A DNA stretch of 64,000 nucleotides from assembly GCF_012849375.1 (NCBI RefSeq), contig NZ_CP051684.1:434001-498000 (forward strand). Reading direction: 5' to 3'. This DNA is from Duganella dendranthematis. GTDB lineage: Bacteria > Pseudomonadota > Gammaproteobacteria > Burkholderiales > Burkholderiaceae_D. The translations under genes were made by a program, and so were the position numbers. This document shows, piece by piece, positions 1 through 64,000 of the stretch (position 1 is the first letter of the stretch; every line of letters starts with the position of its first letter). The notes under the pieces were generated by a model. That model saw nothing but the letters and a program-made list of their open reading frames with translations, was not told the DNA's origin and did no database searches.

Positions 1-46
1 ATTCGCCCTTGATGCCATCAATGTACAGATAAACGTCGATTGCCAT
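1..46 (-). CDS. hcp: Type VI secretion tube protein Hcp, N-terminal fragment (cut by window edge)
   Basis: Only the first 15 codons are present. They read MAIDVYLYIDGIKGE, the usual N-terminus of Hcp, whose hexameric rings stack into the inner tube that is fired by the T6SS sheath. A strong AGAGGAG ribosome-binding site precedes the ATG at 46. The gene starts 24 bases after the tssC stop, so it belongs to the lipoprotein-tssB-tssC-hcp operon. The truncation is an artefact of the window edge, not a broken gene. Confidence 0.85.
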   Translation of the reverse strand, partial: MAIDVYLYIDGIKGE

Positions 47-70
47 TGCATGCTCCTCTAGGTTGTTGGG

Positions 71-1558
71 TTAGTGGTTGGTCGATTGCGGCAGCTCCGC
101 GACCAGACGGAGGGAAACGGAGATCTCGTCGAGCTGGAAGTGCGGCCGCAGGAAGGACACCGCGCGGTACACGCCCGGCCGCCCGACCACTTCGTGCACC
201 TGCACCGATGCTTCGCGCAGCGGGAACTGCGCCTTCTGTTCCTGGCTGGCGTTATCGTCCAGCAGCACATACTTCATCAGCCAGCGATTGAGAAAGTCCT
301 CGACATTGGAGGCGGCGGCAAAGCTGCCGACCTTGTCGCGCATCATGGCCTTCATGTAGTGCGCGATGCGCGAAACGGCAAAGATGTATTGCAGCTGCGA
401 CGACAGCACGGCGTTGGCGTTGGCCGCCTCGCTGCTGTACTTCTTGGCCTTCTGCGCCGACTGCGCACCGAAGAAGGCGGCGTACGAGGTGTTCTTGCAG
501 TGAACCAGCGAGATGAAGCCGAGGTCACTCAGTTCCTTCTCGCGGCGGTCGGTGATGGCGACTTCGGTCGGGCACTTGAGCGCCACTTCGCCTTCGTCGG
601 TCTTGAAGGTGTGCGTGGGCAGGTCGTCCACCAGGCCACCGCCCTCCACGCCACGAATCGCCGCACACCAGCCGAAATCGCCGAAAGCCTTGGTCAACTT
701 GGCGCCGAATGCGTAGGCAGCGTTGCACCACAAATATTTGTGGTGATCGGTGCCGTCCACTTCTTCCACAAAGTTGAAGCCTTCCACCGTGGTGCCGTCG
801 ACGGGATTGAAAGGCAGGCGGCCGAGGAAGCGCGGCAACGTCAGGCCGACATAGCGCGAGTCTTCGGATTCGCGGAAGGCCTTCCACTTGGCGTATTCCA
901 CGGTGTCGAACACTTTCGACAGATCGCGCGGCCGCGCCAGGTCGCCGTAGCTTTCCAGCCCAAACAGTTCGGGTGAGGCAGCGCTGATGAACGGCGCATG
1001 CGAGGCCGCCGCCACGTGCGACATCTGCTCGATGAAGTACATATCCTCCGGCTGGCGCGAGATTTCAAAATCGCCCAGCAGCGCGGCATACGGCGCGCCG
1101 CCGAAGGTACCGAATTCTTCCTCGTAAACTTTCTTGAACATGCAGCTCTGGTCAAATTCCAGCGCGGACTGGAAGTCCTTCACCAACTCACGCTTGGTGG
1201 CGTTGAGCATGCGGATTTTCAGGCCCGAGCTGCTGGCGGAGTTCTTCACCAGATAATGCAGACCGGTCCAGCTTTGCTCCAGCTTCTGGAACGCCGGCGC
1301 ATGCATGATGGCGCTCAGTTGCGTGGAGATCAGGCGGTCCAGTTCCGCGACACGTGCGTCCAGCGTCGCCGACAGGTTGTTGGAAACCACCACCGCGCCC
1401 TCCAGCACCTGATCGACCAGCTCTGTGATGATGTCCTTGGCGCGGTCGTGTTCCACGCTGGACTTGGCGACCTTGCTTTTTTCGACTATCTGGTCCAGCA
1501 GGCTATCGCCTTCGGCCAGCGGCGCGGCCTGCGCTTCCTGGTTAAGTTGAGCGGACAT
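71..1558 (-). CDS. tssC: Type VI secretion contractile sheath large subunit TssC (VipB)
   Basis: The 495-residue product has the length and composition of TssC/VipB/EvpB. Together with TssB it builds the cytoplasmic contractile sheath around the Hcp tube. Family-typical stretches are seen near the middle (FLGRLPF, then FNFVEE and KYLWCNAAYAFG) and in the C-terminal half (QLQYIFAVSRIAHYMK, then FLNRWLMKYV). The start ATG at 1558 has a GGGAGG site 5 bases upstream. It lies one base after the tssB stop, which implies translational coupling of the two sheath subunits. No key part is missing. Confidence 0.97.
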   Translation of the reverse strand: MSAQLNQEAQAAPLAEGDSLLDQIVEKSKVAKSSVEHDRAKDIITELVDQVLEGAVVVSNNLSATLDARVAELDRLISTQLSAIMHAPAFQKLEQSWTGLHYLVKNSASSSGLKIRMLNATKRELVKDFQSALEFDQSCMFKKVYEEEFGTFGGAPYAALLGDFEISRQPEDMYFIEQMSHVAAASHAPFISAASPELFGLESYGDLARPRDLSKVFDTVEYAKWKAFRESEDSRYVGLTLPRFLGRLPFNPVDGTTVEGFNFVEEVDGTDHHKYLWCNAAYAFGAKLTKAFGDFGWCAAIRGVEGGGLVDDLPTHTFKTDEGEVALKCPTEVAITDRREKELSDLGFISLVHCKNTSYAAFFGAQSAQKAKKYSSEAANANAVLSSQLQYIFAVSRIAHYMKAMMRDKVGSFAAASNVEDFLNRWLMKYVLLDDNASQEQKAQFPLREASVQVHEVVGRPGVYRAVSFLRPHFQLDEISVSLRLVAELPQSTNH

Positions 1559-1559
1559 G

Positions 1560-2060
1560 TCAGCCTCCCTTGTTCGATTTGAGGCTGGCCAGCTTGCCGG
1601 TGTTATTCAGCACCTCGCTCAGGATGTCTTCCAGCTTGTCGTTGCCGGCCAACTTGTTGCGCAAATCGGCCAGCTTGGTGCGTGCCTCCAGCAGCTTGGC
1701 CAGCGGTTCCACCTGCCGCACCACGGCTTCCGGACGGAAGTCGTCCATCGCCTTGAAGCGCAGTTCGACATTCAGACTGGTGTCGTCGCCCTTCAGCTGA
1801 TTAGGCACCTGGAAGCGCGCCACCGGCGCCACACCGCCCAGCACTTCATCGAAGTTGTCGGTGTCGATGCTGACAAACTTGCGGTCCTTGAGGCGCTTCT
1901 TCTCTACCTCCGAATTGCCGCCAAAGTCGCCGACCACGCCAACCACGAATGGCAGCTCCTTGTTTTCCATGGCGTCGCCGATTTCCACGTCGTAGGTCAT
2001 CTGCACGCGCGGCGGGCGTACCTTGGTCAAGCGCTTTTGAATGCTGTCACCTTTAGCCAT
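1560..2060 (-). CDS. tssB: Type VI secretion contractile sheath small subunit TssB (VipA)
   Basis: The 166-residue protein starts with MAKGDSIQKRLTKVRPPRVQ and carries the central segment KELPFVVGVVGDFGG, both characteristic of TssB/VipA. It pairs with TssC to form the sheath, and its C-terminal helix (about residues 115-160) is the part recognised by the recycling ATPase TssH in characterised systems. An AAGGAG site sits before the ATG. The upstream lipoprotein gene ends 9 bases earlier, and tssC begins directly after. Confidence 0.97.
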   Translation of the reverse strand: MAKGDSIQKRLTKVRPPRVQMTYDVEIGDAMENKELPFVVGVVGDFGGNSEVEKKRLKDRKFVSIDTDNFDEVLGGVAPVARFQVPNQLKGDDTSLNVELRFKAMDDFRPEAVVRQVEPLAKLLEARTKLADLRNKLAGNDKLEDILSEVLNNTGKLASLKSNKGG

Positions 2061-2069
2061 ACAAGCTCC

Positions 2070-2669
2070 TTATTTCAATCCGCCGAAGGGATCGTTGGTT
2101 TGACTGCCGCTCTTGCCGGTGGCGGTGGGCGGTGCTTTTTTTCCGGATGCCGAGGACGACGAAGACGCGGCGGGCTTGCGCGCCGCATTCGACGTCGGCA
2201 CCAGCACATCTTCGCCAAGGCTGGTGCGTAGCAGCTTGGCCAGATCCTGCGCTTCCGAGCGCAAGGAGCCGTTCAGATTATTCTGCTGGCTCAGGTCCGC
2301 CAGCGCGCGCGTCGACAAGCGCAAGCCACTGACGGCGATGATGCTGTTTCCCAGCTTGTCGTTGGGGTCGCGCTGTAGCGCCTCCTGCGCGTTCAGGATC
2401 GCTTCGCCGTAATTGGCGCGGTCGAATTTAATCTGCGCCATATGCAGCCAGGGCGTCTTGTCGGACGGGTAGCTGGCGGCGGCATTTTTCAGGATGCCTT
2501 GCGCCTTGTCGACATGGCCCGCGGTGAGCGCGGAATCGGCGTCGGCGAGTGCGCGATCCAGTGGCGGTGCTTGTGGTTTATCGGTTCGGACCACGGCGCC
2601 GTCCGTGGCGCACGCTGTCAGCAACAGCAGGCTGGCGACGCAGGGCAGCCATGTTCTTGAGGTGATCAT
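2070..2669 (-). CDS. T6SS-associated TPR lipoprotein
   Basis: The 199-residue product starts with a lipoprotein signal peptide: a hydrophobic run followed by the lipobox LTAC, with Cys at residue 19. About residues 40-115 form TPR-like helical repeats (DADSALTAGHVDKAQGIL, then AILNAQEALQRDPND). The C-terminal 45 residues are Ser/Ala/Lys rich and probably disordered. It is the first gene of the tssB-tssC-hcp operon, with a clear AGGAG site. Comparable TPR lipoproteins occur in other T6SS clusters, but their role is poorly defined. It is not a canonical TssJ, which is a small transthyretin-like lipoprotein. A periplasmic scaffold at the outer membrane is a guess. Confidence 0.8.
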   Translation of the reverse strand: MITSRTWLPCVASLLLLTACATDGAVVRTDKPQAPPLDRALADADSALTAGHVDKAQGILKNAAASYPSDKTPWLHMAQIKFDRANYGEAILNAQEALQRDPNDKLGNSIIAVSGLRLSTRALADLSQQNNLNGSLRSEAQDLAKLLRTSLGEDVLVPTSNAARKPAASSSSSASGKKAPPTATGKSGSQTNDPFGGLK

Positions 2670-2848
2670 CGGTTTCTCCTTTTGCGTAACCGTGCGAGAA
2701 GATGGCCAGTATTCATGAAATGCAGGCGGTGCCGATTGCGCTTACTCAAGCGCCGTCTTCTTTTCTCTTTGCTTGCGCCGTCGCAAAAAGACGAGTCACC
2801 GCTTTCGTTCTAATGAACGTCTCATCGAAGACAAGGCAGGGAGACAGC
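2670..2848. promoter_or_regulatory. Divergent intergenic region between the T6SS sheath operon and tssKL
   Basis: This 179-base gap separates two divergently transcribed T6SS operons and must hold both promoters. I could not identify a convincing -35/-10 pair or a sigma-54 (-24/-12) site by eye. The tssK reading frame stays open through the region from an ATG at 2702, but that N-terminal extension does not look like TssK, so I treat it as noncoding. Confidence 0.5.
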
Positions 2849-4195
2849 ATGAGCATTCCATCCAAGGTGTTGTGGGGCGAAGGTTTGTTCCTGCGGCCGC
2901 AGCATTTCCAGCAGCAGGACCAGTATCACGAAGCGCGCCTTTACCACACTGCATGCGCGCTGCATCCGTATCTGTGGGGCGTACGCGATATCCGTTGGGA
3001 CTTCGACGCACTCAAGGCCGGCAAGCTGCGGTTGGAAGCCTTGTCGCTGATCTTCCGTGATGGCGAGATTGTCGATGCACCGGCCAGCGCGCCGCTGCCG
3101 CAGACTGTGGACCTGAGCCGCATTTCCGCCAGCGTGCTGGAAGTGACGTGGTACGCCGCCCTGCCTTCACTCTCTGCAAACGGCGGCAATGCGGCGTCAC
3201 ATGACGAGCATCACGCCGGGCCGCGTTACGGCCAGGCCAGCCGCGAAGTGCCGGACCTGTACACGCAGGCGGTGGAGGCAGACGTTAGCTTTCTGCTCAG
3301 CGCGGTGCGGCTGATGTCTGATCTGGAGCCGCTGGGCGCCTTCGAATGCGTGCCGTTGATGCGGCTGCGGCGCGTGGTGACGGGCGGCTTTGAGCAAGAT
3401 CCGTCGTTCATTCCGCCAGGCCTGTCGGTGGCCAGCGCGCCGGCCCTGAAAGCCATGCTGGATCGCTTGCTGGACGCGCTACAGGCCAAGGTGCAGTCGC
3501 TGCAAGGCCATATGCGTGAGCCGAGCCGCAATGTGATCGAATTCCGCTCCGGCGACGTCTCCTCATTCTGGCTGCTGCACACGGTCAGCACGTCGGCGGC
3601 CGCATTGATGCACTACGTCCGCAACCCCGAGCTGCATCCCGAACGCCTGTTTGAAGCGCTGCTCGCACTGGCGGGGGCGATGATGACCTACTCCAAGCAG
3701 TACACACTGATCGACCTGCCGGGCTACCTGCATGAAGACCCGGCGCAATGCTTTGCGGCGCTGGACCACATCATCCGCGACCTGCTGGACACGGTCATCT
3801 CCACCAAATACTTCTCGATTGCGCTGACCGAAGAGAAGCCCAGCTACCACCTAGGCAAACTCGATTCCGGAAAAATCGACCAGCGCACTACGCTGTACCT
3901 CGCCGTCAGCGCCGCGCTGCCTGCGCTGGAGCTGGTGGAGGTGGTACCGTTGCGCGTCAAAGTCGGCGCGCCGGACGATGTGGAGAAATGCGTGCTGTCG
4001 GCCATGCCTGGCGTGAAGTTGACCCACGCGCCACAAGTGCCGGCGGCGATTCCGTTGCAACCGGACACCTACTACTTCGCACTGGAGGGAAAAGGCATGC
4101 TGTATGAACAAATGCTCAAAGCGCAGTCGATCTCGATCTACGTGCCATCCGGCATACGCGACCTGCGCCTCAACCTGATCGCGGTGACAGCATGA
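2849..4195 (+). CDS. tssK: Type VI secretion baseplate protein TssK
   Basis: The 448-residue product begins MSIPSKVLWGEGLFLRPQHF, the canonical TssK N-terminus. TssK trimers connect the phage-like baseplate to the TssL/TssM membrane complex. The ATG at 2849 was chosen because it follows an AGGCAGGGA site and gives the normal family length of about 445; the open frame extends 49 codons further upstream without TssK-like sequence. The gene overlaps tssL by 4 bases (ATGA at 4192), so the two are translationally coupled. Confidence 0.96.
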   Translation: MSIPSKVLWGEGLFLRPQHFQQQDQYHEARLYHTACALHPYLWGVRDIRWDFDALKAGKLRLEALSLIFRDGEIVDAPASAPLPQTVDLSRISASVLEVTWYAALPSLSANGGNAASHDEHHAGPRYGQASREVPDLYTQAVEADVSFLLSAVRLMSDLEPLGAFECVPLMRLRRVVTGGFEQDPSFIPPGLSVASAPALKAMLDRLLDALQAKVQSLQGHMREPSRNVIEFRSGDVSSFWLLHTVSTSAAALMHYVRNPELHPERLFEALLALAGAMMTYSKQYTLIDLPGYLHEDPAQCFAALDHIIRDLLDTVISTKYFSIALTEEKPSYHLGKLDSGKIDQRTTLYLAVSAALPALELVEVVPLRVKVGAPDDVEKCVLSAMPGVKLTHAPQVPAAIPLQPDTYYFALEGKGMLYEQMLKAQSISIYVPSGIRDLRLNLIAVTA

Positions 4196-4974
4196 CGCCG
4201 CCCGTCGAACGCCGCGCCAATCCAACGCTGATGGGCGGTCAGCGCAAACAGATCCAGCCAGGATACGGCCATGTGCAAACGCTGCTCGATCTGCTGCAGG
4301 AGGGCTTCTACCTGCTGTTCATGCTAAAGAACGGCAGCGTGCCGCCGGGCGAAGCGCCCTTCCTCGACACCATCACCGCGTATCTGGCGGAATTCGATCG
4401 TGAAGCCCGCAAGATGCGCGCGCAGGGCGAGGATATTGACGCCGCCAAATACGCCTACTGCGCAGCGCTGGATGAAATCATCCTGTCGTCGCAGTTCCCA
4501 ATGCGGCTGGCGTGGGAGCGGCGTCCACTGCAACTGGTGATCTTCGGCGACCAGTTGGCAGGTGAGCACTTCTTCGATCGTCTGGAAGCCCTGCGCGGTG
4601 CCGGCGGTGCGCGGCTGCCCGCGCTTCAGGTATTTCATATGTGCCTGCTGATCGGCTTTCGCGGCAAGCATGCGCTGGATGCCAGCGACAAGCTGTCCTA
4701 CCTGACGGCGCGGCTGGGCGATGAAATCGCGCACATGCAAGGCAAGAGCAAAGGCTTTGCGCCGCAGGCGGAACGGCCGGACCAGATCGTGCACAAGCTG
4801 CGTTCCAACACGCCACTATGGGCGGTGTCCGCCGTGTTTGGGGTGATTGCGCTGGGTGCATACATTGGGCTGGAGTCGTCGTTGTCGCATAGCACGCAGG
4901 AATCGCTGGCGGGGTATTCGGACCTTGTCAAGCTGGCGCCGCGCCCGGCCTACGTCACCATCACGCTGCCTTGA
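4192..4974 (+). CDS. tssL: Type VI secretion membrane protein TssL (DotU/IcmH family), short form
   Basis: The 260-residue protein has the DotU cytoplasmic domain (about residues 20-180, including LLDLLQEGFYLLFMLKNG and YCAALDEIILSSQFP) and one C-terminal transmembrane helix near residues 208-228. TssL sits in the inner membrane and contacts TssK and TssM. It ends about 30 residues after the membrane helix and has no fused OmpA-like peptidoglycan-binding domain, as some TssL proteins do. A separate OmpA/BON gene next door may supply that anchor. Its stop lies one base from the convergent OmpA gene. Confidence 0.95.
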   Translation: MTPPVERRANPTLMGGQRKQIQPGYGHVQTLLDLLQEGFYLLFMLKNGSVPPGEAPFLDTITAYLAEFDREARKMRAQGEDIDAAKYAYCAALDEIILSSQFPMRLAWERRPLQLVIFGDQLAGEHFFDRLEALRGAGGARLPALQVFHMCLLIGFRGKHALDASDKLSYLTARLGDEIAHMQGKSKGFAPQAERPDQIVHKLRSNTPLWAVSAVFGVIALGAYIGLESSLSHSTQESLAGYSDLVKLAPRPAYVTITLP

Positions 4975-4975
4975 T

Positions 4976-5731
4976 CTACTGCGCCACGCGGAATTCGATA
5001 CGGCGGTTGCGCGAACGGCCTTCCGCCGTGGTGTTCTCGGCCACCGGGCGATCAGGTCCCTGACCGGACACCATCACCATATCCTGACTGATGCCCTTCC
5101 CCGCCAGATAGGTGCGCACCGCCTCGGCGCGGGCCTGGCTCAGTGCCAGATTGCTGTCGCGCAGACCGACGTTGTCGGTGTGGCCGATGACTTCCACCTT
5201 CTTGCCTTTTACCTTTTGCAGCGCGGCCGCCATATCATCCAGTATGCCTTGCCCCGATGGCGTCAGCGTCGCTTTACCGCTATCGAATTCGATGATGCGC
5301 TTGGCCAGCGTTTCGTCCAGCAGGTTTTGCTCGGCGGCGCTCACGCGCAGACCGTTGTTGACGGTGTAGCTGGGATTGAGGCTGGTGGCGATGTCACTGG
5401 CGATCTGCTGCCTCTGCGCCTCGTTGGAGACTTCACCGCGCACGGTAATGTTAGTGCCGTCGATTTTCAGCTCCCCCTTGCTGATTAATTTCAGATTGGG
5501 GCTGATCAACTTTTGCACGTAGCCGTTCCAGTTGGGCGGCAGCGACACCTGGGCGATGTTCACCTGGTCGACCACGCGCTCCGTGCCGTACAAGGCGCGC
5601 ACCTGCGCCAGCAGCGCGGCCTTGCTGGCTTCATCCGGCACGGCGCCGGTTACCACGATCTGGCCTGGTGTTTGCGCTGTGGCGCACGTTGCCGCCAGCA
5701 GCAACGCGGTCGTCATTATCGTCTTGCGCAT
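4976..5731 (-). CDS. T6SS-linked OmpA-family protein with BON-like repeats (TagL-like anchor)
   Basis: The product (251 residues from the ATG at 5731) has a Sec signal peptide (MRKTIMTTALLLAATCATAQ) and two BON-like segments (about residues 22-75 and 85-135). It ends in an OmpA-like peptidoglycan-binding domain (about 140-250) with the motif GHTDNVG and the LS-RA helix that contacts diaminopimelate. An upstream ATG at 5761 exists, but the AAGGAG site fits 5731 and avoids overlap with tagF. As the last gene of the tssM-tagF operon, it probably anchors the membrane complex to the cell wall in trans, because the local TssL lacks this domain. That role is inferred. Confidence 0.85.
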   Translation of the reverse strand: MRKTIMTTALLLAATCATAQTPGQIVVTGAVPDEASKAALLAQVRALYGTERVVDQVNIAQVSLPPNWNGYVQKLISPNLKLISKGELKIDGTNITVRGEVSNEAQRQQIASDIATSLNPSYTVNNGLRVSAAEQNLLDETLAKRIIEFDSGKATLTPSGQGILDDMAAALQKVKGKKVEVIGHTDNVGLRDSNLALSQARAEAVRTYLAGKGISQDMVMVSGQGPDRPVAENTTAEGRSRNRRIEFRVAQ

Positions 5732-5744
5732 GGAGGACTCCTTA

Positions 5745-6713
5745 TCAGACAAAGGTTTCATGGAAAAGCGCTTGCGTGGAGCGTAAGGAAAGCTGGCCTT
5801 GCTCCAGATAGGCGGAGAGCTTTTGCACGCGAGCGTCGCCGGCGATCAGTTCATCGACCCAGCCGGCGTAATCGAAGCTGACCTGGTGTTCAGGTGCGCT
5901 GACGGGATCGATGATGGCGGCCAGTGTTTCGGGTGCGGCGCCACCGAAGCCGATGATCAGCGATGGCTTTCCGCGCAGGTCTGCAAGGAACAGGCTCAAT
6001 TCAAAATCGGCTTGTTGCAGGAATGGGATGATCAGGTCTAGCCAGAAGGCGGCCACCAGGTAGCGCTGGCGCGAGGACTGCGGTAGTGGCAACACCAGGC
6101 TTTTATCCAGCCGTTCCGCGCCGCTGCGGCGTATCGGCTGCAACAACAGACCGATGGCCAGTATCGTGCGGCGCATGCAGGTGCTAGCTAGCATGGCTTC
6201 CAGCGCGGTGATGGTATGGCGGTCGAGGAAGTCGAGGAAGCTTTGCGCGTGCTGGCCGTCGGTGGTGTCGATGTCTATGCGGGTGGTGGCAAGCGTTTGT
6301 AGCGGTGCCTCCGGCTCTGGGGAGTCCATGACGTCGGCGGTCAGCAGGTGCAGTTCTTCCCACAGCGGCGCCAGTATCAATGGGCTATTGGGGACGAAGC
6401 GCGGCGGGTCGTCTACTTCGATGGCGCTCATGCTGAGGAAGGGATAGCGGCGCGTTGACAGGTCGCTGCTGGCGGCCAGGTGGCCGGCGATGGCGCGCCG
6501 GCTGCGCGTGCCGACAAAGGCAAAGTCCAGTGGCGGCATGGCGTCGTAGTTGAGTTTCCAGCGCGGGTCGGTGCTGAGGAGGTTCATGACTTCGGCCAGC
6601 CAGTCGTCCAGCAGGCTGGCCAGCGCCAGGTTGTCGGCCGCCTTGATGAAGTCAGCGCGTGTGGGCAGCTTGCCGAAGTAGCCTATGCGCGCCGTTTGCG
6701 CCCTGAGCTTCAT
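5745..6713 (-). CDS. tagF: Type VI secretion-associated protein TagF (ImpM family)
   Basis: The 322-residue product has the TagF/ImpM N-terminal signature (IGYFGKLPTRADFIK, then LDDWL) over about residues 10-150, followed by a variable C-terminal half. In Pseudomonas, TagF represses T6SS firing after translation by acting on the Fha protein. The start overlaps the tssM stop by 4 bases (ATGA), so it is coupled to tssM. No PppA or PpkA genes are visible nearby; they may lie outside the window. Confidence 0.92.
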   Translation of the reverse strand: MKLRAQTARIGYFGKLPTRADFIKAADNLALASLLDDWLAEVMNLLSTDPRWKLNYDAMPPLDFAFVGTRSRRAIAGHLAASSDLSTRRYPFLSMSAIEVDDPPRFVPNSPLILAPLWEELHLLTADVMDSPEPEAPLQTLATTRIDIDTTDGQHAQSFLDFLDRHTITALEAMLASTCMRRTILAIGLLLQPIRRSGAERLDKSLVLPLPQSSRQRYLVAAFWLDLIIPFLQQADFELSLFLADLRGKPSLIIGFGGAAPETLAAIIDPVSAPEHQVSFDYAGWVDELIAGDARVQKLSAYLEQGQLSLRSTQALFHETFV

Positions 6714-9700
6714 TGCGTCGCTCCCGTTGGCGCAGCAGGCGCCAGCGTCGCCGGTGCGGTCGGCGTAGCGCCAGCGGCCGGCATGAAGGCAGCGGGCGAT
6801 GCCCCCGCTGCGGCTGGGGGTGCGGTGGCGGTGGTCGTAGCCGGCGGTCCGCCGACGATGGTCTCCGGCAGCCGCATGCCACGGAAGCCTTGATCCGGCG
6901 ACGCGCTGGCGGCGCTTTCCGGGCTGCTGATGATCTTGAGCCCCATCGCCACGGTAATCACGCCGCTGCTCCAGCGCAGCTCAAATACGCCGCCGTCGCG
7001 TTTCTGCTTGGTCGCCGTGTCGATCATGCGCTTCAATCCAAACTGTCCCGGCTCATTGAAGATATCCACGCTACGTCCATCCATCGCCACCGCCGTGATG
7101 CGCGCACCCGGCGCTCCCTGCGGACTCGGATGAACCATATTGGCCCACTGTGCCGGCGTATTCCGGTAGCGCAGCTGCTGGCCGTCGATCTCCACCGTGT
7201 ACTCCAGCGTGCCGCTCGCCGGCATCGGCTGGATCTGGAACACCGTCTGCGGGCCGGACTGCGATGAGGCTACGCCACCCGCCGCCAGAGGCGCGATCCA
7301 ACTGGGGAAGCGCAGCACCATCTGCGGCGACAGCGAAATACCCATATCCGCCCAGGTGCGCGGCGCCAGCACATCGCCCCGTCGCAGCACCAGCGTGCCA
7401 AGCGTGGTGGTGGCAAACTTGGCGACCGCGCCATCCGGTCCAAAGAACTGCGCGATCTCCGCGCTGGCTGCCTCGGTCCGCGCATCCGGCGAAAACGGAT
7501 ATTTGGGCGCCAGCGTTTTCTGGAATGGCTCATACACCTGCGCCACCCACGTCTTGTTAATCTCCGTCTCTGCTGGGCCGATCAGTACCGCAAAGATGTG
7601 CATCAACGGCCGCACCAGGATGGGGCGAATCGCCTGCTTCTGCGTATCCGTCATCCCCACCAACATTTGCTCATCGACGTAGCGCAGTGCGTCGGCCAGT
7701 TCCGAGCCGCTGCCGTCCAAAGTCTGCTGCATGAACTGGCGCGCGCCGGGTCCGGGATCGCCCTGGTTCTTCAGCTGATTGAGTCTGCCGCGTAGCTTGG
7801 ACAGCATCTCCATGTAGGCGCGCATCAGTGATGCATCCTTATCCTTGGCCGCCACTAGCTTGCCGATGCCGGCGAACTCCCGCCCCACTGGTCCCATCGG
7901 CTTATCTGCCGAATTGGCCGGCAGGTTGATATTGATCTGCGCCGGTGAGCGCCGCAGCACGCTGTATTTCACCCAGTTGACAAAGCCCGTCTGCGCCTCC
8001 TTCACCTCCGCGCTGATCGCCGTCGGATTATCCCAGGAGGTTTGCTGATGCAATGCCGTCAGCAGCTTGGATAGCGGTGACAACTGCGGATCGCCGAGAC
8101 GGTTCATCGCCGTCACCGCCGCGTCAAAGCCATTCAGGTTGGCGATGCTGACGCCTTGCACAAACTTCTGCCACTCGCGCGCGTAATCGGCCTTGTACAA
8201 ATCGGTCAGCCCTTTCTGGATCTGTTCGGGACTGCCTTCCAGCGTCAGGTCATCACGCGCGGCGGTCTTCAGCACCCAGTCTGTGCTCTGCAGTTCGCGG
8301 CTGGCGGCATCGCGAAAAGCGTCCTGCACGAACTTCTCCCAGGCGTCGCGGGTGTAGGCGCCAGGGACTGCGTAGCTACCTGTGACCAGGGCCTGATCCT
8401 GCTCGCCGACCATGCGCGCCACCGTCATCGATGGAAATCGCGTGTTGGCACGGGCACGGATGTCGGCGTAGACGCGCTCCCGCGCCGGCATGCCGCGCAC
8501 CACGCGCCGCAGGTTTTCGCGCGCCTGGTCGACCAGCGCCAGCTTCGGATCGATGCGCGGCCAAGCCGGATCAGGAATCTGCGCCAGATAGAACGTCATC
8601 AGCCGCTCGGCGCTGTGGATCATCTGCTCACGCGGCATGGCGCCGCGATTGTTTTCCAGCCATGCGCGCCAGTGACGCGGCAATTGGTCATTCAGGTGAC
8701 TGCCTTCAGCATGCGATTTATCGGCCAGCATCAGGTAACTTTTCAGCGCGTTGTAGGCGTCATCGACATTGGTGGGCGAGGCCTCCTGGAACTGGCGTCC
8801 TGCCGTCGACGTAACCGCAGACACAGCACCGGCGCCGGATGGCTGCAACTCGGACGCATGCGCGTTCATCTCCGACAGCAGCGTTTCCAGATTGGCCACC
8901 ACCGGCATCAGCATCACGTTCTTCACGCCGGCGAAGTATTCCTCGCGCAGCTTGCGCTCCAGCTGGTCGCCCTGATAAAGCCCCATGCGCAAAGACCACG
9001 GACGCGATGCGCGATATTTCTCCAGCTGCTCGATGCGGTCCTGGATAATCTCCAGCGCCTCCAGCCGCGATTGCAGGTCCAGCCGCTTGGCCTGCAGCTT
9101 GATCACCTTGTCCAGGTCCGCCTGCACATTGCTGACCAACTGGCGATTTCCCATGTACGACCAACTCCATCCGCCCAGCGATGCGCCAAGCATCAGCACC
9201 GCCGCAAAGAAAGCCGCATATTTCAAGCGCACCTTGTTCTTGCTGGCGTACTGCGACACCAGATCCTTGTCCGCGAAGATCACCTTGCGGAACAGGTTAA
9301 GCAGGAAGAAGCCGGAATGTCCGGAGGTAGACAACGGCGCGACATCAGGCATGGTCAAGGCAAAGCGACGGGCGACGCGCTGCGACTGTTCGCTGCGCGG
9401 CATCCCCTCCTGTAGCGCGCTAGTGAAATAGAAGCCCCGGAACACAGGTTTGAACTGGAACGGATTCTCTTCAAACAACGTCACCAGAAAAGCGCGCAGC
9501 GGCGTGCGGATGGTCGAAAACTCCAGCGGAAAAGTGAACACGCCAGGCTCCATGCGCTCGCGCCGCTGCTGGCCCATGGTGGCGAGACTCATCGCCTTCA
9601 AGCCATCGCACAGCTCATCGAAGGCATGGTCGAAGAATGCCATCACCTGCTGGCTGCTGGTCTTGCGCTGATACGGCATGGTCGCGCCCCATACGCGCTC

Positions 9701-10516
9701 TCGCTCCCCGCGCTCGGCCTGGGCGAAGAATTCGCCAAAGCCCGCAATCAGATCGGCCTTGGTGAACACCACGTACACCGGCGCAAATACCTCCAGCCGC
9801 TCGATCAGATCCTGCACCCGCTTGCGCAGGCTGCGCGCCAGCTGGATGCCGGCTTCCGGATCGTCGCCGCGCAGCTCCGCGATGCTGACCGCGATGATGA
9901 TGCCGTTGACCGGCGCGCGACGGCGGTACTTCTTCAGCAGATCCAGAAAGCCGAACCACTCGGCGCGATGCTCGTCCTGCACCGAATAGCGGCCGGCCGT
10001 GTCGAGCAAAATGCCTTCGGTGGTGAAGAACCAGTCGCAGTTGCGCGTGCCGCCCACGCCTTGCAGCACCTTGCCGTCAGCGAAGGGGAACTGCAAGCCG
10101 GAGTTGGTGATGGCCGTGCTCTTGCCGGCCGCCGGATTCCCGATGATCATGTACCACGGCAGCTCATACAGGGCGCTCGCGCCGGCGACGATGCCCAGCT
10201 TCGATCCCTTGATCGTCTCGATCGCCTTCATCATGCTGTCGCGGATGACCTTGACCTCGGCCGCGGAGGGATCGGCGGACGGCTCCTGCTTGCCGATGAC
10301 CTCTCCCAGCCGCTCCGACTCGCGCCGCGCGCGCCAGCGGCGCCACCACCACACGGCGCCGACCAGCGCCAGCATCAGGACGATGGCCAGCAGCGCCCAC
10401 ATCAGCGCCAATTCCAGCACTTGCGCGCCGAGGTAGAACAAGGCCGCCACCGCCGTCAGGCCGAGGATGGTGAGATTGCGGCTATCGGTGAGGAAGCTCC
10501 AGGTTCTGCGCAGCAT
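6710..10516 (-). CDS. tssM: Type VI secretion membrane complex protein TssM (IcmF family)
   Basis: At 1268 residues this is a full-length TssM. Two N-terminal membrane helices lie near residues 17-58. A cytoplasmic NTPase-like domain follows, with a Walker A motif GNPAAGKST at residues 126-134 and a downstream LLDTAGRY. A third membrane segment lies near residue 440, followed by a long periplasmic IcmF-related region and an Ala/Pro/Thr-rich tail (about 1215-1268). TssM spans the inner membrane and, with TssL and TssJ, forms the trans-envelope channel. Not every TssM keeps the Walker A motif; here it is intact. The gene is preceded by the M15 peptidase gene and coupled to tagF. Confidence 0.96.
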   Translation of the reverse strand: MLRRTWSFLTDSRNLTILGLTAVAALFYLGAQVLELALMWALLAIVLMLALVGAVWWWRRWRARRESERLGEVIGKQEPSADPSAAEVKVIRDSMMKAIETIKGSKLGIVAGASALYELPWYMIIGNPAAGKSTAITNSGLQFPFADGKVLQGVGGTRNCDWFFTTEGILLDTAGRYSVQDEHRAEWFGFLDLLKKYRRRAPVNGIIIAVSIAELRGDDPEAGIQLARSLRKRVQDLIERLEVFAPVYVVFTKADLIAGFGEFFAQAERGERERVWGATMPYQRKTSSQQVMAFFDHAFDELCDGLKAMSLATMGQQRRERMEPGVFTFPLEFSTIRTPLRAFLVTLFEENPFQFKPVFRGFYFTSALQEGMPRSEQSQRVARRFALTMPDVAPLSTSGHSGFFLLNLFRKVIFADKDLVSQYASKNKVRLKYAAFFAAVLMLGASLGGWSWSYMGNRQLVSNVQADLDKVIKLQAKRLDLQSRLEALEIIQDRIEQLEKYRASRPWSLRMGLYQGDQLERKLREEYFAGVKNVMLMPVVANLETLLSEMNAHASELQPSGAGAVSAVTSTAGRQFQEASPTNVDDAYNALKSYLMLADKSHAEGSHLNDQLPRHWRAWLENNRGAMPREQMIHSAERLMTFYLAQIPDPAWPRIDPKLALVDQARENLRRVVRGMPARERVYADIRARANTRFPSMTVARMVGEQDQALVTGSYAVPGAYTRDAWEKFVQDAFRDAASRELQSTDWVLKTAARDDLTLEGSPEQIQKGLTDLYKADYAREWQKFVQGVSIANLNGFDAAVTAMNRLGDPQLSPLSKLLTALHQQTSWDNPTAISAEVKEAQTGFVNWVKYSVLRRSPAQININLPANSADKPMGPVGREFAGIGKLVAAKDKDASLMRAYMEMLSKLRGRLNQLKNQGDPGPGARQFMQQTLDGSGSELADALRYVDEQMLVGMTDTQKQAIRPILVRPLMHIFAVLIGPAETEINKTWVAQVYEPFQKTLAPKYPFSPDARTEAASAEIAQFFGPDGAVAKFATTTLGTLVLRRGDVLAPRTWADMGISLSPQMVLRFPSWIAPLAAGGVASSQSGPQTVFQIQPMPASGTLEYTVEIDGQQLRYRNTPAQWANMVHPSPQGAPGARITAVAMDGRSVDIFNEPGQFGLKRMIDTATKQKRDGGVFELRWSSGVITVAMGLKIISSPESAASASPDQGFRGMRLPETIVGGPPATTTATAPPAAAGASPAAFMPAAGATPTAPATLAPAAPTGATQ

Positions 10517-10615
10517 AGAAGGTGTCCGGCGAAGACGGCGACGCCCAGGCGGCGGGCGGACCGATCAATGTTGCCACCAACAAAGCGGGAATTTCTTGCG
10601 CAAGAACAATGGCGC

Positions 10616-11467
10616 TTACTTCTTCACCGTGCCCGGCACGCGCAATTCGGTGTGGCCGAAGTCCATCATGGTCCAGCGCCCGCCCCAGGTCAGGCCGGCC
10701 GCTTCGGCGGCGACGCCGTACAGCTGGTAGCCGCGCATGGCCCAGGGATCCTTTTCCGAGATCACCAGTTTACCGTCGCGCAGAAAGGCGCAGTCGGCGG
10801 CCAGGCCGAACTGGTGATAGCTCTGGAAAGCCTTGGCATTGGTCACGCTGGGTCCGGCGGCGGCCAGCGTATTCTGCCGCTCCGGGCTACGGTAGCCCTC
10901 CAGGATCGCCATGTCGTAGCCGTGGCGCTCCTTCATGATGCGAAACACGAGCAGCAGGCGCTGCGCGAAGGCCGGATCGAGCAGCTGCCAGTTGCGGTTG
11001 GCGCTGTCGAGCATCGGCCGCACCAGCGTCACCTCGGCGGTAGTGAACACCAGCGGCGGTGGTGGCGTTGGCGCAGTCAGTTGCTCCCCTTGCAGCAGAC
11101 CGGCGATCTGGTCGTTGATGGCGTGCGTATCGCTGTCGTAGCCGGACAGCATGCTGCGGCCACTGAGCATCAGCGCCAGCAGCGGTGGCACCGTCAGCAG
11201 CACCATGGCGGCCAGCAACAGCAGATAGCGCCGCTTCAAAAAACTCAATAGACGATGCACCCGGCCGCCCGCCTCGCGGCCCAGGCCTGCCGCTTGCTGC
11301 ACGCCCTGCTGATAACCGCCGCGCAAACGCCGTCCCATACGGATGCCCAACAGGCCGAGCGACTGCACCACCACTTCCCGGCCGGCCGGAAACAGCAGCA
11401 ACCAGGCGCAAAAACACGTCAAAACGAAGAACAACAGCATGGAAAAGAGAAACATGGTGCGCTCCAT
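10616..11467 (-). CDS. Membrane-anchored M15-family peptidase of the T6SS cluster (TagX-like)
   Basis: The product (283 residues from the ATG at 11467) has two membrane segments, near residues 5-30 and 80-105. A periplasmic D-Ala-D-Ala carboxypeptidase/endopeptidase-like domain of the M15 family follows from about residue 150. Metal-binding residues are visible as SYHQFGLAADCAF (His and Asp) and DFGHTEL (His). In Acinetobacter, TagX is an inner-membrane peptidoglycan endopeptidase needed for T6SS assembly; this gene lies directly upstream of tssM and likely plays the same part. An ATG 18 codons further upstream is open but has no better ribosome-binding site. Confidence 0.85.
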   Translation of the reverse strand: MERTMFLFSMLLFFVLTCFCAWLLLFPAGREVVVQSLGLLGIRMGRRLRGGYQQGVQQAAGLGREAGGRVHRLLSFLKRRYLLLLAAMVLLTVPPLLALMLSGRSMLSGYDSDTHAINDQIAGLLQGEQLTAPTPPPPLVFTTAEVTLVRPMLDSANRNWQLLDPAFAQRLLLVFRIMKERHGYDMAILEGYRSPERQNTLAAAGPSVTNAKAFQSYHQFGLAADCAFLRDGKLVISEKDPWAMRGYQLYGVAAEAAGLTWGGRWTMMDFGHTELRVPGTVKK

Positions 11468-11557
11468 CAAAACGGTCCCCTGCCGCAGACCGGACACTGC
11501 ATCGTAGGCCGTTCGCAGCACGGCGATATCGGCCAGATCAAATGCAAGGGGGATATT

Positions 11558-12334
11558 GTGGAAACGTCGAAACCGAAGCCGGACCTGATGGCCGGCGCCG
11601 CCAGTTCACACCGTCCGGCGACGGACAAGCGCATCCTGGCGCATCTGGAGCATGGCGCCAAAACGCCAGTCCGCGCCGCCAGCGTGCCGGGCTGGACCAT
11701 CGATGGCTGGACGATAGGATTGTTTGGCTTGTTGCTATTGATGTGCGTCATGGCGTGGCTGTTGCACGACCGTACCATCACGCCGGGAACGTTCCGCAGC
11801 AGCGCCAGTGGCGGCGCGATTGCGCATGTAGCGACACGCCATGCGGCGCCCGCTCAGCCTGTGGCGGAGACGGCGCAGGCAGCCGCCATCGTCAATGTAG
11901 CGGCGGACGAGGCCGTCGTCGAGACCGAGACGCCGACTGCAGCGACGGTGGCCATCGCCAACGCGGCCAACTCGGCGAGTGCGGCGAATGCAACGCCACC
12001 GTCTGCCGTTCATCCGCAGACGCCACGGGCGACCGGCGCGGCAACAAGCAAGCCGCTAGCGCGCACACCGGCCACGCCAGCCAGCGCCACGCCGCCAATC
12101 AGCGCCGACACCGACGTCACCCTCCTCACCGCACTGGTGGCGCACGCCGGCAAACCAACCTCCGTCACGCCCGAACGCAGCCGCGACGTCGTCGAGCGCC
12201 AGGACGGCGACACCACCCCGCAACTGCTAGCGCGCTGCAAACAGCTGGGCGTAATCGAAGGCATGCTGTGCCGCTCGCGCATCTGCTCCGGCCGCTGGGA
12301 TACGGACGCCGCCTGCCGCGCACCGGCGCACTAA
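11558..12334 (+). CDS. Single-pass membrane protein of unknown function next to the T6SS genes
   Basis: I do not recognise a family. The 258-residue product from the GTG at 11558 (GGGGG site about 5 bases upstream) has a polar N-terminal part of about 45 residues. One membrane helix follows (about residues 50-68, LFGLLLLMCVMAWLL), then a long Ala/Thr/Pro-rich linker. The compact C-terminal segment has four cysteines (LLARCKQLGVIEGMLCRSRI, then CSGRW and AAC). The open frame continues upstream to 11255, but that part lies antisense to the M15 peptidase and is compositionally unlike a protein. It diverges from the tssM operon, so a T6SS role is possible but unproven. Confidence 0.7.
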   Translation: METSKPKPDLMAGAASSHRPATDKRILAHLEHGAKTPVRAASVPGWTIDGWTIGLFGLLLLMCVMAWLLHDRTITPGTFRSSASGGAIAHVATRHAAPAQPVAETAQAAAIVNVAADEAVVETETPTAATVAIANAANSASAANATPPSAVHPQTPRATGAATSKPLARTPATPASATPPISADTDVTLLTALVAHAGKPTSVTPERSRDVVERQDGDTTPQLLARCKQLGVIEGMLCRSRICSGRWDTDAACRAPAH

Positions 12335-13039
12335 TTAACCGCGCTTGGGGATTTCCAGGCCTTTCGCCACGGCCGGACGCGCAACGAAGGCCGCCAGCAC
12401 GCGCTGCACATTGGTGAACTTGCTGAACTCGACCAGATCGCCGGCGCCGTAGAAGCCGACCAGATTGCGAATCCACGGGAAGATGGCGATGTCGGCGATG
12501 GTGTAGGTATCGCCCATGATCCACTCACGACCTTCCAGACGCTGCTCCAGCACGCCCAGCAGACGCTTGGCTTCGTTGATGTAACGGTCGCGCGGACGCT
12601 TGTCCTCGTAATCCTTGCCGGCAAACTTGTGGAAGAAGCCGACCTGGCCGAACATCGGCCCCACGCCGCCCATCTGGAACATCAGCCACTGGATGGTTTC
12701 GTAGCGACCTGCCGCATCCTGCGGAATCAGCTGGCCGGTCTTGTCGGCGATATACAGCAGAATCGCGCCGGACTCGAACAGCGCCAGCGGCTTGCCGTCC
12801 GGCCCGTTCGGGTCGAGAATGGCGGGAATCTTATTGTTCGGATTCAACGACAGGAAGGCCGGCGACATTTGATCGTTGGTCTCAAAGCTGACCAGATGCG
12901 GCTCGTAGGCCAGCCCGGTTTCCTCCAGCGCAATCGACACCTTCACGCCGTTCGGCGTCGGCAGCGAGTACAGCTGAATGCGCTCAGGATGCTGGGCCGG
13001 CCATTTGCCGGTGATAGGGAATGCGGACAGATCGCTCAT
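12335..13039 (-). CDS. Nu-class glutathione S-transferase / disulfide reductase (YfcG/YghU-like)
   Basis: The 234-residue protein has a thioredoxin-like N-terminal domain beginning IQLYSLPTPNGVKVSIALEE, where the TPNG segment matches the glutathione-binding loop of the YfcG/YghU group. A helical GST C-terminal domain follows (WLMFQMGGVGPMFGQ, then YTIADIAIFPW). Members of this group bind two glutathiones and act as disulfide reductases. The ATG at 13039 gives the usual N-terminus; a GTG at 13054 is the alternative and neither has a strong ribosome-binding site. It converges with the preceding gene with no gap. Confidence 0.9.
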   Translation of the reverse strand: MSDLSAFPITGKWPAQHPERIQLYSLPTPNGVKVSIALEETGLAYEPHLVSFETNDQMSPAFLSLNPNNKIPAILDPNGPDGKPLALFESGAILLYIADKTGQLIPQDAAGRYETIQWLMFQMGGVGPMFGQVGFFHKFAGKDYEDKRPRDRYINEAKRLLGVLEQRLEGREWIMGDTYTIADIAIFPWIRNLVGFYGAGDLVEFSKFTNVQRVLAAFVARPAVAKGLEIPKRG

Positions 13040-13181
13040 GGGATACGGGCTCACAAAAGAAAAGATAGGCCGATTATCACCGAAGAGAGAGAAACGCGCT
13101 TGCCCCCCTGAATTTGACCAATAGCAATTCTTCCCTGCCCCGATCAGTCAACAATAGACGTCTACCCCGATCAATGGAGCG

Positions 13182-14435
13182 ATGACCATGTGGGCTGCAA
13201 TCACGAAAGCAATCAAATCCAAATGGCAAAGACTAACGCGCCACACTGGCACACGGCGCCTGTCCTGGTTTGCGCTCCTGCTTGTATTTGCGCTGGACGG
13301 ATACGTGCTGAGCCTGCTATTTGAGGGCACACAACACGCCGGTCGCACCATTGCGTACCCCGTTCATCCTATCTCAGACAATTGTGCGACGGCGTCTCAG
13401 CAATTCCTTGCGCGCAGCACCCCTGCCGAACGTGCGGTTGCCATCGGCTGGTTTGTCACCGCGGTAAAAGACAACAAAGCAGCCGTTAGCAACGGCTTCA
13501 GTAATACGTATGACGAAATCCCGGCAATCTGCGTTCAAATCCGGGACAAATGGCTGGCCGCCATCGATAATGCGATGCCGCAATTACGACCACTGGCCGA
13601 GGAGCGCAAAGCGCTCGAAACCGAAATTGACAAGGTCGAGTCTGAGATCAAAGAACTGAAAAGCAGCTATAGCACGGCACTGCTGGAGAAAATCGCCCGT
13701 CAAAGCCGCAGCGACTCCATTCTGCCAGCCGATGCGACACACACTAAAAGCACCATCGACGAATTGACTGAGACGTTGGCCGCTTTGAAACAGCAGCAGC
13801 ATAACGCAGCTATCGCCATGGCACAAAACCCTCACATCCTTGCCTACCTACAGTACCTGGCATCCTTACCCATCGATAGCGAATTCAAGAAGGAAGAGAT
13901 TCGCTACGAAAGCTGGCAATTCTGGTACCCCCTGAAAGTGTTGGGCATCCAGGCAGTCTTTATCTTGATACCGCTGCTATTTGCCATCTTTTGGAACGCG
14001 TATTCAATCAAGCGGCAACAAGATACCCAGATTCTGGTGTCATCACACATCATCCTCGTATGCGCCATTCCGATGCTATTGCGGCTACTGTATTTTGTTG
14101 AAGAACTGCTGCCGGAGGAATTGCTCTACTGGCTGCTGCGGAGTCTCGAACAATGGCGACTCGGCTTCATCTGGTACTACCTGCTCATCTTTGCTTGCAT
14201 CGCCGGCGGGCTGCTGCTGATCTACATCGCACAACGCACCTTGTTCAGTACCGCCCGGCTGCGCCTGATTCGCCTGCGCAAAGCCCAATGCCAGCACTGC
14301 GGTGAAAAACTGCGCGGCAAGGAACAAGGCTGGTGCGAAGTCTGCGGCGCCAGCCAGACAGCGCCTTGCCGGCAATGTGGCCAGCCGCGACGTCTACTGG
14401 CGTTCCATTGCAGCCACTGCGGCACTTTGGCTTGA
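13182..14435 (+). CDS. Multi-pass membrane protein with coiled coil and C-terminal zinc ribbons
   Basis: The function is unknown. The 417-residue product has a first membrane helix near residues 27-47 and a predicted periplasmic region with a charged coiled coil (about 135-205, rich in Glu/Lys, KALETEIDKVESEIKELK). Three or so membrane helices lie near 255-278, 285-310 and 325-350. The cytoplasmic tail (370-417) has four CxxC pairs (CQHC, CEVC, CRQC, CSHC), enough for two zinc ribbons. GGAG precedes the start. ATG 13182 and ATG 13188 are both possible. It lies alone between the GST and poxB genes. The zinc-ribbon tail suggests a protein or nucleic-acid contact but no specific role. Confidence 0.85.
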   Translation: MTMWAAITKAIKSKWQRLTRHTGTRRLSWFALLLVFALDGYVLSLLFEGTQHAGRTIAYPVHPISDNCATASQQFLARSTPAERAVAIGWFVTAVKDNKAAVSNGFSNTYDEIPAICVQIRDKWLAAIDNAMPQLRPLAEERKALETEIDKVESEIKELKSSYSTALLEKIARQSRSDSILPADATHTKSTIDELTETLAALKQQQHNAAIAMAQNPHILAYLQYLASLPIDSEFKKEEIRYESWQFWYPLKVLGIQAVFILIPLLFAIFWNAYSIKRQQDTQILVSSHIILVCAIPMLLRLLYFVEELLPEELLYWLLRSLEQWRLGFIWYYLLIFACIAGGLLLIYIAQRTLFSTARLRLIRLRKAQCQHCGEKLRGKEQGWCEVCGASQTAPCRQCGQPRRLLAFHCSHCGTLA

Positions 14436-16157
14436 CTAGCGCAACAGGTTCACCTTCGCCAAGTCGATGAGCTCGGCGGCGCGGCCGTCCATCACCGCTT
14501 TCAGCATGAACAAGCCGAATTTTCCGGCTTCCTCGGCCGTGGTGGTCGGCGGCATGATCAATTCTTGGCGGGCGCTGACCACGTCCACCAGCGCCGGACC
14601 ATCATGCGCCAAGGCTTCGCGGATCGCCGACTCCAGCTGTCCCGGCTGCTCTACCCGGATGCCCTTGATGCCCATCGCCTCCGCCATCGCGGCGAAATTA
14701 GGATTGTGCAAATCGCAGCCGGTATCGAGGAAACCGTTGGCCTTCATCTCCATTTCAACGAAGCCCAGCGTGCCGTTGTTGAGCAGGATGATCTTCACCG
14801 GCAGCCCCAGTTGCAACAGCGTGACAAACTCGCCCATCATCATCGAAAAGCCGCCATCGCCGGAGAACGAAATCACCTGCCGGTCCGGATGCGACACCTG
14901 CGCGCCAATCGCGTGCAGCATGGCATTGGCCATCGAGCCGTGGTTGAACGAGCCGACGATGCGCCGCTTGCCGTTCACCTTCAGATAGCGCGCCGTCCAC
15001 GCGATCGGCGTACCGACATCGCAGGTGAAGATGGCATCGTCCGCCGCCAGTTCGCTGACCAGCCGGGTGACGGCCTGCGGGTGAATCGTGCGCGTGCTCT
15101 CATCGAGCTCGGCCAGACTATCCAGATCCTTGCGCGCCGTCACATAGTCTTCCTGCGCGCTGTGCAGGAAGCTGCTGTCGCTCTTGACGGCCAGCTTCGG
15201 CAGCAGCGCGTCCAGCGTGTCCTTGACGCCGCCAAGCAATCCCAGCGTCAACGGACAACGGTTGCCCAGCGCTTCCGGCCGCAGGTCGATCTGGGCAATC
15301 TTCGCCTGCTCGGGGAAGAACTGGCGATAGGGAAAATCGGCGCCCAGTATCAGCAAGGTATCGCAACGCTTCATGGCCTTGTAGCCGGATGCAAAGCCGA
15401 CCAGGCCGGTCATGCCGACGTCGTAGGGATTGTCGTATTCCAGATGCTCCTTGCCGCGCAAGGTATGCACAATCGGCGCTTGCAGCGTGTGCGCCAGTTG
15501 CATGATTTCCGCGTGCGCGCCGGCGCAACCGGCGCCGCAGAACAGCGCTACCCGCTCCGAGCCATTCAGCAACTCGGCCAATTGATCGATCTCGGCAGCG
15601 GCCGGCAATACCACCGGCGGCGTGGGCAGCAGCCAGTGCGGCGGTTTGGCGTCCAACTTGCTCAGCGCAACGTCGCCCGGAATCACCACCACCGCCACGC
15701 CACGCTTGGCCACCGCCACCCGCATTGCCCGCTGCAGAACTTGCGGCAGCATGGCCGGATTCGACACCAGCTCGACATAATGGCTGCACTCCTTGAACAG
15801 GCTCTCGGGATGGGTGGACTGGAAATAATCGATGCCGATCTCGCTGCTCGGAATATGCGCGGCAATCGCCAGCACAGGTACGCCGCTGCGCTGGCAATCG
15901 AACAGACCGTTGATCAGATGCAAGTTTCCGGGTCCACAGCTCCCGGCGCAGACCGCCAGGTCGCCGGTCAAATGAGCTTCGGCGCCGGCGGCAAAGGCCG
16001 CCCCCTCCTCGTGACGCATATGAATCCACTCGATCTCCTTCTGGCGCCGCAGCGAGTCGGTAAAACCGTTCAGAGAATCGCCCACCACACCATAGATGCG
16101 CTTGACGCCGGCCTGAGCCAGGGTATGTGCCATGTAGTCTGCTGCCGTACCGCTCAT
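14436..16157 (-). CDS. poxB: Pyruvate:ubiquinone oxidoreductase (pyruvate oxidase, ThDP-dependent)
   Basis: The 573-residue product matches E. coli PoxB in length and layout. A ThDP Pyr domain (about 1-180) carries the activating Glu in [15 protein letters not shown] central FAD-binding domain follows (about 190-340), then the PP domain with [12 protein letters not shown] and a closing NN about 25 residues later. PoxB decarboxylates pyruvate to acetate and passes electrons to membrane quinone, often under stress or in stationary phase. The start at 16157 has GGAG 8 bases upstream; the frame is open 33 codons further but without support. It diverges from the flavodoxin-fold gene. Confidence 0.92.
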
Positions 16158-16365
16158 AGTCGAATCTCCAGGGAAAGGTCTAAGGTCTGACAATAGGCAG
16201 ATAGCTTGATTGCTGCCAGCTAGTATGATTGCTGAGTGTAGCCATCCGTGGCGCACGCTCCAATCCTCCCATGGGCAGTAGCCAGCACTAACTTTTAGGT
16301 GCGTACTTACGAGTCCGGTATTGGTGCTTTACACTTCAGAATCCAACATCCACACAAGGGCATAT

Positions 16366-16920
16366 ATGAGCAAGACTATCGTTGTCTACCATTCGGGCTA
16401 CGGCCATACCAAGCGCGTCGCCGAGTACGTGAGCGAAGGCGCCGGCGGCGAACTGCTGGCCATCGATGCCGATGGCAACCTGCCGGAAGGCGGCTGGGAG
16501 AAACTGGCAGCGGCTGACGCCATCATCTTCGGCGCCCCGACCTACATGGGCAGCCCAAGCTGGCAGTTCAAAAAATTTGCCGACGCCACCTCCAAGCCGT
16601 GGTTCGGCCGCGCGTGGCAAGACAAAGTGTTTGGCGGCTTCACCAACAGCGCCAGCTTCAACGGCGACAAGCAAGTGTCGCTGATCGCCCTGCAAACGCT
16701 GGCGTCGCAACACGGCGGCATCTGGGTCAGCCTGGGCCTGCCACCGGCCAACACCAAGGCCGCGCAGCGCACCGACATCAACAACCTGGGCGGCTCGGTC
16801 GGCCTGCTGGTGCAATCGCCATCGGACGCCAGCGTGGAAGAAATCCCGCAAGGCGACCTAGATACCGCCAAAGCCTACGGCAAGCGTGTGGCTGACATCG
16901 CAGGTCGTCTGGCCAAGTAA
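16366..16920 (+). CDS. Flavodoxin-fold NAD(P)H:quinone oxidoreductase-like protein
   Basis: The 184-residue product begins with a flavodoxin FMN-binding loop (VVYHSGYGHTKRVAEYV) followed by GAPTYMGSPSWQFKKF, as in the WrbA-like NADPH-dependent FMN reductase group. Such enzymes reduce quinones by two electrons and limit oxidative stress. The ATG at 16366 follows AAGGG by 5 bases; the frame opens 15 codons earlier. It diverges from poxB, another quinone-linked enzyme, across about 208 bases, and is followed by a strong terminator. Its exact substrate is not visible. Confidence 0.88.
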   Translation: MSKTIVVYHSGYGHTKRVAEYVSEGAGGELLAIDADGNLPEGGWEKLAAADAIIFGAPTYMGSPSWQFKKFADATSKPWFGRAWQDKVFGGFTNSASFNGDKQVSLIALQTLASQHGGIWVSLGLPPANTKAAQRTDINNLGGSVGLLVQSPSDASVEEIPQGDLDTAKAYGKRVADIAGRLAK

Positions 16921-16936
16921 ATCCGCGTCTAAACGC

Positions 16937-16968
16937 AAAAGGCCCGTGATTGCTCACGGGCCTTTTTT
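16937..16968 (+). terminator. Rho-independent terminator after the quinone oxidoreductase gene
   Basis: A perfect hairpin (GGCCCGTGA, 4-base loop TTGC, TCACGGGCC) flanked by an A-run on the left and TTTTTT on the right, 20 bases after the stop codon. The flanking A-run means it could also stop transcription from the opposite direction. Confidence 0.93.
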
Positions 16969-17024
16969 CTTCCGCATATGACAAAATACTGTTTTTAACC
17001 CCATGAACAGGTGTAAGAGTCCCT

Positions 17025-17354
17025 ATGCAACTACCTAGCTTCAACGATAAATTTTCCGACAATCTGTCCCTGCTTCCTGCCATGGATACAGTTGCAGCCA
17101 TCGAACTGATCGACCAGTCCGGCACGCCAGTGGCAACGATCGAAAATAAACCAGGCCAGGCGGGATCACTGCGGGTGTATGGCTGGCTGGCCGAAACACT
17201 CGGCGCGATTACCCCAGAAGCAGCGCAGCTCGGCCTGAAGATTTATGCCGAACACACGCAGGATGCCCGCACCAATCCAGGCAAACACCCCAATATCGAC
17301 CGTCTGTTCGACATTAAAACGCCGGCGCAAACCCTGCAGGTAAAAGGCCTGTAA
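17025..17354 (+). CDS. DUF2322 family protein
   Basis: The 109-residue protein has the features I associate with DUF2322: an N-terminal MQLPSFNDKF, a central TIENKPGQAGSLRVY, and a C-terminal segment with AEHTQDAR and GKHPNIDRL. It is soluble, with no signal peptide or membrane segment. No biochemical function is known. An AAGAG site precedes the ATG. It has terminators on both sides, so it is probably a single-gene unit; its 3' end abuts a terminator shared with the convergent tRNA-Asn. Confidence 0.8.
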   Translation: MQLPSFNDKFSDNLSLLPAMDTVAAIELIDQSGTPVATIENKPGQAGSLRVYGWLAETLGAITPEAAQLGLKIYAEHTQDARTNPGKHPNIDRLFDIKTPAQTLQVKGL

Positions 17355-17357
17355 AAA

Positions 17358-17392
17358 CAAAAAGCCCAACCTGTAAGGATTGGGCTTTTTTT
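17358..17392. terminator. Bidirectional terminator between DUF2322 gene and tRNA-Asn
   Basis: AAAAAGCCCAACC, loop TGTAA, GGATTGGGCTTTTTTT: a GC-rich stem with A- and T-runs outside. It serves the DUF2322 gene on the plus strand and the tRNA-Asn gene on the minus strand. Nearly the same sequence follows the other tRNA-Asn units. Confidence 0.9.
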
Positions 17393-17396
17393 ATTC

Positions 17397-17472
17397 TGGC
17401 TCCCCGACCTGGACTCGAACCAGGGACCTGCGGATTAACAGTCCGTCGCTCTACCAACTGAGCTATCAGGGA
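17397..17472 (-). tRNA. tRNA-Asn (GTT), copy 1
   Basis: This 76-base tRNA with encoded CCA folds as a cloverleaf: acceptor TCCCTGA pairs with TCGGGGA, the anticodon loop centres on GTT (CTGTTAA), and the T-loop reads GGTTCGAGTCC. It is identical to copies at 23080-23155 and 23630-23705. Confidence 0.97.
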
Positions 17473-17565
17473 AAAGAGGCCGCATTATATACGGCCGGTT
17501 TTCTGCTGTCTAGTCTGACTTAGGAATGCCGGAAAAACGCGGTTTGGCGGCCCGGGCCGGTTCTG

Positions 17566-19140
17566 TCAGCGCATGACAGCCGTCTGATGCAACACGAACT
17601 TCCCCACGACGTGCGACAGTGCAACGGCCTGGTCCTGCAATGATTCGGCAGCAGCAGCAGACTCCTCAACCAGAGCGGCATTCTGCTGCGTTACGCCGTC
17701 CATCTGAATGATCGCTTGATTAACCTGCTCGATGCCCAGGCTTTGCTCCTGGCTGGCGGCGGTGATTTCGGTAATGATGTCGCTCACTCGCCGCACACTG
17801 TCCACCACTTCGCTCATGGTCGCACCAGCTTGGTCAACCAGCTGCGTTCCAGACTCAACTTTTGAGACCGAATCGCTGATCAGCGTTTTAATTTCCTTCG
17901 CCGCCGCCGCGCTGCGTTGAGCGAGGTTGCGCACCTCAGTTGCCACCACGGCGAAGCCTCGTCCCTGCTCACCCGCACGCGCCGCCTCGACTGCCGCATT
18001 CAGCGCCAGAATGTTGGTCTGAAACGCGATACCATCAATCACGCCAATGATTTCAACGATTTTCTTCGACGAGGCATTGATGTCGCCCATCGTGCTTACC
18101 ACGTCAGCGATCACGGCACCGCCTTTGGTGGCGACTTCCGACGCGGTGTTGGCCAGGTTGTTTGCCTGACGGGCGTTGTCGGCATTTTGCTTGACGGTAC
18201 TGGTCAACTCTTCCATTGAGGATGCGGTTTCTTCAAGCGAACTTGCTTGCTGTTCCGTGCGGGAAGAGAGATCCAGGTTACCGGACGCGATTTCTTGCGA
18301 CGCCGTGGTCATGGTTTCGGTACCGTTCCGGACCTGGCTAACGATCTGCTGCAAACTCTCATTCATAGTCTTAAGAGCACTCAACAACAAGCTGGTTTCG
18401 TCAGTGCCGTGGATCTCGATGTGACTGGTCAGGTCGCCGGCCGCAACGGTCTGGGCTATTTCTACAGCCCGGTTAATGGGGGCAGTGATACTGCGCGTAA
18501 TCAGTAGTGCCAGCGTAACCCCAACGGCCACCGCAGCCGTAGCCAAGGCGAGCACGATATTGCGCGCGAACGCGTAAGCATCGTCAGCAGCGGCAATCAG
18601 ATCCTCGTTTTGCTGGCGTTCCGACGCGACGAGGGATGCTAAGCGCGCAGTCCACTGATTCTGCACGGTGCGCAAGTCGCCCATCAAAAGTCGTACTGCC
18701 TCGGCATTATTGTTTGCCAGGCCAAGCTGTTGCACCTTTTGGATCAGTGGCTGAGCAGCCAGGCTACTTTCCTTGACCTCAGCCAGCAGCTTGGATTCAT
18801 CGGCGTTGATGCCATAAGTAAAGAAGGTCGCTCGCAGCTTCTCCTCAGCGGCGTCGTAAAGCTTGCTTTGCGCGGTGACCCGGTCCACCTGCTGCTGCAT
18901 CTGTTGTGGATCCTCCAGCAGGACCACATTGCGCAGAGCAATCATACGATCATCAAGGCTTAGCTTCATATCGGAAGCGAGGTTTGCCTCAACATCATTG
19001 CCCTTGGTGATCTCGATCATCGATGCCTGGATTGCCGCCATTCGCGTCAAGCCAACAATGGAGACACCGACCAGCATTGCCAGAACGATGGCGAAGGCCC
19101 CGCTAAGCCGGGCTCCGATTTTCAGATTTGTTATTTTCAT
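17566..19140 (-). CDS. Methyl-accepting chemotaxis protein
   Basis: The 524-residue product has the classic receptor layout: membrane helix 1 (about residues 10-32), a four-helix-bundle ligand domain with no obvious PAS or Cache motif, and membrane helix 2 (about 190-212). A HAMP domain (about 213-265) and the signalling coiled coil follow, with the conserved hairpin tip around [20 protein letters not shown]. It senses a periplasmic ligand and signals to CheA/CheW. There is no C-terminal NWxxF-type CheR docking pentapeptide. An AAGGAG site supports the ATG at 19140. No che genes are nearby. Confidence 0.95.
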
Positions 19141-19356
19141 TTTGCTGCTCCTTTGCAAGGAAAATCTTTACGGATTGGCCACGACAACATGGCGAAGGGG
19201 AATCCGTTTCGAATGACAGCGGCGGGCATGGGCCGGGAATAAATGGATATCGCGTTTGCTGGCGACGATGATTGAGGTAAGACTTACCATTAAATCGGAG
19301 GGACACTACGCGGCGGATCTAGGCGGCGTATGTCGATGAATGAATTGTACTGGAAT

Positions 19357-19391
19357 TTTCCACGTGGAAACTTATCCTTTCCAAAAGGATA
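19357..19391. promoter_or_regulatory. Paired palindromes upstream of the MCP gene
   Basis: A perfect 14-base palindrome TTTCCACGTGGAAA (19357-19370) is followed 2 bases later by the inverted repeat TATCCTTT-CCA-AAAGGATA (19373-19391). They lie about 220 bases upstream of the MCP start codon. The first looks like a protein-binding site; the second could be a site or a small hairpin. No regulator is identified. Confidence 0.4.
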
Positions 19392-19499
19392 GGATAGATA
19401 GCCAGGAGAAATGGGGCGAACGGCGCGCCGAGAGCGGGCTCCGAGTGACTTGCTGGGGATGGCAGCGTGCGGGGCGACGCAGCGCTTTTAGCTGCGCAG

Positions 19500-19546
19500 A
19501 AGAAAAGTGGCCGCGCCCACAAAATCAATTTTGCGGAACGCGGCCA
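19500..19546 (-). terminator. Probable terminator of the TonB receptor gene
   Basis: On the minus strand a long hairpin (TGGCCGCG pairing with CGCGGCCA, with an inner CAAAAT/ATTTTG pairing) is followed by CTTTTCTTCT. It starts about 35 bases after the TonB receptor stop codon. The loop is large and the T-run is broken, so termination may be partial. Confidence 0.6.
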
Positions 19547-19581
19547 AGTTATATCAGCTGTCTAGGCTGAACGGCAATTTC

Positions 19582-21780
19582 TTAGAAGTTGCCGCGGAAC
19601 TGCACGCCAAACTGACGTGGCTCGTTGACGAAGCCGGTCAGGTTGTTGAAGTCGATCGCGCCGATGACTTGTTGCTTGTCGGTGATGTTACGCACGAAGG
19701 CTGCGACTTCATACTTACCGCCATCCCAGTTGTAACCCGTGCGCAGGCCGCCTTCGGTCAGGGCTTTGCCGGTGAACTCTTTCGCTTCATACAGGAAGAA
19801 GTTCACTTTGCTGCGGTACGACCAGTCGGTCAGCACGAACAGGTTGCCGTTCGCCAGTGGCCAGTTGTAACGCGCGGTGGCGTTGAAGATCCACTTGGCT
19901 GCTTGCGGCAGCGGGTTGCCGTTGATCGAGACCAGGCCGTTGGCGCCGATCGGATCGGTGATCGTGCACTGTGCGCATTTCGCCACGTACAGGTTTGGAT
20001 CTTCGATCTTGGTGAAGTTGTACGAACCGCTCAGCGTGGTCTTGAAGTCCGGCGTGATGAAGCCTTCGATCTCGCCTTCCAGACCGCGACCCTTGCTCTT
20101 GGCAGCGTTGATCAGCTTGGTGACGTTGGAGTTACCGCCAACCACCGTCAGCTGCTGGTTCTTGACTTCGAAGTCGAACACGCTCAGCGACGCGCGGGCG
20201 CGGCGGTTGAACAGGTCGGCCTTGATGCCGGCTTCATACGAGGTGATGGTTTCCGCATCGGCCACGGTGATCGGCACCGACGCCGACGCCGCTGCGATCG
20301 ATGGTGCGCGGAAGCCGGTCGCTACGCGGGCGTAGGCACTGACGTCCTTGTTCAGCTTGTAGGTGCCGCTCAGATCCCAGTTTGCCTTGTTCTTGCTCTC
20401 GTCCACCGAGGTGGCGCCGACCTGCACCACGTTGACTGCCGACACGGTGCGGAAGTCTTTCTGGTCGTGGGTGTAACGCACGCCGCCGCGCACGGTGAAG
20501 TCGCTCGACACGTCATACGATACCGAACCGAACACCGCATAGGCTTCGTTGTTCTGATGGCTGGCCAGGTGCGAGGTCTGCAGCTGGGTGTTGCTGTCGA
20601 AGTTGTCGCTGTAGCCGTCGCCGCTTTCCTTGAAGTAGTAGACGCCGGTCTGCCAGTTCAGCGGACCTGGGTTTTTCGACTCCACGCGGAATTCCTGGGT
20701 GTACTGCTTCAGGCCGCTCAGCCCGCCACCGGTTTGTACCTGGAACGGAATGAAGCCTGGACCGGTCGGCGTGCCGCCGTCGATGTCGCCACGGCTGTAG
20801 TAGTTGTCCACGCCTTCGTAGCCGGTGATCGAGAACAGCTTGACCGAACCCAGATCCCAGGTCAGGCGAACGTTGGCGCCGTTGGTGCGCAGGTTCTGCA
20901 TGTTCAGGCCGTTGGTGTTGATCTTGGTGAAGTCGTAGTCGTCGACCAGATCGTTGGTGCCCTTCTTGATGATGTTGGCGCGGAACAGACGGGCGCTGCC
21001 GTCGGTGGTGCGCGAGTGCACGTTGAACAGGGCGTTGAAGGTGGTGCTTGGCTGGTACAGGAACTGGACGCGCTCGGCGTGTTCGTTGTAGCCTTCCAGC
21101 GAGTCGTTCTGCTTGGTGAAGGTGTTGTCAACGAAGTCGTCGCGGTGCTGGCGCAGGGTCGACACGCGCATCGCCCATTCGCTCGACAGCGGAATGTTGG
21201 CGGCGGCTTCCACGCTGGAGGTCTTGTGGGTGGCCAGCGAAGCGCTGTAGTAGCCTTCGATCTTGTCCAGGTTCGGCTTGGCCGAATCAAACTTGACCAC
21301 ACCGGCTGGGGTGTTGCGGCCGAACAGCGTGCCCTGTGGGCCGCGCAGGACCTCGACACCAGCGACGTCGAACACCGGGAAGCCTTTCAGGATACCGTTC
21401 TCTTGCACCACGTCGTCATAGATCAGCGACACTGGCTGCGAGGCGAAGGTCGAGAAGTCGGTGTTGCCGTAGCCGCGGATGTAGAAGCGTGGGAAGGTAC
21501 GGCCGTTCGACGACTCAACGTTCAACGAAGGCACTTTGCCTGCCAGGAAACGGATGTCCTGGCCGCCGGACAGCAGCACGTCCAGCTTTTCGCCGCTCAG
21601 CATGGTCACGGAGACCGGTACATCCTTGATGTTTTCCGCGCGGCGCTGGGCGGTCACGGTCACGGTTTCCAGCTGTGGCTGGGTGGTGCTGGCGGCGTCA
21701 GTCTGGGCCAGGGCGGTACCGATAGGCAACACGGCGCTCAGCGCCAGCAGGCGCTTGTGCATCTTCGACAGTTTGATCAT
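19582..21780 (-). CDS. TonB-dependent outer-membrane receptor
   Basis: The 732-residue product has a signal peptide ending around ALAQ (residue 25). A TonB-box-like segment ETVTVTAQRR is followed by the plug domain (about 50-160, with GVEVLRGPQGTLFGRNTPAG), then a beta-barrel ending in a C-terminal aromatic residue (VQFRGNF). Such receptors import iron complexes, vitamins or saccharides across the outer membrane using TonB energy. The substrate is not evident: there is no Fur box that I can see and no linked transporter. It sits alone in a long intergenic setting between an MCP and a DUF3334 gene. Confidence 0.93.
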   Translation of the reverse strand: MIKLSKMHKRLLALSAVLPIGTALAQTDAASTTQPQLETVTVTAQRRAENIKDVPVSVTMLSGEKLDVLLSGGQDIRFLAGKVPSLNVESSNGRTFPRFYIRGYGNTDFSTFASQPVSLIYDDVVQENGILKGFPVFDVAGVEVLRGPQGTLFGRNTPAGVVKFDSAKPNLDKIEGYYSASLATHKTSSVEAAANIPLSSEWAMRVSTLRQHRDDFVDNTFTKQNDSLEGYNEHAERVQFLYQPSTTFNALFNVHSRTTDGSARLFRANIIKKGTNDLVDDYDFTKINTNGLNMQNLRTNGANVRLTWDLGSVKLFSITGYEGVDNYYSRGDIDGGTPTGPGFIPFQVQTGGGLSGLKQYTQEFRVESKNPGPLNWQTGVYYFKESGDGYSDNFDSNTQLQTSHLASHQNNEAYAVFGSVSYDVSSDFTVRGGVRYTHDQKDFRTVSAVNVVQVGATSVDESKNKANWDLSGTYKLNKDVSAYARVATGFRAPSIAAASASVPITVADAETITSYEAGIKADLFNRRARASLSVFDFEVKNQQLTVVGGNSNVTKLINAAKSKGRGLEGEIEGFITPDFKTTLSGSYNFTKIEDPNLYVAKCAQCTITDPIGANGLVSINGNPLPQAAKWIFNATARYNWPLANGNLFVLTDWSYRSKVNFFLYEAKEFTGKALTEGGLRTGYNWDGGKYEVAAFVRNITDKQQVIGAIDFNNLTGFVNEPRQFGVQFRGNF

Positions 21781-22168
21781 TCAATTTCCCGATTTAAATG
21801 TAGTGCAAAGAGTTAGAAACAGTTGTCTCCTGCTTTCTCTTATTTTTGGTCACCACCCGGTCATCTGTCGTGATCGTGGTAGCGCAAGGCCTCTACGCCG
21901 TTGCGGAAACTAGCAATAGTGCACTGACTTTTTTGAAAGGCGATATTTTCTTTTATTGATAGTGGGTATTGCAAGCTGAATATATCTAAAACCAAATTAA
22001 CTGTTAGAAATTCGGTTAAGCATATGCAATAACTGAATATTCAGTGGTTTACGCGTGTCGGCTTGTCCACAGTGTGGTGCGTTCGACAAGCTTGGCGGGG
22101 AGATACGGCGGCTGCGCTGTTGCGCAAATGACGCACGGCCAGCGCAGGCTGGCCGTGGTGGGGAGGGG
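21781..22168. other. 388-base noncoding region upstream of the TonB receptor gene
   Basis: No gene is supported here. The left part is the leader and promoter of the TonB receptor. The centre (21940-22030) is notably AT-rich for this genome and contains the 14-base palindrome ACTGAATATTCAGT at 22032-22045, a possible operator. At 22134-22157 a hairpin CACGGCCAGC-GCAG-GCTGGCCGTG follows the DUF3334 stop codon and could be its terminator, but it lacks a T-run. Confidence 0.5.
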
Positions 22169-22861
22169 TTACATGCCGAGCGATTTGAGCAATTCGTCGG
22201 CTTCGTCATCGGCGGACGACACGGCCGGCGCGCTGGCCGACTTCTGGCTGTCGCGCTCCTGGTCCAGCAGCGCATCCGGATCGCTGATTTCGCTGGAGTC
22301 GAAATCGTGCAGACGGATGAACTCGGTGCGGTCGATCGCCAGTTCCAGGTAGAAGATGTTGCTCTTCTCGGTATAGAAGCTGACGCGGCGCATTTCCGGA
22401 CGGTCCAGCGGGGTATCGACGCTGAGCACGATCTGCTTGTTCAGCACCAGCATTTTCGGCTGATTCTGCGTGATGTTGGTTTGCAGCTCACGGCGGATCT
22501 TGCCGGTGAAGTCGCCGACGATCTGGTTCATCAGCTCGCCGAGGATGTTGGACACTTCGTCCGACGTGTGCGAACTGGCCAGTTCCGACTTCGGCATGCC
22601 CATGTGCAGCATGTAGCGCTCGTAGATTTCCATCGCGGTATCGGCGGCAAAGTTCAGCACCACTAGGCCGGTAAAGCCGCCGTCAAACAGCACGAAACAG
22701 CCGATGTCGGGCTTCAGGCCGACCTTGGTAATCCGCTGCACCATGCCGGAATAATTCACCTTGCTTTGCGTTGCCACATTCAGCACCCGGGTGACCGAGT
22801 TGCACAGACTCGACAACAAGTCTTCCGTGCCGTAGACAATCGCTTCGTTTTCGCCGCTCAT
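22169..22861 (-). CDS. DUF3334 family protein, CheX/CheC-like
   Basis: The 230-residue product resembles DUF3334 proteins, which share the fold of the CheX/CheC phosphatases. It contains FVLFDGGFTGLVVLNFAA and, about residues 100-130, EVSNILGELMNQIVGDFTGK, similar to the CheX motif helix. The Ser/Asp/Glu-rich C-terminal tail (about 200-230) ends DELLKSLGM. It is cytoplasmic, with no signal peptide. An AGAGGT site supports the ATG at 22861. A link to chemotaxis or motility signalling is plausible from the fold and from the MCP 3 kb away, but no function is established. Confidence 0.75.
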   Translation of the reverse strand: MSGENEAIVYGTEDLLSSLCNSVTRVLNVATQSKVNYSGMVQRITKVGLKPDIGCFVLFDGGFTGLVVLNFAADTAMEIYERYMLHMGMPKSELASSHTSDEVSNILGELMNQIVGDFTGKIRRELQTNITQNQPKMLVLNKQIVLSVDTPLDRPEMRRVSFYTEKSNIFYLELAIDRTEFIRLHDFDSSEISDPDALLDQERDSQKSASAPAVSSADDEADELLKSLGM

Positions 22862-23040
22862 ATTTCTACCTCTGTTACTTTCTTTAGATGAAAACGCATT
22901 CCACTCTGTGGCGGAAATCAGATCCAGAATACCGAGGTGCAAGATTCTCGTCTACCTGAATCGTGTGTTTTGTGAACTTTCGGTGCAAAAATGCAAAATC
23001 CGTGAACGCCACAATCCGCAAGAAAGAGTCTCTGAAATGC

Positions 23041-23071
23041 AAAAAGCCCAATCCGCGAAGATTGGGCTTTT
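23041..23071. terminator. Terminator of the tandem tRNA-Asn pair
   Basis: AAAAGCCCAATC, short loop, GATTGGGCTTTT. On the minus strand it lies just 3' of tRNA-Asn copy 2 and is nearly the same sequence as the terminators at 17358 and 23592. Confidence 0.85.
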
Positions 23072-23079
23072 CAGTGTTC

Positions 23080-23155
23080 TGGCTCCCCGACCTGGACTCG
23101 AACCAGGGACCTGCGGATTAACAGTCCGTCGCTCTACCAACTGAGCTATCAGGGA
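23080..23155 (-). tRNA. tRNA-Asn (GTT), copy 2
   Basis: This 76-base cloverleaf with GTT anticodon and encoded CCA is identical to copies 1 and 4. It is the second of a tandem pair; copy 3 lies 20 bases upstream in the same transcript. Confidence 0.97.
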
Positions 23156-23175
23156 ATTGTGCTGCTTCTAAATTG

Positions 23176-23251
23176 TGGCTCCCCGACCTGGACTCGAACC
23201 AGGGACCTGCGGATTAACAGTCCGTCGCTCTACCGACTGAGCTATCAGGGA
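23176..23251 (-). tRNA. tRNA-Asn (GTT), copy 3, one-base variant
   Basis: It is identical to the other three copies except for one D-loop base (TCAGTCGGTAG in place of TCAGTTGGTAG). The fold and the GTT anticodon are unaffected. It is the first gene of the tandem pair on the minus strand. Confidence 0.97.
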
Positions 23252-23325
23252 ATTGAGGCCCGAATTGTATCGGTCAGAAGCCGATTTGCCTAGAGCTAAA
23301 ACAGGTTTTTTTAGCCCGATTTAGC

Positions 23326-23583
23326 TTACTGCCCCAGGCAGATGATCTTGGTGGCGTATTCCTGGGCGCCTGGCTTCTTTTTGGTGGCCCAGGCAATCGC
23401 CTCTTCCGCTTCCGCGATGGTCATCACGGTGGCTTTCTCTTTATTCTTGATAAAGGAGACGCCTTCAAACACGCCCTCTTTGCTGCGCATGACCTTGGCG
23501 AATACCGGCGGCTTCATGTCGCCGTCGCTGATTTTGTTCTGCTGCACCAGGTAACGCTGATCGTTGTTTTCCATATCAATCAT
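23326..23583 (-). CDS. Small hypothetical protein between tRNA-Asn genes
   Basis: I do not recognise this 85-residue protein. It is soluble, Lys- and Glu-rich, with a possible small alpha/beta fold (VFAKVMRSKEGVFEGVSFIK, then a helix AEAEEAIAWATKKK) and no signal peptide. The start could be ATG 23583 or ATG 23574; neither has a clear ribosome-binding site. It is flanked by tRNA-Asn copies 3 and 4 on the same strand, with a terminator just upstream. Its coding-like composition argues for a real gene. Confidence 0.65.
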   Translation of the reverse strand: MIDMENNDQRYLVQQNKISDGDMKPPVFAKVMRSKEGVFEGVSFIKNKEKATVMTIAEAEEAIAWATKKKPGAQEYATKIICLGQ

Positions 23584-23591
23584 TCAAATGT

Positions 23592-23623
23592 AAAAAGCCC
23601 AACCTCGAAAGATTGGGCTTTTA
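23592..23623. terminator. Terminator after tRNA-Asn copy 4
   Basis: AAAAGCCCAACC, loop TCGAAA, GATTGGGCTTTT. It is the third copy of the tRNA-Asn terminator. It lies between the tRNA and the small ORF and should insulate that ORF from tRNA transcription. Confidence 0.85.
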
Positions 23624-23629
23624 GTATTC

Positions 23630-23705
23630 TGGCTCCCCGACCTGGACTCGAACCAGGGACCTGCGGATTAACAGTCCGTCGCTCTACCAACTGAGCTATC
23701 AGGGA
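23630..23705 (-). tRNA. tRNA-Asn (GTT), copy 4
   Basis: A 76-base cloverleaf with GTT anticodon and encoded CCA, identical to copies 1 and 2, followed on the minus strand by its own terminator. Confidence 0.97.
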
Positions 23706-23818
23706 ATAGAGGCAACATTTTATACTGTTTCTTTCACATCAGCAAGATGCGATTTACTGCGGTATTTCATGTTGCCATCCTTCACGTGCTGTACAACGCA
23801 GCGCGAAGAAACGAGATT

Positions 23819-25015
23819 TTAGAGCACTTTGGCGATGGCGTCAATAACGATGTCGATATTGCGCGAATTCAACGCCGCCACGCAAATGCGGCCGGTGTCC
23901 ACGGCGTAGATCGATTCAGCGCGCAGCTGCTCCACTTGCGCCTTGCTCAGGCCCGAGTACGAGAACATGCCGATCTGGTCGCGCACGAAGGCGAAGTCGT
24001 GGCCTTTGGCAGCCAGCTTCTGCACGAACGCTTCGCGCATTTCTTTGATGCGCACGCGCATGCCGGCCAGTTCGTCTTCCCACAGCTGACGCAGTTCCGG
24101 CGTGGTCAGCACGGTGGCTACTACCTTGCCGCCGTGTACCGGAGGATTGGAATAGTTGGTGCGCACCACGCGCTTCAGTTGCGACATAAGGCGGGCCGCT
24201 TCGTCAGCCGATGCTGCCACCACGCTCAGCGCGCCCACGCGCTCGCCGTACAGCGAGAACGATTTGGAGAACGAGTTCGACACCAGCAGCGGGCCGCCGG
24301 TGGCAGCGAAGCGGCGCACCACTTCGCCATCTTCCGCGATGCCGGCGCCAAAGCCCTGGTAAGCCATGTCCAGGAAGGGCACCAGGCCGCCCGAGCTGAT
24401 GGTGCCGATGACTTCGGTCCACTGGTCTGCGGTCAGGTCGGCGCCGGTCGGGTTGTGGCAGCAGGCGTGCAGCAGCACAATCGAACCGCGCGGCATGGCT
24501 TTCAGGTCGGCGATCATGCCGGCGAAATTGACGCCGTGGGTCGCCGCGTCGAAGTACGCGTAGTTATTGACCTTAAAACCGGCGCTTTCAAACAGCGCGC
24601 GGTGATTTTCCCAGCTTGGGTCGCTGATATAGACTTCGGCGTCCGGCGCAAAGCGCTTCAGGAAGTCGGCGCCGATCTTCAGGGCGCCGGTGCCGCCGAT
24701 GGCTTGCACGGTGACCGCACGCTTCTCTTGAATTACAGCGCTGTCGGCGCCAAATACCAGCTCTTGCACTGCCTTGTCGTAGGCCGCCAGACCTTCGATC
24801 GGCAGGTAGGTGCGCGGCGCTGGCGTGGCGATCAGGATTTCTTCCGCTTTCTGTACGCACGATAGCAGAGGCACCTTACCGTTATCGTCATAATAAACAC
24901 CAACACCCAGATTGATTTTGTTCTGGTTGATGTCGGCGTTAAACGCCTCGGTAATACCCAGGATAGGGTCGCGCGGTGCCATGTCGATGGCGCTGAACAA
25001 GCTAGGATTCGTCAT
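23819..25015 (-). CDS. Aromatic/aspartate aminotransferase (class I, PLP)
   Basis: The 398-residue enzyme is of the AspC/TyrB group. It begins LFSAIDMAPRDPILGITEAF and contains HACCHNPTGADLT and the PLP-lysine region SNSFSKSFSLYGERVG near residue 250. It transfers amino groups between aspartate or aromatic amino acids and 2-oxoglutarate in amino-acid synthesis. By sequence alone TyrB and AspC cannot be separated here. The start at 25015 gives the usual N-terminus; the upstream 30 open codons are not conserved in character. It diverges from uvrB across 114 bases. Confidence 0.93.
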   Translation of the reverse strand: MTNPSLFSAIDMAPRDPILGITEAFNADINQNKINLGVGVYYDDNGKVPLLSCVQKAEEILIATPAPRTYLPIEGLAAYDKAVQELVFGADSAVIQEKRAVTVQAIGGTGALKIGADFLKRFAPDAEVYISDPSWENHRALFESAGFKVNNYAYFDAATHGVNFAGMIADLKAMPRGSIVLLHACCHNPTGADLTADQWTEVIGTISSGGLVPFLDMAYQGFGAGIAEDGEVVRRFAATGGPLLVSNSFSKSFSLYGERVGALSVVAASADEAARLMSQLKRVVRTNYSNPPVHGGKVVATVLTTPELRQLWEDELAGMRVRIKEMREAFVQKLAAKGHDFAFVRDQIGMFSYSGLSKAQVEQLRAESIYAVDTGRICVAALNSRNIDIVIDAIAKVL

Positions 25016-25129
25016 GATAAGATTGGATTCGATTGGAAGCGGTTCGCAGCAGAGATGTATAGACAGCGCCCCTAAAATACCGACTTCAGGCCGCTGGCAG
25101 GCCATTATTCTAACAAAGGTCTGAGCACG

Positions 25130-27202
25130 ATGGCTGATTTACCTGTAGCAGAATTCCCCAAGGCAACCGTGGTGACGTTCCCCGATTCGCCGTTCAAATT
25201 GCACCAGCCCTTCCCGCCCGCCGGCGACCAGCCGGTGGCGATCGACCAGCTGTGCGAAGGCATCGACGATGGCCTGTTCTTCCAGACACTGCTGGGCGTG
25301 ACCGGTTCCGGCAAGACCTATACAATGGCCAACGTGATCGCCCGCAAGGGCCGTCCGGCCATCGTGTTCGCGCCGAACAAGACGCTGGCGGCGCAGCTGT
25401 ACTCGGAGTTCCGCGAATTCTTCCCGGAGAACGCGGTCGAATACTTCGTCTCCTACTACGATTACTACCAGCCGGAAGCCTACGTGCCGCAGCGCGACCT
25501 GTTCATTGAAAAGGATTCGTCCATCAATGAGCATATCGAGCAGATGCGCCTGTCGTGCACCAAGTCGCTGATGGAGCGGCGCGACGTGGTGATCGTGGCG
25601 ACCGTGTCGGCCATCTACGGTATCGGTAATCCAAACGAATACCACCAGATGATTTTGACGCTGCGCCAGAAGGATCGCGTCTCGCAGCGCGACATCATCG
25701 CGCGCCTGATCCAGATGCAGTACACGCGCAATGAAGTGGACTTCGGGCGCGGCACCTTCCGCGTACGCGGCGATACGCTCGACATCTTCCCGGCCGAGAA
25801 TGCGGACCTCGCGGTGCGCCTCGACCTGTTCGACGACGAACTGGAATCGATCCAGCTGTTCGATCCGCTGACCGGCCGCGTCAAGCAGAAGATTCCGCGC
25901 TTCACCGTGTATCCCGGCTCGCACTACGTGACGCCGCGCTCCACCGTGCTGCGCGCGATCGAGACCATCAAGCTGGAACTGCGCGACCGGCTGGAGTTCT
26001 TCCGCAAGGAGAACAAGCTGATTGAGGAACAGCGCCTGGAACAGCGCACCCGCTTCGACCTGGAGATGATGGCGGAAATTGGCTTCACCAAGGGCATCGA
26101 GAACTACTCGCGTCACCTCAGCGGCGCCATGCCGGGCGAACCGCCGCCAACGCTGGTGGACTATCTGCCGAAAGACGCGCTGATGTTCATGGACGAGTCG
26201 CACGTGCTGGTGGGCCAGTTGAGCGCAATGTACAACGGCGACCGTTCGCGCAAGACCAACCTGGTCGACTACGGCTTCCGCCTGCCGTCGGCGCTGGACA
26301 ACCGTCCGCTGAAATTCGAGGAATTCGAAGGCAAGATGCGGCAGACCATCTTTGTCTCCGCCACGCCGGCCGAATACGAAAAGTCCCATGCCGACCAGGT
26401 GGTAGAGCAAGTGGTGCGGCCGACTGGCCTGGTAGACCCGCTGGTGATCGTACGCCCTGCCCTGTCGCAGGTGGACGATCTGATGTCCGAGATCACAGAC
26501 CGCGTCGCCAAGAACGAGCGCGTGCTGGTGACCACGCTGACCAAGCGCATGTCCGAACAGCTGACCGAGTACCTGAGCGACCATGGCATCAAGGTGCGCT
26601 ACCTGCACAGCGATATCGAAACCGTGGAGCGCGTCGAGTTACTGCGCGACCTGCGCATCGGCACCTTTGATGTGCTGGTCGGGATTAACTTGCTGCGCGA
26701 GGGTCTGGACTTGCCGGAGGTGTCGTTGGTGGCGATTCTGGACGCGGACAAGGAAGGCTTCCTGCGTTCCGATCGCTCGCTGATCCAGACCATCGGCCGC
26801 GCGGCGCGTAACCTGAACGGCGTCGCTATTCTGTACGCTGACCGCATGACCGATTCGATGGAGCGCGCCATCGGCGAGACCGAACGCCGGCGCGCCAAGC
26901 AGATCGCCTTCAATGAAGCCAACGGCATCGTGCCGCGCGGCGTGAAGAAGATCATCAAGGACATGATTGATGGTGTCTACAACGAGAAGGACGCGAAGGA
27001 AACGCTGGAGGTGGCGCAGGAAGCGGCCAAGTACGAATCGATGAGCGAGAAGCAGATCAGCAAGGAGATCAAGCGGCTGGAGAAAGCCATGCTGGATCAC
27101 GCGAAGAATCTGGAATTCGAAAAGGCCGCGCAAGTGCGCGACCAGCTGCACCTCCTCAAGCAGCAACTGTTCGGCGCACCAGGCGCCGACAATATCGCCT
27201 GA
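25130..27202 (+). CDS. uvrB: Excinuclease ABC subunit UvrB
   Basis: The 690-residue product is full length. Walker A is GVTGSGKT (about residues 56-63), the DNA-clamping beta-hairpin region is [20 protein letters not shown], the helicase motifs MDESHV and QTIGRAARN are present, and the C-terminal UVR motif ([24 protein letters not shown]) binds UvrC. UvrB verifies lesions delivered by UvrA in nucleotide excision repair. The N-terminus is about 17 residues longer than in E. coli. No convincing LexA box was found in the upstream gap. Confidence 0.97.
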
Positions 27203-27212
27203 TACCCCGTGC

Positions 27213-28154
27213 TTACGGCGCCTTGACGAAGCTGCTCAAGGCGTCGATCAGTTGCGGCGCCACCGGCAGCGTCGGCGTAGCGTAAGAATTCATTTGCTGG
27301 GCCTCGTCATCCGGCACCAGTTTCAGGATGTGGTTCATGCCGTCGACGGTCACCAGCCGGGCCTTCGGCGCAGCTTCCGCCAGCGCCTTGGCGTCGTCCG
27401 CCTTAACCTGCATGTCGGTGCTGCCTTGCAGGATCAGTACCGGCATTTTTAACGCGGCGATGGCTTTGCGCGGGTCGTGCTGTAGCGCGGAGATCAGATA
27501 GGGCTGCACGTCCGGGTTATACACCGACATCAGTGGCGGCGGCACATTACTGGTGGTTTTTCCGGCCTTGAGCTCATCCAGAATGCGGTCGCTTTCAGCC
27601 TGCATTGGCGGCGGCAATTGCTCCTTCATCTGTTCGCGCAGCAGTTCTTCGACCGAACGGCCGGTGCCCGCGATCAGTACGCAGGCATCGGCCCCGCCCT
27701 GCTCGCAAGCTTCGGACGCGATCAATGCGCCTTCGCCATGACCGGCCATCACCACGCGCGAAAAGCGCGCATCGCTGCGCAACTTTTTCAGCCACGCCGT
27801 AGCGTCGCCGATGCAGTCATCCAGGCGCAGATCCTCTTCCTTCCACACTGGCAGCGCGCTGGCGGCGACGCCGCGCTTGTCGTAGCGGATCGAGGCGATG
27901 CCTTTCTTTGCCAACGCTTCGGCCAGCAAGCGCAAGGCATCGTTGGCGCCGAACTGCGTGGTGCTGTTGCCATCGCGGTCGGTGGGGCCGGCGTCGGCGT
28001 GCAGCACCACCACCGGGACTTTGCCGCTCACGCCATCCGGTGTCAGCTCGGTGCCATAGACGGCGCCGCCGCCCACTTCCACCGATACCGGCCGTTGCGC
28101 AGCCATCGCCGATACCGACACCATCAACAACGGCAACATGAATTTGAAACGCAT
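27213..28154 (-). CDS. Secreted alpha/beta hydrolase with Gly in place of the nucleophile Ser
   Basis: The 313-residue product has a signal peptide (MRFKFMLPLLMVSVSAMAAQ) and an alpha/beta-hydrolase domain of the group with a GPTDRDGN loop. The nucleophile elbow reads G138-H-G140-E-G142, where the family has GxSxG; codon 140 is GGC. The Asp (QGSTDMQV) and His (DGMNHILK) expected of the triad are present. The protein may therefore be catalytically dead or act as a binder; a sequencing error cannot be excluded. GGAG supports the ATG at 28154. It is the last gene of an sdpR-sdpI operon, 12 bases after sdpI. Confidence 0.88.
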   Translation of the reverse strand: MRFKFMLPLLMVSVSAMAAQRPVSVEVGGGAVYGTELTPDGVSGKVPVVVLHADAGPTDRDGNSTTQFGANDALRLLAEALAKKGIASIRYDKRGVAASALPVWKEEDLRLDDCIGDATAWLKKLRSDARFSRVVMAGHGEGALIASEACEQGGADACVLIAGTGRSVEELLREQMKEQLPPPMQAESDRILDELKAGKTTSNVPPPLMSVYNPDVQPYLISALQHDPRKAIAALKMPVLILQGSTDMQVKADDAKALAEAAPKARLVTVDGMNHILKLVPDDEAQQMNSYATPTLPVAPQLIDALSSFVKAP

Positions 28155-28166
28155 ACTTTTCTCCAA

Positions 28167-28802
28167 TTACTGAGGAAGACGTTTATACAGCAGCAGCGAA
28201 TAAGCTGCCGCCAGCGGCGCCCATGCACTCATCAGCACCAACAGCACCCAGTACGGGGCGGCCAGCCACACGGCCAGCAGGCCAAGCAAGCCGCTGGCCA
28301 CCATCAGCCGCGCCGCCAGTCGATGGGTGGCGTACCACACCGCTTCGCTGGCCAGCGTCCACGGCGTGCGGATGCCGATGAAGAAGTTGCGGCGTACCTT
28401 ACCCATTGAGTTGCCGATCAAAACCTGCGCCAGCAAGATCAGGGCAAGCAGTACGCGTACCGTCGGCAGCTGCACACCCAGCGCGCCGCATAGCATGATA
28501 ATCTCGATGCCGCCAAATAGCGCCACCACCGCCGCCATGATATAGCTATAGGTCTCCGGGAAGCTTTTCACTTCAAATTTTTCGGGCGACAGCCACGGTA
28601 TCGCCATCGCAAACAGCAGCATGCCGGTCATGGTGCCCGGACCGGCCAGCCACAGTTGCCAGCGTCCGCCGTAGCCATTGACCTTGCCGGCCGCGTTCCA
28701 GTGCACCGGAATGATTTCGGGCAGCGACGAATAGTAATACGCGGTGACGGCCGCCATGGCCAGGATCATCAAGAAGCACAGCATGATTGCGCGTGGCTTC
28801 AT
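28167..28802 (-). CDS. SdpI family membrane protein (DUF1648)
   Basis: The 211-residue product has the DUF1648 N-terminus (first helix, then LPEIIPVHWNAAGKVNGYG) and about six membrane helices, including the SdpI-type segment NFFIGIRTPWTLASEAVW. In Bacillus, SdpI is the immunity protein to the SdpC toxin and also signals to the repressor SdpR. In proteobacteria such pairs are common without sdpC, and their role is unclear. The start overlaps the SdpR-like gene by 4 bases (ATGA). Confidence 0.9.
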   Translation of the reverse strand: MKPRAIMLCFLMILAMAAVTAYYYSSLPEIIPVHWNAAGKVNGYGGRWQLWLAGPGTMTGMLLFAMAIPWLSPEKFEVKSFPETYSYIMAAVVALFGGIEIIMLCGALGVQLPTVRVLLALILLAQVLIGNSMGKVRRNFFIGIRTPWTLASEAVWYATHRLAARLMVASGLLGLLAVWLAAPYWVLLVLMSAWAPLAAAYSLLLYKRLPQ

Positions 28803-29086
28803 TTTTTTCTCCCCTTGGTATCGGCGCCGGCCAGGTCCATCATCCAGGACAGCACGTCTTGCAGCACGGTCGTATTGAGTCCATACCAGATGGTCTGCCC
28901 TTCGCGCCGACGCGTGATCAGGTCCGCTTCCGCCAGCACCGAGAAATGGTGCGACATGGTCGGCTTGCTAATGTCGAACTGCTGCGCCAGATCGCCGGCC
29001 GTCATCTCGCCGTTGCGCAGCAGGCGCAGGATCTCGCGCCGGGCGGGATCGGCAATGGCTTTGAAGGCGCTGTTGGAAGCATTCAT
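28799..29086 (-). CDS. ArsR/SdpR-type winged-helix repressor
   Basis: The 95-residue product is a typical SdpR-group ArsR regulator: FKAIADPARREILRLLRNGE, then the recognition helix region ISKPTMSHHFSVLAEADLI and the wing RRREGQTIWY. It has no metal-binding cysteines, as in SdpR autorepressors. It heads the sdpR-sdpI-hydrolase operon, and two overlapping palindromes just upstream are likely its operator. It probably represses its own operon until relieved through the SdpI-like membrane protein; that is by analogy with Bacillus. Confidence 0.92.
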   Translation of the reverse strand: MNASNSAFKAIADPARREILRLLRNGEMTAGDLAQQFDISKPTMSHHFSVLAEADLITRRREGQTIWYGLNTTVLQDVLSWMMDLAGADTKGRKK

Positions 29087-29096
29087 TAGGCATACA

Positions 29097-29117
29097 TCTA
29101 ATTAGACAGTTATCTAA
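29097..29117. promoter_or_regulatory. Likely SdpR-type operator
   Basis: Ten bases upstream of the sdpR start codon lie a perfect palindrome TCTAATTAGA (29097-29106) and an overlapping inverted repeat TTAGA-N6-TCTAA (29102-29117). Three TCTAA/TTAGA half-sites in 21 bases fit an ArsR-family dimer site for autorepression. Confidence 0.55.
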
Positions 29118-29128
29118 ATATAGGCCGT

Positions 29129-29153
29129 TTTAAAAGCCGGGTCAAGTCCCGGC
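29129..29153 (-). terminator. Terminator closing the beta-glucan utilisation unit
   Basis: On the minus strand GCCGGG, loop ACTTGA, CCCGGC is followed by TTTTAAAA, beginning 9 bases after the stop codon of the ABC ATPase gene. It ends the ten-gene unit and insulates sdpR. Confidence 0.75.
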
Positions 29154-29161
29154 CTGCGCAA

Positions 29162-30247
29162 TCAAGGCAGCGCAACGCCTTCCTGATCGAACACATGCCA
29201 GCGCTCCGGTGCTACCCGCACCCGCGCCATCTGGCCATTCTTCCACAGCGCCTCGGCATCGACGCGGGCGATGAACTGCGTGGTGCCACCGTCCGGCGTC
29301 AGATAGACGTAGCTGGCGTCGCCCAGCAACTCGGCCGCCTGCACCACCACATGGATGCCGTCGCTGTCGCTGGCCGGCTCCAACGCCATGTGTTCGGCCC
29401 GGACGCCGAGCGTTACGCCGGCGCCGGTCGCCACTCCGGCGCGCGCCGCCACCACCACCAAGGCGCCGCCGGCCACGCGCACCATCATCCGCCCTTGATT
29501 CATCTCTTCAACCCCGCCGCTGATCAGGTTCATCGCCGGCGATCCGAGAAAACCGGCCACAAACAGATTGGCCGGCTTCTGGTACAACTCCAGCGGCGCG
29601 CCGACCTGCTCCACCACACCGCCACGCAGAACCACAATGCGGTCGGCCAACGTCATCGCCTCCACCTGATCGTGGGTCACGTAAATCATCGTGCTACGCA
29701 GCGTGCGGTGCAGGTTCTTTAACTCGATGCGCATCTGCACCCGCAACGCCGCATCCAGATTGGATAGCGGCTCATCGAACAGGAACACCTCCGGCTGGCG
29801 CACAATCGCGCGGCCTATCGCCACGCGCTGCCGCTGGCCGCCGGACAGCTCTTTCGGCTTGCGCAGCAATAGCGGCTCGATGCGCAGGATGGCTGCCGCC
29901 TGCATCACTTTTTCGCGAATGGCCTCCGGCGTCAAACCCGCCAGCTTGAGCGCAAAGCCCATATTGTCGTACACCGTCATGTGCGGATATAGCGCATAAC
30001 TCTGGAACACCATGGCAATGCCGCGCTGCGCCGGCGGCACGTGCGTCATGTCCTTCCCGCCAATCCGCACCGCGCCTTCGTCGACAGTCTCCAATCCGCA
30101 GATCGTGCGCAGCAGCGTCGACTTGCCGCAGCCCGACGGTCCGACGAACACCACGAACTCGCCATCGGCGATGCTCAGATCAATGCCGCGCAAAATCGGT
30201 TGCTGGCCGAAACCCTTGCGGACACCTTGAATCTCCAGTCCTGCCAT
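29162..30247 (-). CDS. ABC sugar importer ATP-binding protein (UgpC/MsmK/MalK type)
   Basis: The 361-residue product has all ATPase motifs: Walker A GPSGCGKST (about residues 37-45), Q-loop FQSYALYPHMTV, signature LSGGQRQR, Walker B VFLFDEPLSNLDA and the H-loop VTHDQ. An OB-like regulatory domain follows from about residue 240, as in the MalK/UgpC group. It energises the two permeases encoded earlier in the unit. It is the last gene of the cluster, 10 bases after the GH94 gene and separated from its permeases by three enzyme genes, an unusual but not unique order. Confidence 0.94.
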   Translation of the reverse strand: MAGLEIQGVRKGFGQQPILRGIDLSIADGEFVVFVGPSGCGKSTLLRTICGLETVDEGAVRIGGKDMTHVPPAQRGIAMVFQSYALYPHMTVYDNMGFALKLAGLTPEAIREKVMQAAAILRIEPLLLRKPKELSGGQRQRVAIGRAIVRQPEVFLFDEPLSNLDAALRVQMRIELKNLHRTLRSTMIYVTHDQVEAMTLADRIVVLRGGVVEQVGAPLELYQKPANLFVAGFLGSPAMNLISGGVEEMNQGRMMVRVAGGALVVVAARAGVATGAGVTLGVRAEHMALEPASDSDGIHVVVQAAELLGDASYVYLTPDGGTTQFIARVDAEALWKNGQMARVRVAPERWHVFDQEGVALP

Positions 30248-30257
30248 GCGCTTCCCC

Positions 30258-33200
30258 TTAACCCAACAGCACTTCGATACGATGCAAGCCGTCGCCCTGC
30301 GACAACGGAATGCGCGCCGCGCCGGCTTGCGGCGCCAGCGACACGCCGTCCAGCGTAACGCCCACTACCTGACCCGCGCAGCCCTGCGGATTGTGCACCA
30401 CGATCTGATAGCTGGCGCCATCCGGCGCGGCGTATTGGATGCTGAACTCCGGCCAGTCATCCGGCACGCGCGGCGACAATACGATGTGTGTGCCAGCCTC
30501 GATGCTGAAGCCCAGCACCGACTCCAGCCCGACGCGGAACATCCAGCCGGACGATCCGGTGTACCACGTCCAGCCGCCGCGTCCCACATGCGGCGCCTCG
30601 CCATAGACGTCTGCCGCAATCACATACGGCTCGACCTGATACACCGCGACAGCGGCCGGATCGAGCGCGTGACTGACAGGGCTGATCATTTCCAGCAGCC
30701 GCGCGGCGCGGTCGCGGCGGCCCGCTTCGGCCATGGCGCGCACCGCCCAGCAGGCGGCATGCGTGTACTGGCCGCCGTTCTCGCGCACGCCGGCCACGTA
30801 GCCTTTGATGTAGCCGGGATCATTGGGCGTGTTGACGAAGGCAGGCGTCAGCAGCCGGATCAGGCCATCGTGTTCGGAGATCAGCCGCTGTTCCATCGCA
30901 TCCAGCGCCTGGCTGGCGCGCTGCGCCGGCGCTGCGCCGGAGATCACCGCCCAGGCCTGAGCCAGCGCGTCGATCTGGCATTCGTCGCTGTCCTTCGAGC
31001 CGATGACGGCGCCGTTGTCGTAGAAGGCGCGGCGATACCAGTCGCCGTCCCAGCCATCGGCATTCAGCGCGTAGTCCAGATGATCGTGGTAGGCGCGGTA
31101 GATGGTCACGCGTGCGTGGTCGCCGCGCTGTTCGCAGATCGGCAGGAAATCCTTGATGATGCGCGACAGGAAAAAGCCCATCCACACGCTCTCGCCCCGC
31201 CCTTCGCGGCCGACGCGGTTCATGCCGTCATTCCAGTCGCCGGTGCCCATCAACGGCAGGCCGTGCGCGCCCTGCGTCAGCGAGCGGTCCAGTGCGCGGC
31301 AGCAGTGTTCATAGATATCGGCGCTTTCGCCTGACAGTTCGGGCTTCAGGTAAACTTCGTCCTCGCCATCCTCCAGGTGCCGCGCGGTCAGGAACGGCTC
31401 CACTTCATCCAGCACGCTGCGGTCGCCGGTGGTGTGGACATAGAAAGCGGTGATGTAGGGCAGCCATAACAGATCGTCCGAGAAGCGCGTGCGCAGCCCC
31501 TGCTCCATCGGCGCGGTGTGCCACCAGTGCAGCACATCGCCTTCCACGAACTGATGGGCGGCGTGGATGCGGATCTGCTGGCGCGTCAGGTCGGGACGGG
31601 CATAAATCATGGCGCTGGAATCCTGCAACTGGTCGCGGTACCCCAGCGCGCCGCCGGACTGATAGAAGGCCGAGCGGCCCCAGATGCGGCAACTCAGGTT
31701 CTGATAGGCCAACCAGCCATTCAGCATCAGGTCAACTGCCGGCGCCGGCGTGCGCACCTGCACCGCGCCGACGGTCTTGCGCCAGAAGGCGGTAATCTCG
31801 TCGTAAGCCTGCTGCACCGCGCCGGGCGTCGAATAGCGCCGTACCAGCTCCAGCGCGGCGTTGCGCTCCACAGTCTCGCCGAGCAGGAAAACGCATTCCA
31901 GCGTGGCGCCCGGCGCCAGCTCCTGCACCACCTGCAAGGCCGCGCAGGGATCGAGTCCCGCGCCGCTGACGCCATCCAGCCGGGGCGCGGCCAATGCCGC
32001 CGGTTGCGCCGTGCTGCCATGCAGGCCGATAAACGCGGCGCGGTCGGCGCTGTGATGCACTGCGGCGTTATCTGCCGCCAAGGCGGCGGCGAAGGTCACG
32101 CCGTCTGCAAATACCCCGGCCAATGGATTGGTCGCCAGCAGCACGCCAGCAGGATCGTGTTCGGTCACGACAAAGCGGCTGCTGTCGGCGGGCGTGCCGC
32201 CCAACACCAGGCGCTGATACGAGAACAGCGACAGGCGGCGCGCGGTATCGCCATGATTGGTCACCCGCACGCGCACCAGTTTCACCGGATCGTGACGTGG
32301 CACGAACATCGTGGTTTGCTGCTCCAACCCATGGCTGATATGGCGGAAGCGCGTATAGCCAAAGCCGTGCGCCGCTTCGTAGCCTGCGCATGCCGTCGCC
32401 GGACCGGGTACCGGCGACCAGAATTGGCCGTTGTCTTCGTCGCGCACATATAACGCCTCGCCATGCGGATCGCGTATCGGATCGTTATACCACGGCGTCA
32501 GGCGATGCACGCGGCTGTTGCGGCTCCAGGTGTAGCCCGCACCGCTGTCGCTGACCAGGAAGCCGAAATGTTCGTTGGAGATGGCGTTGGTCCACGCCAG
32601 CGGCGGGCGATGCAGGCCGCGATCGGCGTCCCAGTCCATGCGGATCACATATTCATCGCCCGCTTCAGTGAAGCCGCCGTTGCCGTTAAAGAAGCGTAGC
32701 GCTGCATCGCTGCTGACTGCGGCCGGGCCGTTGGCCAGCGTGGCTTTGGGCGTATTTGACGCAATCGGCGTGGAAAGCGCTGCGCCATCGGACGTGTCCA
32801 GCGCTGGCAAGCCATCGCGCACCACGAGCAGAGCATTCAGTTCGATATGCGCCAGATCGGCAGTCGACAGGCTGGCATGATCGCGGACGTGCAGACCGTC
32901 GTCAGTGGCCCAGGCGCCGTCGCCCCCCAGCAGCAGCACGTTGAAGTGCAGCCCCATTGCGGCCCAGTAGCGGCGCGCCTGCAGCACCAGTTCCACATCA
33001 GCGTCACCAGGCCGCGTGGCCCACAGCAGCACATCGATCGGCGGCAGGCCGTGCGCCGCCGCGCCAACTTCACCGGTGGCTACGCCCGCGTCAATTGGCG
33101 CGGCGATCAGGCCGCTGGCCACGGCAATTGCCGCTGGTGGCAGACGCAGGCCCGCTTGGCCATACAGCATCGCGCCTGCCAGTCGTTGGCAGTATGCAGC

Positions 33201-34076
33201 CTGCTCCGCGCTCAGGCCAATCTGCTGGCGCAGCGCTTCGCCGGCGGTGCGCGCGGCGGCAAGCAGCGGCAGGCCATCCCCGCTCGCCGCGCTGACCAGC
33301 GCCAGCGCCTGATCGCGACTGGGTGCTGCACCGAGCACGAACACCACGCGCGCCTGTCCGCCCGGGGCCAGCGCCACGCTGCGGCGCAGGCTGAAAGCCG
33401 GGTCCAGCACATTGCCTGCGGTGCCGGACAAGGCGCCATCCATCCCCACCGGCGTGCGCAGATCGCGGCCACGGCCGACAAAGCGCGTGCGGTCCGTTTC
33501 AAAGCCGGCGGCCTCGCCACCGGCGGCGGCATGCACCATCCACAGTCCGGCCTCGCCCTCGCCTCGTGGGCGGCGGTGCGCCAGTAGCGCTCCACTGCCG
33601 GCATCATGCTCGGTCTGCACAAACAATTTTGAGAACGCAGGATGCCCTGCTTCCTCGGACTGGCGGTTCAGCACCACTTCCAGATAGCTGGTCAGCTCAA
33701 TCTTGCGCGCGCGGTCCGACAGGTTACTAAGCAGGATGCTGCGCACCTCCACGTCCCGCTCAGGATCGAGCGCCGCTTCCAGGCGCGCCTCGATGCCATC
33801 AGCGGTGGCGCTGATCCAGCAACTGCCGGCATCACCGCCAGCGGCGCGTTGCGCGGCGACGCCGCCACCGGGCTGCGCGCCCAGCGGCCAATGCCTGCCG
33901 CTTTCGGTATCGCGCAGGTAGAAGAAGTAGCCTTCCGCGTCTTCAATGCGGTCGCCATTCCAGCGCGACAGCGTGGTGTCGCCAACACGGCTGAAGCCCG
34001 TGCCGGCGCCGGTCAGCAAAGTGGTGAAGCTGCCGTTCGACAGCAATTGCGCATGGCGCATCAGTACATTGGTCAT
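30258..34076 (-). CDS. GH94 family phosphorylase, probable 1,2-beta-oligoglucan phosphorylase
   Basis: The 1272-residue product looks like the C-terminal half of cyclic beta-1,2-glucan synthase. An N-terminal supersandwich domain (about 1-270) is followed by a linker. A second supersandwich starts at about 480 (AWTNAISNEHFGFLVSDSGAGYTWS, NDPIRDPHGEALYVRDEDNG). An (alpha/alpha)6 barrel ends the core, with the GH94 catalytic segment MGTGDWNDGMNRVG near residue 948. It has no signal peptide, so it is cytoplasmic. Known free-standing relatives phosphorolyse beta-1,2-glucooligosaccharides to glucose-1-phosphate. The start at 34076 lies 5 bases after the GH1 stop; upstream open codons overlap GH1. 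Other beta-linkages remain possible. Confidence 0.85.
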   Translation of the reverse strand: MTNVLMRHAQLLSNGSFTTLLTGAGTGFSRVGDTTLSRWNGDRIEDAEGYFFYLRDTESGRHWPLGAQPGGGVAAQRAAGGDAGSCWISATADGIEARLEAALDPERDVEVRSILLSNLSDRARKIELTSYLEVVLNRQSEEAGHPAFSKLFVQTEHDAGSGALLAHRRPRGEGEAGLWMVHAAAGGEAAGFETDRTRFVGRGRDLRTPVGMDGALSGTAGNVLDPAFSLRRSVALAPGGQARVVFVLGAAPSRDQALALVSAASGDGLPLLAAARTAGEALRQQIGLSAEQAAYCQRLAGAMLYGQAGLRLPPAAIAVASGLIAAPIDAGVATGEVGAAAHGLPPIDVLLWATRPGDADVELVLQARRYWAAMGLHFNVLLLGGDGAWATDDGLHVRDHASLSTADLAHIELNALLVVRDGLPALDTSDGAALSTPIASNTPKATLANGPAAVSSDAALRFFNGNGGFTEAGDEYVIRMDWDADRGLHRPPLAWTNAISNEHFGFLVSDSGAGYTWSRNSRVHRLTPWYNDPIRDPHGEALYVRDEDNGQFWSPVPGPATACAGYEAAHGFGYTRFRHISHGLEQQTTMFVPRHDPVKLVRVRVTNHGDTARRLSLFSYQRLVLGGTPADSSRFVVTEHDPAGVLLATNPLAGVFADGVTFAAALAADNAAVHHSADRAAFIGLHGSTAQPAALAAPRLDGVSGAGLDPCAALQVVQELAPGATLECVFLLGETVERNAALELVRRYSTPGAVQQAYDEITAFWRKTVGAVQVRTPAPAVDLMLNGWLAYQNLSCRIWGRSAFYQSGGALGYRDQLQDSSAMIYARPDLTRQQIRIHAAHQFVEGDVLHWWHTAPMEQGLRTRFSDDLLWLPYITAFYVHTTGDRSVLDEVEPFLTARHLEDGEDEVYLKPELSGESADIYEHCCRALDRSLTQGAHGLPLMGTGDWNDGMNRVGREGRGESVWMGFFLSRIIKDFLPICEQRGDHARVTIYRAYHDHLDYALNADGWDGDWYRRAFYDNGAVIGSKDSDECQIDALAQAWAVISGAAPAQRASQALDAMEQRLISEHDGLIRLLTPAFVNTPNDPGYIKGYVAGVRENGGQYTHAACWAVRAMAEAGRRDRAARLLEMISPVSHALDPAAVAVYQVEPYVIAADVYGEAPHVGRGGWTWYTGSSGWMFRVGLESVLGFSIEAGTHIVLSPRVPDDWPEFSIQYAAPDGASYQIVVHNPQGCAGQVVGVTLDGVSLAPQAGAARIPLSQGDGLHRIEVLLG

Positions 34077-34081
34077 GGTCG

Positions 34082-35440
34082 TTATACGGTTGGGTTCAGG
34101 CAGGCGCCATTGCTGGCGACGATATCGGCATACAGGTAGGCGCTGTCTTTCAGCGTGCGCTGCTGCGTTTCGAAATTCACATGGACGATGCCGAAGCGCT
34201 TGGCAAAGCCCAGCGACCACTCCAAGTTGTCGAGCAGCGACCACACCATGTAGCCGCGCACATCGACACCCTGCGCCAGCGCATTGCTCAGGGCTTGCAT
34301 ATTCTTGCGCAGACAATCGATCCGCAGCGGATCGTGCACGCGGCCGTTCTCCGCGTTCGGCGGATCGTAGAACGCTGAACCGTTTTCCATGATGTACACC
34401 GGCATGGGGCCATAACGCTGAGTGAAGGTGGTCAGCGTGTCGGTCAGTCCTTGCGGGAAGACTTCCCAGCCGGTTTCGGTGTAGGTGGCTTGCGGCTGGC
34501 GCACCGGGGCCACCTTCAGCGGCCAGTTGGACGGCTCGTTGCGCACCACGCTGCGCGTGTAGTAATTGATGCCGACGAAATCCAGCTTCTGGCCGATCAG
34601 ATCGAAATCGGCCGCCGGCCAGTCCGGCCAGGCGTCGCCGAACATCTGCTTCAGCTCCGGTGGGTAACTGCCGAGAAAAATCGGATCGAGGTACTGGCGA
34701 TTCATATAGGCGTCGGCACGGCGGGTCGCGTCAAGGTCTTCCTGCGACTGGCTGGCGGGGTACTTCGGTTCGATATTGACGACGATGCCGATCTGATGCC
34801 GCCCGATTTCGCGGTAGGCCTGGACGGCACTGCCGTGCGCACGCATCAGGTTATGGCTGGCCAACGCCGCCTCGTGCAGGTTGCGATGCCCCGGCGCCAG
34901 CGTGCCGTGCATGTAGCCGCCGTCCGTCACCACCCAGGGTTCGTTCAGGGTGGCCCAGGATTTGACGCGTCCATCGAAGGCCTTGAACAGGATGCGCGTG
35001 TAGTCCGTGAACCAGTCGGCGATATCGGGATTGAGCCAGCCGCCGCGATCGTCCAGCGCGGCCGGCAAGTCCCAGTGATACAGCGTCACCATCGGCTCGA
35101 TCCCATGCGCCAGCAACTCGTCAATCAGTTTGCTGTAGAAATCCAGCCCGGGCTGATTGACCGCGCCACGCCCCTGCGGCAGGATGCGGCTCCACGATAC
35201 ACTGAAGCGGTAGGCTTTCAGCCCCAGTCTGGCCATCAGCGCCACGTCTTCCTTGTAGCGGTTGTAATGGTCGCAGGCGATGTCACCGTTGTCGCCGTCA
35301 CGCACGTTGCCGGGCACCGCGCAGAAGCGCTGCCAGATACTCGGTCCCGCGCCATCGGCCAGCGGCGAGCCTTCGATCTGGTAGGCGGAAGTGGCGCTAC
35401 CCCAAATGAAATCAGGCGGAAAATGAATCGGTTTGCTCAT
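34082..35440 (-). CDS. GH1 beta-glucosidase
   Basis: The 452-residue GH1 enzyme has an intact TIM barrel. The acid/base Glu is in TLNEP (about residue 167) and the nucleophile Glu in IMENG (about 352). The N-terminus FIWGSATSAYQIEG and the C-terminal WSLLDNLEWSLGF, which lines the glycone site, are typical. There is no signal peptide, so it acts in the cytoplasm, probably on sophorose or other short beta-glucosides left after phosphorolysis. AGGGA precedes the ATG at 35440. It sits 5 bases before the GH94 gene. Confidence 0.95.
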   Translation of the reverse strand: MSKPIHFPPDFIWGSATSAYQIEGSPLADGAGPSIWQRFCAVPGNVRDGDNGDIACDHYNRYKEDVALMARLGLKAYRFSVSWSRILPQGRGAVNQPGLDFYSKLIDELLAHGIEPMVTLYHWDLPAALDDRGGWLNPDIADWFTDYTRILFKAFDGRVKSWATLNEPWVVTDGGYMHGTLAPGHRNLHEAALASHNLMRAHGSAVQAYREIGRHQIGIVVNIEPKYPASQSQEDLDATRRADAYMNRQYLDPIFLGSYPPELKQMFGDAWPDWPAADFDLIGQKLDFVGINYYTRSVVRNEPSNWPLKVAPVRQPQATYTETGWEVFPQGLTDTLTTFTQRYGPMPVYIMENGSAFYDPPNAENGRVHDPLRIDCLRKNMQALSNALAQGVDVRGYMVWSLLDNLEWSLGFAKRFGIVHVNFETQQRTLKDSAYLYADIVASNGACLNPTV

Positions 35441-35459
35441 GTGTCGATATCCCTGAAAG

Positions 35460-38400
35460 TTAAAACGGCGCGCCATCGATATGCAGGACCGCTGGCAGAC
35501 TGGTAATGGCGATCTGGCGGCCTTGCCATGTCACCGGCTGGCCGTTGAGGCTAGACGCAGCAGGAGCGGCAGGCCACGGCCAGGTGTAGATCAAGCCGCC
35601 GGGCGGCATCTTTGCCATCGCCGCAATGCGCAACGTGAGCTGCCCCCCTTGCCGCGCCAGCGTGTAGCTGAGCGGCCCATACGGCGTGCGCAGGCCTTGG
35701 AGGCCGACGCCGTCGCCGGCCAGCCATGCAGTCGGTACGCCCTCCGCCAGCAGCAGCGCGTGATCGGCTTCACGTTCGTAGGCGAAGGAATCGAGCGCGG
35801 CGCGAATGTAGTCCGACGAGATCCAGCCATGCGGCATGTCGCCGAGGAAGCGCGGCGCGCGCGCATCGCGGCCTACCACTTCGGCCCACTGGTTCCAGGC
35901 GCGGGGGCGCTGGTCGGCGTAGAAGTAGTCCAGCAGTTCCGTCGCGCGCTCGCGCCAGCCAAGACGAATGAAGGCGCTAACGTTACGCAGTTCATAGGGC
36001 GTATAGTCTTCCCAGGCTTTGCTGCCGTCGCGGCGCGCGCGGAAGAAGTCCCAGTATTTTTCGTAGGTTGCCTTGAGCATCGCAGCCGGCAGTTGCTGCT
36101 GCTCGCCGCCGGGCGTCAGTGCGATGGTGGAGGATGTCGGGTCGAAGTCGCCCAGCTCCGCCGCTCCGGGCAGGTAGTCGATGCCGTGCGCGCGGGTGCT
36201 GGCCTCCAGCGACGCGTAAAGGTCGTGACGGAATTCGTCGCGCTGTGCTGCCAGACGTTGTGCGGCGGCGGTATGACCGAGGACTGCGGCGACGTCGGCG
36301 GCGTCCTTGTAGCCACGCATGGCCCAGAAATCGTCCCAGTAGGAGTGCATCGGCTTTTCCGAGTAGCCTTCGTGACTGATCGAGGCGGGCATCAGGCCAA
36401 ATAGCGCTTCCCGGCCGGCGGCACGATTGGCGTCCATGCGCTCGGACTGGCGCAGCTTTTCCATGTAGTTTGCGGCAGCCTCGATGCGCGGCCAGGCGGC
36501 GGCCAATGCGGCTTTGTCCTGCGTGTAGCGATGCAGTTCAGCGGCCAGGAATATCAGTTCACCATGGCTGTCGTTTTCCGGCACCGGATCGGCGCCGCGC
36601 GAGTCCACGCAGCACGGCACCTTACCGTTATCGAACTGGTATGGCGCGTACCAGCGCAGATAGCTGGCGGCGGTTTCCGCCTGACCGAGACGCAGCAACG
36701 CCTCGGACATCATGGCGCCATCGCGTATCCAGGAGCGGCGGTAGGACCGGGTTCCTGGCTGCAGCGCGTCGCCTTCACGCGTCATCAGGATGTGGGCCAG
36801 CGAGGAGCGCAGCGTATCGGCCATGTGCTGGCCGGAGGCCGGCAGCGAGAGCTTGACCTGATTGAGTCTGGCGCGCCAGCCGGCGGCGACCTGCTCCTGC
36901 TGTCTGGTGAGCCAACCGGCTGGATCGCGCTGCGGCGCCAGCCTGGCGGGAGCCGGGCTGGCCGCTTCGCCCGCCATCGGTAACACGGCGCCCAGCACCA
37001 CGCTTCCGTGCGGTGGCAGCGTGACGTCATAGCTGAGCGCAGCGGAAGCCATGCCAACGTCATCGTGCAACGCCTGTCCGCTTGCCGGCGACGGGGCATT
37101 GCGCATTGCAGTCGCGCGCTCGGCTGGCAGCAAGCCCGCATCGAACGAAGCCAGCGCGATGCCGGCAGGCTGTGTAAGCGGATAGACCTTGCCGCTGCCG
37201 TTGATGGTAAGCGCCTTGCCGTCCCATTGCAGATCGGTGATCGCGCTATAGCCCCCAGGCGTGTTGAGAAACTGGCGCGGCGCGTTGACCTGGAACGGAC
37301 GCGCAGCTAGCACCAGCGTCAGTTTCTTCACCTTCGCGTCCAGATTGGTCAGCGTGTAACGCGCCAGCAGTTGCGACACTGCTGGGGTGCCGGCGGCAGC
37401 AGCGGTCACGCTCAGCGTCCATGACGGATGGCGCCACGTCACCGTCGGCACTGGCAGGTAACCGTCCTCCAGGCTTTGGCTGACTTCCACGTCGGCCCAG
37501 CTAAATAGTCGGTCACCATCGCGCACAAACGGCTCAAGCGAAAAGCCGCCCTGTTTCGCCTCCAGCGCGCCGTCTTCGGAAATCAGCGCACTGTGGTCGC
37601 CGCCGCCGTCGACGCCAACCAGCGTCCAGTAAGGCTGCTCGCCGCTGAAGCCGCGCGGATACAGGCCGCGTGCCGCGCTGGCGGCCACCGCCGACAGGAA
37701 CTGGTTCGGCGTGGCGCCGTAAGCCAGGTCTTTCAGTTCCACTTCCGCCAGCGCGTAGCCATCGGCATTTGCGGCGGGGCCGGCGTGCAGCGCCAGGCGG
37801 ATGTAGCGCGCCTCCGACTCCGGCAAGCGCAAGGCATCGTCGCCGCCGTTACCTTCTGCGACGCGACGTACCGTGCGCCACTGTTGGGCGTCGTCGGAAA
37901 GGGCTACATCATAGCGACTGGCATAACGGCGGCCTTGCCAGTGCAGCAGCAGGCCGCCGAATTCGCGCTGCGCGCCGAGGTCGATGACCAGCTGCTGCTC
38001 GCCGCCGGCACTGCGCCAGGCGCTGGCTGGGTTGCCGTCCAGGGCCAGCGCCGCACCACCGCGCGGCAATGCCGATGATGCGCGCGCCGTCGGCTGCGGC
38101 CACACAGCCGGCGTTGGCGGCAAAGCGCGAATCGTCAGCTGCCGCAAGTAGATCGAACCTTTGCCGCCGCCACTGCCGGCGCTGACGACGAATTCCAGCT
38201 TGTCGGCGTGGCTCAGGTTGCGATCTTTGGTCGGTCCCCAGGCGAATGCGATCTGGCGTTTCTTGACTCGCACCAGTTGCCATTGTTTGGGGAAGGCATA
38301 GTTTTGCTGCTGGAACCACCAGACGTTGTCGCCGCTGGCATCGGTCAGCTTGAACTCGAAATGGTTGGCCGGCGCGTCGGCCCGCACATAGAAAGAAATT

Positions 38401-38642
38401 TCGTAATTGTCCGGCAAATCGAGCGGCAGGCTGCGGCGCGCGAAGGCGTATCCTCCCTTGCCGGCGAAGTCGAAATCAAGCCGCAGGCCGCCGTCCGCGG
38501 CACTGGCGCGGGATTGCACGCCGTCGGAGGCCTGCGCCTGCCATGCTGCGATGTTGGAAAAATCGTCCAGCACGCGTGGCGACGCGGCCAGCGCGGCGCC
38601 CGCAGTCAGCATCAGGGCCAGGAATGCGCTCGGCATCTTCAT
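35460..38642 (-). CDS. Secreted discoidin-domain six-hairpin glycosidase-like protein, family uncertain
   Basis: The 1060-residue product has a signal peptide (about 1-20) and a jelly-roll domain like a carbohydrate-binding module (about 21-175). An F5/8-type discoidin (CBM32-like) domain follows (about 185-305, with ASSALPRGG, ALDGNPASAWRS, YIRLALHAG), then a beta-sandwich (about 310-590). The (alpha/alpha)6 barrel (about 600-970) carries SYRRSWIRDGAMMSEALLRLG, PENDSHGELIFLAAEL and SYWDDFWAMRG. Acidic candidates for catalysis are in WIRDG, NDSHGE and YWDD. I cannot assign a CAZy family. By context it is a periplasmic or surface enzyme trimming beta-glucan fragments. Its start overlaps the permease stop (ATGA). 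Confidence 0.85.
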   Translation of the reverse strand: MKMPSAFLALMLTAGAALAASPRVLDDFSNIAAWQAQASDGVQSRASAADGGLRLDFDFAGKGGYAFARRSLPLDLPDNYEISFYVRADAPANHFEFKLTDASGDNVWWFQQQNYAFPKQWQLVRVKKRQIAFAWGPTKDRNLSHADKLEFVVSAGSGGGKGSIYLRQLTIRALPPTPAVWPQPTARASSALPRGGAALALDGNPASAWRSAGGEQQLVIDLGAQREFGGLLLHWQGRRYASRYDVALSDDAQQWRTVRRVAEGNGGDDALRLPESEARYIRLALHAGPAANADGYALAEVELKDLAYGATPNQFLSAVAASAARGLYPRGFSGEQPYWTLVGVDGGGDHSALISEDGALEAKQGGFSLEPFVRDGDRLFSWADVEVSQSLEDGYLPVPTVTWRHPSWTLSVTAAAAGTPAVSQLLARYTLTNLDAKVKKLTLVLAARPFQVNAPRQFLNTPGGYSAITDLQWDGKALTINGSGKVYPLTQPAGIALASFDAGLLPAERATAMRNAPSPASGQALHDDVGMASAALSYDVTLPPHGSVVLGAVLPMAGEAASPAPARLAPQRDPAGWLTRQQEQVAAGWRARLNQVKLSLPASGQHMADTLRSSLAHILMTREGDALQPGTRSYRRSWIRDGAMMSEALLRLGQAETAASYLRWYAPYQFDNGKVPCCVDSRGADPVPENDSHGELIFLAAELHRYTQDKAALAAAWPRIEAAANYMEKLRQSERMDANRAAGREALFGLMPASISHEGYSEKPMHSYWDDFWAMRGYKDAADVAAVLGHTAAAQRLAAQRDEFRHDLYASLEASTRAHGIDYLPGAAELGDFDPTSSTIALTPGGEQQQLPAAMLKATYEKYWDFFRARRDGSKAWEDYTPYELRNVSAFIRLGWRERATELLDYFYADQRPRAWNQWAEVVGRDARAPRFLGDMPHGWISSDYIRAALDSFAYEREADHALLLAEGVPTAWLAGDGVGLQGLRTPYGPLSYTLARQGGQLTLRIAAMAKMPPGGLIYTWPWPAAPAASSLNGQPVTWQGRQIAITSLPAVLHIDGAPF

Positions 38643-39454
38643 CCCTTGACGCTCCCCACCAGCAGACCCTGGATGTAGTAGCGCTGCAGACCAAGGAACA
38701 ACAGCAGCACCGGCAGCACGGTCAGCACCGACCCGGCCATCATCAGTTCATTGTCCTGCACATGCTCGCGCGACAGCGATGCCAATGCCACCGGCAGCGT
38801 GTACAGCTCCTTGTCGGTCAACACGATCAAAGGCCACATGAAATCGTTCCAGGTGCCGAGGAAGGTGAAGATCCCCAGTGTGACCAGGATGGGCGTCAGC
38901 AGCGGCAGCACAATGATGCGGAAGATCTGGAACTCGCTGGCACCGTCCATGCGCGCCGCTTCCAGCAAGGCGTCCGGGATCGTCAACGCATACTGGCGCA
39001 CCAGGAAGATGCCGAAGATGCCCGCCATCGCCGGCACCAGCACCGCACCGTAGGTATTCACCAGTCCCATATATTTCAGCAGCAGGAACAGCGGCAGCAT
39101 CGCCACCTGGCTCGGAATCACCAGCGCCCCCAGCATCACCTTGAAGATCCGTTCGCGGCCCTGAAAGCGCAGCTTGGCGAACGCATAGCCGGCGCTGACG
39201 TTGAACAGCAGCGACAGCACCGTCGCCGCGCACGACAGCAGTACGCTGTTCAGCAGGTACTGGCCGATGCCGGCGTGGCTGAACAACTCGCGGTAGTTGA
39301 ACAGCGTTGGCGACTTTGGCAGAACCTGCAACGGAAATGCACTGGACTCGCCGGGCGTCATCAGCGACGACGACAACATCCACAGCAGCGGGAACAGCGT
39401 CAGCAAGCCCGCGACCAGCATCAGGCCATTGAGCAGCAAGGCACGCGGTTTCAT
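38639..39454 (-). CDS. ABC sugar importer permease, MalG type
   Basis: The 271-residue product has six predicted membrane helices and the permease EAA-loop (EAARMDGASEFQIFRIIVLPLLTP). It begins MKPRALLLNGLMLVAGLLTL, typical of MalG/LacG/UgpE proteins. GGGAGG supports the ATG at 39454, which overlaps the MalF-type stop (ATGA). It forms the inner-membrane channel with its partner permease for an oligosaccharide, most likely the beta-glucan fragments handled by the cluster. Confidence 0.95.
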   Translation of the reverse strand: MKPRALLLNGLMLVAGLLTLFPLLWMLSSSLMTPGESSAFPLQVLPKSPTLFNYRELFSHAGIGQYLLNSVLLSCAATVLSLLFNVSAGYAFAKLRFQGRERIFKVMLGALVIPSQVAMLPLFLLLKYMGLVNTYGAVLVPAMAGIFGIFLVRQYALTIPDALLEAARMDGASEFQIFRIIVLPLLTPILVTLGIFTFLGTWNDFMWPLIVLTDKELYTLPVALASLSREHVQDNELMMAGSVLTVLPVLLLFLGLQRYYIQGLLVGSVKG

Positions 39455-40326
39455 ACCTCGCCTCCCTTGGCAAAGCGCAGTTGCAGCAGCGTGACGCCGA
39501 ACATGATCGCAAACAGTACGAACGCCACCGCTGATGCGGCGCCCAGGTTCCACCATTTGAAGCCTTGCTCATACATGAAATACAGCACGCTGACGGTGCT
39601 CTGCACCGGCCCGCCCTGCGTCATCACATACGGTTCGGCGAACAGCTGGAAGTAGCCGGTCATGCTGAGGATGCTGACCATCAGCAGCGTCGGCCCGAGC
39701 ATCGGCCAGGTCACGAAGCGAAACTGCTGCCACGTGCCCGCGCCGTCCAGTCCTGCCGCCTCGTACAGATCCTCGGGAATGCTTTGCAGCCCGGCCAGGA
39801 AGATGATCATGTTGTAGCCGAAGTTCTTCCACACCGCGAACAGGATAATTGCCGGCATCGCCCACTGCGGATCATTGAGCCAGTCGATCGCCGGTATTCC
39901 CAGTTCTTGCAAGCCGTAGTTGATCATGCCGTAGCGGGTGTGCAGCAGGTAGCGCCAGATCACGGCCACCGCCACCAGCGAGGTCACCACCGGCGCGAAG
40001 AACGCGGTGCGGAACAGGCCCTTGAACCACGTCAGCCGCGAATGCAGCAGCAGCGCGGCGCCCAGCGAAGCGGCGATCGACAGCGGCACGCCGACCACCA
40101 CGAAATACAGCGTATTACCCAGCGCCTGCCAGAACAGCGGCGTTTGCAGCAGCTGGATGTAGTTGCGCAGGCCGACAAAGCGCAGGTTGCGCAGATCGGC
40201 CAGTGCGTAGATGTCGAAATCGGTCAGGCTCATGATCAGCGCAGCGAGCACCGGCAGGAAGAAGAACACGCTGATGACCAGCAGCGCAGGCGCGACGAAG
40301 CACCAGGCGGCACGTTGCGAATTCAT
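39451..40326 (-). CDS. ABC sugar importer permease, MalF type
   Basis: The 291-residue product has six membrane helices and an EAA-loop (EAAGLDGAGTWQQFRFVTWP) of the MalF/UgpA permease group. It begins directly with a membrane helix, without the extra N-terminal helices of E. coli MalF. Its start overlaps the binding-protein stop by 4 bases, and its stop overlaps the MalG-type start, giving a tightly coupled importer set. Confidence 0.95.
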   Translation of the reverse strand: MNSQRAAWCFVAPALLVISVFFFLPVLAALIMSLTDFDIYALADLRNLRFVGLRNYIQLLQTPLFWQALGNTLYFVVVGVPLSIAASLGAALLLHSRLTWFKGLFRTAFFAPVVTSLVAVAVIWRYLLHTRYGMINYGLQELGIPAIDWLNDPQWAMPAIILFAVWKNFGYNMIIFLAGLQSIPEDLYEAAGLDGAGTWQQFRFVTWPMLGPTLLMVSILSMTGYFQLFAEPYVMTQGGPVQSTVSVLYFMYEQGFKWWNLGAASAVAFVLFAIMFGVTLLQLRFAKGGEV

Positions 40327-41588
40327 CGCGCCTCCTTCCGCGCCAGCATCCAGCGGCGCTTTTCCAGTATGTGATCGGCCTTGGCGTCCAGCAGTTCAGC
40401 GGCCTGCGCGACGGTCAGTTCGCCATGCGTCACGCGTTCGGCCACCAGCCGCATTTCTGTGGCGATCTGCTCCCACTCCGGCACCTTGGGTGTTGGCCGC
40501 ACGCGCTCGAACTGCTGCGCAAAGGCGCGTGCGTAGACGTCTTGCGCCAGTTTGGGAAGGGTCCAGTTGCTGCGTCGCGGCGGCAGGTCGCCGGTCAGTT
40601 CATTGAAGCGCGCCATGCTGTCGGTACGCGACAGGTATTCGATCAATTGCCACGCTTCCGTCTTGTGGCGCGACGACGCCGCCAGCACCAGGCTGGAGCC
40701 GCCGGCCACCGAGGCAGCCGGTCCCGCTGGTCCTGGCAGGATGGCGGTCATCCACTTGTCCTGCTGCTCGGCCGGCAGCCGGCGTTTGAACTCGCCCATA
40801 TTCCAGGGGCCCGAGATGTAGAACGATACATAACCCATGCCGAATTCATGATAGACGTTGGTGATGCGGTTGAGCGGCGCCAGCTTCTGCGCGTACATGT
40901 CGGCATACAGCTGTAGGCTGCGCTGGAAGCCGGCGCTGCGGAAATTGCCATAGCGGTCGCCGTTACGCAGCAGCGGTTCGTCCTGCTGTAACGCCAGTGC
41001 CAGCAGCGGTTCGAATTCATCGCTCGGCAGCAGGATGGCGTAGTTGTCCGGACCGACCATGCGCTTGATGGCGGTCATCGCCTTCATCCACCCCGCCCAC
41101 GTTTGTGGCGGCGTGTTGAAGCCGGCGCGTTTCAGCATGTCCTGGCGGTAGAACATCACCCGCGTGTCCACGTACCACGGTAGTCCCCACAGCCTGCCGT
41201 TCACCACATTGGTGTCCCAGATGCCGGGGAAGTAGTCATCCTGCCTGACCACCGCCGATGCGGCGACATAGCCGTCCAGCGGCGCCAGTGCGTTCAGCAC
41301 TTCAAGCTCCGGTATCCAGGTATTCCCGAGTTGAAAAACATCCGGCATTACTTCGCCGGCAAAAGCGGTCAGCAGCTTCTCGTGGGCGGCGGTCCATGGC
41401 AGTTGCTGGACTTCGACACGCACACCGGGATGCGTGCGCTCGAATTCCGGAATCAGCGCCGTGACCACTTCGCCCTCGCGCCCCATGGCCCAGAACTTCA
41501 GCACCACGCCCTGCTCCTGCCGCTGCGAACAGGACGACAGCAGCGCGACCAGCGACAGCAACAGTGCGATGGAGACCAGTCGCGTCAT
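40323..41588 (-). CDS. ABC sugar importer solute-binding lipoprotein
   Basis: The 421-residue product (family 1 extracellular solute-binding) has a lipoprotein signal peptide with lipobox LSSC near residue 20. It then shows the usual two-lobe pattern (VVLKFWAMGREGEVV, then PDVFQLGNTWIPEL, then GLPWYVDTRVMFYR). It captures the oligosaccharide in the periplasm and passes it to the MalF/MalG-type permeases. A rather long helical C-terminal tail (about 375-421) carries an ELTVAQAAELLDAKADHIL segment. The ATG at 41588 overlaps the GH144-type stop (ATGA). Confidence 0.94.
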   Translation of the reverse strand: MTRLVSIALLLSLVALLSSCSQRQEQGVVLKFWAMGREGEVVTALIPEFERTHPGVRVEVQQLPWTAAHEKLLTAFAGEVMPDVFQLGNTWIPELEVLNALAPLDGYVAASAVVRQDDYFPGIWDTNVVNGRLWGLPWYVDTRVMFYRQDMLKRAGFNTPPQTWAGWMKAMTAIKRMVGPDNYAILLPSDEFEPLLALALQQDEPLLRNGDRYGNFRSAGFQRSLQLYADMYAQKLAPLNRITNVYHEFGMGYVSFYISGPWNMGEFKRRLPAEQQDKWMTAILPGPAGPAASVAGGSSLVLAASSRHKTEAWQLIEYLSRTDSMARFNELTGDLPPRRSNWTLPKLAQDVYARAFAQQFERVRPTPKVPEWEQIATEMRLVAERVTHGELTVAQAAELLDAKADHILEKRRWMLARKEAR

Positions 41589-43003
41589 TTTTCCAGCCAG
41601 CCGCCGGTGAAGCCGGCGCGTTGCAGTCCAAGGCGGATCGCCGGGTGCTTGCGCATGGCGCGCCATACCAGCTCGCTGCGGTAGTTCTCCGTCATGGCGA
41701 TGATCGGCCCCTGGTCGATGCCAAGGTAATCCTTGTCCACCCAGCCCTTGCCGGCCACCACCTGCCCTTGCGACACCGGCACGTTGTAGGTAAAGCTGGG
41801 ATTGAAGGCGTCGTAGAAGCCGTACTCGCCGTAGATGAAGTCTCCGTAGCGCTGCTTCATTTCCAGCACCGCAGGCACCACGATCTCCGGCGCGAACGGC
41901 AGTGACGCAGCGGCGGCGGTTGGCGCCAGCGTGCAGTCGTCATAGGCCTTCAGGCCACCGATGCCACGCGCCGAATAGGTGCGGAATGGCAGCTGCGTGC
42001 CGTTGTACTCCAGCACCTGGTCGACTGGACCGTCGCTGGCGGTGATCCCCCAGACGTTCTGGCCATAGCCCTTGCAGCGCAGCGGATTGGCCACCGCGTA
42101 AGCCTGCTGTGCGTATGTCGCGCGGCGGCTGTTTTCGAAGTAGTCGTAGCCGCGCGTCCGCATGTAGTCGTCGCGAATGCCGCGAAAATCAATCCACACA
42201 TGGCTGTACTGGTGCACGAACAGCGATGGAAAGCCAAGGTGTTCCTCGCCGCGCTGGCCTTGCAGGCTTTTGTCGTAGGTGCTGGTCCACGCTTTCCAGG
42301 CGTCCGGCTGTACCGGATGCGTCGGTGATCCCAGCGCCAGCACGTAAATCAGCATCGCTTCGTTATAGCCCTTCCAGTCGTAGCCGTGGAAGCCGGATTC
42401 CGGTTCCCATCCCAGTGCGATGGAGGGTTTGCGCGTCTGCGCCCAGGTCCAGTCGACCCGCTCATAGATCTCTTTCGCCAGCTTGCGAATTTCCTGTTCG
42501 CCGGCGTCGCTGCCGTCAAAATAGGATTCGCAGAACAGCGCCCCGGCCAGGAACAGTGCCGTGTCCACCGTCGACAGTTCCACCTTGTCGTTGTAGCGCA
42601 GGCCGGTCTTCATGTCGAGGAAGTGATAGAAGAAACCCTTGTAGCCGCTGGCGACGGTGCCTTTGCCATCGCCCTGCGGCGCGTTGCGGAAGAAGCGCAG
42701 CGTGGCCAGTACCCGGTCGCGCGCCTGCTGGCGCGTAATGTACCCGCGCTCGACGCCGATCGGATAGGCGGTCAGGCCGAAGCCCACCGCCGCCACGCTG
42801 GAAAAGGACGGCGTCGGATACCGGTCCGGAACCAGGCCATTGGCGGGATTGGTGGTATCCCAGAAAAAGCGGAAGGTGCGCTGTTGCAGGTCGTCGAACA
42901 CCGGCGGCAACGCTGTATCGCGCGCCGCCGCTGCTCCCGCGCCAGCCAGCGCGCAGGAAGCCAGCAACAGATTCAGGACGGTATGACGGGCGTGTGGTCG
43001 CAT
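41585..43003 (-). CDS. Secreted GH144-type glucanase (Pfam glycoamylase), probable endo-beta-1,2-glucanase
   Basis: The 472-residue product belongs to the bacterial glycoamylase (PF10091) group, which includes the GH144 endo-beta-1,2-glucanases. Visible stretches are QQRTFRFFWDTTNPANGLVP, GFFYHFLDMKTG, WEPESGFHGYDWKGYNEAML, FPSLFVHQYSHVWIDFRGI and YGEYGFYDAFNPSF. The signal peptide contains LLASC, which could be a lipobox (Cys near residue 17), so it may be an anchored lipoprotein. AAGGA precedes the ATG at 43003. It should cleave polymeric beta-1,2-glucan into oligosaccharides outside or in the periplasm. The linkage is inferred from family and from the GH94 partner. Confidence 0.85.
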   Translation of the reverse strand: MRPHARHTVLNLLLASCALAGAGAAAARDTALPPVFDDLQQRTFRFFWDTTNPANGLVPDRYPTPSFSSVAAVGFGLTAYPIGVERGYITRQQARDRVLATLRFFRNAPQGDGKGTVASGYKGFFYHFLDMKTGLRYNDKVELSTVDTALFLAGALFCESYFDGSDAGEQEIRKLAKEIYERVDWTWAQTRKPSIALGWEPESGFHGYDWKGYNEAMLIYVLALGSPTHPVQPDAWKAWTSTYDKSLQGQRGEEHLGFPSLFVHQYSHVWIDFRGIRDDYMRTRGYDYFENSRRATYAQQAYAVANPLRCKGYGQNVWGITASDGPVDQVLEYNGTQLPFRTYSARGIGGLKAYDDCTLAPTAAAASLPFAPEIVVPAVLEMKQRYGDFIYGEYGFYDAFNPSFTYNVPVSQGQVVAGKGWVDKDYLGIDQGPIIAMTENYRSELVWRAMRKHPAIRLGLQRAGFTGGWLEK

Positions 43004-43013
43004 GCGGCGGTCC

Positions 43014-45863
43014 TTAGAATGCATAACGCGCGCTGAACTTCACGGTGCGCATCGGGCCGCCGACCGAATTCGGCGTGCCAAGGTTTTTGTTGTCACCGCC
43101 CAGGCGATTTTGCGGATTACCCGGTCCACCGCCCCAGCCATCGTAGCCGCCGTAGTTGATGCTGTTGAACAGGTTGAGCACGTCCGCGCGCAGCGATACG
43201 CGGCCGAAGCGGAACGCCACTTCCTTCGACAGGCCCACATCCACCTGATGGAAGGCGCTTCCCTCGCCCTTGGCGGACACGCACTGGTCGAAGCCTGTCG
43301 AACAATCGGTGATGCGGTACGGCAGGCCGGAGCCCAGCGTCAGCTTCCCGGACAGCATCAGGCCCCACGGCAGCAAGCCATCCGACACGCCGGCCACCAC
43401 CAGGCGATGGCGTTCGACATCCGTCGATGGATTCCACGCATACGGATAGCGGCCGTAAGTCCAGTTGAAGATATTGTTGGTCCATTCCTTGTTGGTGGTC
43501 TCGCCGCGGCTGTAGGTATAGGTCGCGCCGAGACTCCACGTCGAGGCTTTGCTGTAAGGCTTGTCCATTTTCAGGTAGACCGAGTCGGTCTTGGCCTGGC
43601 TGATGAAGTCACCCAGCACCAGCGTCGAGTATCCCGGCATGGAGCCGAACAGCGGATCGATCGGGCTCGCGCTGCCGTAGCCGCCTTGCGGATCGCGATT
43701 GCCGCCGAACCAGTTGAACTGGTTATGGCTGCGCGAGTTGGTGTAGCCCGCCTCGCCGTTCCACATGCCCAGCGCCTGGCGCAGGCCGAAACTGTATTGG
43801 TCGGTGTAAGCCATCTTGTGGTCGTTCTTGATCAGCCACACTTCGCCGCCGGCCTGCGCGTTCTTCTGCGCTTCGTCCAGCGCGTGGTTGGCGATGGTGC
43901 GGTCGTAGGCGCGGCCCCAACCTGCGAACAGCACCGAGGCGCGGTCGCCGTTGATGTCGTACGAAAGGCCGAGCCGCGGCGCCCATGCGTTCTTGAACGG
44001 CTTGCGGCTGTTGCCGGTGCTGATGTAGTCGTTGATGTTGACGCCGCCCTTGGCCAGCGACTGTGCATACGTCTGCCCTGCCGGCGCACCGTCGCGCGGG
44101 TCCTGCTTGTTGAAGATGGCGACGCGGTCGGCCGGCGTGACATAGCTGTCGTTCAGCATATTGTCTTCGTAGTCGTAGCGCAGGCCGAGGTTCAGCAGCA
44201 GCTTGTTGTTGACCTGCCAGTCGTCCTGGAAGTAGACGCCGTACTGGTTGTTGTCGAAATCGACGCCGGAGGCGGGAATCGCGCCGTCGGTGCGGATGAT
44301 GCTTGGCAGGCCGGTGACGGTGTCGATCCGTTCATACAGCTGGTCCACCGCGCGCGCGGTCCCGGACAGGTCGTAGCTGATATGCTTGATCTTGAAGCCG
44401 CCCTTCATCGTGTGGCCCCGCATGCCGGTGTAGGTCAGGTCGTCCTGCACCATCTCGCCGCGCTGCTCGCGGAACTGGTTGTTGGGCGAGCCGCCGGTGA
44501 TGATCACGTCCACCACGTTGTTGTCGCTGTTGCTGGGGGAAACCTGGTAGCGGATATACGGCGCCACCGCCGTCGAATGCGGATTCCAGGTGTATTTTTC
44601 GTAGCCCACGCGGGCCTCGTTGAGGAAGCCGCGACCGCTCCACTCATGCTTGAAATCGAAGCGGTCCTCGTCGTTGCTGCGGTTGAGGGTGTTCTCCGCG
44701 ACGCTCAGCTTTGCGTCTTCCGGGATCTGGTCGGTCTCGCGGCGGATGCGGGCCGTGGCCTCGACCCGCTGGTCCTCGCCGATCTGCGCATCGATCTTCA
44801 GCAGGAACAGGTTTTCCTTGAAGGTGGAGACGGCGGCGCCCTGCTGCGCCAGCAGCGACGGCACGATGCCGGCGTCGGGCAGCAAATCGGTGCGCTGCAG
44901 GATCACCTGGCGCGGGCTGTCGATTTTCTTGCCCTCGTAGGCGAAGAAGTAATGCGCGACGTCTTTCTTGATTGGTCCGCCCAGCGTCATGCCGTATTGG
45001 TCCTGCGAGGACGCCGGCCGCGCCACGCCCTGCGCTTCGGCGGTCTTCTGGAACGGATCGAGCGCGGTTAGGTTGGTGCCGGTGTGGTCCCAGAAGGCAT
45101 CGCCATGCAGCTCGTTGCCGCCCGACTTGGTGACGGCGGTAATGGCGGCGCTGGACACCTGGTCATACTCGGCCTTGTAGTTCTGCGAGATCACCTTGTA
45201 CTCGGCCACCGCCGACTGCGGGAACGGATTGCCGCGGCTCGAATCGATGCCGGACACGCCGCCGCGCAGGATGTTGTTCTTCTGGCTGACGCCATCGATG
45301 AAGACGTTGACGTTGTCCTGATTCTGCGAGCCGCTCTGCAGCTTGACATTGCCGCTCTGGTCGACGTCGAAGCGCACGCCCGGCGCCAGGTCGGCGAAGG
45401 ACAGGAAGTTGCGCGTCACCTGCGGCAGCTTCTCGATCTGCTGGCGCGATACCGACGTGCCGACCTCGGAGCCGGCGACGTCGCGCCGCGTGGCCGAACC
45501 GGTGATCACCACCTGCGTCATGCCCTCTTGCAATTGCAGGTCGACCTGGCTGGTCTGGCCAACGCTGACGGTCACCAGTTCCGACTGCTGATTGCCGACC
45601 TTGATCTGATAGGTGCCCGGCGCCACGCCGGTCAGCACATAACTGCCATCGGCGTGGGTCACGGCGTTGTAGGCGTAGCCGTTGGCCTGATTGACCGCCG
45701 TCACCGGCGTGCCGGCGGCGGCCGCGCTGCCGCGCGTCACCTGCCCCTGGATCGTGGCGCTGCTCAATTGCGCGCTGGCGTAGGGTGCGGCCAGCAAGGC
45801 GGCGGCCAGTGCGGCCGCCATCACGGACAAACGTAGTACGGGAATGCGGTGTGTCGTTTTCAT
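43014..45863 (-). CDS. Oar-like TonB-dependent receptor with carboxypeptidase-regulatory N-terminal domain
   Basis: The 949-residue product has a signal peptide ending near ASAQ (residue 32) and a CarboxypepD_reg-like beta-sandwich (about 35-115, TIQGQVTRGSAAAAGTPVTA, then YVLTGVAPGTYQIKVG). The plug (about 120-250, LPQVTRNFLSFADLAPGVRF) and a large barrel ending in KFSARYAF follow. This type is common in oligosaccharide-use loci. It probably binds and imports large beta-glucan fragments. It is second in the unit, 61 bases after lacI with no operator in that gap, and its stop lies 10 bases before the glucanase start. Confidence 0.94.
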   Translation of the reverse strand: MKTTHRIPVLRLSVMAAALAAALLAAPYASAQLSSATIQGQVTRGSAAAAGTPVTAVNQANGYAYNAVTHADGSYVLTGVAPGTYQIKVGNQQSELVTVSVGQTSQVDLQLQEGMTQVVITGSATRRDVAGSEVGTSVSRQQIEKLPQVTRNFLSFADLAPGVRFDVDQSGNVKLQSGSQNQDNVNVFIDGVSQKNNILRGGVSGIDSSRGNPFPQSAVAEYKVISQNYKAEYDQVSSAAITAVTKSGGNELHGDAFWDHTGTNLTALDPFQKTAEAQGVARPASSQDQYGMTLGGPIKKDVAHYFFAYEGKKIDSPRQVILQRTDLLPDAGIVPSLLAQQGAAVSTFKENLFLLKIDAQIGEDQRVEATARIRRETDQIPEDAKLSVAENTLNRSNDEDRFDFKHEWSGRGFLNEARVGYEKYTWNPHSTAVAPYIRYQVSPSNSDNNVVDVIITGGSPNNQFREQRGEMVQDDLTYTGMRGHTMKGGFKIKHISYDLSGTARAVDQLYERIDTVTGLPSIIRTDGAIPASGVDFDNNQYGVYFQDDWQVNNKLLLNLGLRYDYEDNMLNDSYVTPADRVAIFNKQDPRDGAPAGQTYAQSLAKGGVNINDYISTGNSRKPFKNAWAPRLGLSYDINGDRASVLFAGWGRAYDRTIANHALDEAQKNAQAGGEVWLIKNDHKMAYTDQYSFGLRQALGMWNGEAGYTNSRSHNQFNWFGGNRDPQGGYGSASPIDPLFGSMPGYSTLVLGDFISQAKTDSVYLKMDKPYSKASTWSLGATYTYSRGETTNKEWTNNIFNWTYGRYPYAWNPSTDVERHRLVVAGVSDGLLPWGLMLSGKLTLGSGLPYRITDCSTGFDQCVSAKGEGSAFHQVDVGLSKEVAFRFGRVSLRADVLNLFNSINYGGYDGWGGGPGNPQNRLGGDNKNLGTPNSVGGPMRTVKFSARYAF

Positions 45864-45924
45864 GGTTGTCTCCTGATTTTTTTGTATGTATCTAGGTCAT
45901 GAAGCTGTGGTGCTGCGGTCGTGC

Positions 45925-46938
45925 TTAGGGTGAACTGGACTCTCCCGTCGAGGCGCGCAACACCAGTTCGGCGGCCAGCATTTCCATGCTGGCCTCACTG
46001 CGGCCGGCGTCACCGATAGCGGCCAGCAGGCGCTCCAGCGACTGCACGCCCAGCTCGGCGATGGGCACGCGCACCGTGGTCAGCGCCGGGCTGACATAGC
46101 GCGCGATGGGAATATCATCGAAGCCGGCCAGCGCCATGTCGCGCGGCACCTGCAGGCCGCCTTGGGTCAGCGTCAGCAGCGCGCCGATGGCCATCATGTC
46201 GTTGGCGGCGAACAGCGCGGCGGGACGCTGGTCGGCCGGCATAGCCAACAGCGCACGGCCGACCGCCTCGCCGGACTGCTCGGAGAAATCGCCTTCGAAC
46301 ACGCGCGGCTTTGCGCCTGCCGCCAGCCGCGCCAGCGCCGCGTGGTAGCCGCGCAGCCGTTCCTGCGCTTCGTAGTTGCCGGCCGGGCCGGCGAGGAAGG
46401 CGATGTCTTGGTAGCCGCAGGCCACCAGATGCGCCACCATGGCGTGGGCGGCGCTGTAATTGTCGACCGACAGCGACGGATAGTGAGCGCCGCCGCTGGC
46501 GGTGTTCATCAGCACGATCGGCAGCTCGTCCGGCAGGTTATCGGACAGGAAGGCGGCGTCGACGTGCGGCGACATCACCAGCAGGCCGTCGACGCGGCCA
46601 CGCATGGCGCGCAACGCCAGCGCCGCTTCGTCGGCATCGCCGTGCAGGCTGGAGACCATCAGCTGCAGGCCGTGGCGGCGCGCGGCGCCGTCGATGCCGC
46701 GGATCATCTCCGAGAAGAATTCGCCGTACAGGTCAGGCAGCAGCACGCCGATGGTGTTGGTGGTGCTGGTGGTCAGGCTGCGCGCGCCAACATGCGGCAT
46801 GTAGCGCATGCGCTTGACCACGTCCAGCACGTGCTTGCGGGTGTCGTCGGTAATGCTGGCGTGGCCGTTGAGCGCGCGCGACACCGACGCCACCGACACG
46901 CCCGCCGCCTGCGCCACATCCTTGATGGTTACCGCCAT
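45925..46938 (-). CDS. LacI family transcriptional regulator of the beta-glucan cluster
   Basis: The 337-residue product has the LacI helix-turn-helix and hinge (TIKDVAQAAGVSVASVSRAL, then the hinge helix near residues 50-60). A periplasmic-binding-protein-like effector domain follows, with GVLLPDLYGEFFSEMIRGID and ALAGFDDIPIARYVSPALTT. It likely binds a glucooligosaccharide and represses the ten-gene unit that it heads. Two perfect 16-base palindromes upstream are the evident operators, so it also controls itself. Confidence 0.95.
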   Translation of the reverse strand: MAVTIKDVAQAAGVSVASVSRALNGHASITDDTRKHVLDVVKRMRYMPHVGARSLTTSTTNTIGVLLPDLYGEFFSEMIRGIDGAARRHGLQLMVSSLHGDADEAALALRAMRGRVDGLLVMSPHVDAAFLSDNLPDELPIVLMNTASGGAHYPSLSVDNYSAAHAMVAHLVACGYQDIAFLAGPAGNYEAQERLRGYHAALARLAAGAKPRVFEGDFSEQSGEAVGRALLAMPADQRPAALFAANDMMAIGALLTLTQGGLQVPRDMALAGFDDIPIARYVSPALTTVRVPIAELGVQSLERLLAAIGDAGRSEASMEMLAAELVLRASTGESSSP

Positions 46939-46955
46939 AGCCTGCCTTCTTTAAA

Positions 46956-47024
46956 ATGTAACCGGTTACATCGTTATCTAAAAATAAAACCGGCTCGATC
47001 AATGACGAATGTAACCGGTTACAT
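46956..47024 (-). promoter_or_regulatory. lacI-cluster promoter between two LacI-type operators
   Basis: Two identical palindromes ATGTAACCGGTTACAT lie at 46956-46971 and 47009-47024, centre to centre 53 bases apart, about five helical turns. Between them, on the minus strand, a plausible promoter reads TTGATC (-35, 46997-47002), 16 bases, TAGATA (-10, 46975-46980). The proximal operator then covers the expected start of transcription. The layout suits repression by looping or by direct blockage. Confidence 0.75.
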
Positions 47025-47129
47025 GACGTTCGAATAAAGTCTACTCGCGTTTTCGGCGCGCACCAAAGCTTTTTTACAATGTTGTGGATTTTTGTACGCA
47101 GCGGCGCCACGCCGGCGCCGCCGCCAACC

Positions 47130-47726
47130 TTACAGCGACTTGACGAACTCGCGGATGCCGCCCAGCAGCATTTCGACCGACATCGCTGTCAGGATCAGAC
47201 CCATCAGGCGCTCGAAGGCGGTCATCACCTGCGGACCGAGGACTTTCTGCAGCTTCTCGGCGCTGAGAAACACCAGCAGCCACACCACGCCCACCGCCGC
47301 CAGCGCCGCCACGTGCACCAGCACTTCGCCGGTGCTTTCGCGCGAGAACAGCAGCACCGTGGCCAGCGCCGACGGTCCGGCCAGCGCCGGAATCGCCAAC
47401 GGCACGATGAACGGCTCGGCGCCGTCGGTGCGGCCCAGCACGCCATCCGGATGCGGGAAGATCATGCGGATCGAGATCAGCAGCAGGATCACGGCGCCGC
47501 CGATGCGCAGCGCCACTTCCGACAGGTGCAGCGCCGCCAGGAAGTGACGGCCGAAGAACATGAAGATCAGCAGCAGCACAAAGGCGATGCCGCATTCGCG
47601 GATGACGATGCGCGGCCGGCGCGCCACCGGCACCGGATTGAGCACGCTGGCAAACAGCGGCACATTGCCGAAGGGGTCGGTCACCAGCACCAGCAGGATG
47701 AAGGTCTGGAAGAAGTCTTGAGTCAT
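47130..47726 (-). CDS. MarC/YhgN family integral membrane protein
   Basis: The 198-residue product has six predicted membrane helices and the MarC-family signatures LVTDPFGNVPLFASV near the N-terminus and PLAIPALAGPSALATVLL in the middle. The function of the family is unknown; MarC is not a proven antibiotic-resistance determinant. It lies after the terminator of the purA unit and before the lacI promoter, so it is probably transcribed alone. Confidence 0.92.
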   Translation of the reverse strand: MTQDFFQTFILLVLVTDPFGNVPLFASVLNPVPVARRPRIVIRECGIAFVLLLIFMFFGRHFLAALHLSEVALRIGGAVILLLISIRMIFPHPDGVLGRTDGAEPFIVPLAIPALAGPSALATVLLFSRESTGEVLVHVAALAAVGVVWLLVFLSAEKLQKVLGPQVMTAFERLMGLILTAMSVEMLLGGIREFVKSL

Positions 47727-47738
47727 AAACTCTCTTGA

Positions 47739-47764
47739 AGAAAAAAGGGAGCCGCAGCTCCCTT
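47739..47764 (-). terminator. Terminator of the hisZ-purA-phosphoribosyltransferase unit
   Basis: On the minus strand AAGGGAGC, loop TGCG, GCTCCCTT runs into a TTTTTT tract, 11 bases after the phosphoribosyltransferase stop codon. This is a strong canonical terminator. Confidence 0.93.
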
Positions 47765-47775
47765 GTTAACACGGC

Positions 47776-48321
47776 TTAAGCGGCCGTTTCGCCTTTCTTG
47801 ATCCACGCCGCCAGCTGGTGCGGACGCAGGCCGTCATAGTCTTCAAACGGCTGGTGGATCCATGGATTGTGCGGCAGTTCTTCCATCTGGTAGTCCGGGC
47901 GGAAGGCCGAGCTGCCCTTGGTCCAGATCACGGCCGATTTGACTTCGGTCACGCCGTCGAAGTTGTCCTTCAGGTGCTGCATGACCTTGGTCAGCGTCAC
48001 GCCGGAGTCGGCCAGATCATCGACCAGCAGGATCTTGCCCGACAGCGGGCCCTTGGTCATCGTCATGTACTTGGCGATGTCCAGGTCGCCCTGGGTGGTG
48101 CCCTTGTCTTCGCGGTACGAGCTGGTCGACAGAATCGCCAGCGGCACGTCGAAGATGCGCGAGAACACGTCGCCCGGACGCACGCCGCCGCGCGCCAGGC
48201 ACAGCACCATGTCGAACTTCCAGCCCGATTCATGCACCTTGAGCGCCAGGCGCTCGATCAGGCGGTGGTATTCGTCCCAGGAGACCCAGAGGTGTTTTTC
48301 GTTGGTTTGTGGAGTGGTCAT
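47776..48321 (-). CDS. Purine phosphoribosyltransferase
   Basis: The 181-residue product has the type I phosphoribosyltransferase PRPP loop ILLVDDLADSGVTL (about residues 95-108) and the upstream PPi loop CLARGGVRPG. It is of the xanthine-guanine/hypoxanthine type and salvages a purine base to its nucleotide; which base is not decidable by eye. It follows purA by 12 bases, fitting a role in purine metabolism. Confidence 0.88.
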   Translation of the reverse strand: MTTPQTNEKHLWVSWDEYHRLIERLALKVHESGWKFDMVLCLARGGVRPGDVFSRIFDVPLAILSTSSYREDKGTTQGDLDIAKYMTMTKGPLSGKILLVDDLADSGVTLTKVMQHLKDNFDGVTEVKSAVIWTKGSSAFRPDYQMEELPHNPWIHQPFEDYDGLRPHQLAAWIKKGETAA

Positions 48322-48333
48322 AAGATTCCTTGA

Positions 48334-50809
<2,476 letters not shown>

Positions 50810-50963
50810 GGGACTATTTATTTAAGAAATGAACAATGCGGCACGCAGGCCGAGGCCACCAAACTGGACGGCCGAACCTGATATTTTACGCGAAAATGCG
50901 TTGAATGAGGGGAAAAAGATGCGAACCCACGCTGATGCGGGGCTGTCCGCCGGCCGGCGACTG

Positions 50964-50995
50964 AAGGGTCGGACCCTGTACGGGGTCCGACCCTT
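50964..50995. repeat. Palindromic intergenic repeat (REP-like)
   Basis: AAGGGTCGGACCC, 6-base loop, GGGTCCGACCCTT is a perfect 13-base inverted repeat between hflC and hisZ. Neither strand has a T-run that would make it a standard terminator. Its form (a GGGTC-GACCC palindrome) is like dispersed intergenic palindromes of this group, but only one copy is in the window. Confidence 0.6.
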
Positions 50996-51010
50996 TGCCG
51001 TAGCCTCGGG

Positions 51011-51922
51011 TTACTTCTTGGCCGGAGCCGGGGCTGCGCCGCCGGCGCCAGCGCCCTTGAAGTATTTGAAGAAGTCCGAGCTGGAATCCATCACCATCAC
51101 GTCGCCATGGTTCTTGAAGGTGGTGCGGTAAGCTTCCAGGCTGCGATAGAACTTGTAGAACTCAGGGTTTTTGCCGAATGCATCAGCATAGATGGCGGAT
51201 GCCTTGGCATCGCCCTCACCCTTGGTTTCTTCCGCTTCCCGGTACGCTTCCGCCAGGATCACCGAACGCTGACGATCGGCATCCGCGCGGATCTTTTCCG
51301 ATTCCGCCGCGCCGGTCGAGCGCAGCTCGTTGGCCACGCGCATGCGCTCGGCCTTCATGCGTTCGTACACCGAGGTGTTGATCTGCTCAACATATTCCAC
51401 GCGCTTCAGGCGCACGTCGATGATCTCGACGCCGATCTGGGCGGCTTCCTGCACTACCTTGGCGCGAATGCCTTCCATCACTTTGCCGCGCTGGCCGGAA
51501 ATCACTTCCGCCACGGTGCGCTTGGTAATTTCTTCATTCAGCGCCGCCTTGATGATCTGCGACATACGATCACGCGCGCGGCTTTCTTCGCCGCCAAAGG
51601 TCACGTAGTACAGCTTGGGCTGGGCTTCGCCGCGGCCGATGCGCCATTTGACGAAGCTGTCCACCAGGATGTTCATTTTCTCGGCGGTGATGAAACGCTC
51701 GGCATCCGGCGATTCGATCGTCATGATGCGGTTATCCAGGAACACCACATTCTGGAACGGCGGCGGCAGTTTGAAGTGCAGGCCCGGTTCGCGGATCACT
51801 TCCTTGATCTGGCCCAGTGCGAACACGATCGCATACTTGCGCTGGTCGACCACGAACACGGTCGACGACAGCAGCATCAGCGCGATGAACGCCAGGACAA
51901 CGGTACTAGCTATGCGATTCAT
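51011..51922 (-). CDS. hflC: Membrane protease modulator HflC
   Basis: The 303-residue SPFH/band-7 protein has an N-terminal membrane helix (about 5-24) and the segments VVDQRKYAIVFALGQIKEV and IGVEIIDVRLKRVEY. With HflK it forms a large cage on the periplasmic face of the inner membrane around the FtsH protease. Its C-terminal tail is Gly/Ala/Pro rich. It overlaps or abuts hflK, in the standard hfq-hflX-hflK-hflC order. Confidence 0.96.
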   Translation of the reverse strand: MNRIASTVVLAFIALMLLSSTVFVVDQRKYAIVFALGQIKEVIREPGLHFKLPPPFQNVVFLDNRIMTIESPDAERFITAEKMNILVDSFVKWRIGRGEAQPKLYYVTFGGEESRARDRMSQIIKAALNEEITKRTVAEVISGQRGKVMEGIRAKVVQEAAQIGVEIIDVRLKRVEYVEQINTSVYERMKAERMRVANELRSTGAAESEKIRADADRQRSVILAEAYREAEETKGEGDAKASAIYADAFGKNPEFYKFYRSLEAYRTTFKNHGDVMVMDSSSDFFKYFKGAGAGGAAPAPAKK

Positions 51923-53250
51923 TAACGGCTCTCCCGGTCACGTAAGGACTCGCGCGTGCGCGGGTCGCGCAGGCGGTTGACTTCCACCGACGGTATCAGG
52001 TCGGATGGCAGCGTGGCGCTGGTGGCTGGCGAGCCGCCGGCCGCCTGTGCCGCCGCAGCGGCGCGCGCCGCGGTGGCTTGCGCATCGGTGGCCGCGGCTT
52101 GGGCGATCAGCTTGTCCAGCGGCAGATACAGCAGATTGCTGCCGCTTTTCGCATCGACCATCACCTTGGAGGCGCTGGAGAAGATCTGCTGCATGGTGTC
52201 CAGGTACATGCGGTCACGCGTCACGCCTGGCGCTTTCTGGTACTCGACCAGCACCTGCTTGAAGCGCGAGGCATTACCGGTGGCGTTTTCCACCACCATC
52301 GAACGATAGCCCTCGGCTTCCTGCAGCAGGCGCGAAGCGGCGCCGCGCGCGGTAGGAATCACCTGGTTGGCGTAAGCCTGGCCTTCATTCTTTTGACGCT
52401 CGCGGTCCTGCCCTGCTTTCACCGCATCGTCGAAGGCGATCTGCACCTGCTCCGGCGGCTGCACCGCTTGCAGCGTCACGCTGGACACCAGCACGCCGGA
52501 GGCGTAACGGTCGAGGATCTGCTGCATCAGCTGCTGGGTTTCAAACGCCACTTTGTCGCGGCCTTCGTACAGCACGAAGTCCATCTTGTTCTTGCCGACG
52601 ATTTCGCGGATCGACGTCTCGGCGACCTGGCGCACGGTGTCTTCCTCGTCGCGGTTATTCATCAACCACGCGACCGGATCTTTCAGCTTGAACTGCACGG
52701 CGAACTGGATGTCGATGATGTTTTCGTCATCGGTCAGCATCAGCGATTCGCGCGCCTGTTTGTTCTTGATATTGCCACGGTAGCCAATTTCCACCATGCG
52801 CATCTGCGACACCTTGACCGTCTCGTCGCTCTGGAACGGATACGGCCAGCGCCAGTTGAAACCGGAGCCGGTGGTGTGGCTGACTTTGCCGAAGGTGTAG
52901 ACCACGCCGGTCTGGCCTTCCTGCACGATGAACGAACCGCTGGCAAGCCAGATCAGCGCTACCACCGCGCCAATGGCGCCAGCCGTGGCGCGGATGCCGC
53001 CGGCGAGATCGGGGCGATTGCCGCCGCCGTCACCGCTGCCGTTGTTGTCGTTGTTATTGTTGGGCGGACGCTTCTGGCCGAACAGGTTGTTCAGCTTCTG
53101 ATTGAAGTCGCGCCACAGCTGCTCCATATCCGGCGGACCTTCACCGGGCTTCTTGCCTTCATTGGCCTGCGGCTTGTTGTCCTTCCCCCAGCGAGGGTCG
53201 TTCAGCGACAGCTTCAAGCCGAGTCGTTTCATAAGTGAGGAGACACGCAT
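51922..53250 (-). CDS. hflK: Membrane protease modulator HflK
   Basis: The 442-residue SPFH protein has a Gly/Asn/Asp-rich cytoplasmic N-terminus (about 1-80), one membrane helix (about 85-108), the band-7 domain, and an Ala-rich C-terminal helix (ATDAQATAARAAAAAQAAGG). It partners HflC to control FtsH. ATG 53250 overlaps the hflX stop by one base; ATG 53232 (MKRLGLKLSLNDPRWGK) is a good alternative because relatives often start there. Confidence 0.95.
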   Translation of the reverse strand: MRVSSLMKRLGLKLSLNDPRWGKDNKPQANEGKKPGEGPPDMEQLWRDFNQKLNNLFGQKRPPNNNNDNNGSGDGGGNRPDLAGGIRATAGAIGAVVALIWLASGSFIVQEGQTGVVYTFGKVSHTTGSGFNWRWPYPFQSDETVKVSQMRMVEIGYRGNIKNKQARESLMLTDDENIIDIQFAVQFKLKDPVAWLMNNRDEEDTVRQVAETSIREIVGKNKMDFVLYEGRDKVAFETQQLMQQILDRYASGVLVSSVTLQAVQPPEQVQIAFDDAVKAGQDRERQKNEGQAYANQVIPTARGAASRLLQEAEGYRSMVVENATGNASRFKQVLVEYQKAPGVTRDRMYLDTMQQIFSSASKVMVDAKSGSNLLYLPLDKLIAQAAATDAQATAARAAAAAQAAGGSPATSATLPSDLIPSVEVNRLRDPRTRESLRDRESR

Positions 53251-54419
53251 TAGTGTGATCCAACGTCAGTGAGGGTGGGACTGCTCTCTACTTCTTCTAA
53301 TTCTTCTTGTGTGTCTTCGGTGTCGTACGGCTGCTGCAGGCGCGCGTTCGGCGCGGCCTTGGCCCATTCGGTGATGGCGCCGCGCAGCAAGTCCAGGCCT
53401 TCGCCAGTGCGGGCACTGAGGAAGACGCGAGAAATCTTATCATATTCATCTCGCTCAACCGAGGGTTCGAGGTCGGCCGCGTCGATCTTGTTCCACACCA
53501 GAATCTGCGGAATATGATCGGCGCCGATTTCCTTGAGCACCAGGTTGACCTGCTCGATCTGCTCCATGCGTACCGGCGACGCGGCGTCCACCACGTGCAG
53601 CAGCAGATCGGCATGAATGGTCTCTTCCAGCGTGGCGCGGAATGCCGCCACCAGCTGGTGCGGCAACTCGCGCACGAAACCCACCGTATCGGACAGCACC
53701 ACGTTGCCGACTTCCTCGCCCATGTAGACGCGACGCGAGGTCGTGTCCAGCGTGGCGAACAATTGGTCGGCCGCATACACGCCGGCCTTGGTCACCGCGT
53801 TGAACAGGGTGGATTTGCCGGCATTGGTGTAACCGACCAGCGAAATCGAGAACGTCTGGGTACGGTTGCGAGAACGGCGCTGGGTCTCGTGCTGCTTGCG
53901 CAGCTTGGCCAGACGCGCGCGCAGGGCCTTGACCCGCTCGCCGATCAATCGGCGATCGGTTTCCAGCTGCGTTTCACCGGGGCCGCGCAAGCCGATACCG
54001 CCCTTCTGGCGCTCAAGGTGAGTCCAGCCGCGGATTAATCGGGTCGCAAGGTGCTGTAGCTGCGCCAGCTCAACTTGCAGCTTGCCCTCATGGCTCTTCG
54101 CGCGCTGCGCGAAAATATCAAGGATCAAACTGGTCCGGTCCAGCACCCGAATGTTCAGGCGCTTTTCCAGATTGCGTTGCTGCGCCGGCGACAGCGCGTG
54201 GTTGAAGATGACGATTTCGATGCGGTCGGCCAGCACGGCCTGGCCGATTTCGTCCGCCTTGCCGCTGCCGACGAAATAAGCCGCGTCCGGAGCGGAGCGC
54301 TTTGCCGTGATCACCGTCACCGGTTCCGCCCCGGCTGAACGCGCCAGCAGGTTGAGTTCCTCGACGCTGGCGGCAAAGTCGCCCTGGCCGAAATCGATAC
54401 CGACTAAAGCTGCGCGCAT
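53250..54419 (-). CDS. hflX: Ribosome-splitting GTPase HflX
   Basis: The 389-residue product has the HflX N-terminal domain, the glycine-rich stretch GGIGLRGPGETQLETDRR, and a G domain with G1 GYTNAGKST (about residues 205-213), G3 DTVGFVRELPHQL and G4 NKID. HflX splits stalled ribosomes, for example after heat shock. The C-terminus has an acidic tail (TEDTQEELEEVESS by character). It lies 42 bases after hfq, the usual pairing. Confidence 0.96.
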   Translation of the reverse strand: MRAALVGIDFGQGDFAASVEELNLLARSAGAEPVTVITAKRSAPDAAYFVGSGKADEIGQAVLADRIEIVIFNHALSPAQQRNLEKRLNIRVLDRTSLILDIFAQRAKSHEGKLQVELAQLQHLATRLIRGWTHLERQKGGIGLRGPGETQLETDRRLIGERVKALRARLAKLRKQHETQRRSRNRTQTFSISLVGYTNAGKSTLFNAVTKAGVYAADQLFATLDTTSRRVYMGEEVGNVVLSDTVGFVRELPHQLVAAFRATLEETIHADLLLHVVDAASPVRMEQIEQVNLVLKEIGADHIPQILVWNKIDAADLEPSVERDEYDKISRVFLSARTGEGLDLLRGAITEWAKAAPNARLQQPYDTEDTQEELEEVESSPTLTDVGSH

Positions 54420-54461
54420 ACGACGGTCACGCTATGTGGAGAGAAGCGATGCTGCAAATGC

Positions 54462-54698
54462 TTATTCCGCTTCGTTTTCAATATTGAGGTTGACGGCGCG
54501 CGCCGGCACCACGGTGGAGATGGCGTGCTTGTACACCATCTGGGTCACAGTGTTACGCAGCAGTACGACGTACTGGTCGAACGATTCGATGTGGCCTTGC
54601 AGCTTGATGCCGTTGACCAGGTAGATCGAAACAGGAACGTGTTCCTTGCGCAAGGCGTTCAGGAATGGGTCTTGTAACAGTTGCCCTTTATTGCTCAT
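54462..54698 (-). CDS. hfq: RNA chaperone Hfq
   Basis: The 78-residue Sm-like protein has the canonical [20 protein letters not shown], the Sm1 region [20 protein letters not shown] and the Sm2 motif YKHAIST. It forms a hexamer that pairs small RNAs with mRNAs. GGAG precedes the ATG. The 192-base upstream gap probably carries its own promoter, in addition to any read-through from der. Confidence 0.98.
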
Positions 54699-54857
54699 AA
54701 CAGCTCCATTTTATGTTGTTGTGTTGGAAGTGGAGGCGAAACGCTTGAATTCAAGGTCGTGGCCCAGCGAAAAGTCTTTAAAAGTCAAACTATTTTCGCT
54801 GAAACACCGCTCGCCACGTGAAAAGTGGTGCTTCTAAGCCACTGTACCTTGTTTTTG

Positions 54858-54888
54858 TTTTTTTTGCAGGCTGTTCCTGCAAAAAAAA
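54858..54888. repeat. Perfect 13-base inverted repeat after der
   Basis: TTTTTTTTGCAGG, 5-base loop, CCTGCAAAAAAAA begins 2 bases after the der stop codon. On the minus strand the U-run is on the 5' arm and the A-run on the 3' arm, so there is no free U-tract after the stem. It may still act as a weak terminator or as an mRNA end or stability element. Confidence 0.6.
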
Positions 54889-54890
54889 CC

Positions 54891-56237
54891 TTATTTTCCG
54901 GAAGTTTTTGCGAACGGGTTCTTACCCGTGCGCAGTTCGATCCGCAACGGCGTACCGACCAGATTGAACGTCTCGCGGAAATGCTTCTCCAGATAACGCT
55001 TGTACGGATCGCTGATGGCGTCGAGTGCATTGCCGTGGATGACGATCACCGGCGGATTCATGCCGCCCTGGTGCGCATAACGCATCTTCGGACGGATCGA
55101 ACCCTTGCGCTTCGGCTCCTGCTTCTCCACCGCTTCGATCAGCGCGCGGGTCAGCTTAGGCGTCGAGAGGTCGGCAAACGCGGCGGCATAGGCCTGGTCC
55201 AGCGACTTCATCAGTGGACCGATGCCCTGCGCCTTCAGCGCCGAGATGAAGTGCATCTTGGCGAAGCCGAGGAAGTCCAGCTTGCGGTCGATGTCGATCT
55301 TGATCTCGTCGCGTTCGTCGGTGCGCAGGCCGTCCCACTTGTTGACGGCGATGACCAGCGCGCGGCCGGTCTCCAGCACGAAGCCGGCAATATGCGCATC
55401 CTGCTCGGAGATGTCCTGCTGCGCGTCGAGCATCAGCACGACCACGTTGGCTTCCGAGATCGATTGCAGCGTCTTCACCACCGAGAATTTCTCGATGGCT
55501 TCGAATACCTTGCCGCGGCGGCGGATACCGGCGGTGTCGATCAGCGTGTACTGCTTGCCGTCGCGCTCAAACGGAATCTCGATCGAGTCGCGGGTGGTGC
55601 CCGGCATGTCGAAAGCGATGACGCGTTCTTCACCCACCAGGGTATTGATCAGCGTCGACTTGCCGACGTTGGGACGGCCCACCAGCGCGATCTTGATACC
55701 GCGATCGGTTGGCTCCAGCTCTTCCGGATCTTCCGGACGCTTTTCAAACGCCGTATCCAGCGCCAGATCGACCAGATCGTGCACGCCGTCGCCGTGTGCC
55801 GACGAAATGACAGCCGGTTCGCCCAGTCCCAGTTCGTAGAAGTCCGCCACCACTGCGTTGTAGCGCATGCCCTCCGCCTTGTTCACGACCAGCAGCACCG
55901 GACGGCCGCTTTTACGCAGGAAGTCGGTGATGGTCTTGTCGTGCGGGGTCAAGCCCTGGCGGCCGTCGACCAGGAAGATGACAACGTCAGCTTCGGCCAC
56001 GGCCTGCTTGGTTTGCTTGGCCATTTGGTGGAGGATGCCTTCCTTGGCCACCGGCTCAAAGCCGCCGGTGTCGATAACGAGGAAGGGACGTTCGCCGACA
56101 CGGCCCTCGCCATAGTGACGATCGCGCGTCAACCCAGGCAAGTCCGCCACCAGCGCATCGCGCGAGCGGGTCAGACGATTGAACAAGGTCGATTTCCCTA
56201 CATTGGGTCGACCCACTAGTGCGATTACCGGCTTCAT
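54891..56237 (-). CDS. der: Ribosome assembly GTPase Der (EngA)
   Basis: The 448-residue product has the diagnostic tandem G domains, each with its own G1 ([12 protein letters not shown] at about 8-19 and [12 protein letters not shown] at about 187-198), and a C-terminal KH-like domain. Der acts in 50S subunit assembly. It starts 4 bases after the bamB stop; der follows bamB and yfgM in many betaproteobacteria. Confidence 0.97.
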
Positions 56238-56241
56238 TTTA

Positions 56242-57381
56242 TTACTCGACCGCGAGTGCGGTCACTGTCCCTGATTGGGTTTGGAAAATCAAATTCGTGC
56301 CAGCGATGACGGGATCAGCCTGGATAGGGCTGCCGTCGGTCGCCACACGACCAATAAATGCGCCATCTTCCCGTGACAGGAAGTGGATGTAACCCTGGTA
56401 GTCGCCAACTGCCACTGCGCGGCCATACGACACGGGGGTCGACAGCACGCGGAAGGTCAGTTTGTCGTTCTTCCAGGCGTTAGCGCCGTTTTCGCGGCTG
56501 AACGCGGACACGGAGCCCTTGTCATCCGAAACGAAAACGAAACGCTGATCGACCGCCACGCCCTTGTCGGACGAAGCGGCCTTGCTCCACTTCGGCGCGC
56601 CGGTGGCGACGTCGAAGCAGGCTACGCGGCCCTGATAGGAAACCGCGCAGATGTCTTTCTCGTAAATGACCGGCGTGCCGGCGATGTCGGTCACGCGTTC
56701 CAGTTCGGTAGCGCCGCGCGGTTCGCCGACGACTACCTCAAAGCGCTGCTGACCTGCCGCCAGCGCCAGCGCCAGCAGCTTGCCGCCCGGCTGGGCGATG
56801 TACGCGTTCGGCGCGGCGATCACCATGCCCGGCGCATTGCGCAGGGTCAGGGCCGGCGTGGTACGGGTCACGTTCCATTTCTTGTCGCCGGTCTTGGCGT
56901 CGAAGCCGGTGATGACGTTGTCGACGCTGCGCACCACCACCAGGCCGCCGCCCGCTTCCGGCGACGACAGCACTTCGCTGGTGGCTTGCGCCTTCCACAG
57001 CTGCTTGCCGTTGATGTCATAGGCCAGTATCTGGCCCTTGACGCCGCCGACCACCACCACTTCGCCGTCGCTGCCCACACCGGCCGTCAGGTCGGTGCCG
57101 GTTTTGACGCGCCAGATTTCCTTGCCAGTGGCGGCGTTCAGGCGTACCAGTGCGCCGCCGGCATCGGCCACGTAGACACTGTCGCCCACCACCGCTGGCG
57201 TGAAGACTGCATTGCCGGCTTTGCCGACCGAGTACTTCCACACCGTCTTCGGCGACAGCGTCGGGTTTTTCAACTCCACCAGCGCCGCCGGCTGGTTCTT
57301 GGCATCTTTGGATCCGAACAAGGAACAACCGGCCAACATCGCAAACACGCTTGCTGCAACTACTTTTTCGGTAATACGCAT
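56242..57381 (-). CDS. bamB: Outer-membrane assembly lipoprotein BamB
   Basis: The 379-residue product has a lipoprotein signal peptide (lipobox LAGC, Cys near residue 19) followed by PQQ-like WD beta-propeller repeats, seen as recurring [18 protein letters not shown] and GDKKWNVTR. BamB is a part of the BAM complex that inserts beta-barrel proteins into the outer membrane. It stands between yfgM and der. A palindromic repeat lies just upstream. Confidence 0.96.
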
Positions 57382-57406
57382 AATTTATAAACCTTGATCG
57401 TTAGAG

Positions 57407-57470
57407 CCGTCGCTCCCGCGCATGCGGGAGTCTATACTCAGCATGGATTCCCGCGTGCGCGGGAACGACC
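57407..57470. repeat. Dispersed-type palindromic repeat between yfgM and bamB
   Basis: Two hairpins back to back: CTCCCGCGCATGCGGGAG and TTCCCGCGTGCGCGGGAA. The outer flanks (CCGTCG and CGACC) are also roughly complementary, so the whole 64-base unit can fold as one structure. This form is typical of small intergenic repeats found in many copies in beta- and gammaproteobacteria. It lies in the 94-base gap within an operon and would be transcribed. Confidence 0.7.
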
Positions 57471-57475
57471 TGCCG

Positions 57476-58126
57476 TTAAGCTGCGCCTTTTTCAGCCGGC
57501 ACGGAGCCGCCGATTGCTTCCAGTTTCAGCTGGATCAGTTGACGGCCCGGATTCTTCTTGTCGGCGTCCAGCGCGGCCTGGTAGGCGGCGCGGGCTTCGG
57601 CCAGCTTGTTCTGCGCGGCCAGCACGTCACCCTTGCGGTCCGCCACGGCGCTGGCAAATTGCGCCGGCACGTCGCCCGACAGCACCTTCAGTGCTTCATC
57701 GTAGGCTTTTTCATCCAGCAGCACGCCGGCCAGACGGATCTTGGCGACCGCGCGGAATTCGTCGGCGCCGTGATCGGCCGCCCACTGCAACTGGGCCTTG
57801 GCCGATTTCAGATCGTTGGCTTCAAACGCGCTCTTGGCGGCCACCAGTGCGGCCATCGGCGCGTAGGTGGTGCTGCCAAATTTGCTTTCCATGTCGCCGG
57901 CGGCGCGCAGCACCTTGGCGTTGTCCTTGGCTTCCACCGCCGATTGCAGCTCGGCGTACAGCGCCGAGGCCTGGCCTGACTGATTGCGCTCGTAGTACTT
58001 CCAGCCGGTCCAGCCGGAGTACGCCGCCAGCGCCGCGATCACTACCCAGGTAGTGGCGTTGCCGTATTTGTCCCACCAAGCTTTGAGGGACGCGATTTGT
58101 TCTTGTTCTTCAAGATCGTATGCCAT
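57476..58126 (-). CDS. YfgM family membrane-anchored TPR protein
   Basis: The 216-residue product has a cytoplasmic N-terminus (MAYDLEEQEQIASLKAWWDK), one membrane helix (about 25-45) and a periplasmic TPR-like region (about 60-205), as in E. coli YfgM. YfgM links the PpiD chaperone at the SecYEG translocon to periplasmic folding. The start at 58126 matches the family; the frame is open upstream only by chance, antisense to a His-rich hisS tail. The position between hisS and bamB is conserved. Confidence 0.93.
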   Translation of the reverse strand: MAYDLEEQEQIASLKAWWDKYGNATTWVVIAALAAYSGWTGWKYYERNQSGQASALYAELQSAVEAKDNAKVLRAAGDMESKFGSTTYAPMAALVAAKSAFEANDLKSAKAQLQWAADHGADEFRAVAKIRLAGVLLDEKAYDEALKVLSGDVPAQFASAVADRKGDVLAAQNKLAEARAAYQAALDADKKNPGRQLIQLKLEAIGGSVPAEKGAA

Positions 58127-58160
58127 GGTATTCGTCTGCCGTATCGTTGGTTTGGTTGAA

Positions 58161-59504
58161 TTAGTGGTTGCAGTGTTCGTCGTGCACGTGGTGATGGTGG
58201 TCGCCGCTGTCGGTGATCTGGTCCACCACAAAGTCGACCACTTCCTCGAACGGCACCGTGGTTTGCTGCTGGTCGCCTTCCGCCGCGCGCATCGCTTTCA
58301 CGGCGGCGGTGTTGTTGGCCACTTCATCGTCACCGATGATGACGGCGAACGATGCGCCGCTGCCGTCGGCCTTCTTCATCTGCGACTTGAAGCTGCCCGG
58401 ACCGGCGGCGGTGGAACCGTGCATGATCACGTCCAGGCCCGCATCGCGCAGGCGCTCGCCCAGCACGAAGGCTTGCAGCTGCGCCGCTTCGCCCTGGTGC
58501 ACCAGGTAGACGTCGCACTGATTAGGCGCATCCGGCTCGCCGGCTTCCTTCATCAGTTCCAGCAGGCGTTCGATGCCCATGGCGAAACCGACGGCAGGCG
58601 TCGGCTTGCCACCGAAGGATGCAATCAGCGGATCGTAACGGCCGCCGGCGCACACGGTGCCCTGCGAGCCCAGTGCATCGGTGACCCATTCGAACACGGT
58701 GCGGTTGTAGTAATCCAGGCCGCGCACCAGGCGCGTATTGATCACGTACTGCACGTTGGCGTGGTCGAGGATCTTGCGCACGCCGTTGAAGTGGGCCAGC
58801 GACTCTTCGCCCAGGTAGTCCATCAGCTTCGGCGCGGCGTTGACCATGTCCTGCATAGCAGGATTCTTGGTGTCCAGGATGCGCAGCGGGTTGCTGTGCA
58901 GGCGGCGCTTGGCTTCGGCGTCAAGGATGTCTTCGTGCTTTTCCAGGTAGGCGATCAGGTCGACACGGTGGCGCGCGCGCTCTTCGGCGTCGCCGATCGA
59001 ATTGATCTCCAGGCGGATTTCCGGCAGGCCCAGATCATCCCACAGGCGGCGGCACATGATGATCATTTCCGCGTCCACGTCCGGACCGGAGAAGCCCACA
59101 GCTTCGCAGCCGAACTGGTAGAACTGGCGATAGCGGCCGCGCTGCGGGCGCTCGTGGCGGAACATCGGGCCGGTGTACCACAGGCGTTTCGGGCCTTCGT
59201 AGACCAGGTTATGTTCGATGACGGCGCGCACCGCGCCGGCCGTGCCTTCAGGACGCAGCGTCAGCTGGTCGCCATTCATCGAGTCTTCGAAAGAGTACAT
59301 TTCCTTTTCGACGATGTCGGTGACGGCGCCGATGGCGCGCTTGAACAGCGCGGTGTCTTCCACGATCGGCGTGCGGATCTGCTGGAAGCCATAGCTCTGC
59401 ACCACCGACTGCGCGGTGTTCTCGAACAGCTGCCACAGATGCGAGTCGGTCGGCAGGATGTCGTTCATGCCCTTAACGGCAGTGATTTTTTCAGATTTGG
59501 ACAT
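58161..59504 (-). CDS. hisS: Histidyl-tRNA synthetase
   Basis: The 447-residue class II synthetase begins [20 protein letters not shown] and has motif 2 ([20 protein letters not shown]), the HisA-type motif [15 protein letters not shown] and motif 3 ([15 protein letters not shown]). An anticodon-binding domain follows from about residue 330. The C-terminus ends in a His/Asp-rich tail ([16 protein letters not shown]), an extension not needed for the fold and possibly metal-binding. It overlaps the ispG stop by 14 bases. Confidence 0.97.
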
Positions 59505-60756
59505 GTTCTTTACTGTAGTTCTTCTTAACGTAATTTAGTACGATTTCCTGGAATTCCTCGACGATGCGCTCACCGCGCAGCGTGGCGAATTTGGCGCCAT
59601 CGACAAACACCGGCGCCGCCGGCGATTCGCCGGTGCCCGGCAAACTGATGCCAATGTTGGCGTGCTTCGATTCGCCCGGACCGTTGACGATGCAGCCCAT
59701 CACGGCCACGTTCATCGCCTCCACGCCCGGATAGGTCTTTTTCCACTCCGGCATCTGGTCGCGCAGGAAGGTCTGAATGTTATCCGCCAGCTCCTGGAAA
59801 GTGGTGGAGGTGGTGCGGCCGCAGCCCGGGCACGCGATCACCATCGGCGTGAATTTGCGCAGGCCCATGGTTTGCAGGATCTCCTGCCCGACCACGACTT
59901 CCTTGGTGCGGTCGCCGCCCGGCTCCGGCGTCAGCGAGATGCGGATAGTGTCGCCGATGCCTTCTTGCAGCAGCACCGACAGCGCCGCCGTCGAGGCGAC
60001 GATGCCCTTGCTGCCCATGCCCGCTTCGGTCAGGCCCAGATGCAGCGGATAGTCGCAGCGCTTGCCCAGTTCACGATACACGGCGATCAAATCCTGCACG
60101 CCCGAGACCTTGCACGACAGGATGATCTTGTCGCGGCCCAGGCCCAGTTCTTCGGCGCGCACGGCGTTCTCGATGGCCGAGGTAATCAGCGCCTCATACA
60201 TCACCTGCTGCGCAGTCCACGGATTCTCGCGGCCGGCGTTTTCGTCCATGATGCGCGCCAGCAGCGCCTGATCCAGGCTGCCCCAGTTGACGCCAATGCG
60301 CACCGGTTTGTCGTAGCGCGCCGCCACTTCGATCATCTGCGCAAACTGCGTGTCGCGCTTGGCGCCCTTGCCGACGTTGCCCGGGTTGATGCGGTACTTC
60401 GACAGCGCTTTCGCGCATTCCGGGTAATCGTTCAGCAGCGTGTGGCCGTTGTAGTGGAAGTCGCCGACCAGCGGCACGTCGACGTCCATCTTGTCCAGCT
60501 GTTCGCGGATGTACGGCACCGCTTCGGCGGCTTCCGGACGGTCCACGGTCAGGCGCACCAGCTCCGAACCGGCGCGCGCCAGGTCGCGGATCTGGATTGC
60601 GGTCTCGATGGCGTTGGCGGTGTCGGTGTTGGTCATCGATTGCACCACCACCGGCGCGTCGCCGCCCACCCATATTTTGCGCTCGCCGTGCGAGATCAAC
60701 ACGCGGCGGCTGGCGCGGCGGTCGAGTGGTCCCGATGGAATAGCAGTTTGCGTCAT
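59491..60756 (-). CDS. ispG: 4-hydroxy-3-methylbut-2-enyl-diphosphate synthase (flavodoxin)
   Basis: The 421-residue IspG/GcpE has the N-terminal TIM-barrel ([19 protein letters not shown]) and a C-terminal iron-sulfur domain whose cysteines are in ACPGCGRTT and [12 protein letters not shown]. It makes HMBDP in the MEP isoprenoid pathway using a [4Fe-4S] cluster. The protein is longer than the E. coli enzyme (372), by an internal stretch as in other betaproteobacteria. It lies between rodZ and hisS. Confidence 0.97.
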
Positions 60757-60785
60757 GGTTTCTTAACTCTGTTCTTACTTGATGC

Positions 60786-61793
60786 TTATTTGATGTTCAC
60801 GCGTGAGATCGTGCCGCCTGGAATGGTCGGCAATGCCAGCGGCGTGCCGCCCAGCGTCGCTTCCACCGCACCAGGTTTGCCGACGATCAGCATGGCCGGG
60901 TCCTTGATATCGAAGGTCTCGGTGCTGCCGGCTTTGACCAGGCGCGCAATCAGCGACGTCGTGCCTGGGCGGCGGATCTCCACCCACGAATCTTCTTTCA
61001 CTTTCAGCACCAGTTCATGGCCGGTGCTGGCGGCTGGCGCGGTCGATGCGGCCGGTGCCGGCGTCGGCGCAACCGCGACTGGCGCAGGCGTTGGTGCCGG
61101 CGCAGCGACCGGCGGCGACACCGCTGCCGGCGCTTCAGCCGCTGGCGCTGTCGTTTGCTCGCCTTGCGGCGGCACGGAAATCAGCGGCACATTGGTCGAC
61201 TGCACCGGCGAGGCCTCCTCGCCCGGCTTGACCAGCGTGGTCTCGATCGGCGCCGAGGCTTCGACCGGCTTGGCTTCTTCCGCAGGGGCTTCCTTGCGCT
61301 GGAACAGCGAGGCCGGAATCAGACCGTTATGGTAAGCGTAAGCACCGGCGGCGCCCACCACGACCACCACTGCCAGTCCCACCAGCCAGCCGGCCGGCGA
61401 GGACGAACGTCCGGTCATCGACGGGAAGCGCGACTCCGAGAACGAGGCCGACAAATCCTTGCGCGGCACCACCACCTCGGGGGCAGGAGGCGCGGCCGCG
61501 TCGATCATCGCGACCAGCGGCGCCGCGTCCATCTTCAATACCTTGGCGTAGGCGCGCACAAAGCCGCGCGTGACCGCCATGTTGGGCAGCGCGGCGTAAT
61601 CGCCGGCTTCCAATGCCTTCACCTGGCGTACCGCCAGCTTCAGTTGTTCCGCAATCTGTTCGACCGTCCAGCCCAGGGACTCGCGCTGGGACGCCAGTAA
61701 TGCACCCGGCGTCGCCTTGCCGGTACTGGTGCTGCCCTGCTCTTGCGGCGGTTCTGCCCACTCAGAATTCATTGGTACCCCTGTTTCACTCAT
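60786..61793 (-). CDS. rodZ: Cytoskeleton protein RodZ
   Basis: The product (335 residues from ATG 61793, or 328 from ATG 61772) has an N-terminal HTH_25 domain (GALLASQRESLGWTVEQIAE, about 25-95) and one membrane helix (about 135-158). A long Ala/Pro/Val-rich periplasmic linker leads to a C-terminal DUF4115 domain (VKEDSWVEIRRPGTTSLIAR). RodZ links MreB filaments to the wall-synthesis machinery and sets rod shape. The 61793 start overlaps the pilF stop; the 61772 start has a GGGG site, so both are possible. Confidence 0.92.
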   Translation of the reverse strand: MSETGVPMNSEWAEPPQEQGSTSTGKATPGALLASQRESLGWTVEQIAEQLKLAVRQVKALEAGDYAALPNMAVTRGFVRAYAKVLKMDAAPLVAMIDAAAPPAPEVVVPRKDLSASFSESRFPSMTGRSSSPAGWLVGLAVVVVVGAAGAYAYHNGLIPASLFQRKEAPAEEAKPVEASAPIETTLVKPGEEASPVQSTNVPLISVPPQGEQTTAPAAEAPAAVSPPVAAPAPTPAPVAVAPTPAPAASTAPAASTGHELVLKVKEDSWVEIRRPGTTSLIARLVKAGSTETFDIKDPAMLIVGKPGAVEATLGGTPLALPTIPGGTISRVNIK

Positions 61794-62607
61794 CAAACGC
61801 CCCACGTTGATAAGCAGCATACTCGGTCGAGCCGGAGTGGTGACGGCGCAATTGCGTCGCCCAGCCAGCCTCCGCATCCGTATCGCCCAGCTTATGCTGC
61901 ACCTTAATCGCGAGCCACAGCACATCGGCCGTGAGACTCTCCATCTTTGCCACCTTGTTCAAACGGGTGATGAAGAAATTGGCGCGCACATAATCGCCCT
62001 TTTCAAAATATACCCGCGCCAGATTGGCGTTGGTGGCCGGCAGGTCAGGCGTCAACTGCAAGGCTTGCAGCAGATAACGCTCCGCGCTGGCGTAATCCTT
62101 GATCTTCAATGCGCACGAACCGGCGTTGTTCGCGGCACTGGCCGGCGAACGGTACGAGCGGTTGGCCAGGGCCGCATCAAACAGCGGCAACGCTTCCTTT
62201 ACGCGGCCTTCCTGGCACAGGAAAGAACCGTAGTTGTTGGCCAGATCCGGGCTGGCCGGCGCCAGTTTGCGGGCGCGCACGAAGTTGTCTTCGGCCAGCG
62301 CGCGTTCGCCCATCTGCTGGTAAATCAGGCCGCGCATACCGTAACCGTCGGCGTAGGCCGGATCGGCCGCCAGCGCCAGCTTGACTTCATCCAGCGCCAC
62401 CGGATACTGGCCCTGCTCGAAGTAGCCGATCGCCAGCTGCATGCGGATGTCCACCTTGCGCTGCAATGCCGTCTGGTCCGACGCGGTGGTCAGCTCGGCC
62501 TTGCCGCTATTGCCGTTCTGCGTGCCTGGCGAGGCGCAACCGGCCAGCGTCCCTGCCGCGCACAGGGCGACGAGACTGAGCCGGCTCCGCTGCGCCAGGA
62601 AGGTCAT
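61786..62607 (-). CDS. pilF: Type IV pilus biogenesis lipoprotein PilF (PilW)
   Basis: The 273-residue product has a lipoprotein signal peptide (lipobox LAGC, Cys near residue 24) and about six TPR repeats (IGYFEQGQYPVALDEVKLAL, ANNYGSFLCQEGRVKEALPL). PilF is the pilotin that brings the PilQ secretin to the outer membrane. It lies between rlmN and rodZ, the conserved order; its start overlaps the rlmN stop by one base. Confidence 0.94.
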   Translation of the reverse strand: MTFLAQRSRLSLVALCAAGTLAGCASPGTQNGNSGKAELTTASDQTALQRKVDIRMQLAIGYFEQGQYPVALDEVKLALAADPAYADGYGMRGLIYQQMGERALAEDNFVRARKLAPASPDLANNYGSFLCQEGRVKEALPLFDAALANRSYRSPASAANNAGSCALKIKDYASAERYLLQALQLTPDLPATNANLARVYFEKGDYVRANFFITRLNKVAKMESLTADVLWLAIKVQHKLGDTDAEAGWATQLRRHHSGSTEYAAYQRGAFDE

Positions 62608-63779
62608 CAGGAATGGATCTCCACGATCTTGCCGAAGTTGGCGCCGAATTTTTGCTGGTACTCGGCCATTTTTTCCATCCGTTGCTGGACCTTGGTGCGG
62701 TCCTGCACTTCGCCGGCCAACTGGCCGCAGGCGGCGTCGATATCGTCGCCGCGCGTTTTGCGGATGGTGGTGACGATGCCGGCGTCCAGCAGCACCTGGG
62801 CGAAGGCGCTGATGCGCGGGTTCTTCGAGCGCAGCAGACCCGATTCCGGGAAGGGATTAAATGGAATCAGGTTGAATTTGCAGTTGACGCCGAACTCGGG
62901 ATGCTGCACCAGCGCCACCAGTTCGCGCGCATGCTCGTCGCTGTCGTTGACGCCGTCGAGCATGCAGTACTCGAAAGTGATGAAGTCGCGCGGCGCAAAC
63001 TCGATGTAGCGTTTGCAGGCCGCCATCAGCTCCTTCAGCGGGTACTTCTTGTTCAGCGGGATCAGGCCGTTGCGCAGCTCGTCGTTGGAGGCGTGCAGCG
63101 AGACGGCCAGGGCCACCGGCACTTCCTGCGACAGCTTGTCGATCATCGGCACCACGCCCGAAGTGGACAGGGTTACGCGGCGGCGCGACAGGCCGTAGGC
63201 GTTATCGTCCAGCATCAGCTTGAGCGCGGTGGCGGTCGGATCGAAATTCAGCAGCGGCTCGCCCATGCCCATCATGACCACATTGGTGATCTGGCGTTCG
63301 CCTTTCGGGCCGGGCTCGATGCCTTTGGTGCGGCGCAGTTCGAATTCCGCCATCCACAGCTGGCCGATGATCTCGCCCACGCTCAGGTTGCGGCTGAAGC
63401 CCTGCTTGCCGGTCGAGCAGAAACGGCAGTTGACGGCGCAACCGGCCTGGGTGGAGATGCACAGCGTGCCGCGGTTTTCTTCCGGGATGTACACGGTTTC
63501 GACCGCGTTGCCATTGCCGACATCGACCAGCCATTTGCGGGTGCCGTCGGTGGAGGTATGGTCGCTGATAATGGCCGGCGCCGCGATGTGGGCGCGGGTT
63601 TTCAGTTTATCGCGCAGCGACTTGGCCAGATCCGTCATGCTGTCGAAATCCGACGCGCCGAATTGATGGATCCAGCGCTGCAGTTGCTTGGCGCGGAACG
63701 GCTTCTCCCCCAACTCGGCGCAATAAGCGATAAGCTGCGCGGGATCGAAGTCCAGCAAGTTGGTCAGAGGTGCGTTCAT
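62607..63779 (-). CDS. rlmN: 23S rRNA (A2503-C2)/tRNA (A37-C2) methyltransferase RlmN
   Basis: The 390-residue radical-SAM enzyme has the cluster motif [15 protein letters not shown] (CxxxCxxC, about residue 118). The SAM-binding GMGEPL and the catalytic C-terminal cysteine region (DIDAACGQL) are also present. It methylates A2503 of 23S rRNA and A37 of some tRNAs. The ATG at 63779 was chosen over a TTG at 63791. It is the first gene of the run after ndk, separated by a terminator. Confidence 0.97.
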
Positions 63780-63798
63780 ATTCAGGTTCAAAACAGTA

Positions 63799-63835
63799 CA
63801 AAAAAAGATACCGCTTCCGCGCGGGGCGCGGAAGC
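63799..63835 (-). terminator. Terminator of ndk
   Basis: On the minus strand GCTTCCGCGC, loop CCC, GCGCGGAAGC is followed after 5 bases by TTTTTTT. It begins 14 bases after the ndk stop and separates ndk from rlmN. Confidence 0.9.
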
Positions 63836-63849
63836 AGAATTACATCAAA

Positions 63850-64000
63850 TTACTTACCGAAGAAGTAAGCGATTTCAACTTGGGCAGCTTCAACAGCGTC
63901 CGAGCCGTGAACGGCGTTAGCGTCGATCGAGTCGGCGAAATCAGCACGGATGGTGCCTTTGTCAGCCTTCTTAGGATCGGTCGCGCCCATCAGTTCGCGG
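63850..64000 (-). CDS. ndk: Nucleoside diphosphate kinase, C-terminal fragment (cut by window edge)
   Basis: The last 49 or so residues are present. They contain [20 protein letters not shown] and [20 protein letters not shown], which is the conserved C-terminus of Ndk; the catalytic His is the one in NAVHGSD. Ndk equilibrates nucleoside di- and triphosphates. The gene continues past the right edge; the truncation is not real. Confidence 0.97.

What the first reader, a model, noticed from the sequence alone, without database searches (positions are those of the whole stretch)
29162..46938. Ten-gene locus that looks like a beta-1,2-glucan utilisation system in one transcription unit
Seen: ten same-strand genes (lacI, Oar-like TonB receptor, glycoamylase/GH144-type glucanase, binding protein, two permeases, discoidin six-hairpin protein, GH1, GH94, ATPase), most overlapping or under 20 bases apart, with an operator pair at one end and a terminator at the other. 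Known: GH144 enzymes cut beta-1,2-glucan, and free GH94 relatives of cyclic glucan synthase phosphorolyse 1,2-beta-oligoglucans. Inference: the set degrades osmoregulated periplasmic glucans of other bacteria. It combines a TonB outer-membrane receptor with an ABC importer and a phosphorylase, different from SusCD-type loci.
Basis: partly seen in the sequence, partly recalled or inferred. Interest (0 to 1): 0.7.

Follow-up and report, generated by a model that had tools for sequence, protein, structure and literature searches.

The report
Beta-1,2-glucan eating operon with unassigned enzyme
Ten neighbouring genes in a Duganella-like bacterium look like a kit for importing and breaking down beta-1,2-glucan, a sugar polymer that many bacteria make, and they include one conserved enzyme-like protein whose job is not assigned.

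Summary
The ten genes are real, on one strand, mostly overlapping by 4 bases or under 20 bases apart, with two identical TGTAACCGGTTACA operators upstream of lacI. The host is Duganella-like. The glucanase belongs with GH144: its best solved relative is XcSGL (XCC2207), a proven beta-1,2-glucanase, and the clan-defining positions are kept. The binding protein is related to Lin1841, which binds beta-1,2-glucooligosaccharides. The GH94 is not of the characterised SOGP type; [quoted passage not shown] A comparable combination (GH144, TonB, ABC importer, CGS-type GH94) is in print for Ignavibacterium album, so this is a variant of a known kind. Less known is the 1060-aa six-hairpin protein. It was found beside GH144 in 9 of 9 assessable loci outside this genome selected on it alone. 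Its model (pLDDT 91) is closest to a GH15 and a GH65 enzyme (tied), and invariant glutamates sit in the two loops that hold the GH15 catalytic pair. I suggest that it trims alpha-linked glucose from decorated or alpha-1,6-cyclised beta-1,2-glucans; this is inference. Whether the target is foreign or own glucan is open: the host carries a CGS gene.

The parts
47010..47023 (.). distal LacI-type operator TGTAACCGGTTACA
   Evidence: a pair is present in 17 of 17 Oxalobacteraceae loci with lacI, at most 2 mismatches (family by genus name)
46957..46970 (.). proximal LacI-type operator TGTAACCGGTTACA
45925..46938 (-). LacI-family regulator, 337 aa
   Evidence: Pfam PF00356, PF13377
43014..45863 (-). 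Oar-like TonB-dependent outer-membrane receptor, 949 aa
   Evidence: Pfam PF13620, PF25183, PF00593
41585..43024 (-). GH144 endo-beta-1,2-glucanase, 479 aa, with a signal-like N-terminus (by eye)
   Evidence: PF10091 277 bits; best PDB match XCC2207/XcSGL 8xul E 4e-188
40323..41588 (-). ABC importer solute-binding protein, 421 aa
   Evidence: PF01547; PDB 3uor E 2e-148, Lin1841 5ysb E 2e-56
39451..40326 (-). ABC permease (MalF/UgpA-like), 291 aa
   Evidence: PF00528; NCBIfam
38639..39454 (-). ABC permease (MalG/UgpE-like), likely start 39454
   Evidence: PF00528; start
35460..38642 (-). 1060-aa protein with a signal-like N-terminus (by eye): N-terminal jelly roll, discoidin (CBM32-like) domain, beta-sandwich and (alpha/alpha)6 six-hairpin domain, GH15-like
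   Evidence: model pLDDT 91; VIA-align
34082..35440 (-). GH1 beta-glucosidase, no signal peptide seen by eye
   Evidence: PF00232 535 bits; TIGR03356 over cut-off
30258..34076 (-). free-standing CGS-type GH94 phosphorylase, about 1272 aa, two PF06165 stretches plus catalytic domain, no signal peptide seen by eye
   Evidence: PF17167, PF06165; CGS 1088 bits; start; tree
29162..30247 (-). MalK/UgpC-type ABC ATPase, 361 aa
   Evidence: PF00005, PF08402, PF17912; NF008653 over cut-off
29134..29155 (-). weak terminator-like hairpin followed by UUUU
   Evidence: 14 of 200 shuffles fold as well

Best explanation
The locus is a LacI-controlled catabolic operon for beta-1,2-glucan. Inferred steps: the Oar-like TonB receptor takes up beta-1,2-glucans or long fragments; exported GH144 cuts them in the periplasm; the exported six-hairpin protein removes a linkage that GH144 cannot cut, most likely alpha-linked glucose (the alpha-1,6 closure of some bacterial glucans, or an alpha-glucosyl decoration); the ABC importer carries beta-1,2-glucooligosaccharides in; cytoplasmic CGS-type GH94 phosphorolyses them to glucose 1-phosphate; GH1 splits sophorose to glucose. 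LacI sits on two operators 53 bases apart and releases them when a sugar product accumulates. Shown here: gene content, order, conservation, operators, family placement, conservation of catalytic positions in GH144 and of the DWNDG motif in GH94, and the predicted fold and invariant acids of the six-hairpin protein. Not shown: any activity, transport, induction or location. The stated confidence is for the beta-1,2-glucan core; for the alpha-linkage role of the six-hairpin protein alone I would say about 0.35.
For: GH144: 630 bits to XcSGL, which hydrolyses beta-1,2-glucan (PMC12102758: abstract, passages, part 1 of the discussion and section 4.2 read). Its clan-defining E239, F286 and Y367 correspond to E222, F269 and Y350 here, and the CpSGL E142 general-base position is D154 (read by eye; the 8xul chain has Gln at the E239 place, which I take for an engineered mutant, while CpSGL 5gzk has Glu there). 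SBP: 498 bits to 3uor, 195 bits to Lin1841, which binds Sop3-5 (PMC12369401 passages). GH94: 1088 bits to CGS C-terminal halves against 362 for chitobiose and 354 for cellobiose phosphorylase; DWNDG present. Free GH94s of these loci form one clade (9 rows, two of them the same gene, 100/100) beside CGS. Linkage selected on the six-hairpin protein, not on GH144: GH144 in 9 of 9 assessable loci outside the window's genome; in the family sample (n=116) 5 of 5 six-hairpin genomes have GH144 and free GH94 close by (at least two of these five contigs also gave loci). Operator pair kept in 17 of 17 Oxalobacteraceae loci with lacI. A GH1 specific for beta-1,2-glucooligosaccharides is known from S. griseus in a cluster with a Lin1841 homolog (PMC12369401).
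Against: No activity is measured. The nearest SBP structure (3uor) bears only the name 'ABC transporter sugar binding protein'; I recall it as a maltose-type protein of Xanthomonas. The GH1 specificity residues (Gln229, Trp291, Met171 of SGR_2426) were not mapped; the best GH1 structures are named simply beta-glucosidase. GH94 is found within the fetched stretch in only 22 of 55 full-flank loci, so phosphorolysis is not part of every version, or its gene lies elsewhere. Outside Oxalobacteraceae the receptor match is only 29-40% identical in 35 of the 43 loci that have one.
Confidence: 0.77

Rival explanations
1. The operon recycles the host's own cyclic beta-1,2-glucan (same chemistry, own substrate) rather than scavenging foreign glucan.
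For: The host has a full CGS gene, as have all 5 six-hairpin genomes of the family sample, the host included. In 5 other family genomes a GH144 gene lies about 10-17 kb from CGS on one contig (G061, G083, G028, G076, G107).
Against: 5 of 15 six-hairpin genomes, from 2 genera, have neither CGS nor OpgG/D, so the system also exists where neither of these glucan-making routes was found; other synthases (OpgH) were not searched for. A TonB receptor and an operator-controlled operon fit uptake from outside.
Confidence: 0.3
2. The operon serves another glucan or oligosaccharide (cello-, laminari- or malto-oligosaccharides) and the GH144 likeness misleads.
For: GH1 and CUT1 importers are general; the SBP's best structure is named only 'ABC transporter sugar binding protein'.
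Against: Of the solved relatives, Lin1841 is the next best for the SBP, CGS the best for GH94, and a beta-1,2-glucanase the best for the PF10091 protein: three pointers to the same linkage.
Confidence: 0.08
3. The six-hairpin protein is not an alpha-glycosidase but an exo-acting enzyme on beta-1,2-glucooligosaccharides, or a glycan-binding protein that has lost activity.
Confidence: 0.4

Closest known systems
Ignavibacterium album beta-1,2-glucan cluster (IALB_1177-1187; PMC8861115, passages read)
   Same: GH144 enzymes, TonB-dependent transporter, ABC importer with a Lin1841-like binding protein, free GH94 that resembles the C-terminal domain of CGS; a similar pathway was proposed there as speculation
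   Different: Here: LacI with operator pair, Oar-like receptor, GH1 (there a GH35 transglycosylase and, in one passage, a GH3), and the six-hairpin protein; LacI, GH1 and a six-hairpin protein are not mentioned in the passages read
Listeria innocua lin1839-1841 cluster (PMC3960220 search listing; PMC12369401 passages)
   Same: Binding protein of the same kind and a GH94 phosphorylase for beta-1,2-glucooligosaccharides
   Different: Gram-positive, GH3 glucosidase, SOGP-type GH94 (its relative LpSOGP scores only 18 bits against the GH94 profile of this locus); no GH144 or TonB receptor mentioned in the passages read
Streptomyces griseus SGR_2422-2427 cluster (PMC12369401: abstract, passages, section 2.6 and part 1 of the discussion read)
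   Same: Binding protein close to Lin1841, ABC transporter genes, GH1 beta-1,2-glucosidase, an endo-beta-1,2-glucanase homolog of a related family
   Different: GH193 instead of GH144; no GH94, receptor or six-hairpin protein mentioned in what I read
[quoted passage not shown]
   Same: The GH94 protein aligns over the whole C-terminal half, residues 1534-2798 of 8rf9
   Different: No glucosyltransferase and no GH189 domain; the gene stands alone in a catabolic setting
GH15 enzymes (dextran dextrinase 9ju0, isomaltose glucohydrolase 5z3a)
   Same: Fold, and loop positions of the two conserved glutamates of the six-hairpin protein
   Different: 16% and 14% identity; no Pfam GH15 match for the window protein; extra N-terminal jelly roll and discoidin domain

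Membership tests
GH144 (clan GH-S) | PF10091 domain over cut-off and nearest to a characterised GH144 enzyme | tested here: met
   276.9 bits, cut-off 27; XcSGL 630 bits, CpSGL 160, H744_1c0222 44
GH144 (clan GH-S) | Equivalents of XcSGL E239, F286, Y367 and an acidic residue at CpSGL E142 | tested here: met
   E222, F269, Y350, D154 by eye on the alignments (one numbering offset per chain fits every named residue; the 8xul chain has Gln at E239); residue roles from PMC12102758
GH144 (clan GH-S) | Hydrolysis of beta-1,2-glucan | not testable with these tools
   needs purified protein
[quoted passage not shown]
   LpSOGP 5h3z E 0.0035, 18 bits; CGS 1088 bits
[quoted passage not shown]
   two PF06165 stretches; DWNDG ending in D1030-G1031 of the 1352-aa frame, invariant in the 8 rows of A2; that this Asp is the catalytic one is recalled for GH94
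[quoted passage not shown]
   only the C-terminal part is present; the full enzyme is encoded elsewhere in the genome
CUT1 sugar ABC importer | Binding protein, two permeases, ATPase with TOBE/MalK C-terminal domain | tested here: met
Lin1841-type sophorooligosaccharide-binding protein | Homology to Lin1841 and binding of Sop3-5 | tested here: inconclusive
   homology 195 bits; ligand-binding residues not mapped, binding not testable
GH1 beta-1,2-glucosidase (SGR_2426 type) | GH1 domain | tested here: met
   PF00232 534.9 bits
GH1 beta-1,2-glucosidase (SGR_2426 type) | Gln229, Trp291, Met171 equivalents | not tested
   9U98 is not among the 60 of 193 matches shown, and no alignment to it was seen
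SusCD-type polysaccharide utilisation locus | SusD-like lipoprotein paired with SusC receptor | tested here: not met
   no SusD family among the Pfam matches of the ten genes at E 0.01
GH15 (six-hairpin protein) | GH15 profile match | tested here: not met
   Pfam: no GH15 match for the window protein at E 0.1; 3 of 48 members match weakly. NCBIfam: two GH15-type models at E about 1e-4 but 21 bits against cut-offs over 740
GH15 (six-hairpin protein) | (alpha/alpha)6 barrel with Glu in the alpha5-alpha6 and alpha11-alpha12 loops | tested here: met
   E758 and E921, invariant in 48 of 48, lie in the loops 734-767 and 910-938 of the model by my count of its twelve barrel helices; interpolation from 5z3a residues 178 and 335 gives 761 and 913 (the roles of these two are inferred from the mutant titles and recall). 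Residues were not superposed; 13 acidic positions of 598-954 are invariant as one residue
GH65, GH78, GH116, GH133 (six-hairpin protein) | Fold likeness above GH15 | tested here: inconclusive

The most novel reading that the evidence does not exclude
The six-hairpin protein founds a new glycosidase family, distantly related to GH15, that cuts the alpha-1,6 linkage of alpha-1,6-cyclised beta-1,2-glucans (made for example by Xanthomonas, Ralstonia and Cereibacter) or alpha-glucosyl decorations, so that diverse bacteria can eat glucans that other bacteria use as envelope and virulence polymers; and the GH94 is a CGS module that was turned from chain-length control to catabolism.
Probability: 0.2. 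Interest if true: 0.65.

Novelty: new variant of a known kind. Interest (0 to 1): 0.45.

Why it matters
Beta-1,2-glucans shape osmotic adaptation, symbiosis and disease in several Gram-negative bacteria (PMC11842490 passages), yet few enzymes and gene clusters that consume them are characterised. Loci of this type occur in Beta- and Gammaproteobacteria and in records labelled Acidobacteria, Myxococcaceae, Gemmatimonadetes and Rokuibacteriota, and they tie an unassigned, highly conserved enzyme-like protein to this substrate. That gives a concrete candidate for a missing activity: nothing in the passages I read names an enzyme that degrades the alpha-1,6 link of alpha-cyclised glucans.

Tried and rejected
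SOGP membership of the GH94 was tested and rejected. A first tree had four rows in a wrong reading frame and was discarded; one search is the corrected tree. Acidobacterial origin (my first guess from the Oar receptor) was rejected: the nearest loci are Duganella. Paralogs of the six-hairpin protein with 33-34% identity (L104-L107) show no SBP, permease pair, GH144 or GH94 of this locus in the fetched stretches (neighbours of two of the four scanned), so they do not inform on substrate. Of the genes downstream of the six-hairpin gene in relatives, seven (from L038, L108, L109, L116) were scanned and none is a phosphorylase; in L057 the gene there is a GH94. In one search one of the 47 loci flagged with an operator (L068) is a coordinate artefact, which leaves 46 of 56; the tested stretches sum to 30,189 bases (about 10 kb of it from L068), and the control is 35 matches at up to 3 mismatches in 1.11 Mb of the same loci outside them. 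The consensus scans found no more promoter-like or terminator-like sites than shuffles (3 against 2.9; 15 against 13.8). The list comes from a second look at Foldseek matches; rows within 1 Z are tied, families that are not listed are not excluded, and model residues before 328 are barely tested there. Searches in print: XCC2207 (1 paper), GH194 with GH144 (1), XAC2310 (0), Lin1841 or sophorooligosaccharide (6), GH144 with TonB (4), GH144 with GH94 (12), sophorose with TonB-dependent and phosphorylase (1), plus three broader ones of which only the top of the list was seen for two. None was aimed at the six-hairpin protein by name. The library holds open-licence papers only, and no supplement was read.

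Full report
What is there. The window comes from a 6.53-Mb single-contig genome whose nearest relatives for this locus are Duganella margarita and other Duganella (97% identity in the glucanase). Ten minus-strand genes at 29162-46938 encode a LacI regulator, an Oar-like TonB receptor, a PF10091 glucanase, a solute-binding protein, two permeases, a 1060-aa protein with a signal-like N-terminus, a discoidin domain and a weak six-hairpin signal, a GH1 beta-glucosidase, a GH94 protein and a MalK/UgpC-type ATPase. With corrected starts most neighbours overlap by 4 bases or lie under 20 bases apart, which fits one transcription unit. The flanks are unrelated genes: marC, purA and a histidyl-tRNA synthetase-like gene on one side, an SdpI-like gene, a hydrolase and uvrB on the other. 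Two perfect TGTAACCGGTTACA sites stand in front of lacI and nowhere else in the genome at up to one mismatch. The hairpin behind the ATPase gene is only weakly better than shuffles. Export signals were judged by eye; no predictor was run.

Conservation. Of the 55 with full flanks, 54 carry the binding protein and both permeases, 49 an Oar-like receptor, 48 LacI, 48 the six-hairpin protein, 38 GH1, 22 GH94 and 18 the ATPase. The commonest order, in 12 of 55, is that of the window up to GH94, where the fetched stretch ends. The operator pair is kept in 17 of 17 Oxalobacteraceae loci with lacI (at most 2 mismatches); over all 56 loci with a same-strand lacI match, 46 have at least one site at up to 3 mismatches once an artefact is removed. 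Because these loci were chosen by the glucanase, I ran the reverse test: 398 genomes of the phylum were searched with the six-hairpin alignment alone. Eleven have a full-length copy, one of them the window's. In 9 of the other 10 the GH144 gene lies a few genes upstream; the tenth copy starts at base 214 of its contig, and that genome has its GH144 about 3.3 kb from the start of another contig. In a sample of 116 genomes of the family, 5 have the full-length six-hairpin protein and all 5 have GH144 within about 3 kb, a free GH94 within about 9 kb and a full CGS elsewhere.

Substrate. Three proteins point to the same linkage. The glucanase scores 630 bits with XCC2207, that is XcSGL, a GH144 enzyme with measured activity on beta-1,2-glucan (PMC12102758); the residues that define the clan and the proposed general base position are kept. 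The binding protein is nearest to 3uor and then to Lin1841, which binds beta-1,2-glucooligosaccharides (PMC12369401). [quoted passage not shown] It is therefore a free-standing CGS C-terminal half and not an SOGP in the sequence sense, although SOGP also has two N-terminal sandwich domains (PMC5309861 passages). In a tree of 20 rows the 9 free GH94 rows of these loci (8 distinct genes) form one clade beside CGS (100/100), and one free GH94 from another genus (G012) sits inside the CGS clade, a second origin. CGS is known to phosphorolyse its glucan as a step of synthesis (PMC11842490 passages); here the module stands among catabolic genes.

Own or foreign glucan. The window's genome has a full CGS gene and no OpgG/D. 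Among the 15 genomes with the full-length six-hairpin protein (the window's, 4 others of the family, 10 of the phylum), 5 have neither CGS nor OpgG/D; four of these five are of one genus, and OpgH was not searched for. There the system most likely serves foreign glucan; in the window's host both uses remain possible.

What is known. Beta-1,2-glucan clusters are in print for L. innocua, S. griseus and I. album; the last has GH144, a TonB-dependent transporter, a Lin1841-like importer and a CGS-type GH94 (PMC8861115, passages read). The present locus is a variant with LacI control, an Oar-like receptor, GH1 and the six-hairpin protein. The ten paper searches listed under Tried and rejected showed no account of the six-hairpin protein in this setting, but none of them was aimed at it by name, so its absence from print is not shown.

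Verdict.

Noticed in passing
G000:C1:414670-415368 (outside the window; L122:9596-10942): A second GH144-like gene, 47% identical, about 61 kb from the window's copy and with none of the other locus genes in the fetched 20 kb; G089 has two GH144 genes about 65 kb apart on one contig.
   Followed up: partly
[quoted passage not shown]
   Followed up: yes
G061, G083, G028, G076, G107: In five family genomes a GH144 gene lies about 10-17 kb from CGS on one contig, which suggests a link between making and turning over the glucan.
   Followed up: no
L128 (G012:C15:284255-288121): A free-standing GH94 that falls inside the CGS clade and lies about 8 kb from a GH144 gene: an independent origin of a free CGS module.
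   Followed up: partly
   Followed up: partly
L108:12131-17381: IlvD/Edd-type dehydratase and glucose-6-phosphate dehydrogenase genes close to the locus, on the opposite strand, in an unnamed relative of the same class.
   Followed up: no
window 6710-10516: IcmF/TssM-like gene of a type VI secretion system.
   Followed up: no
window 28167-29090: SdpI/DUF1648-like membrane protein gene preceded by a frame that looks like a small ArsR-type repressor (read by eye).
   Followed up: no
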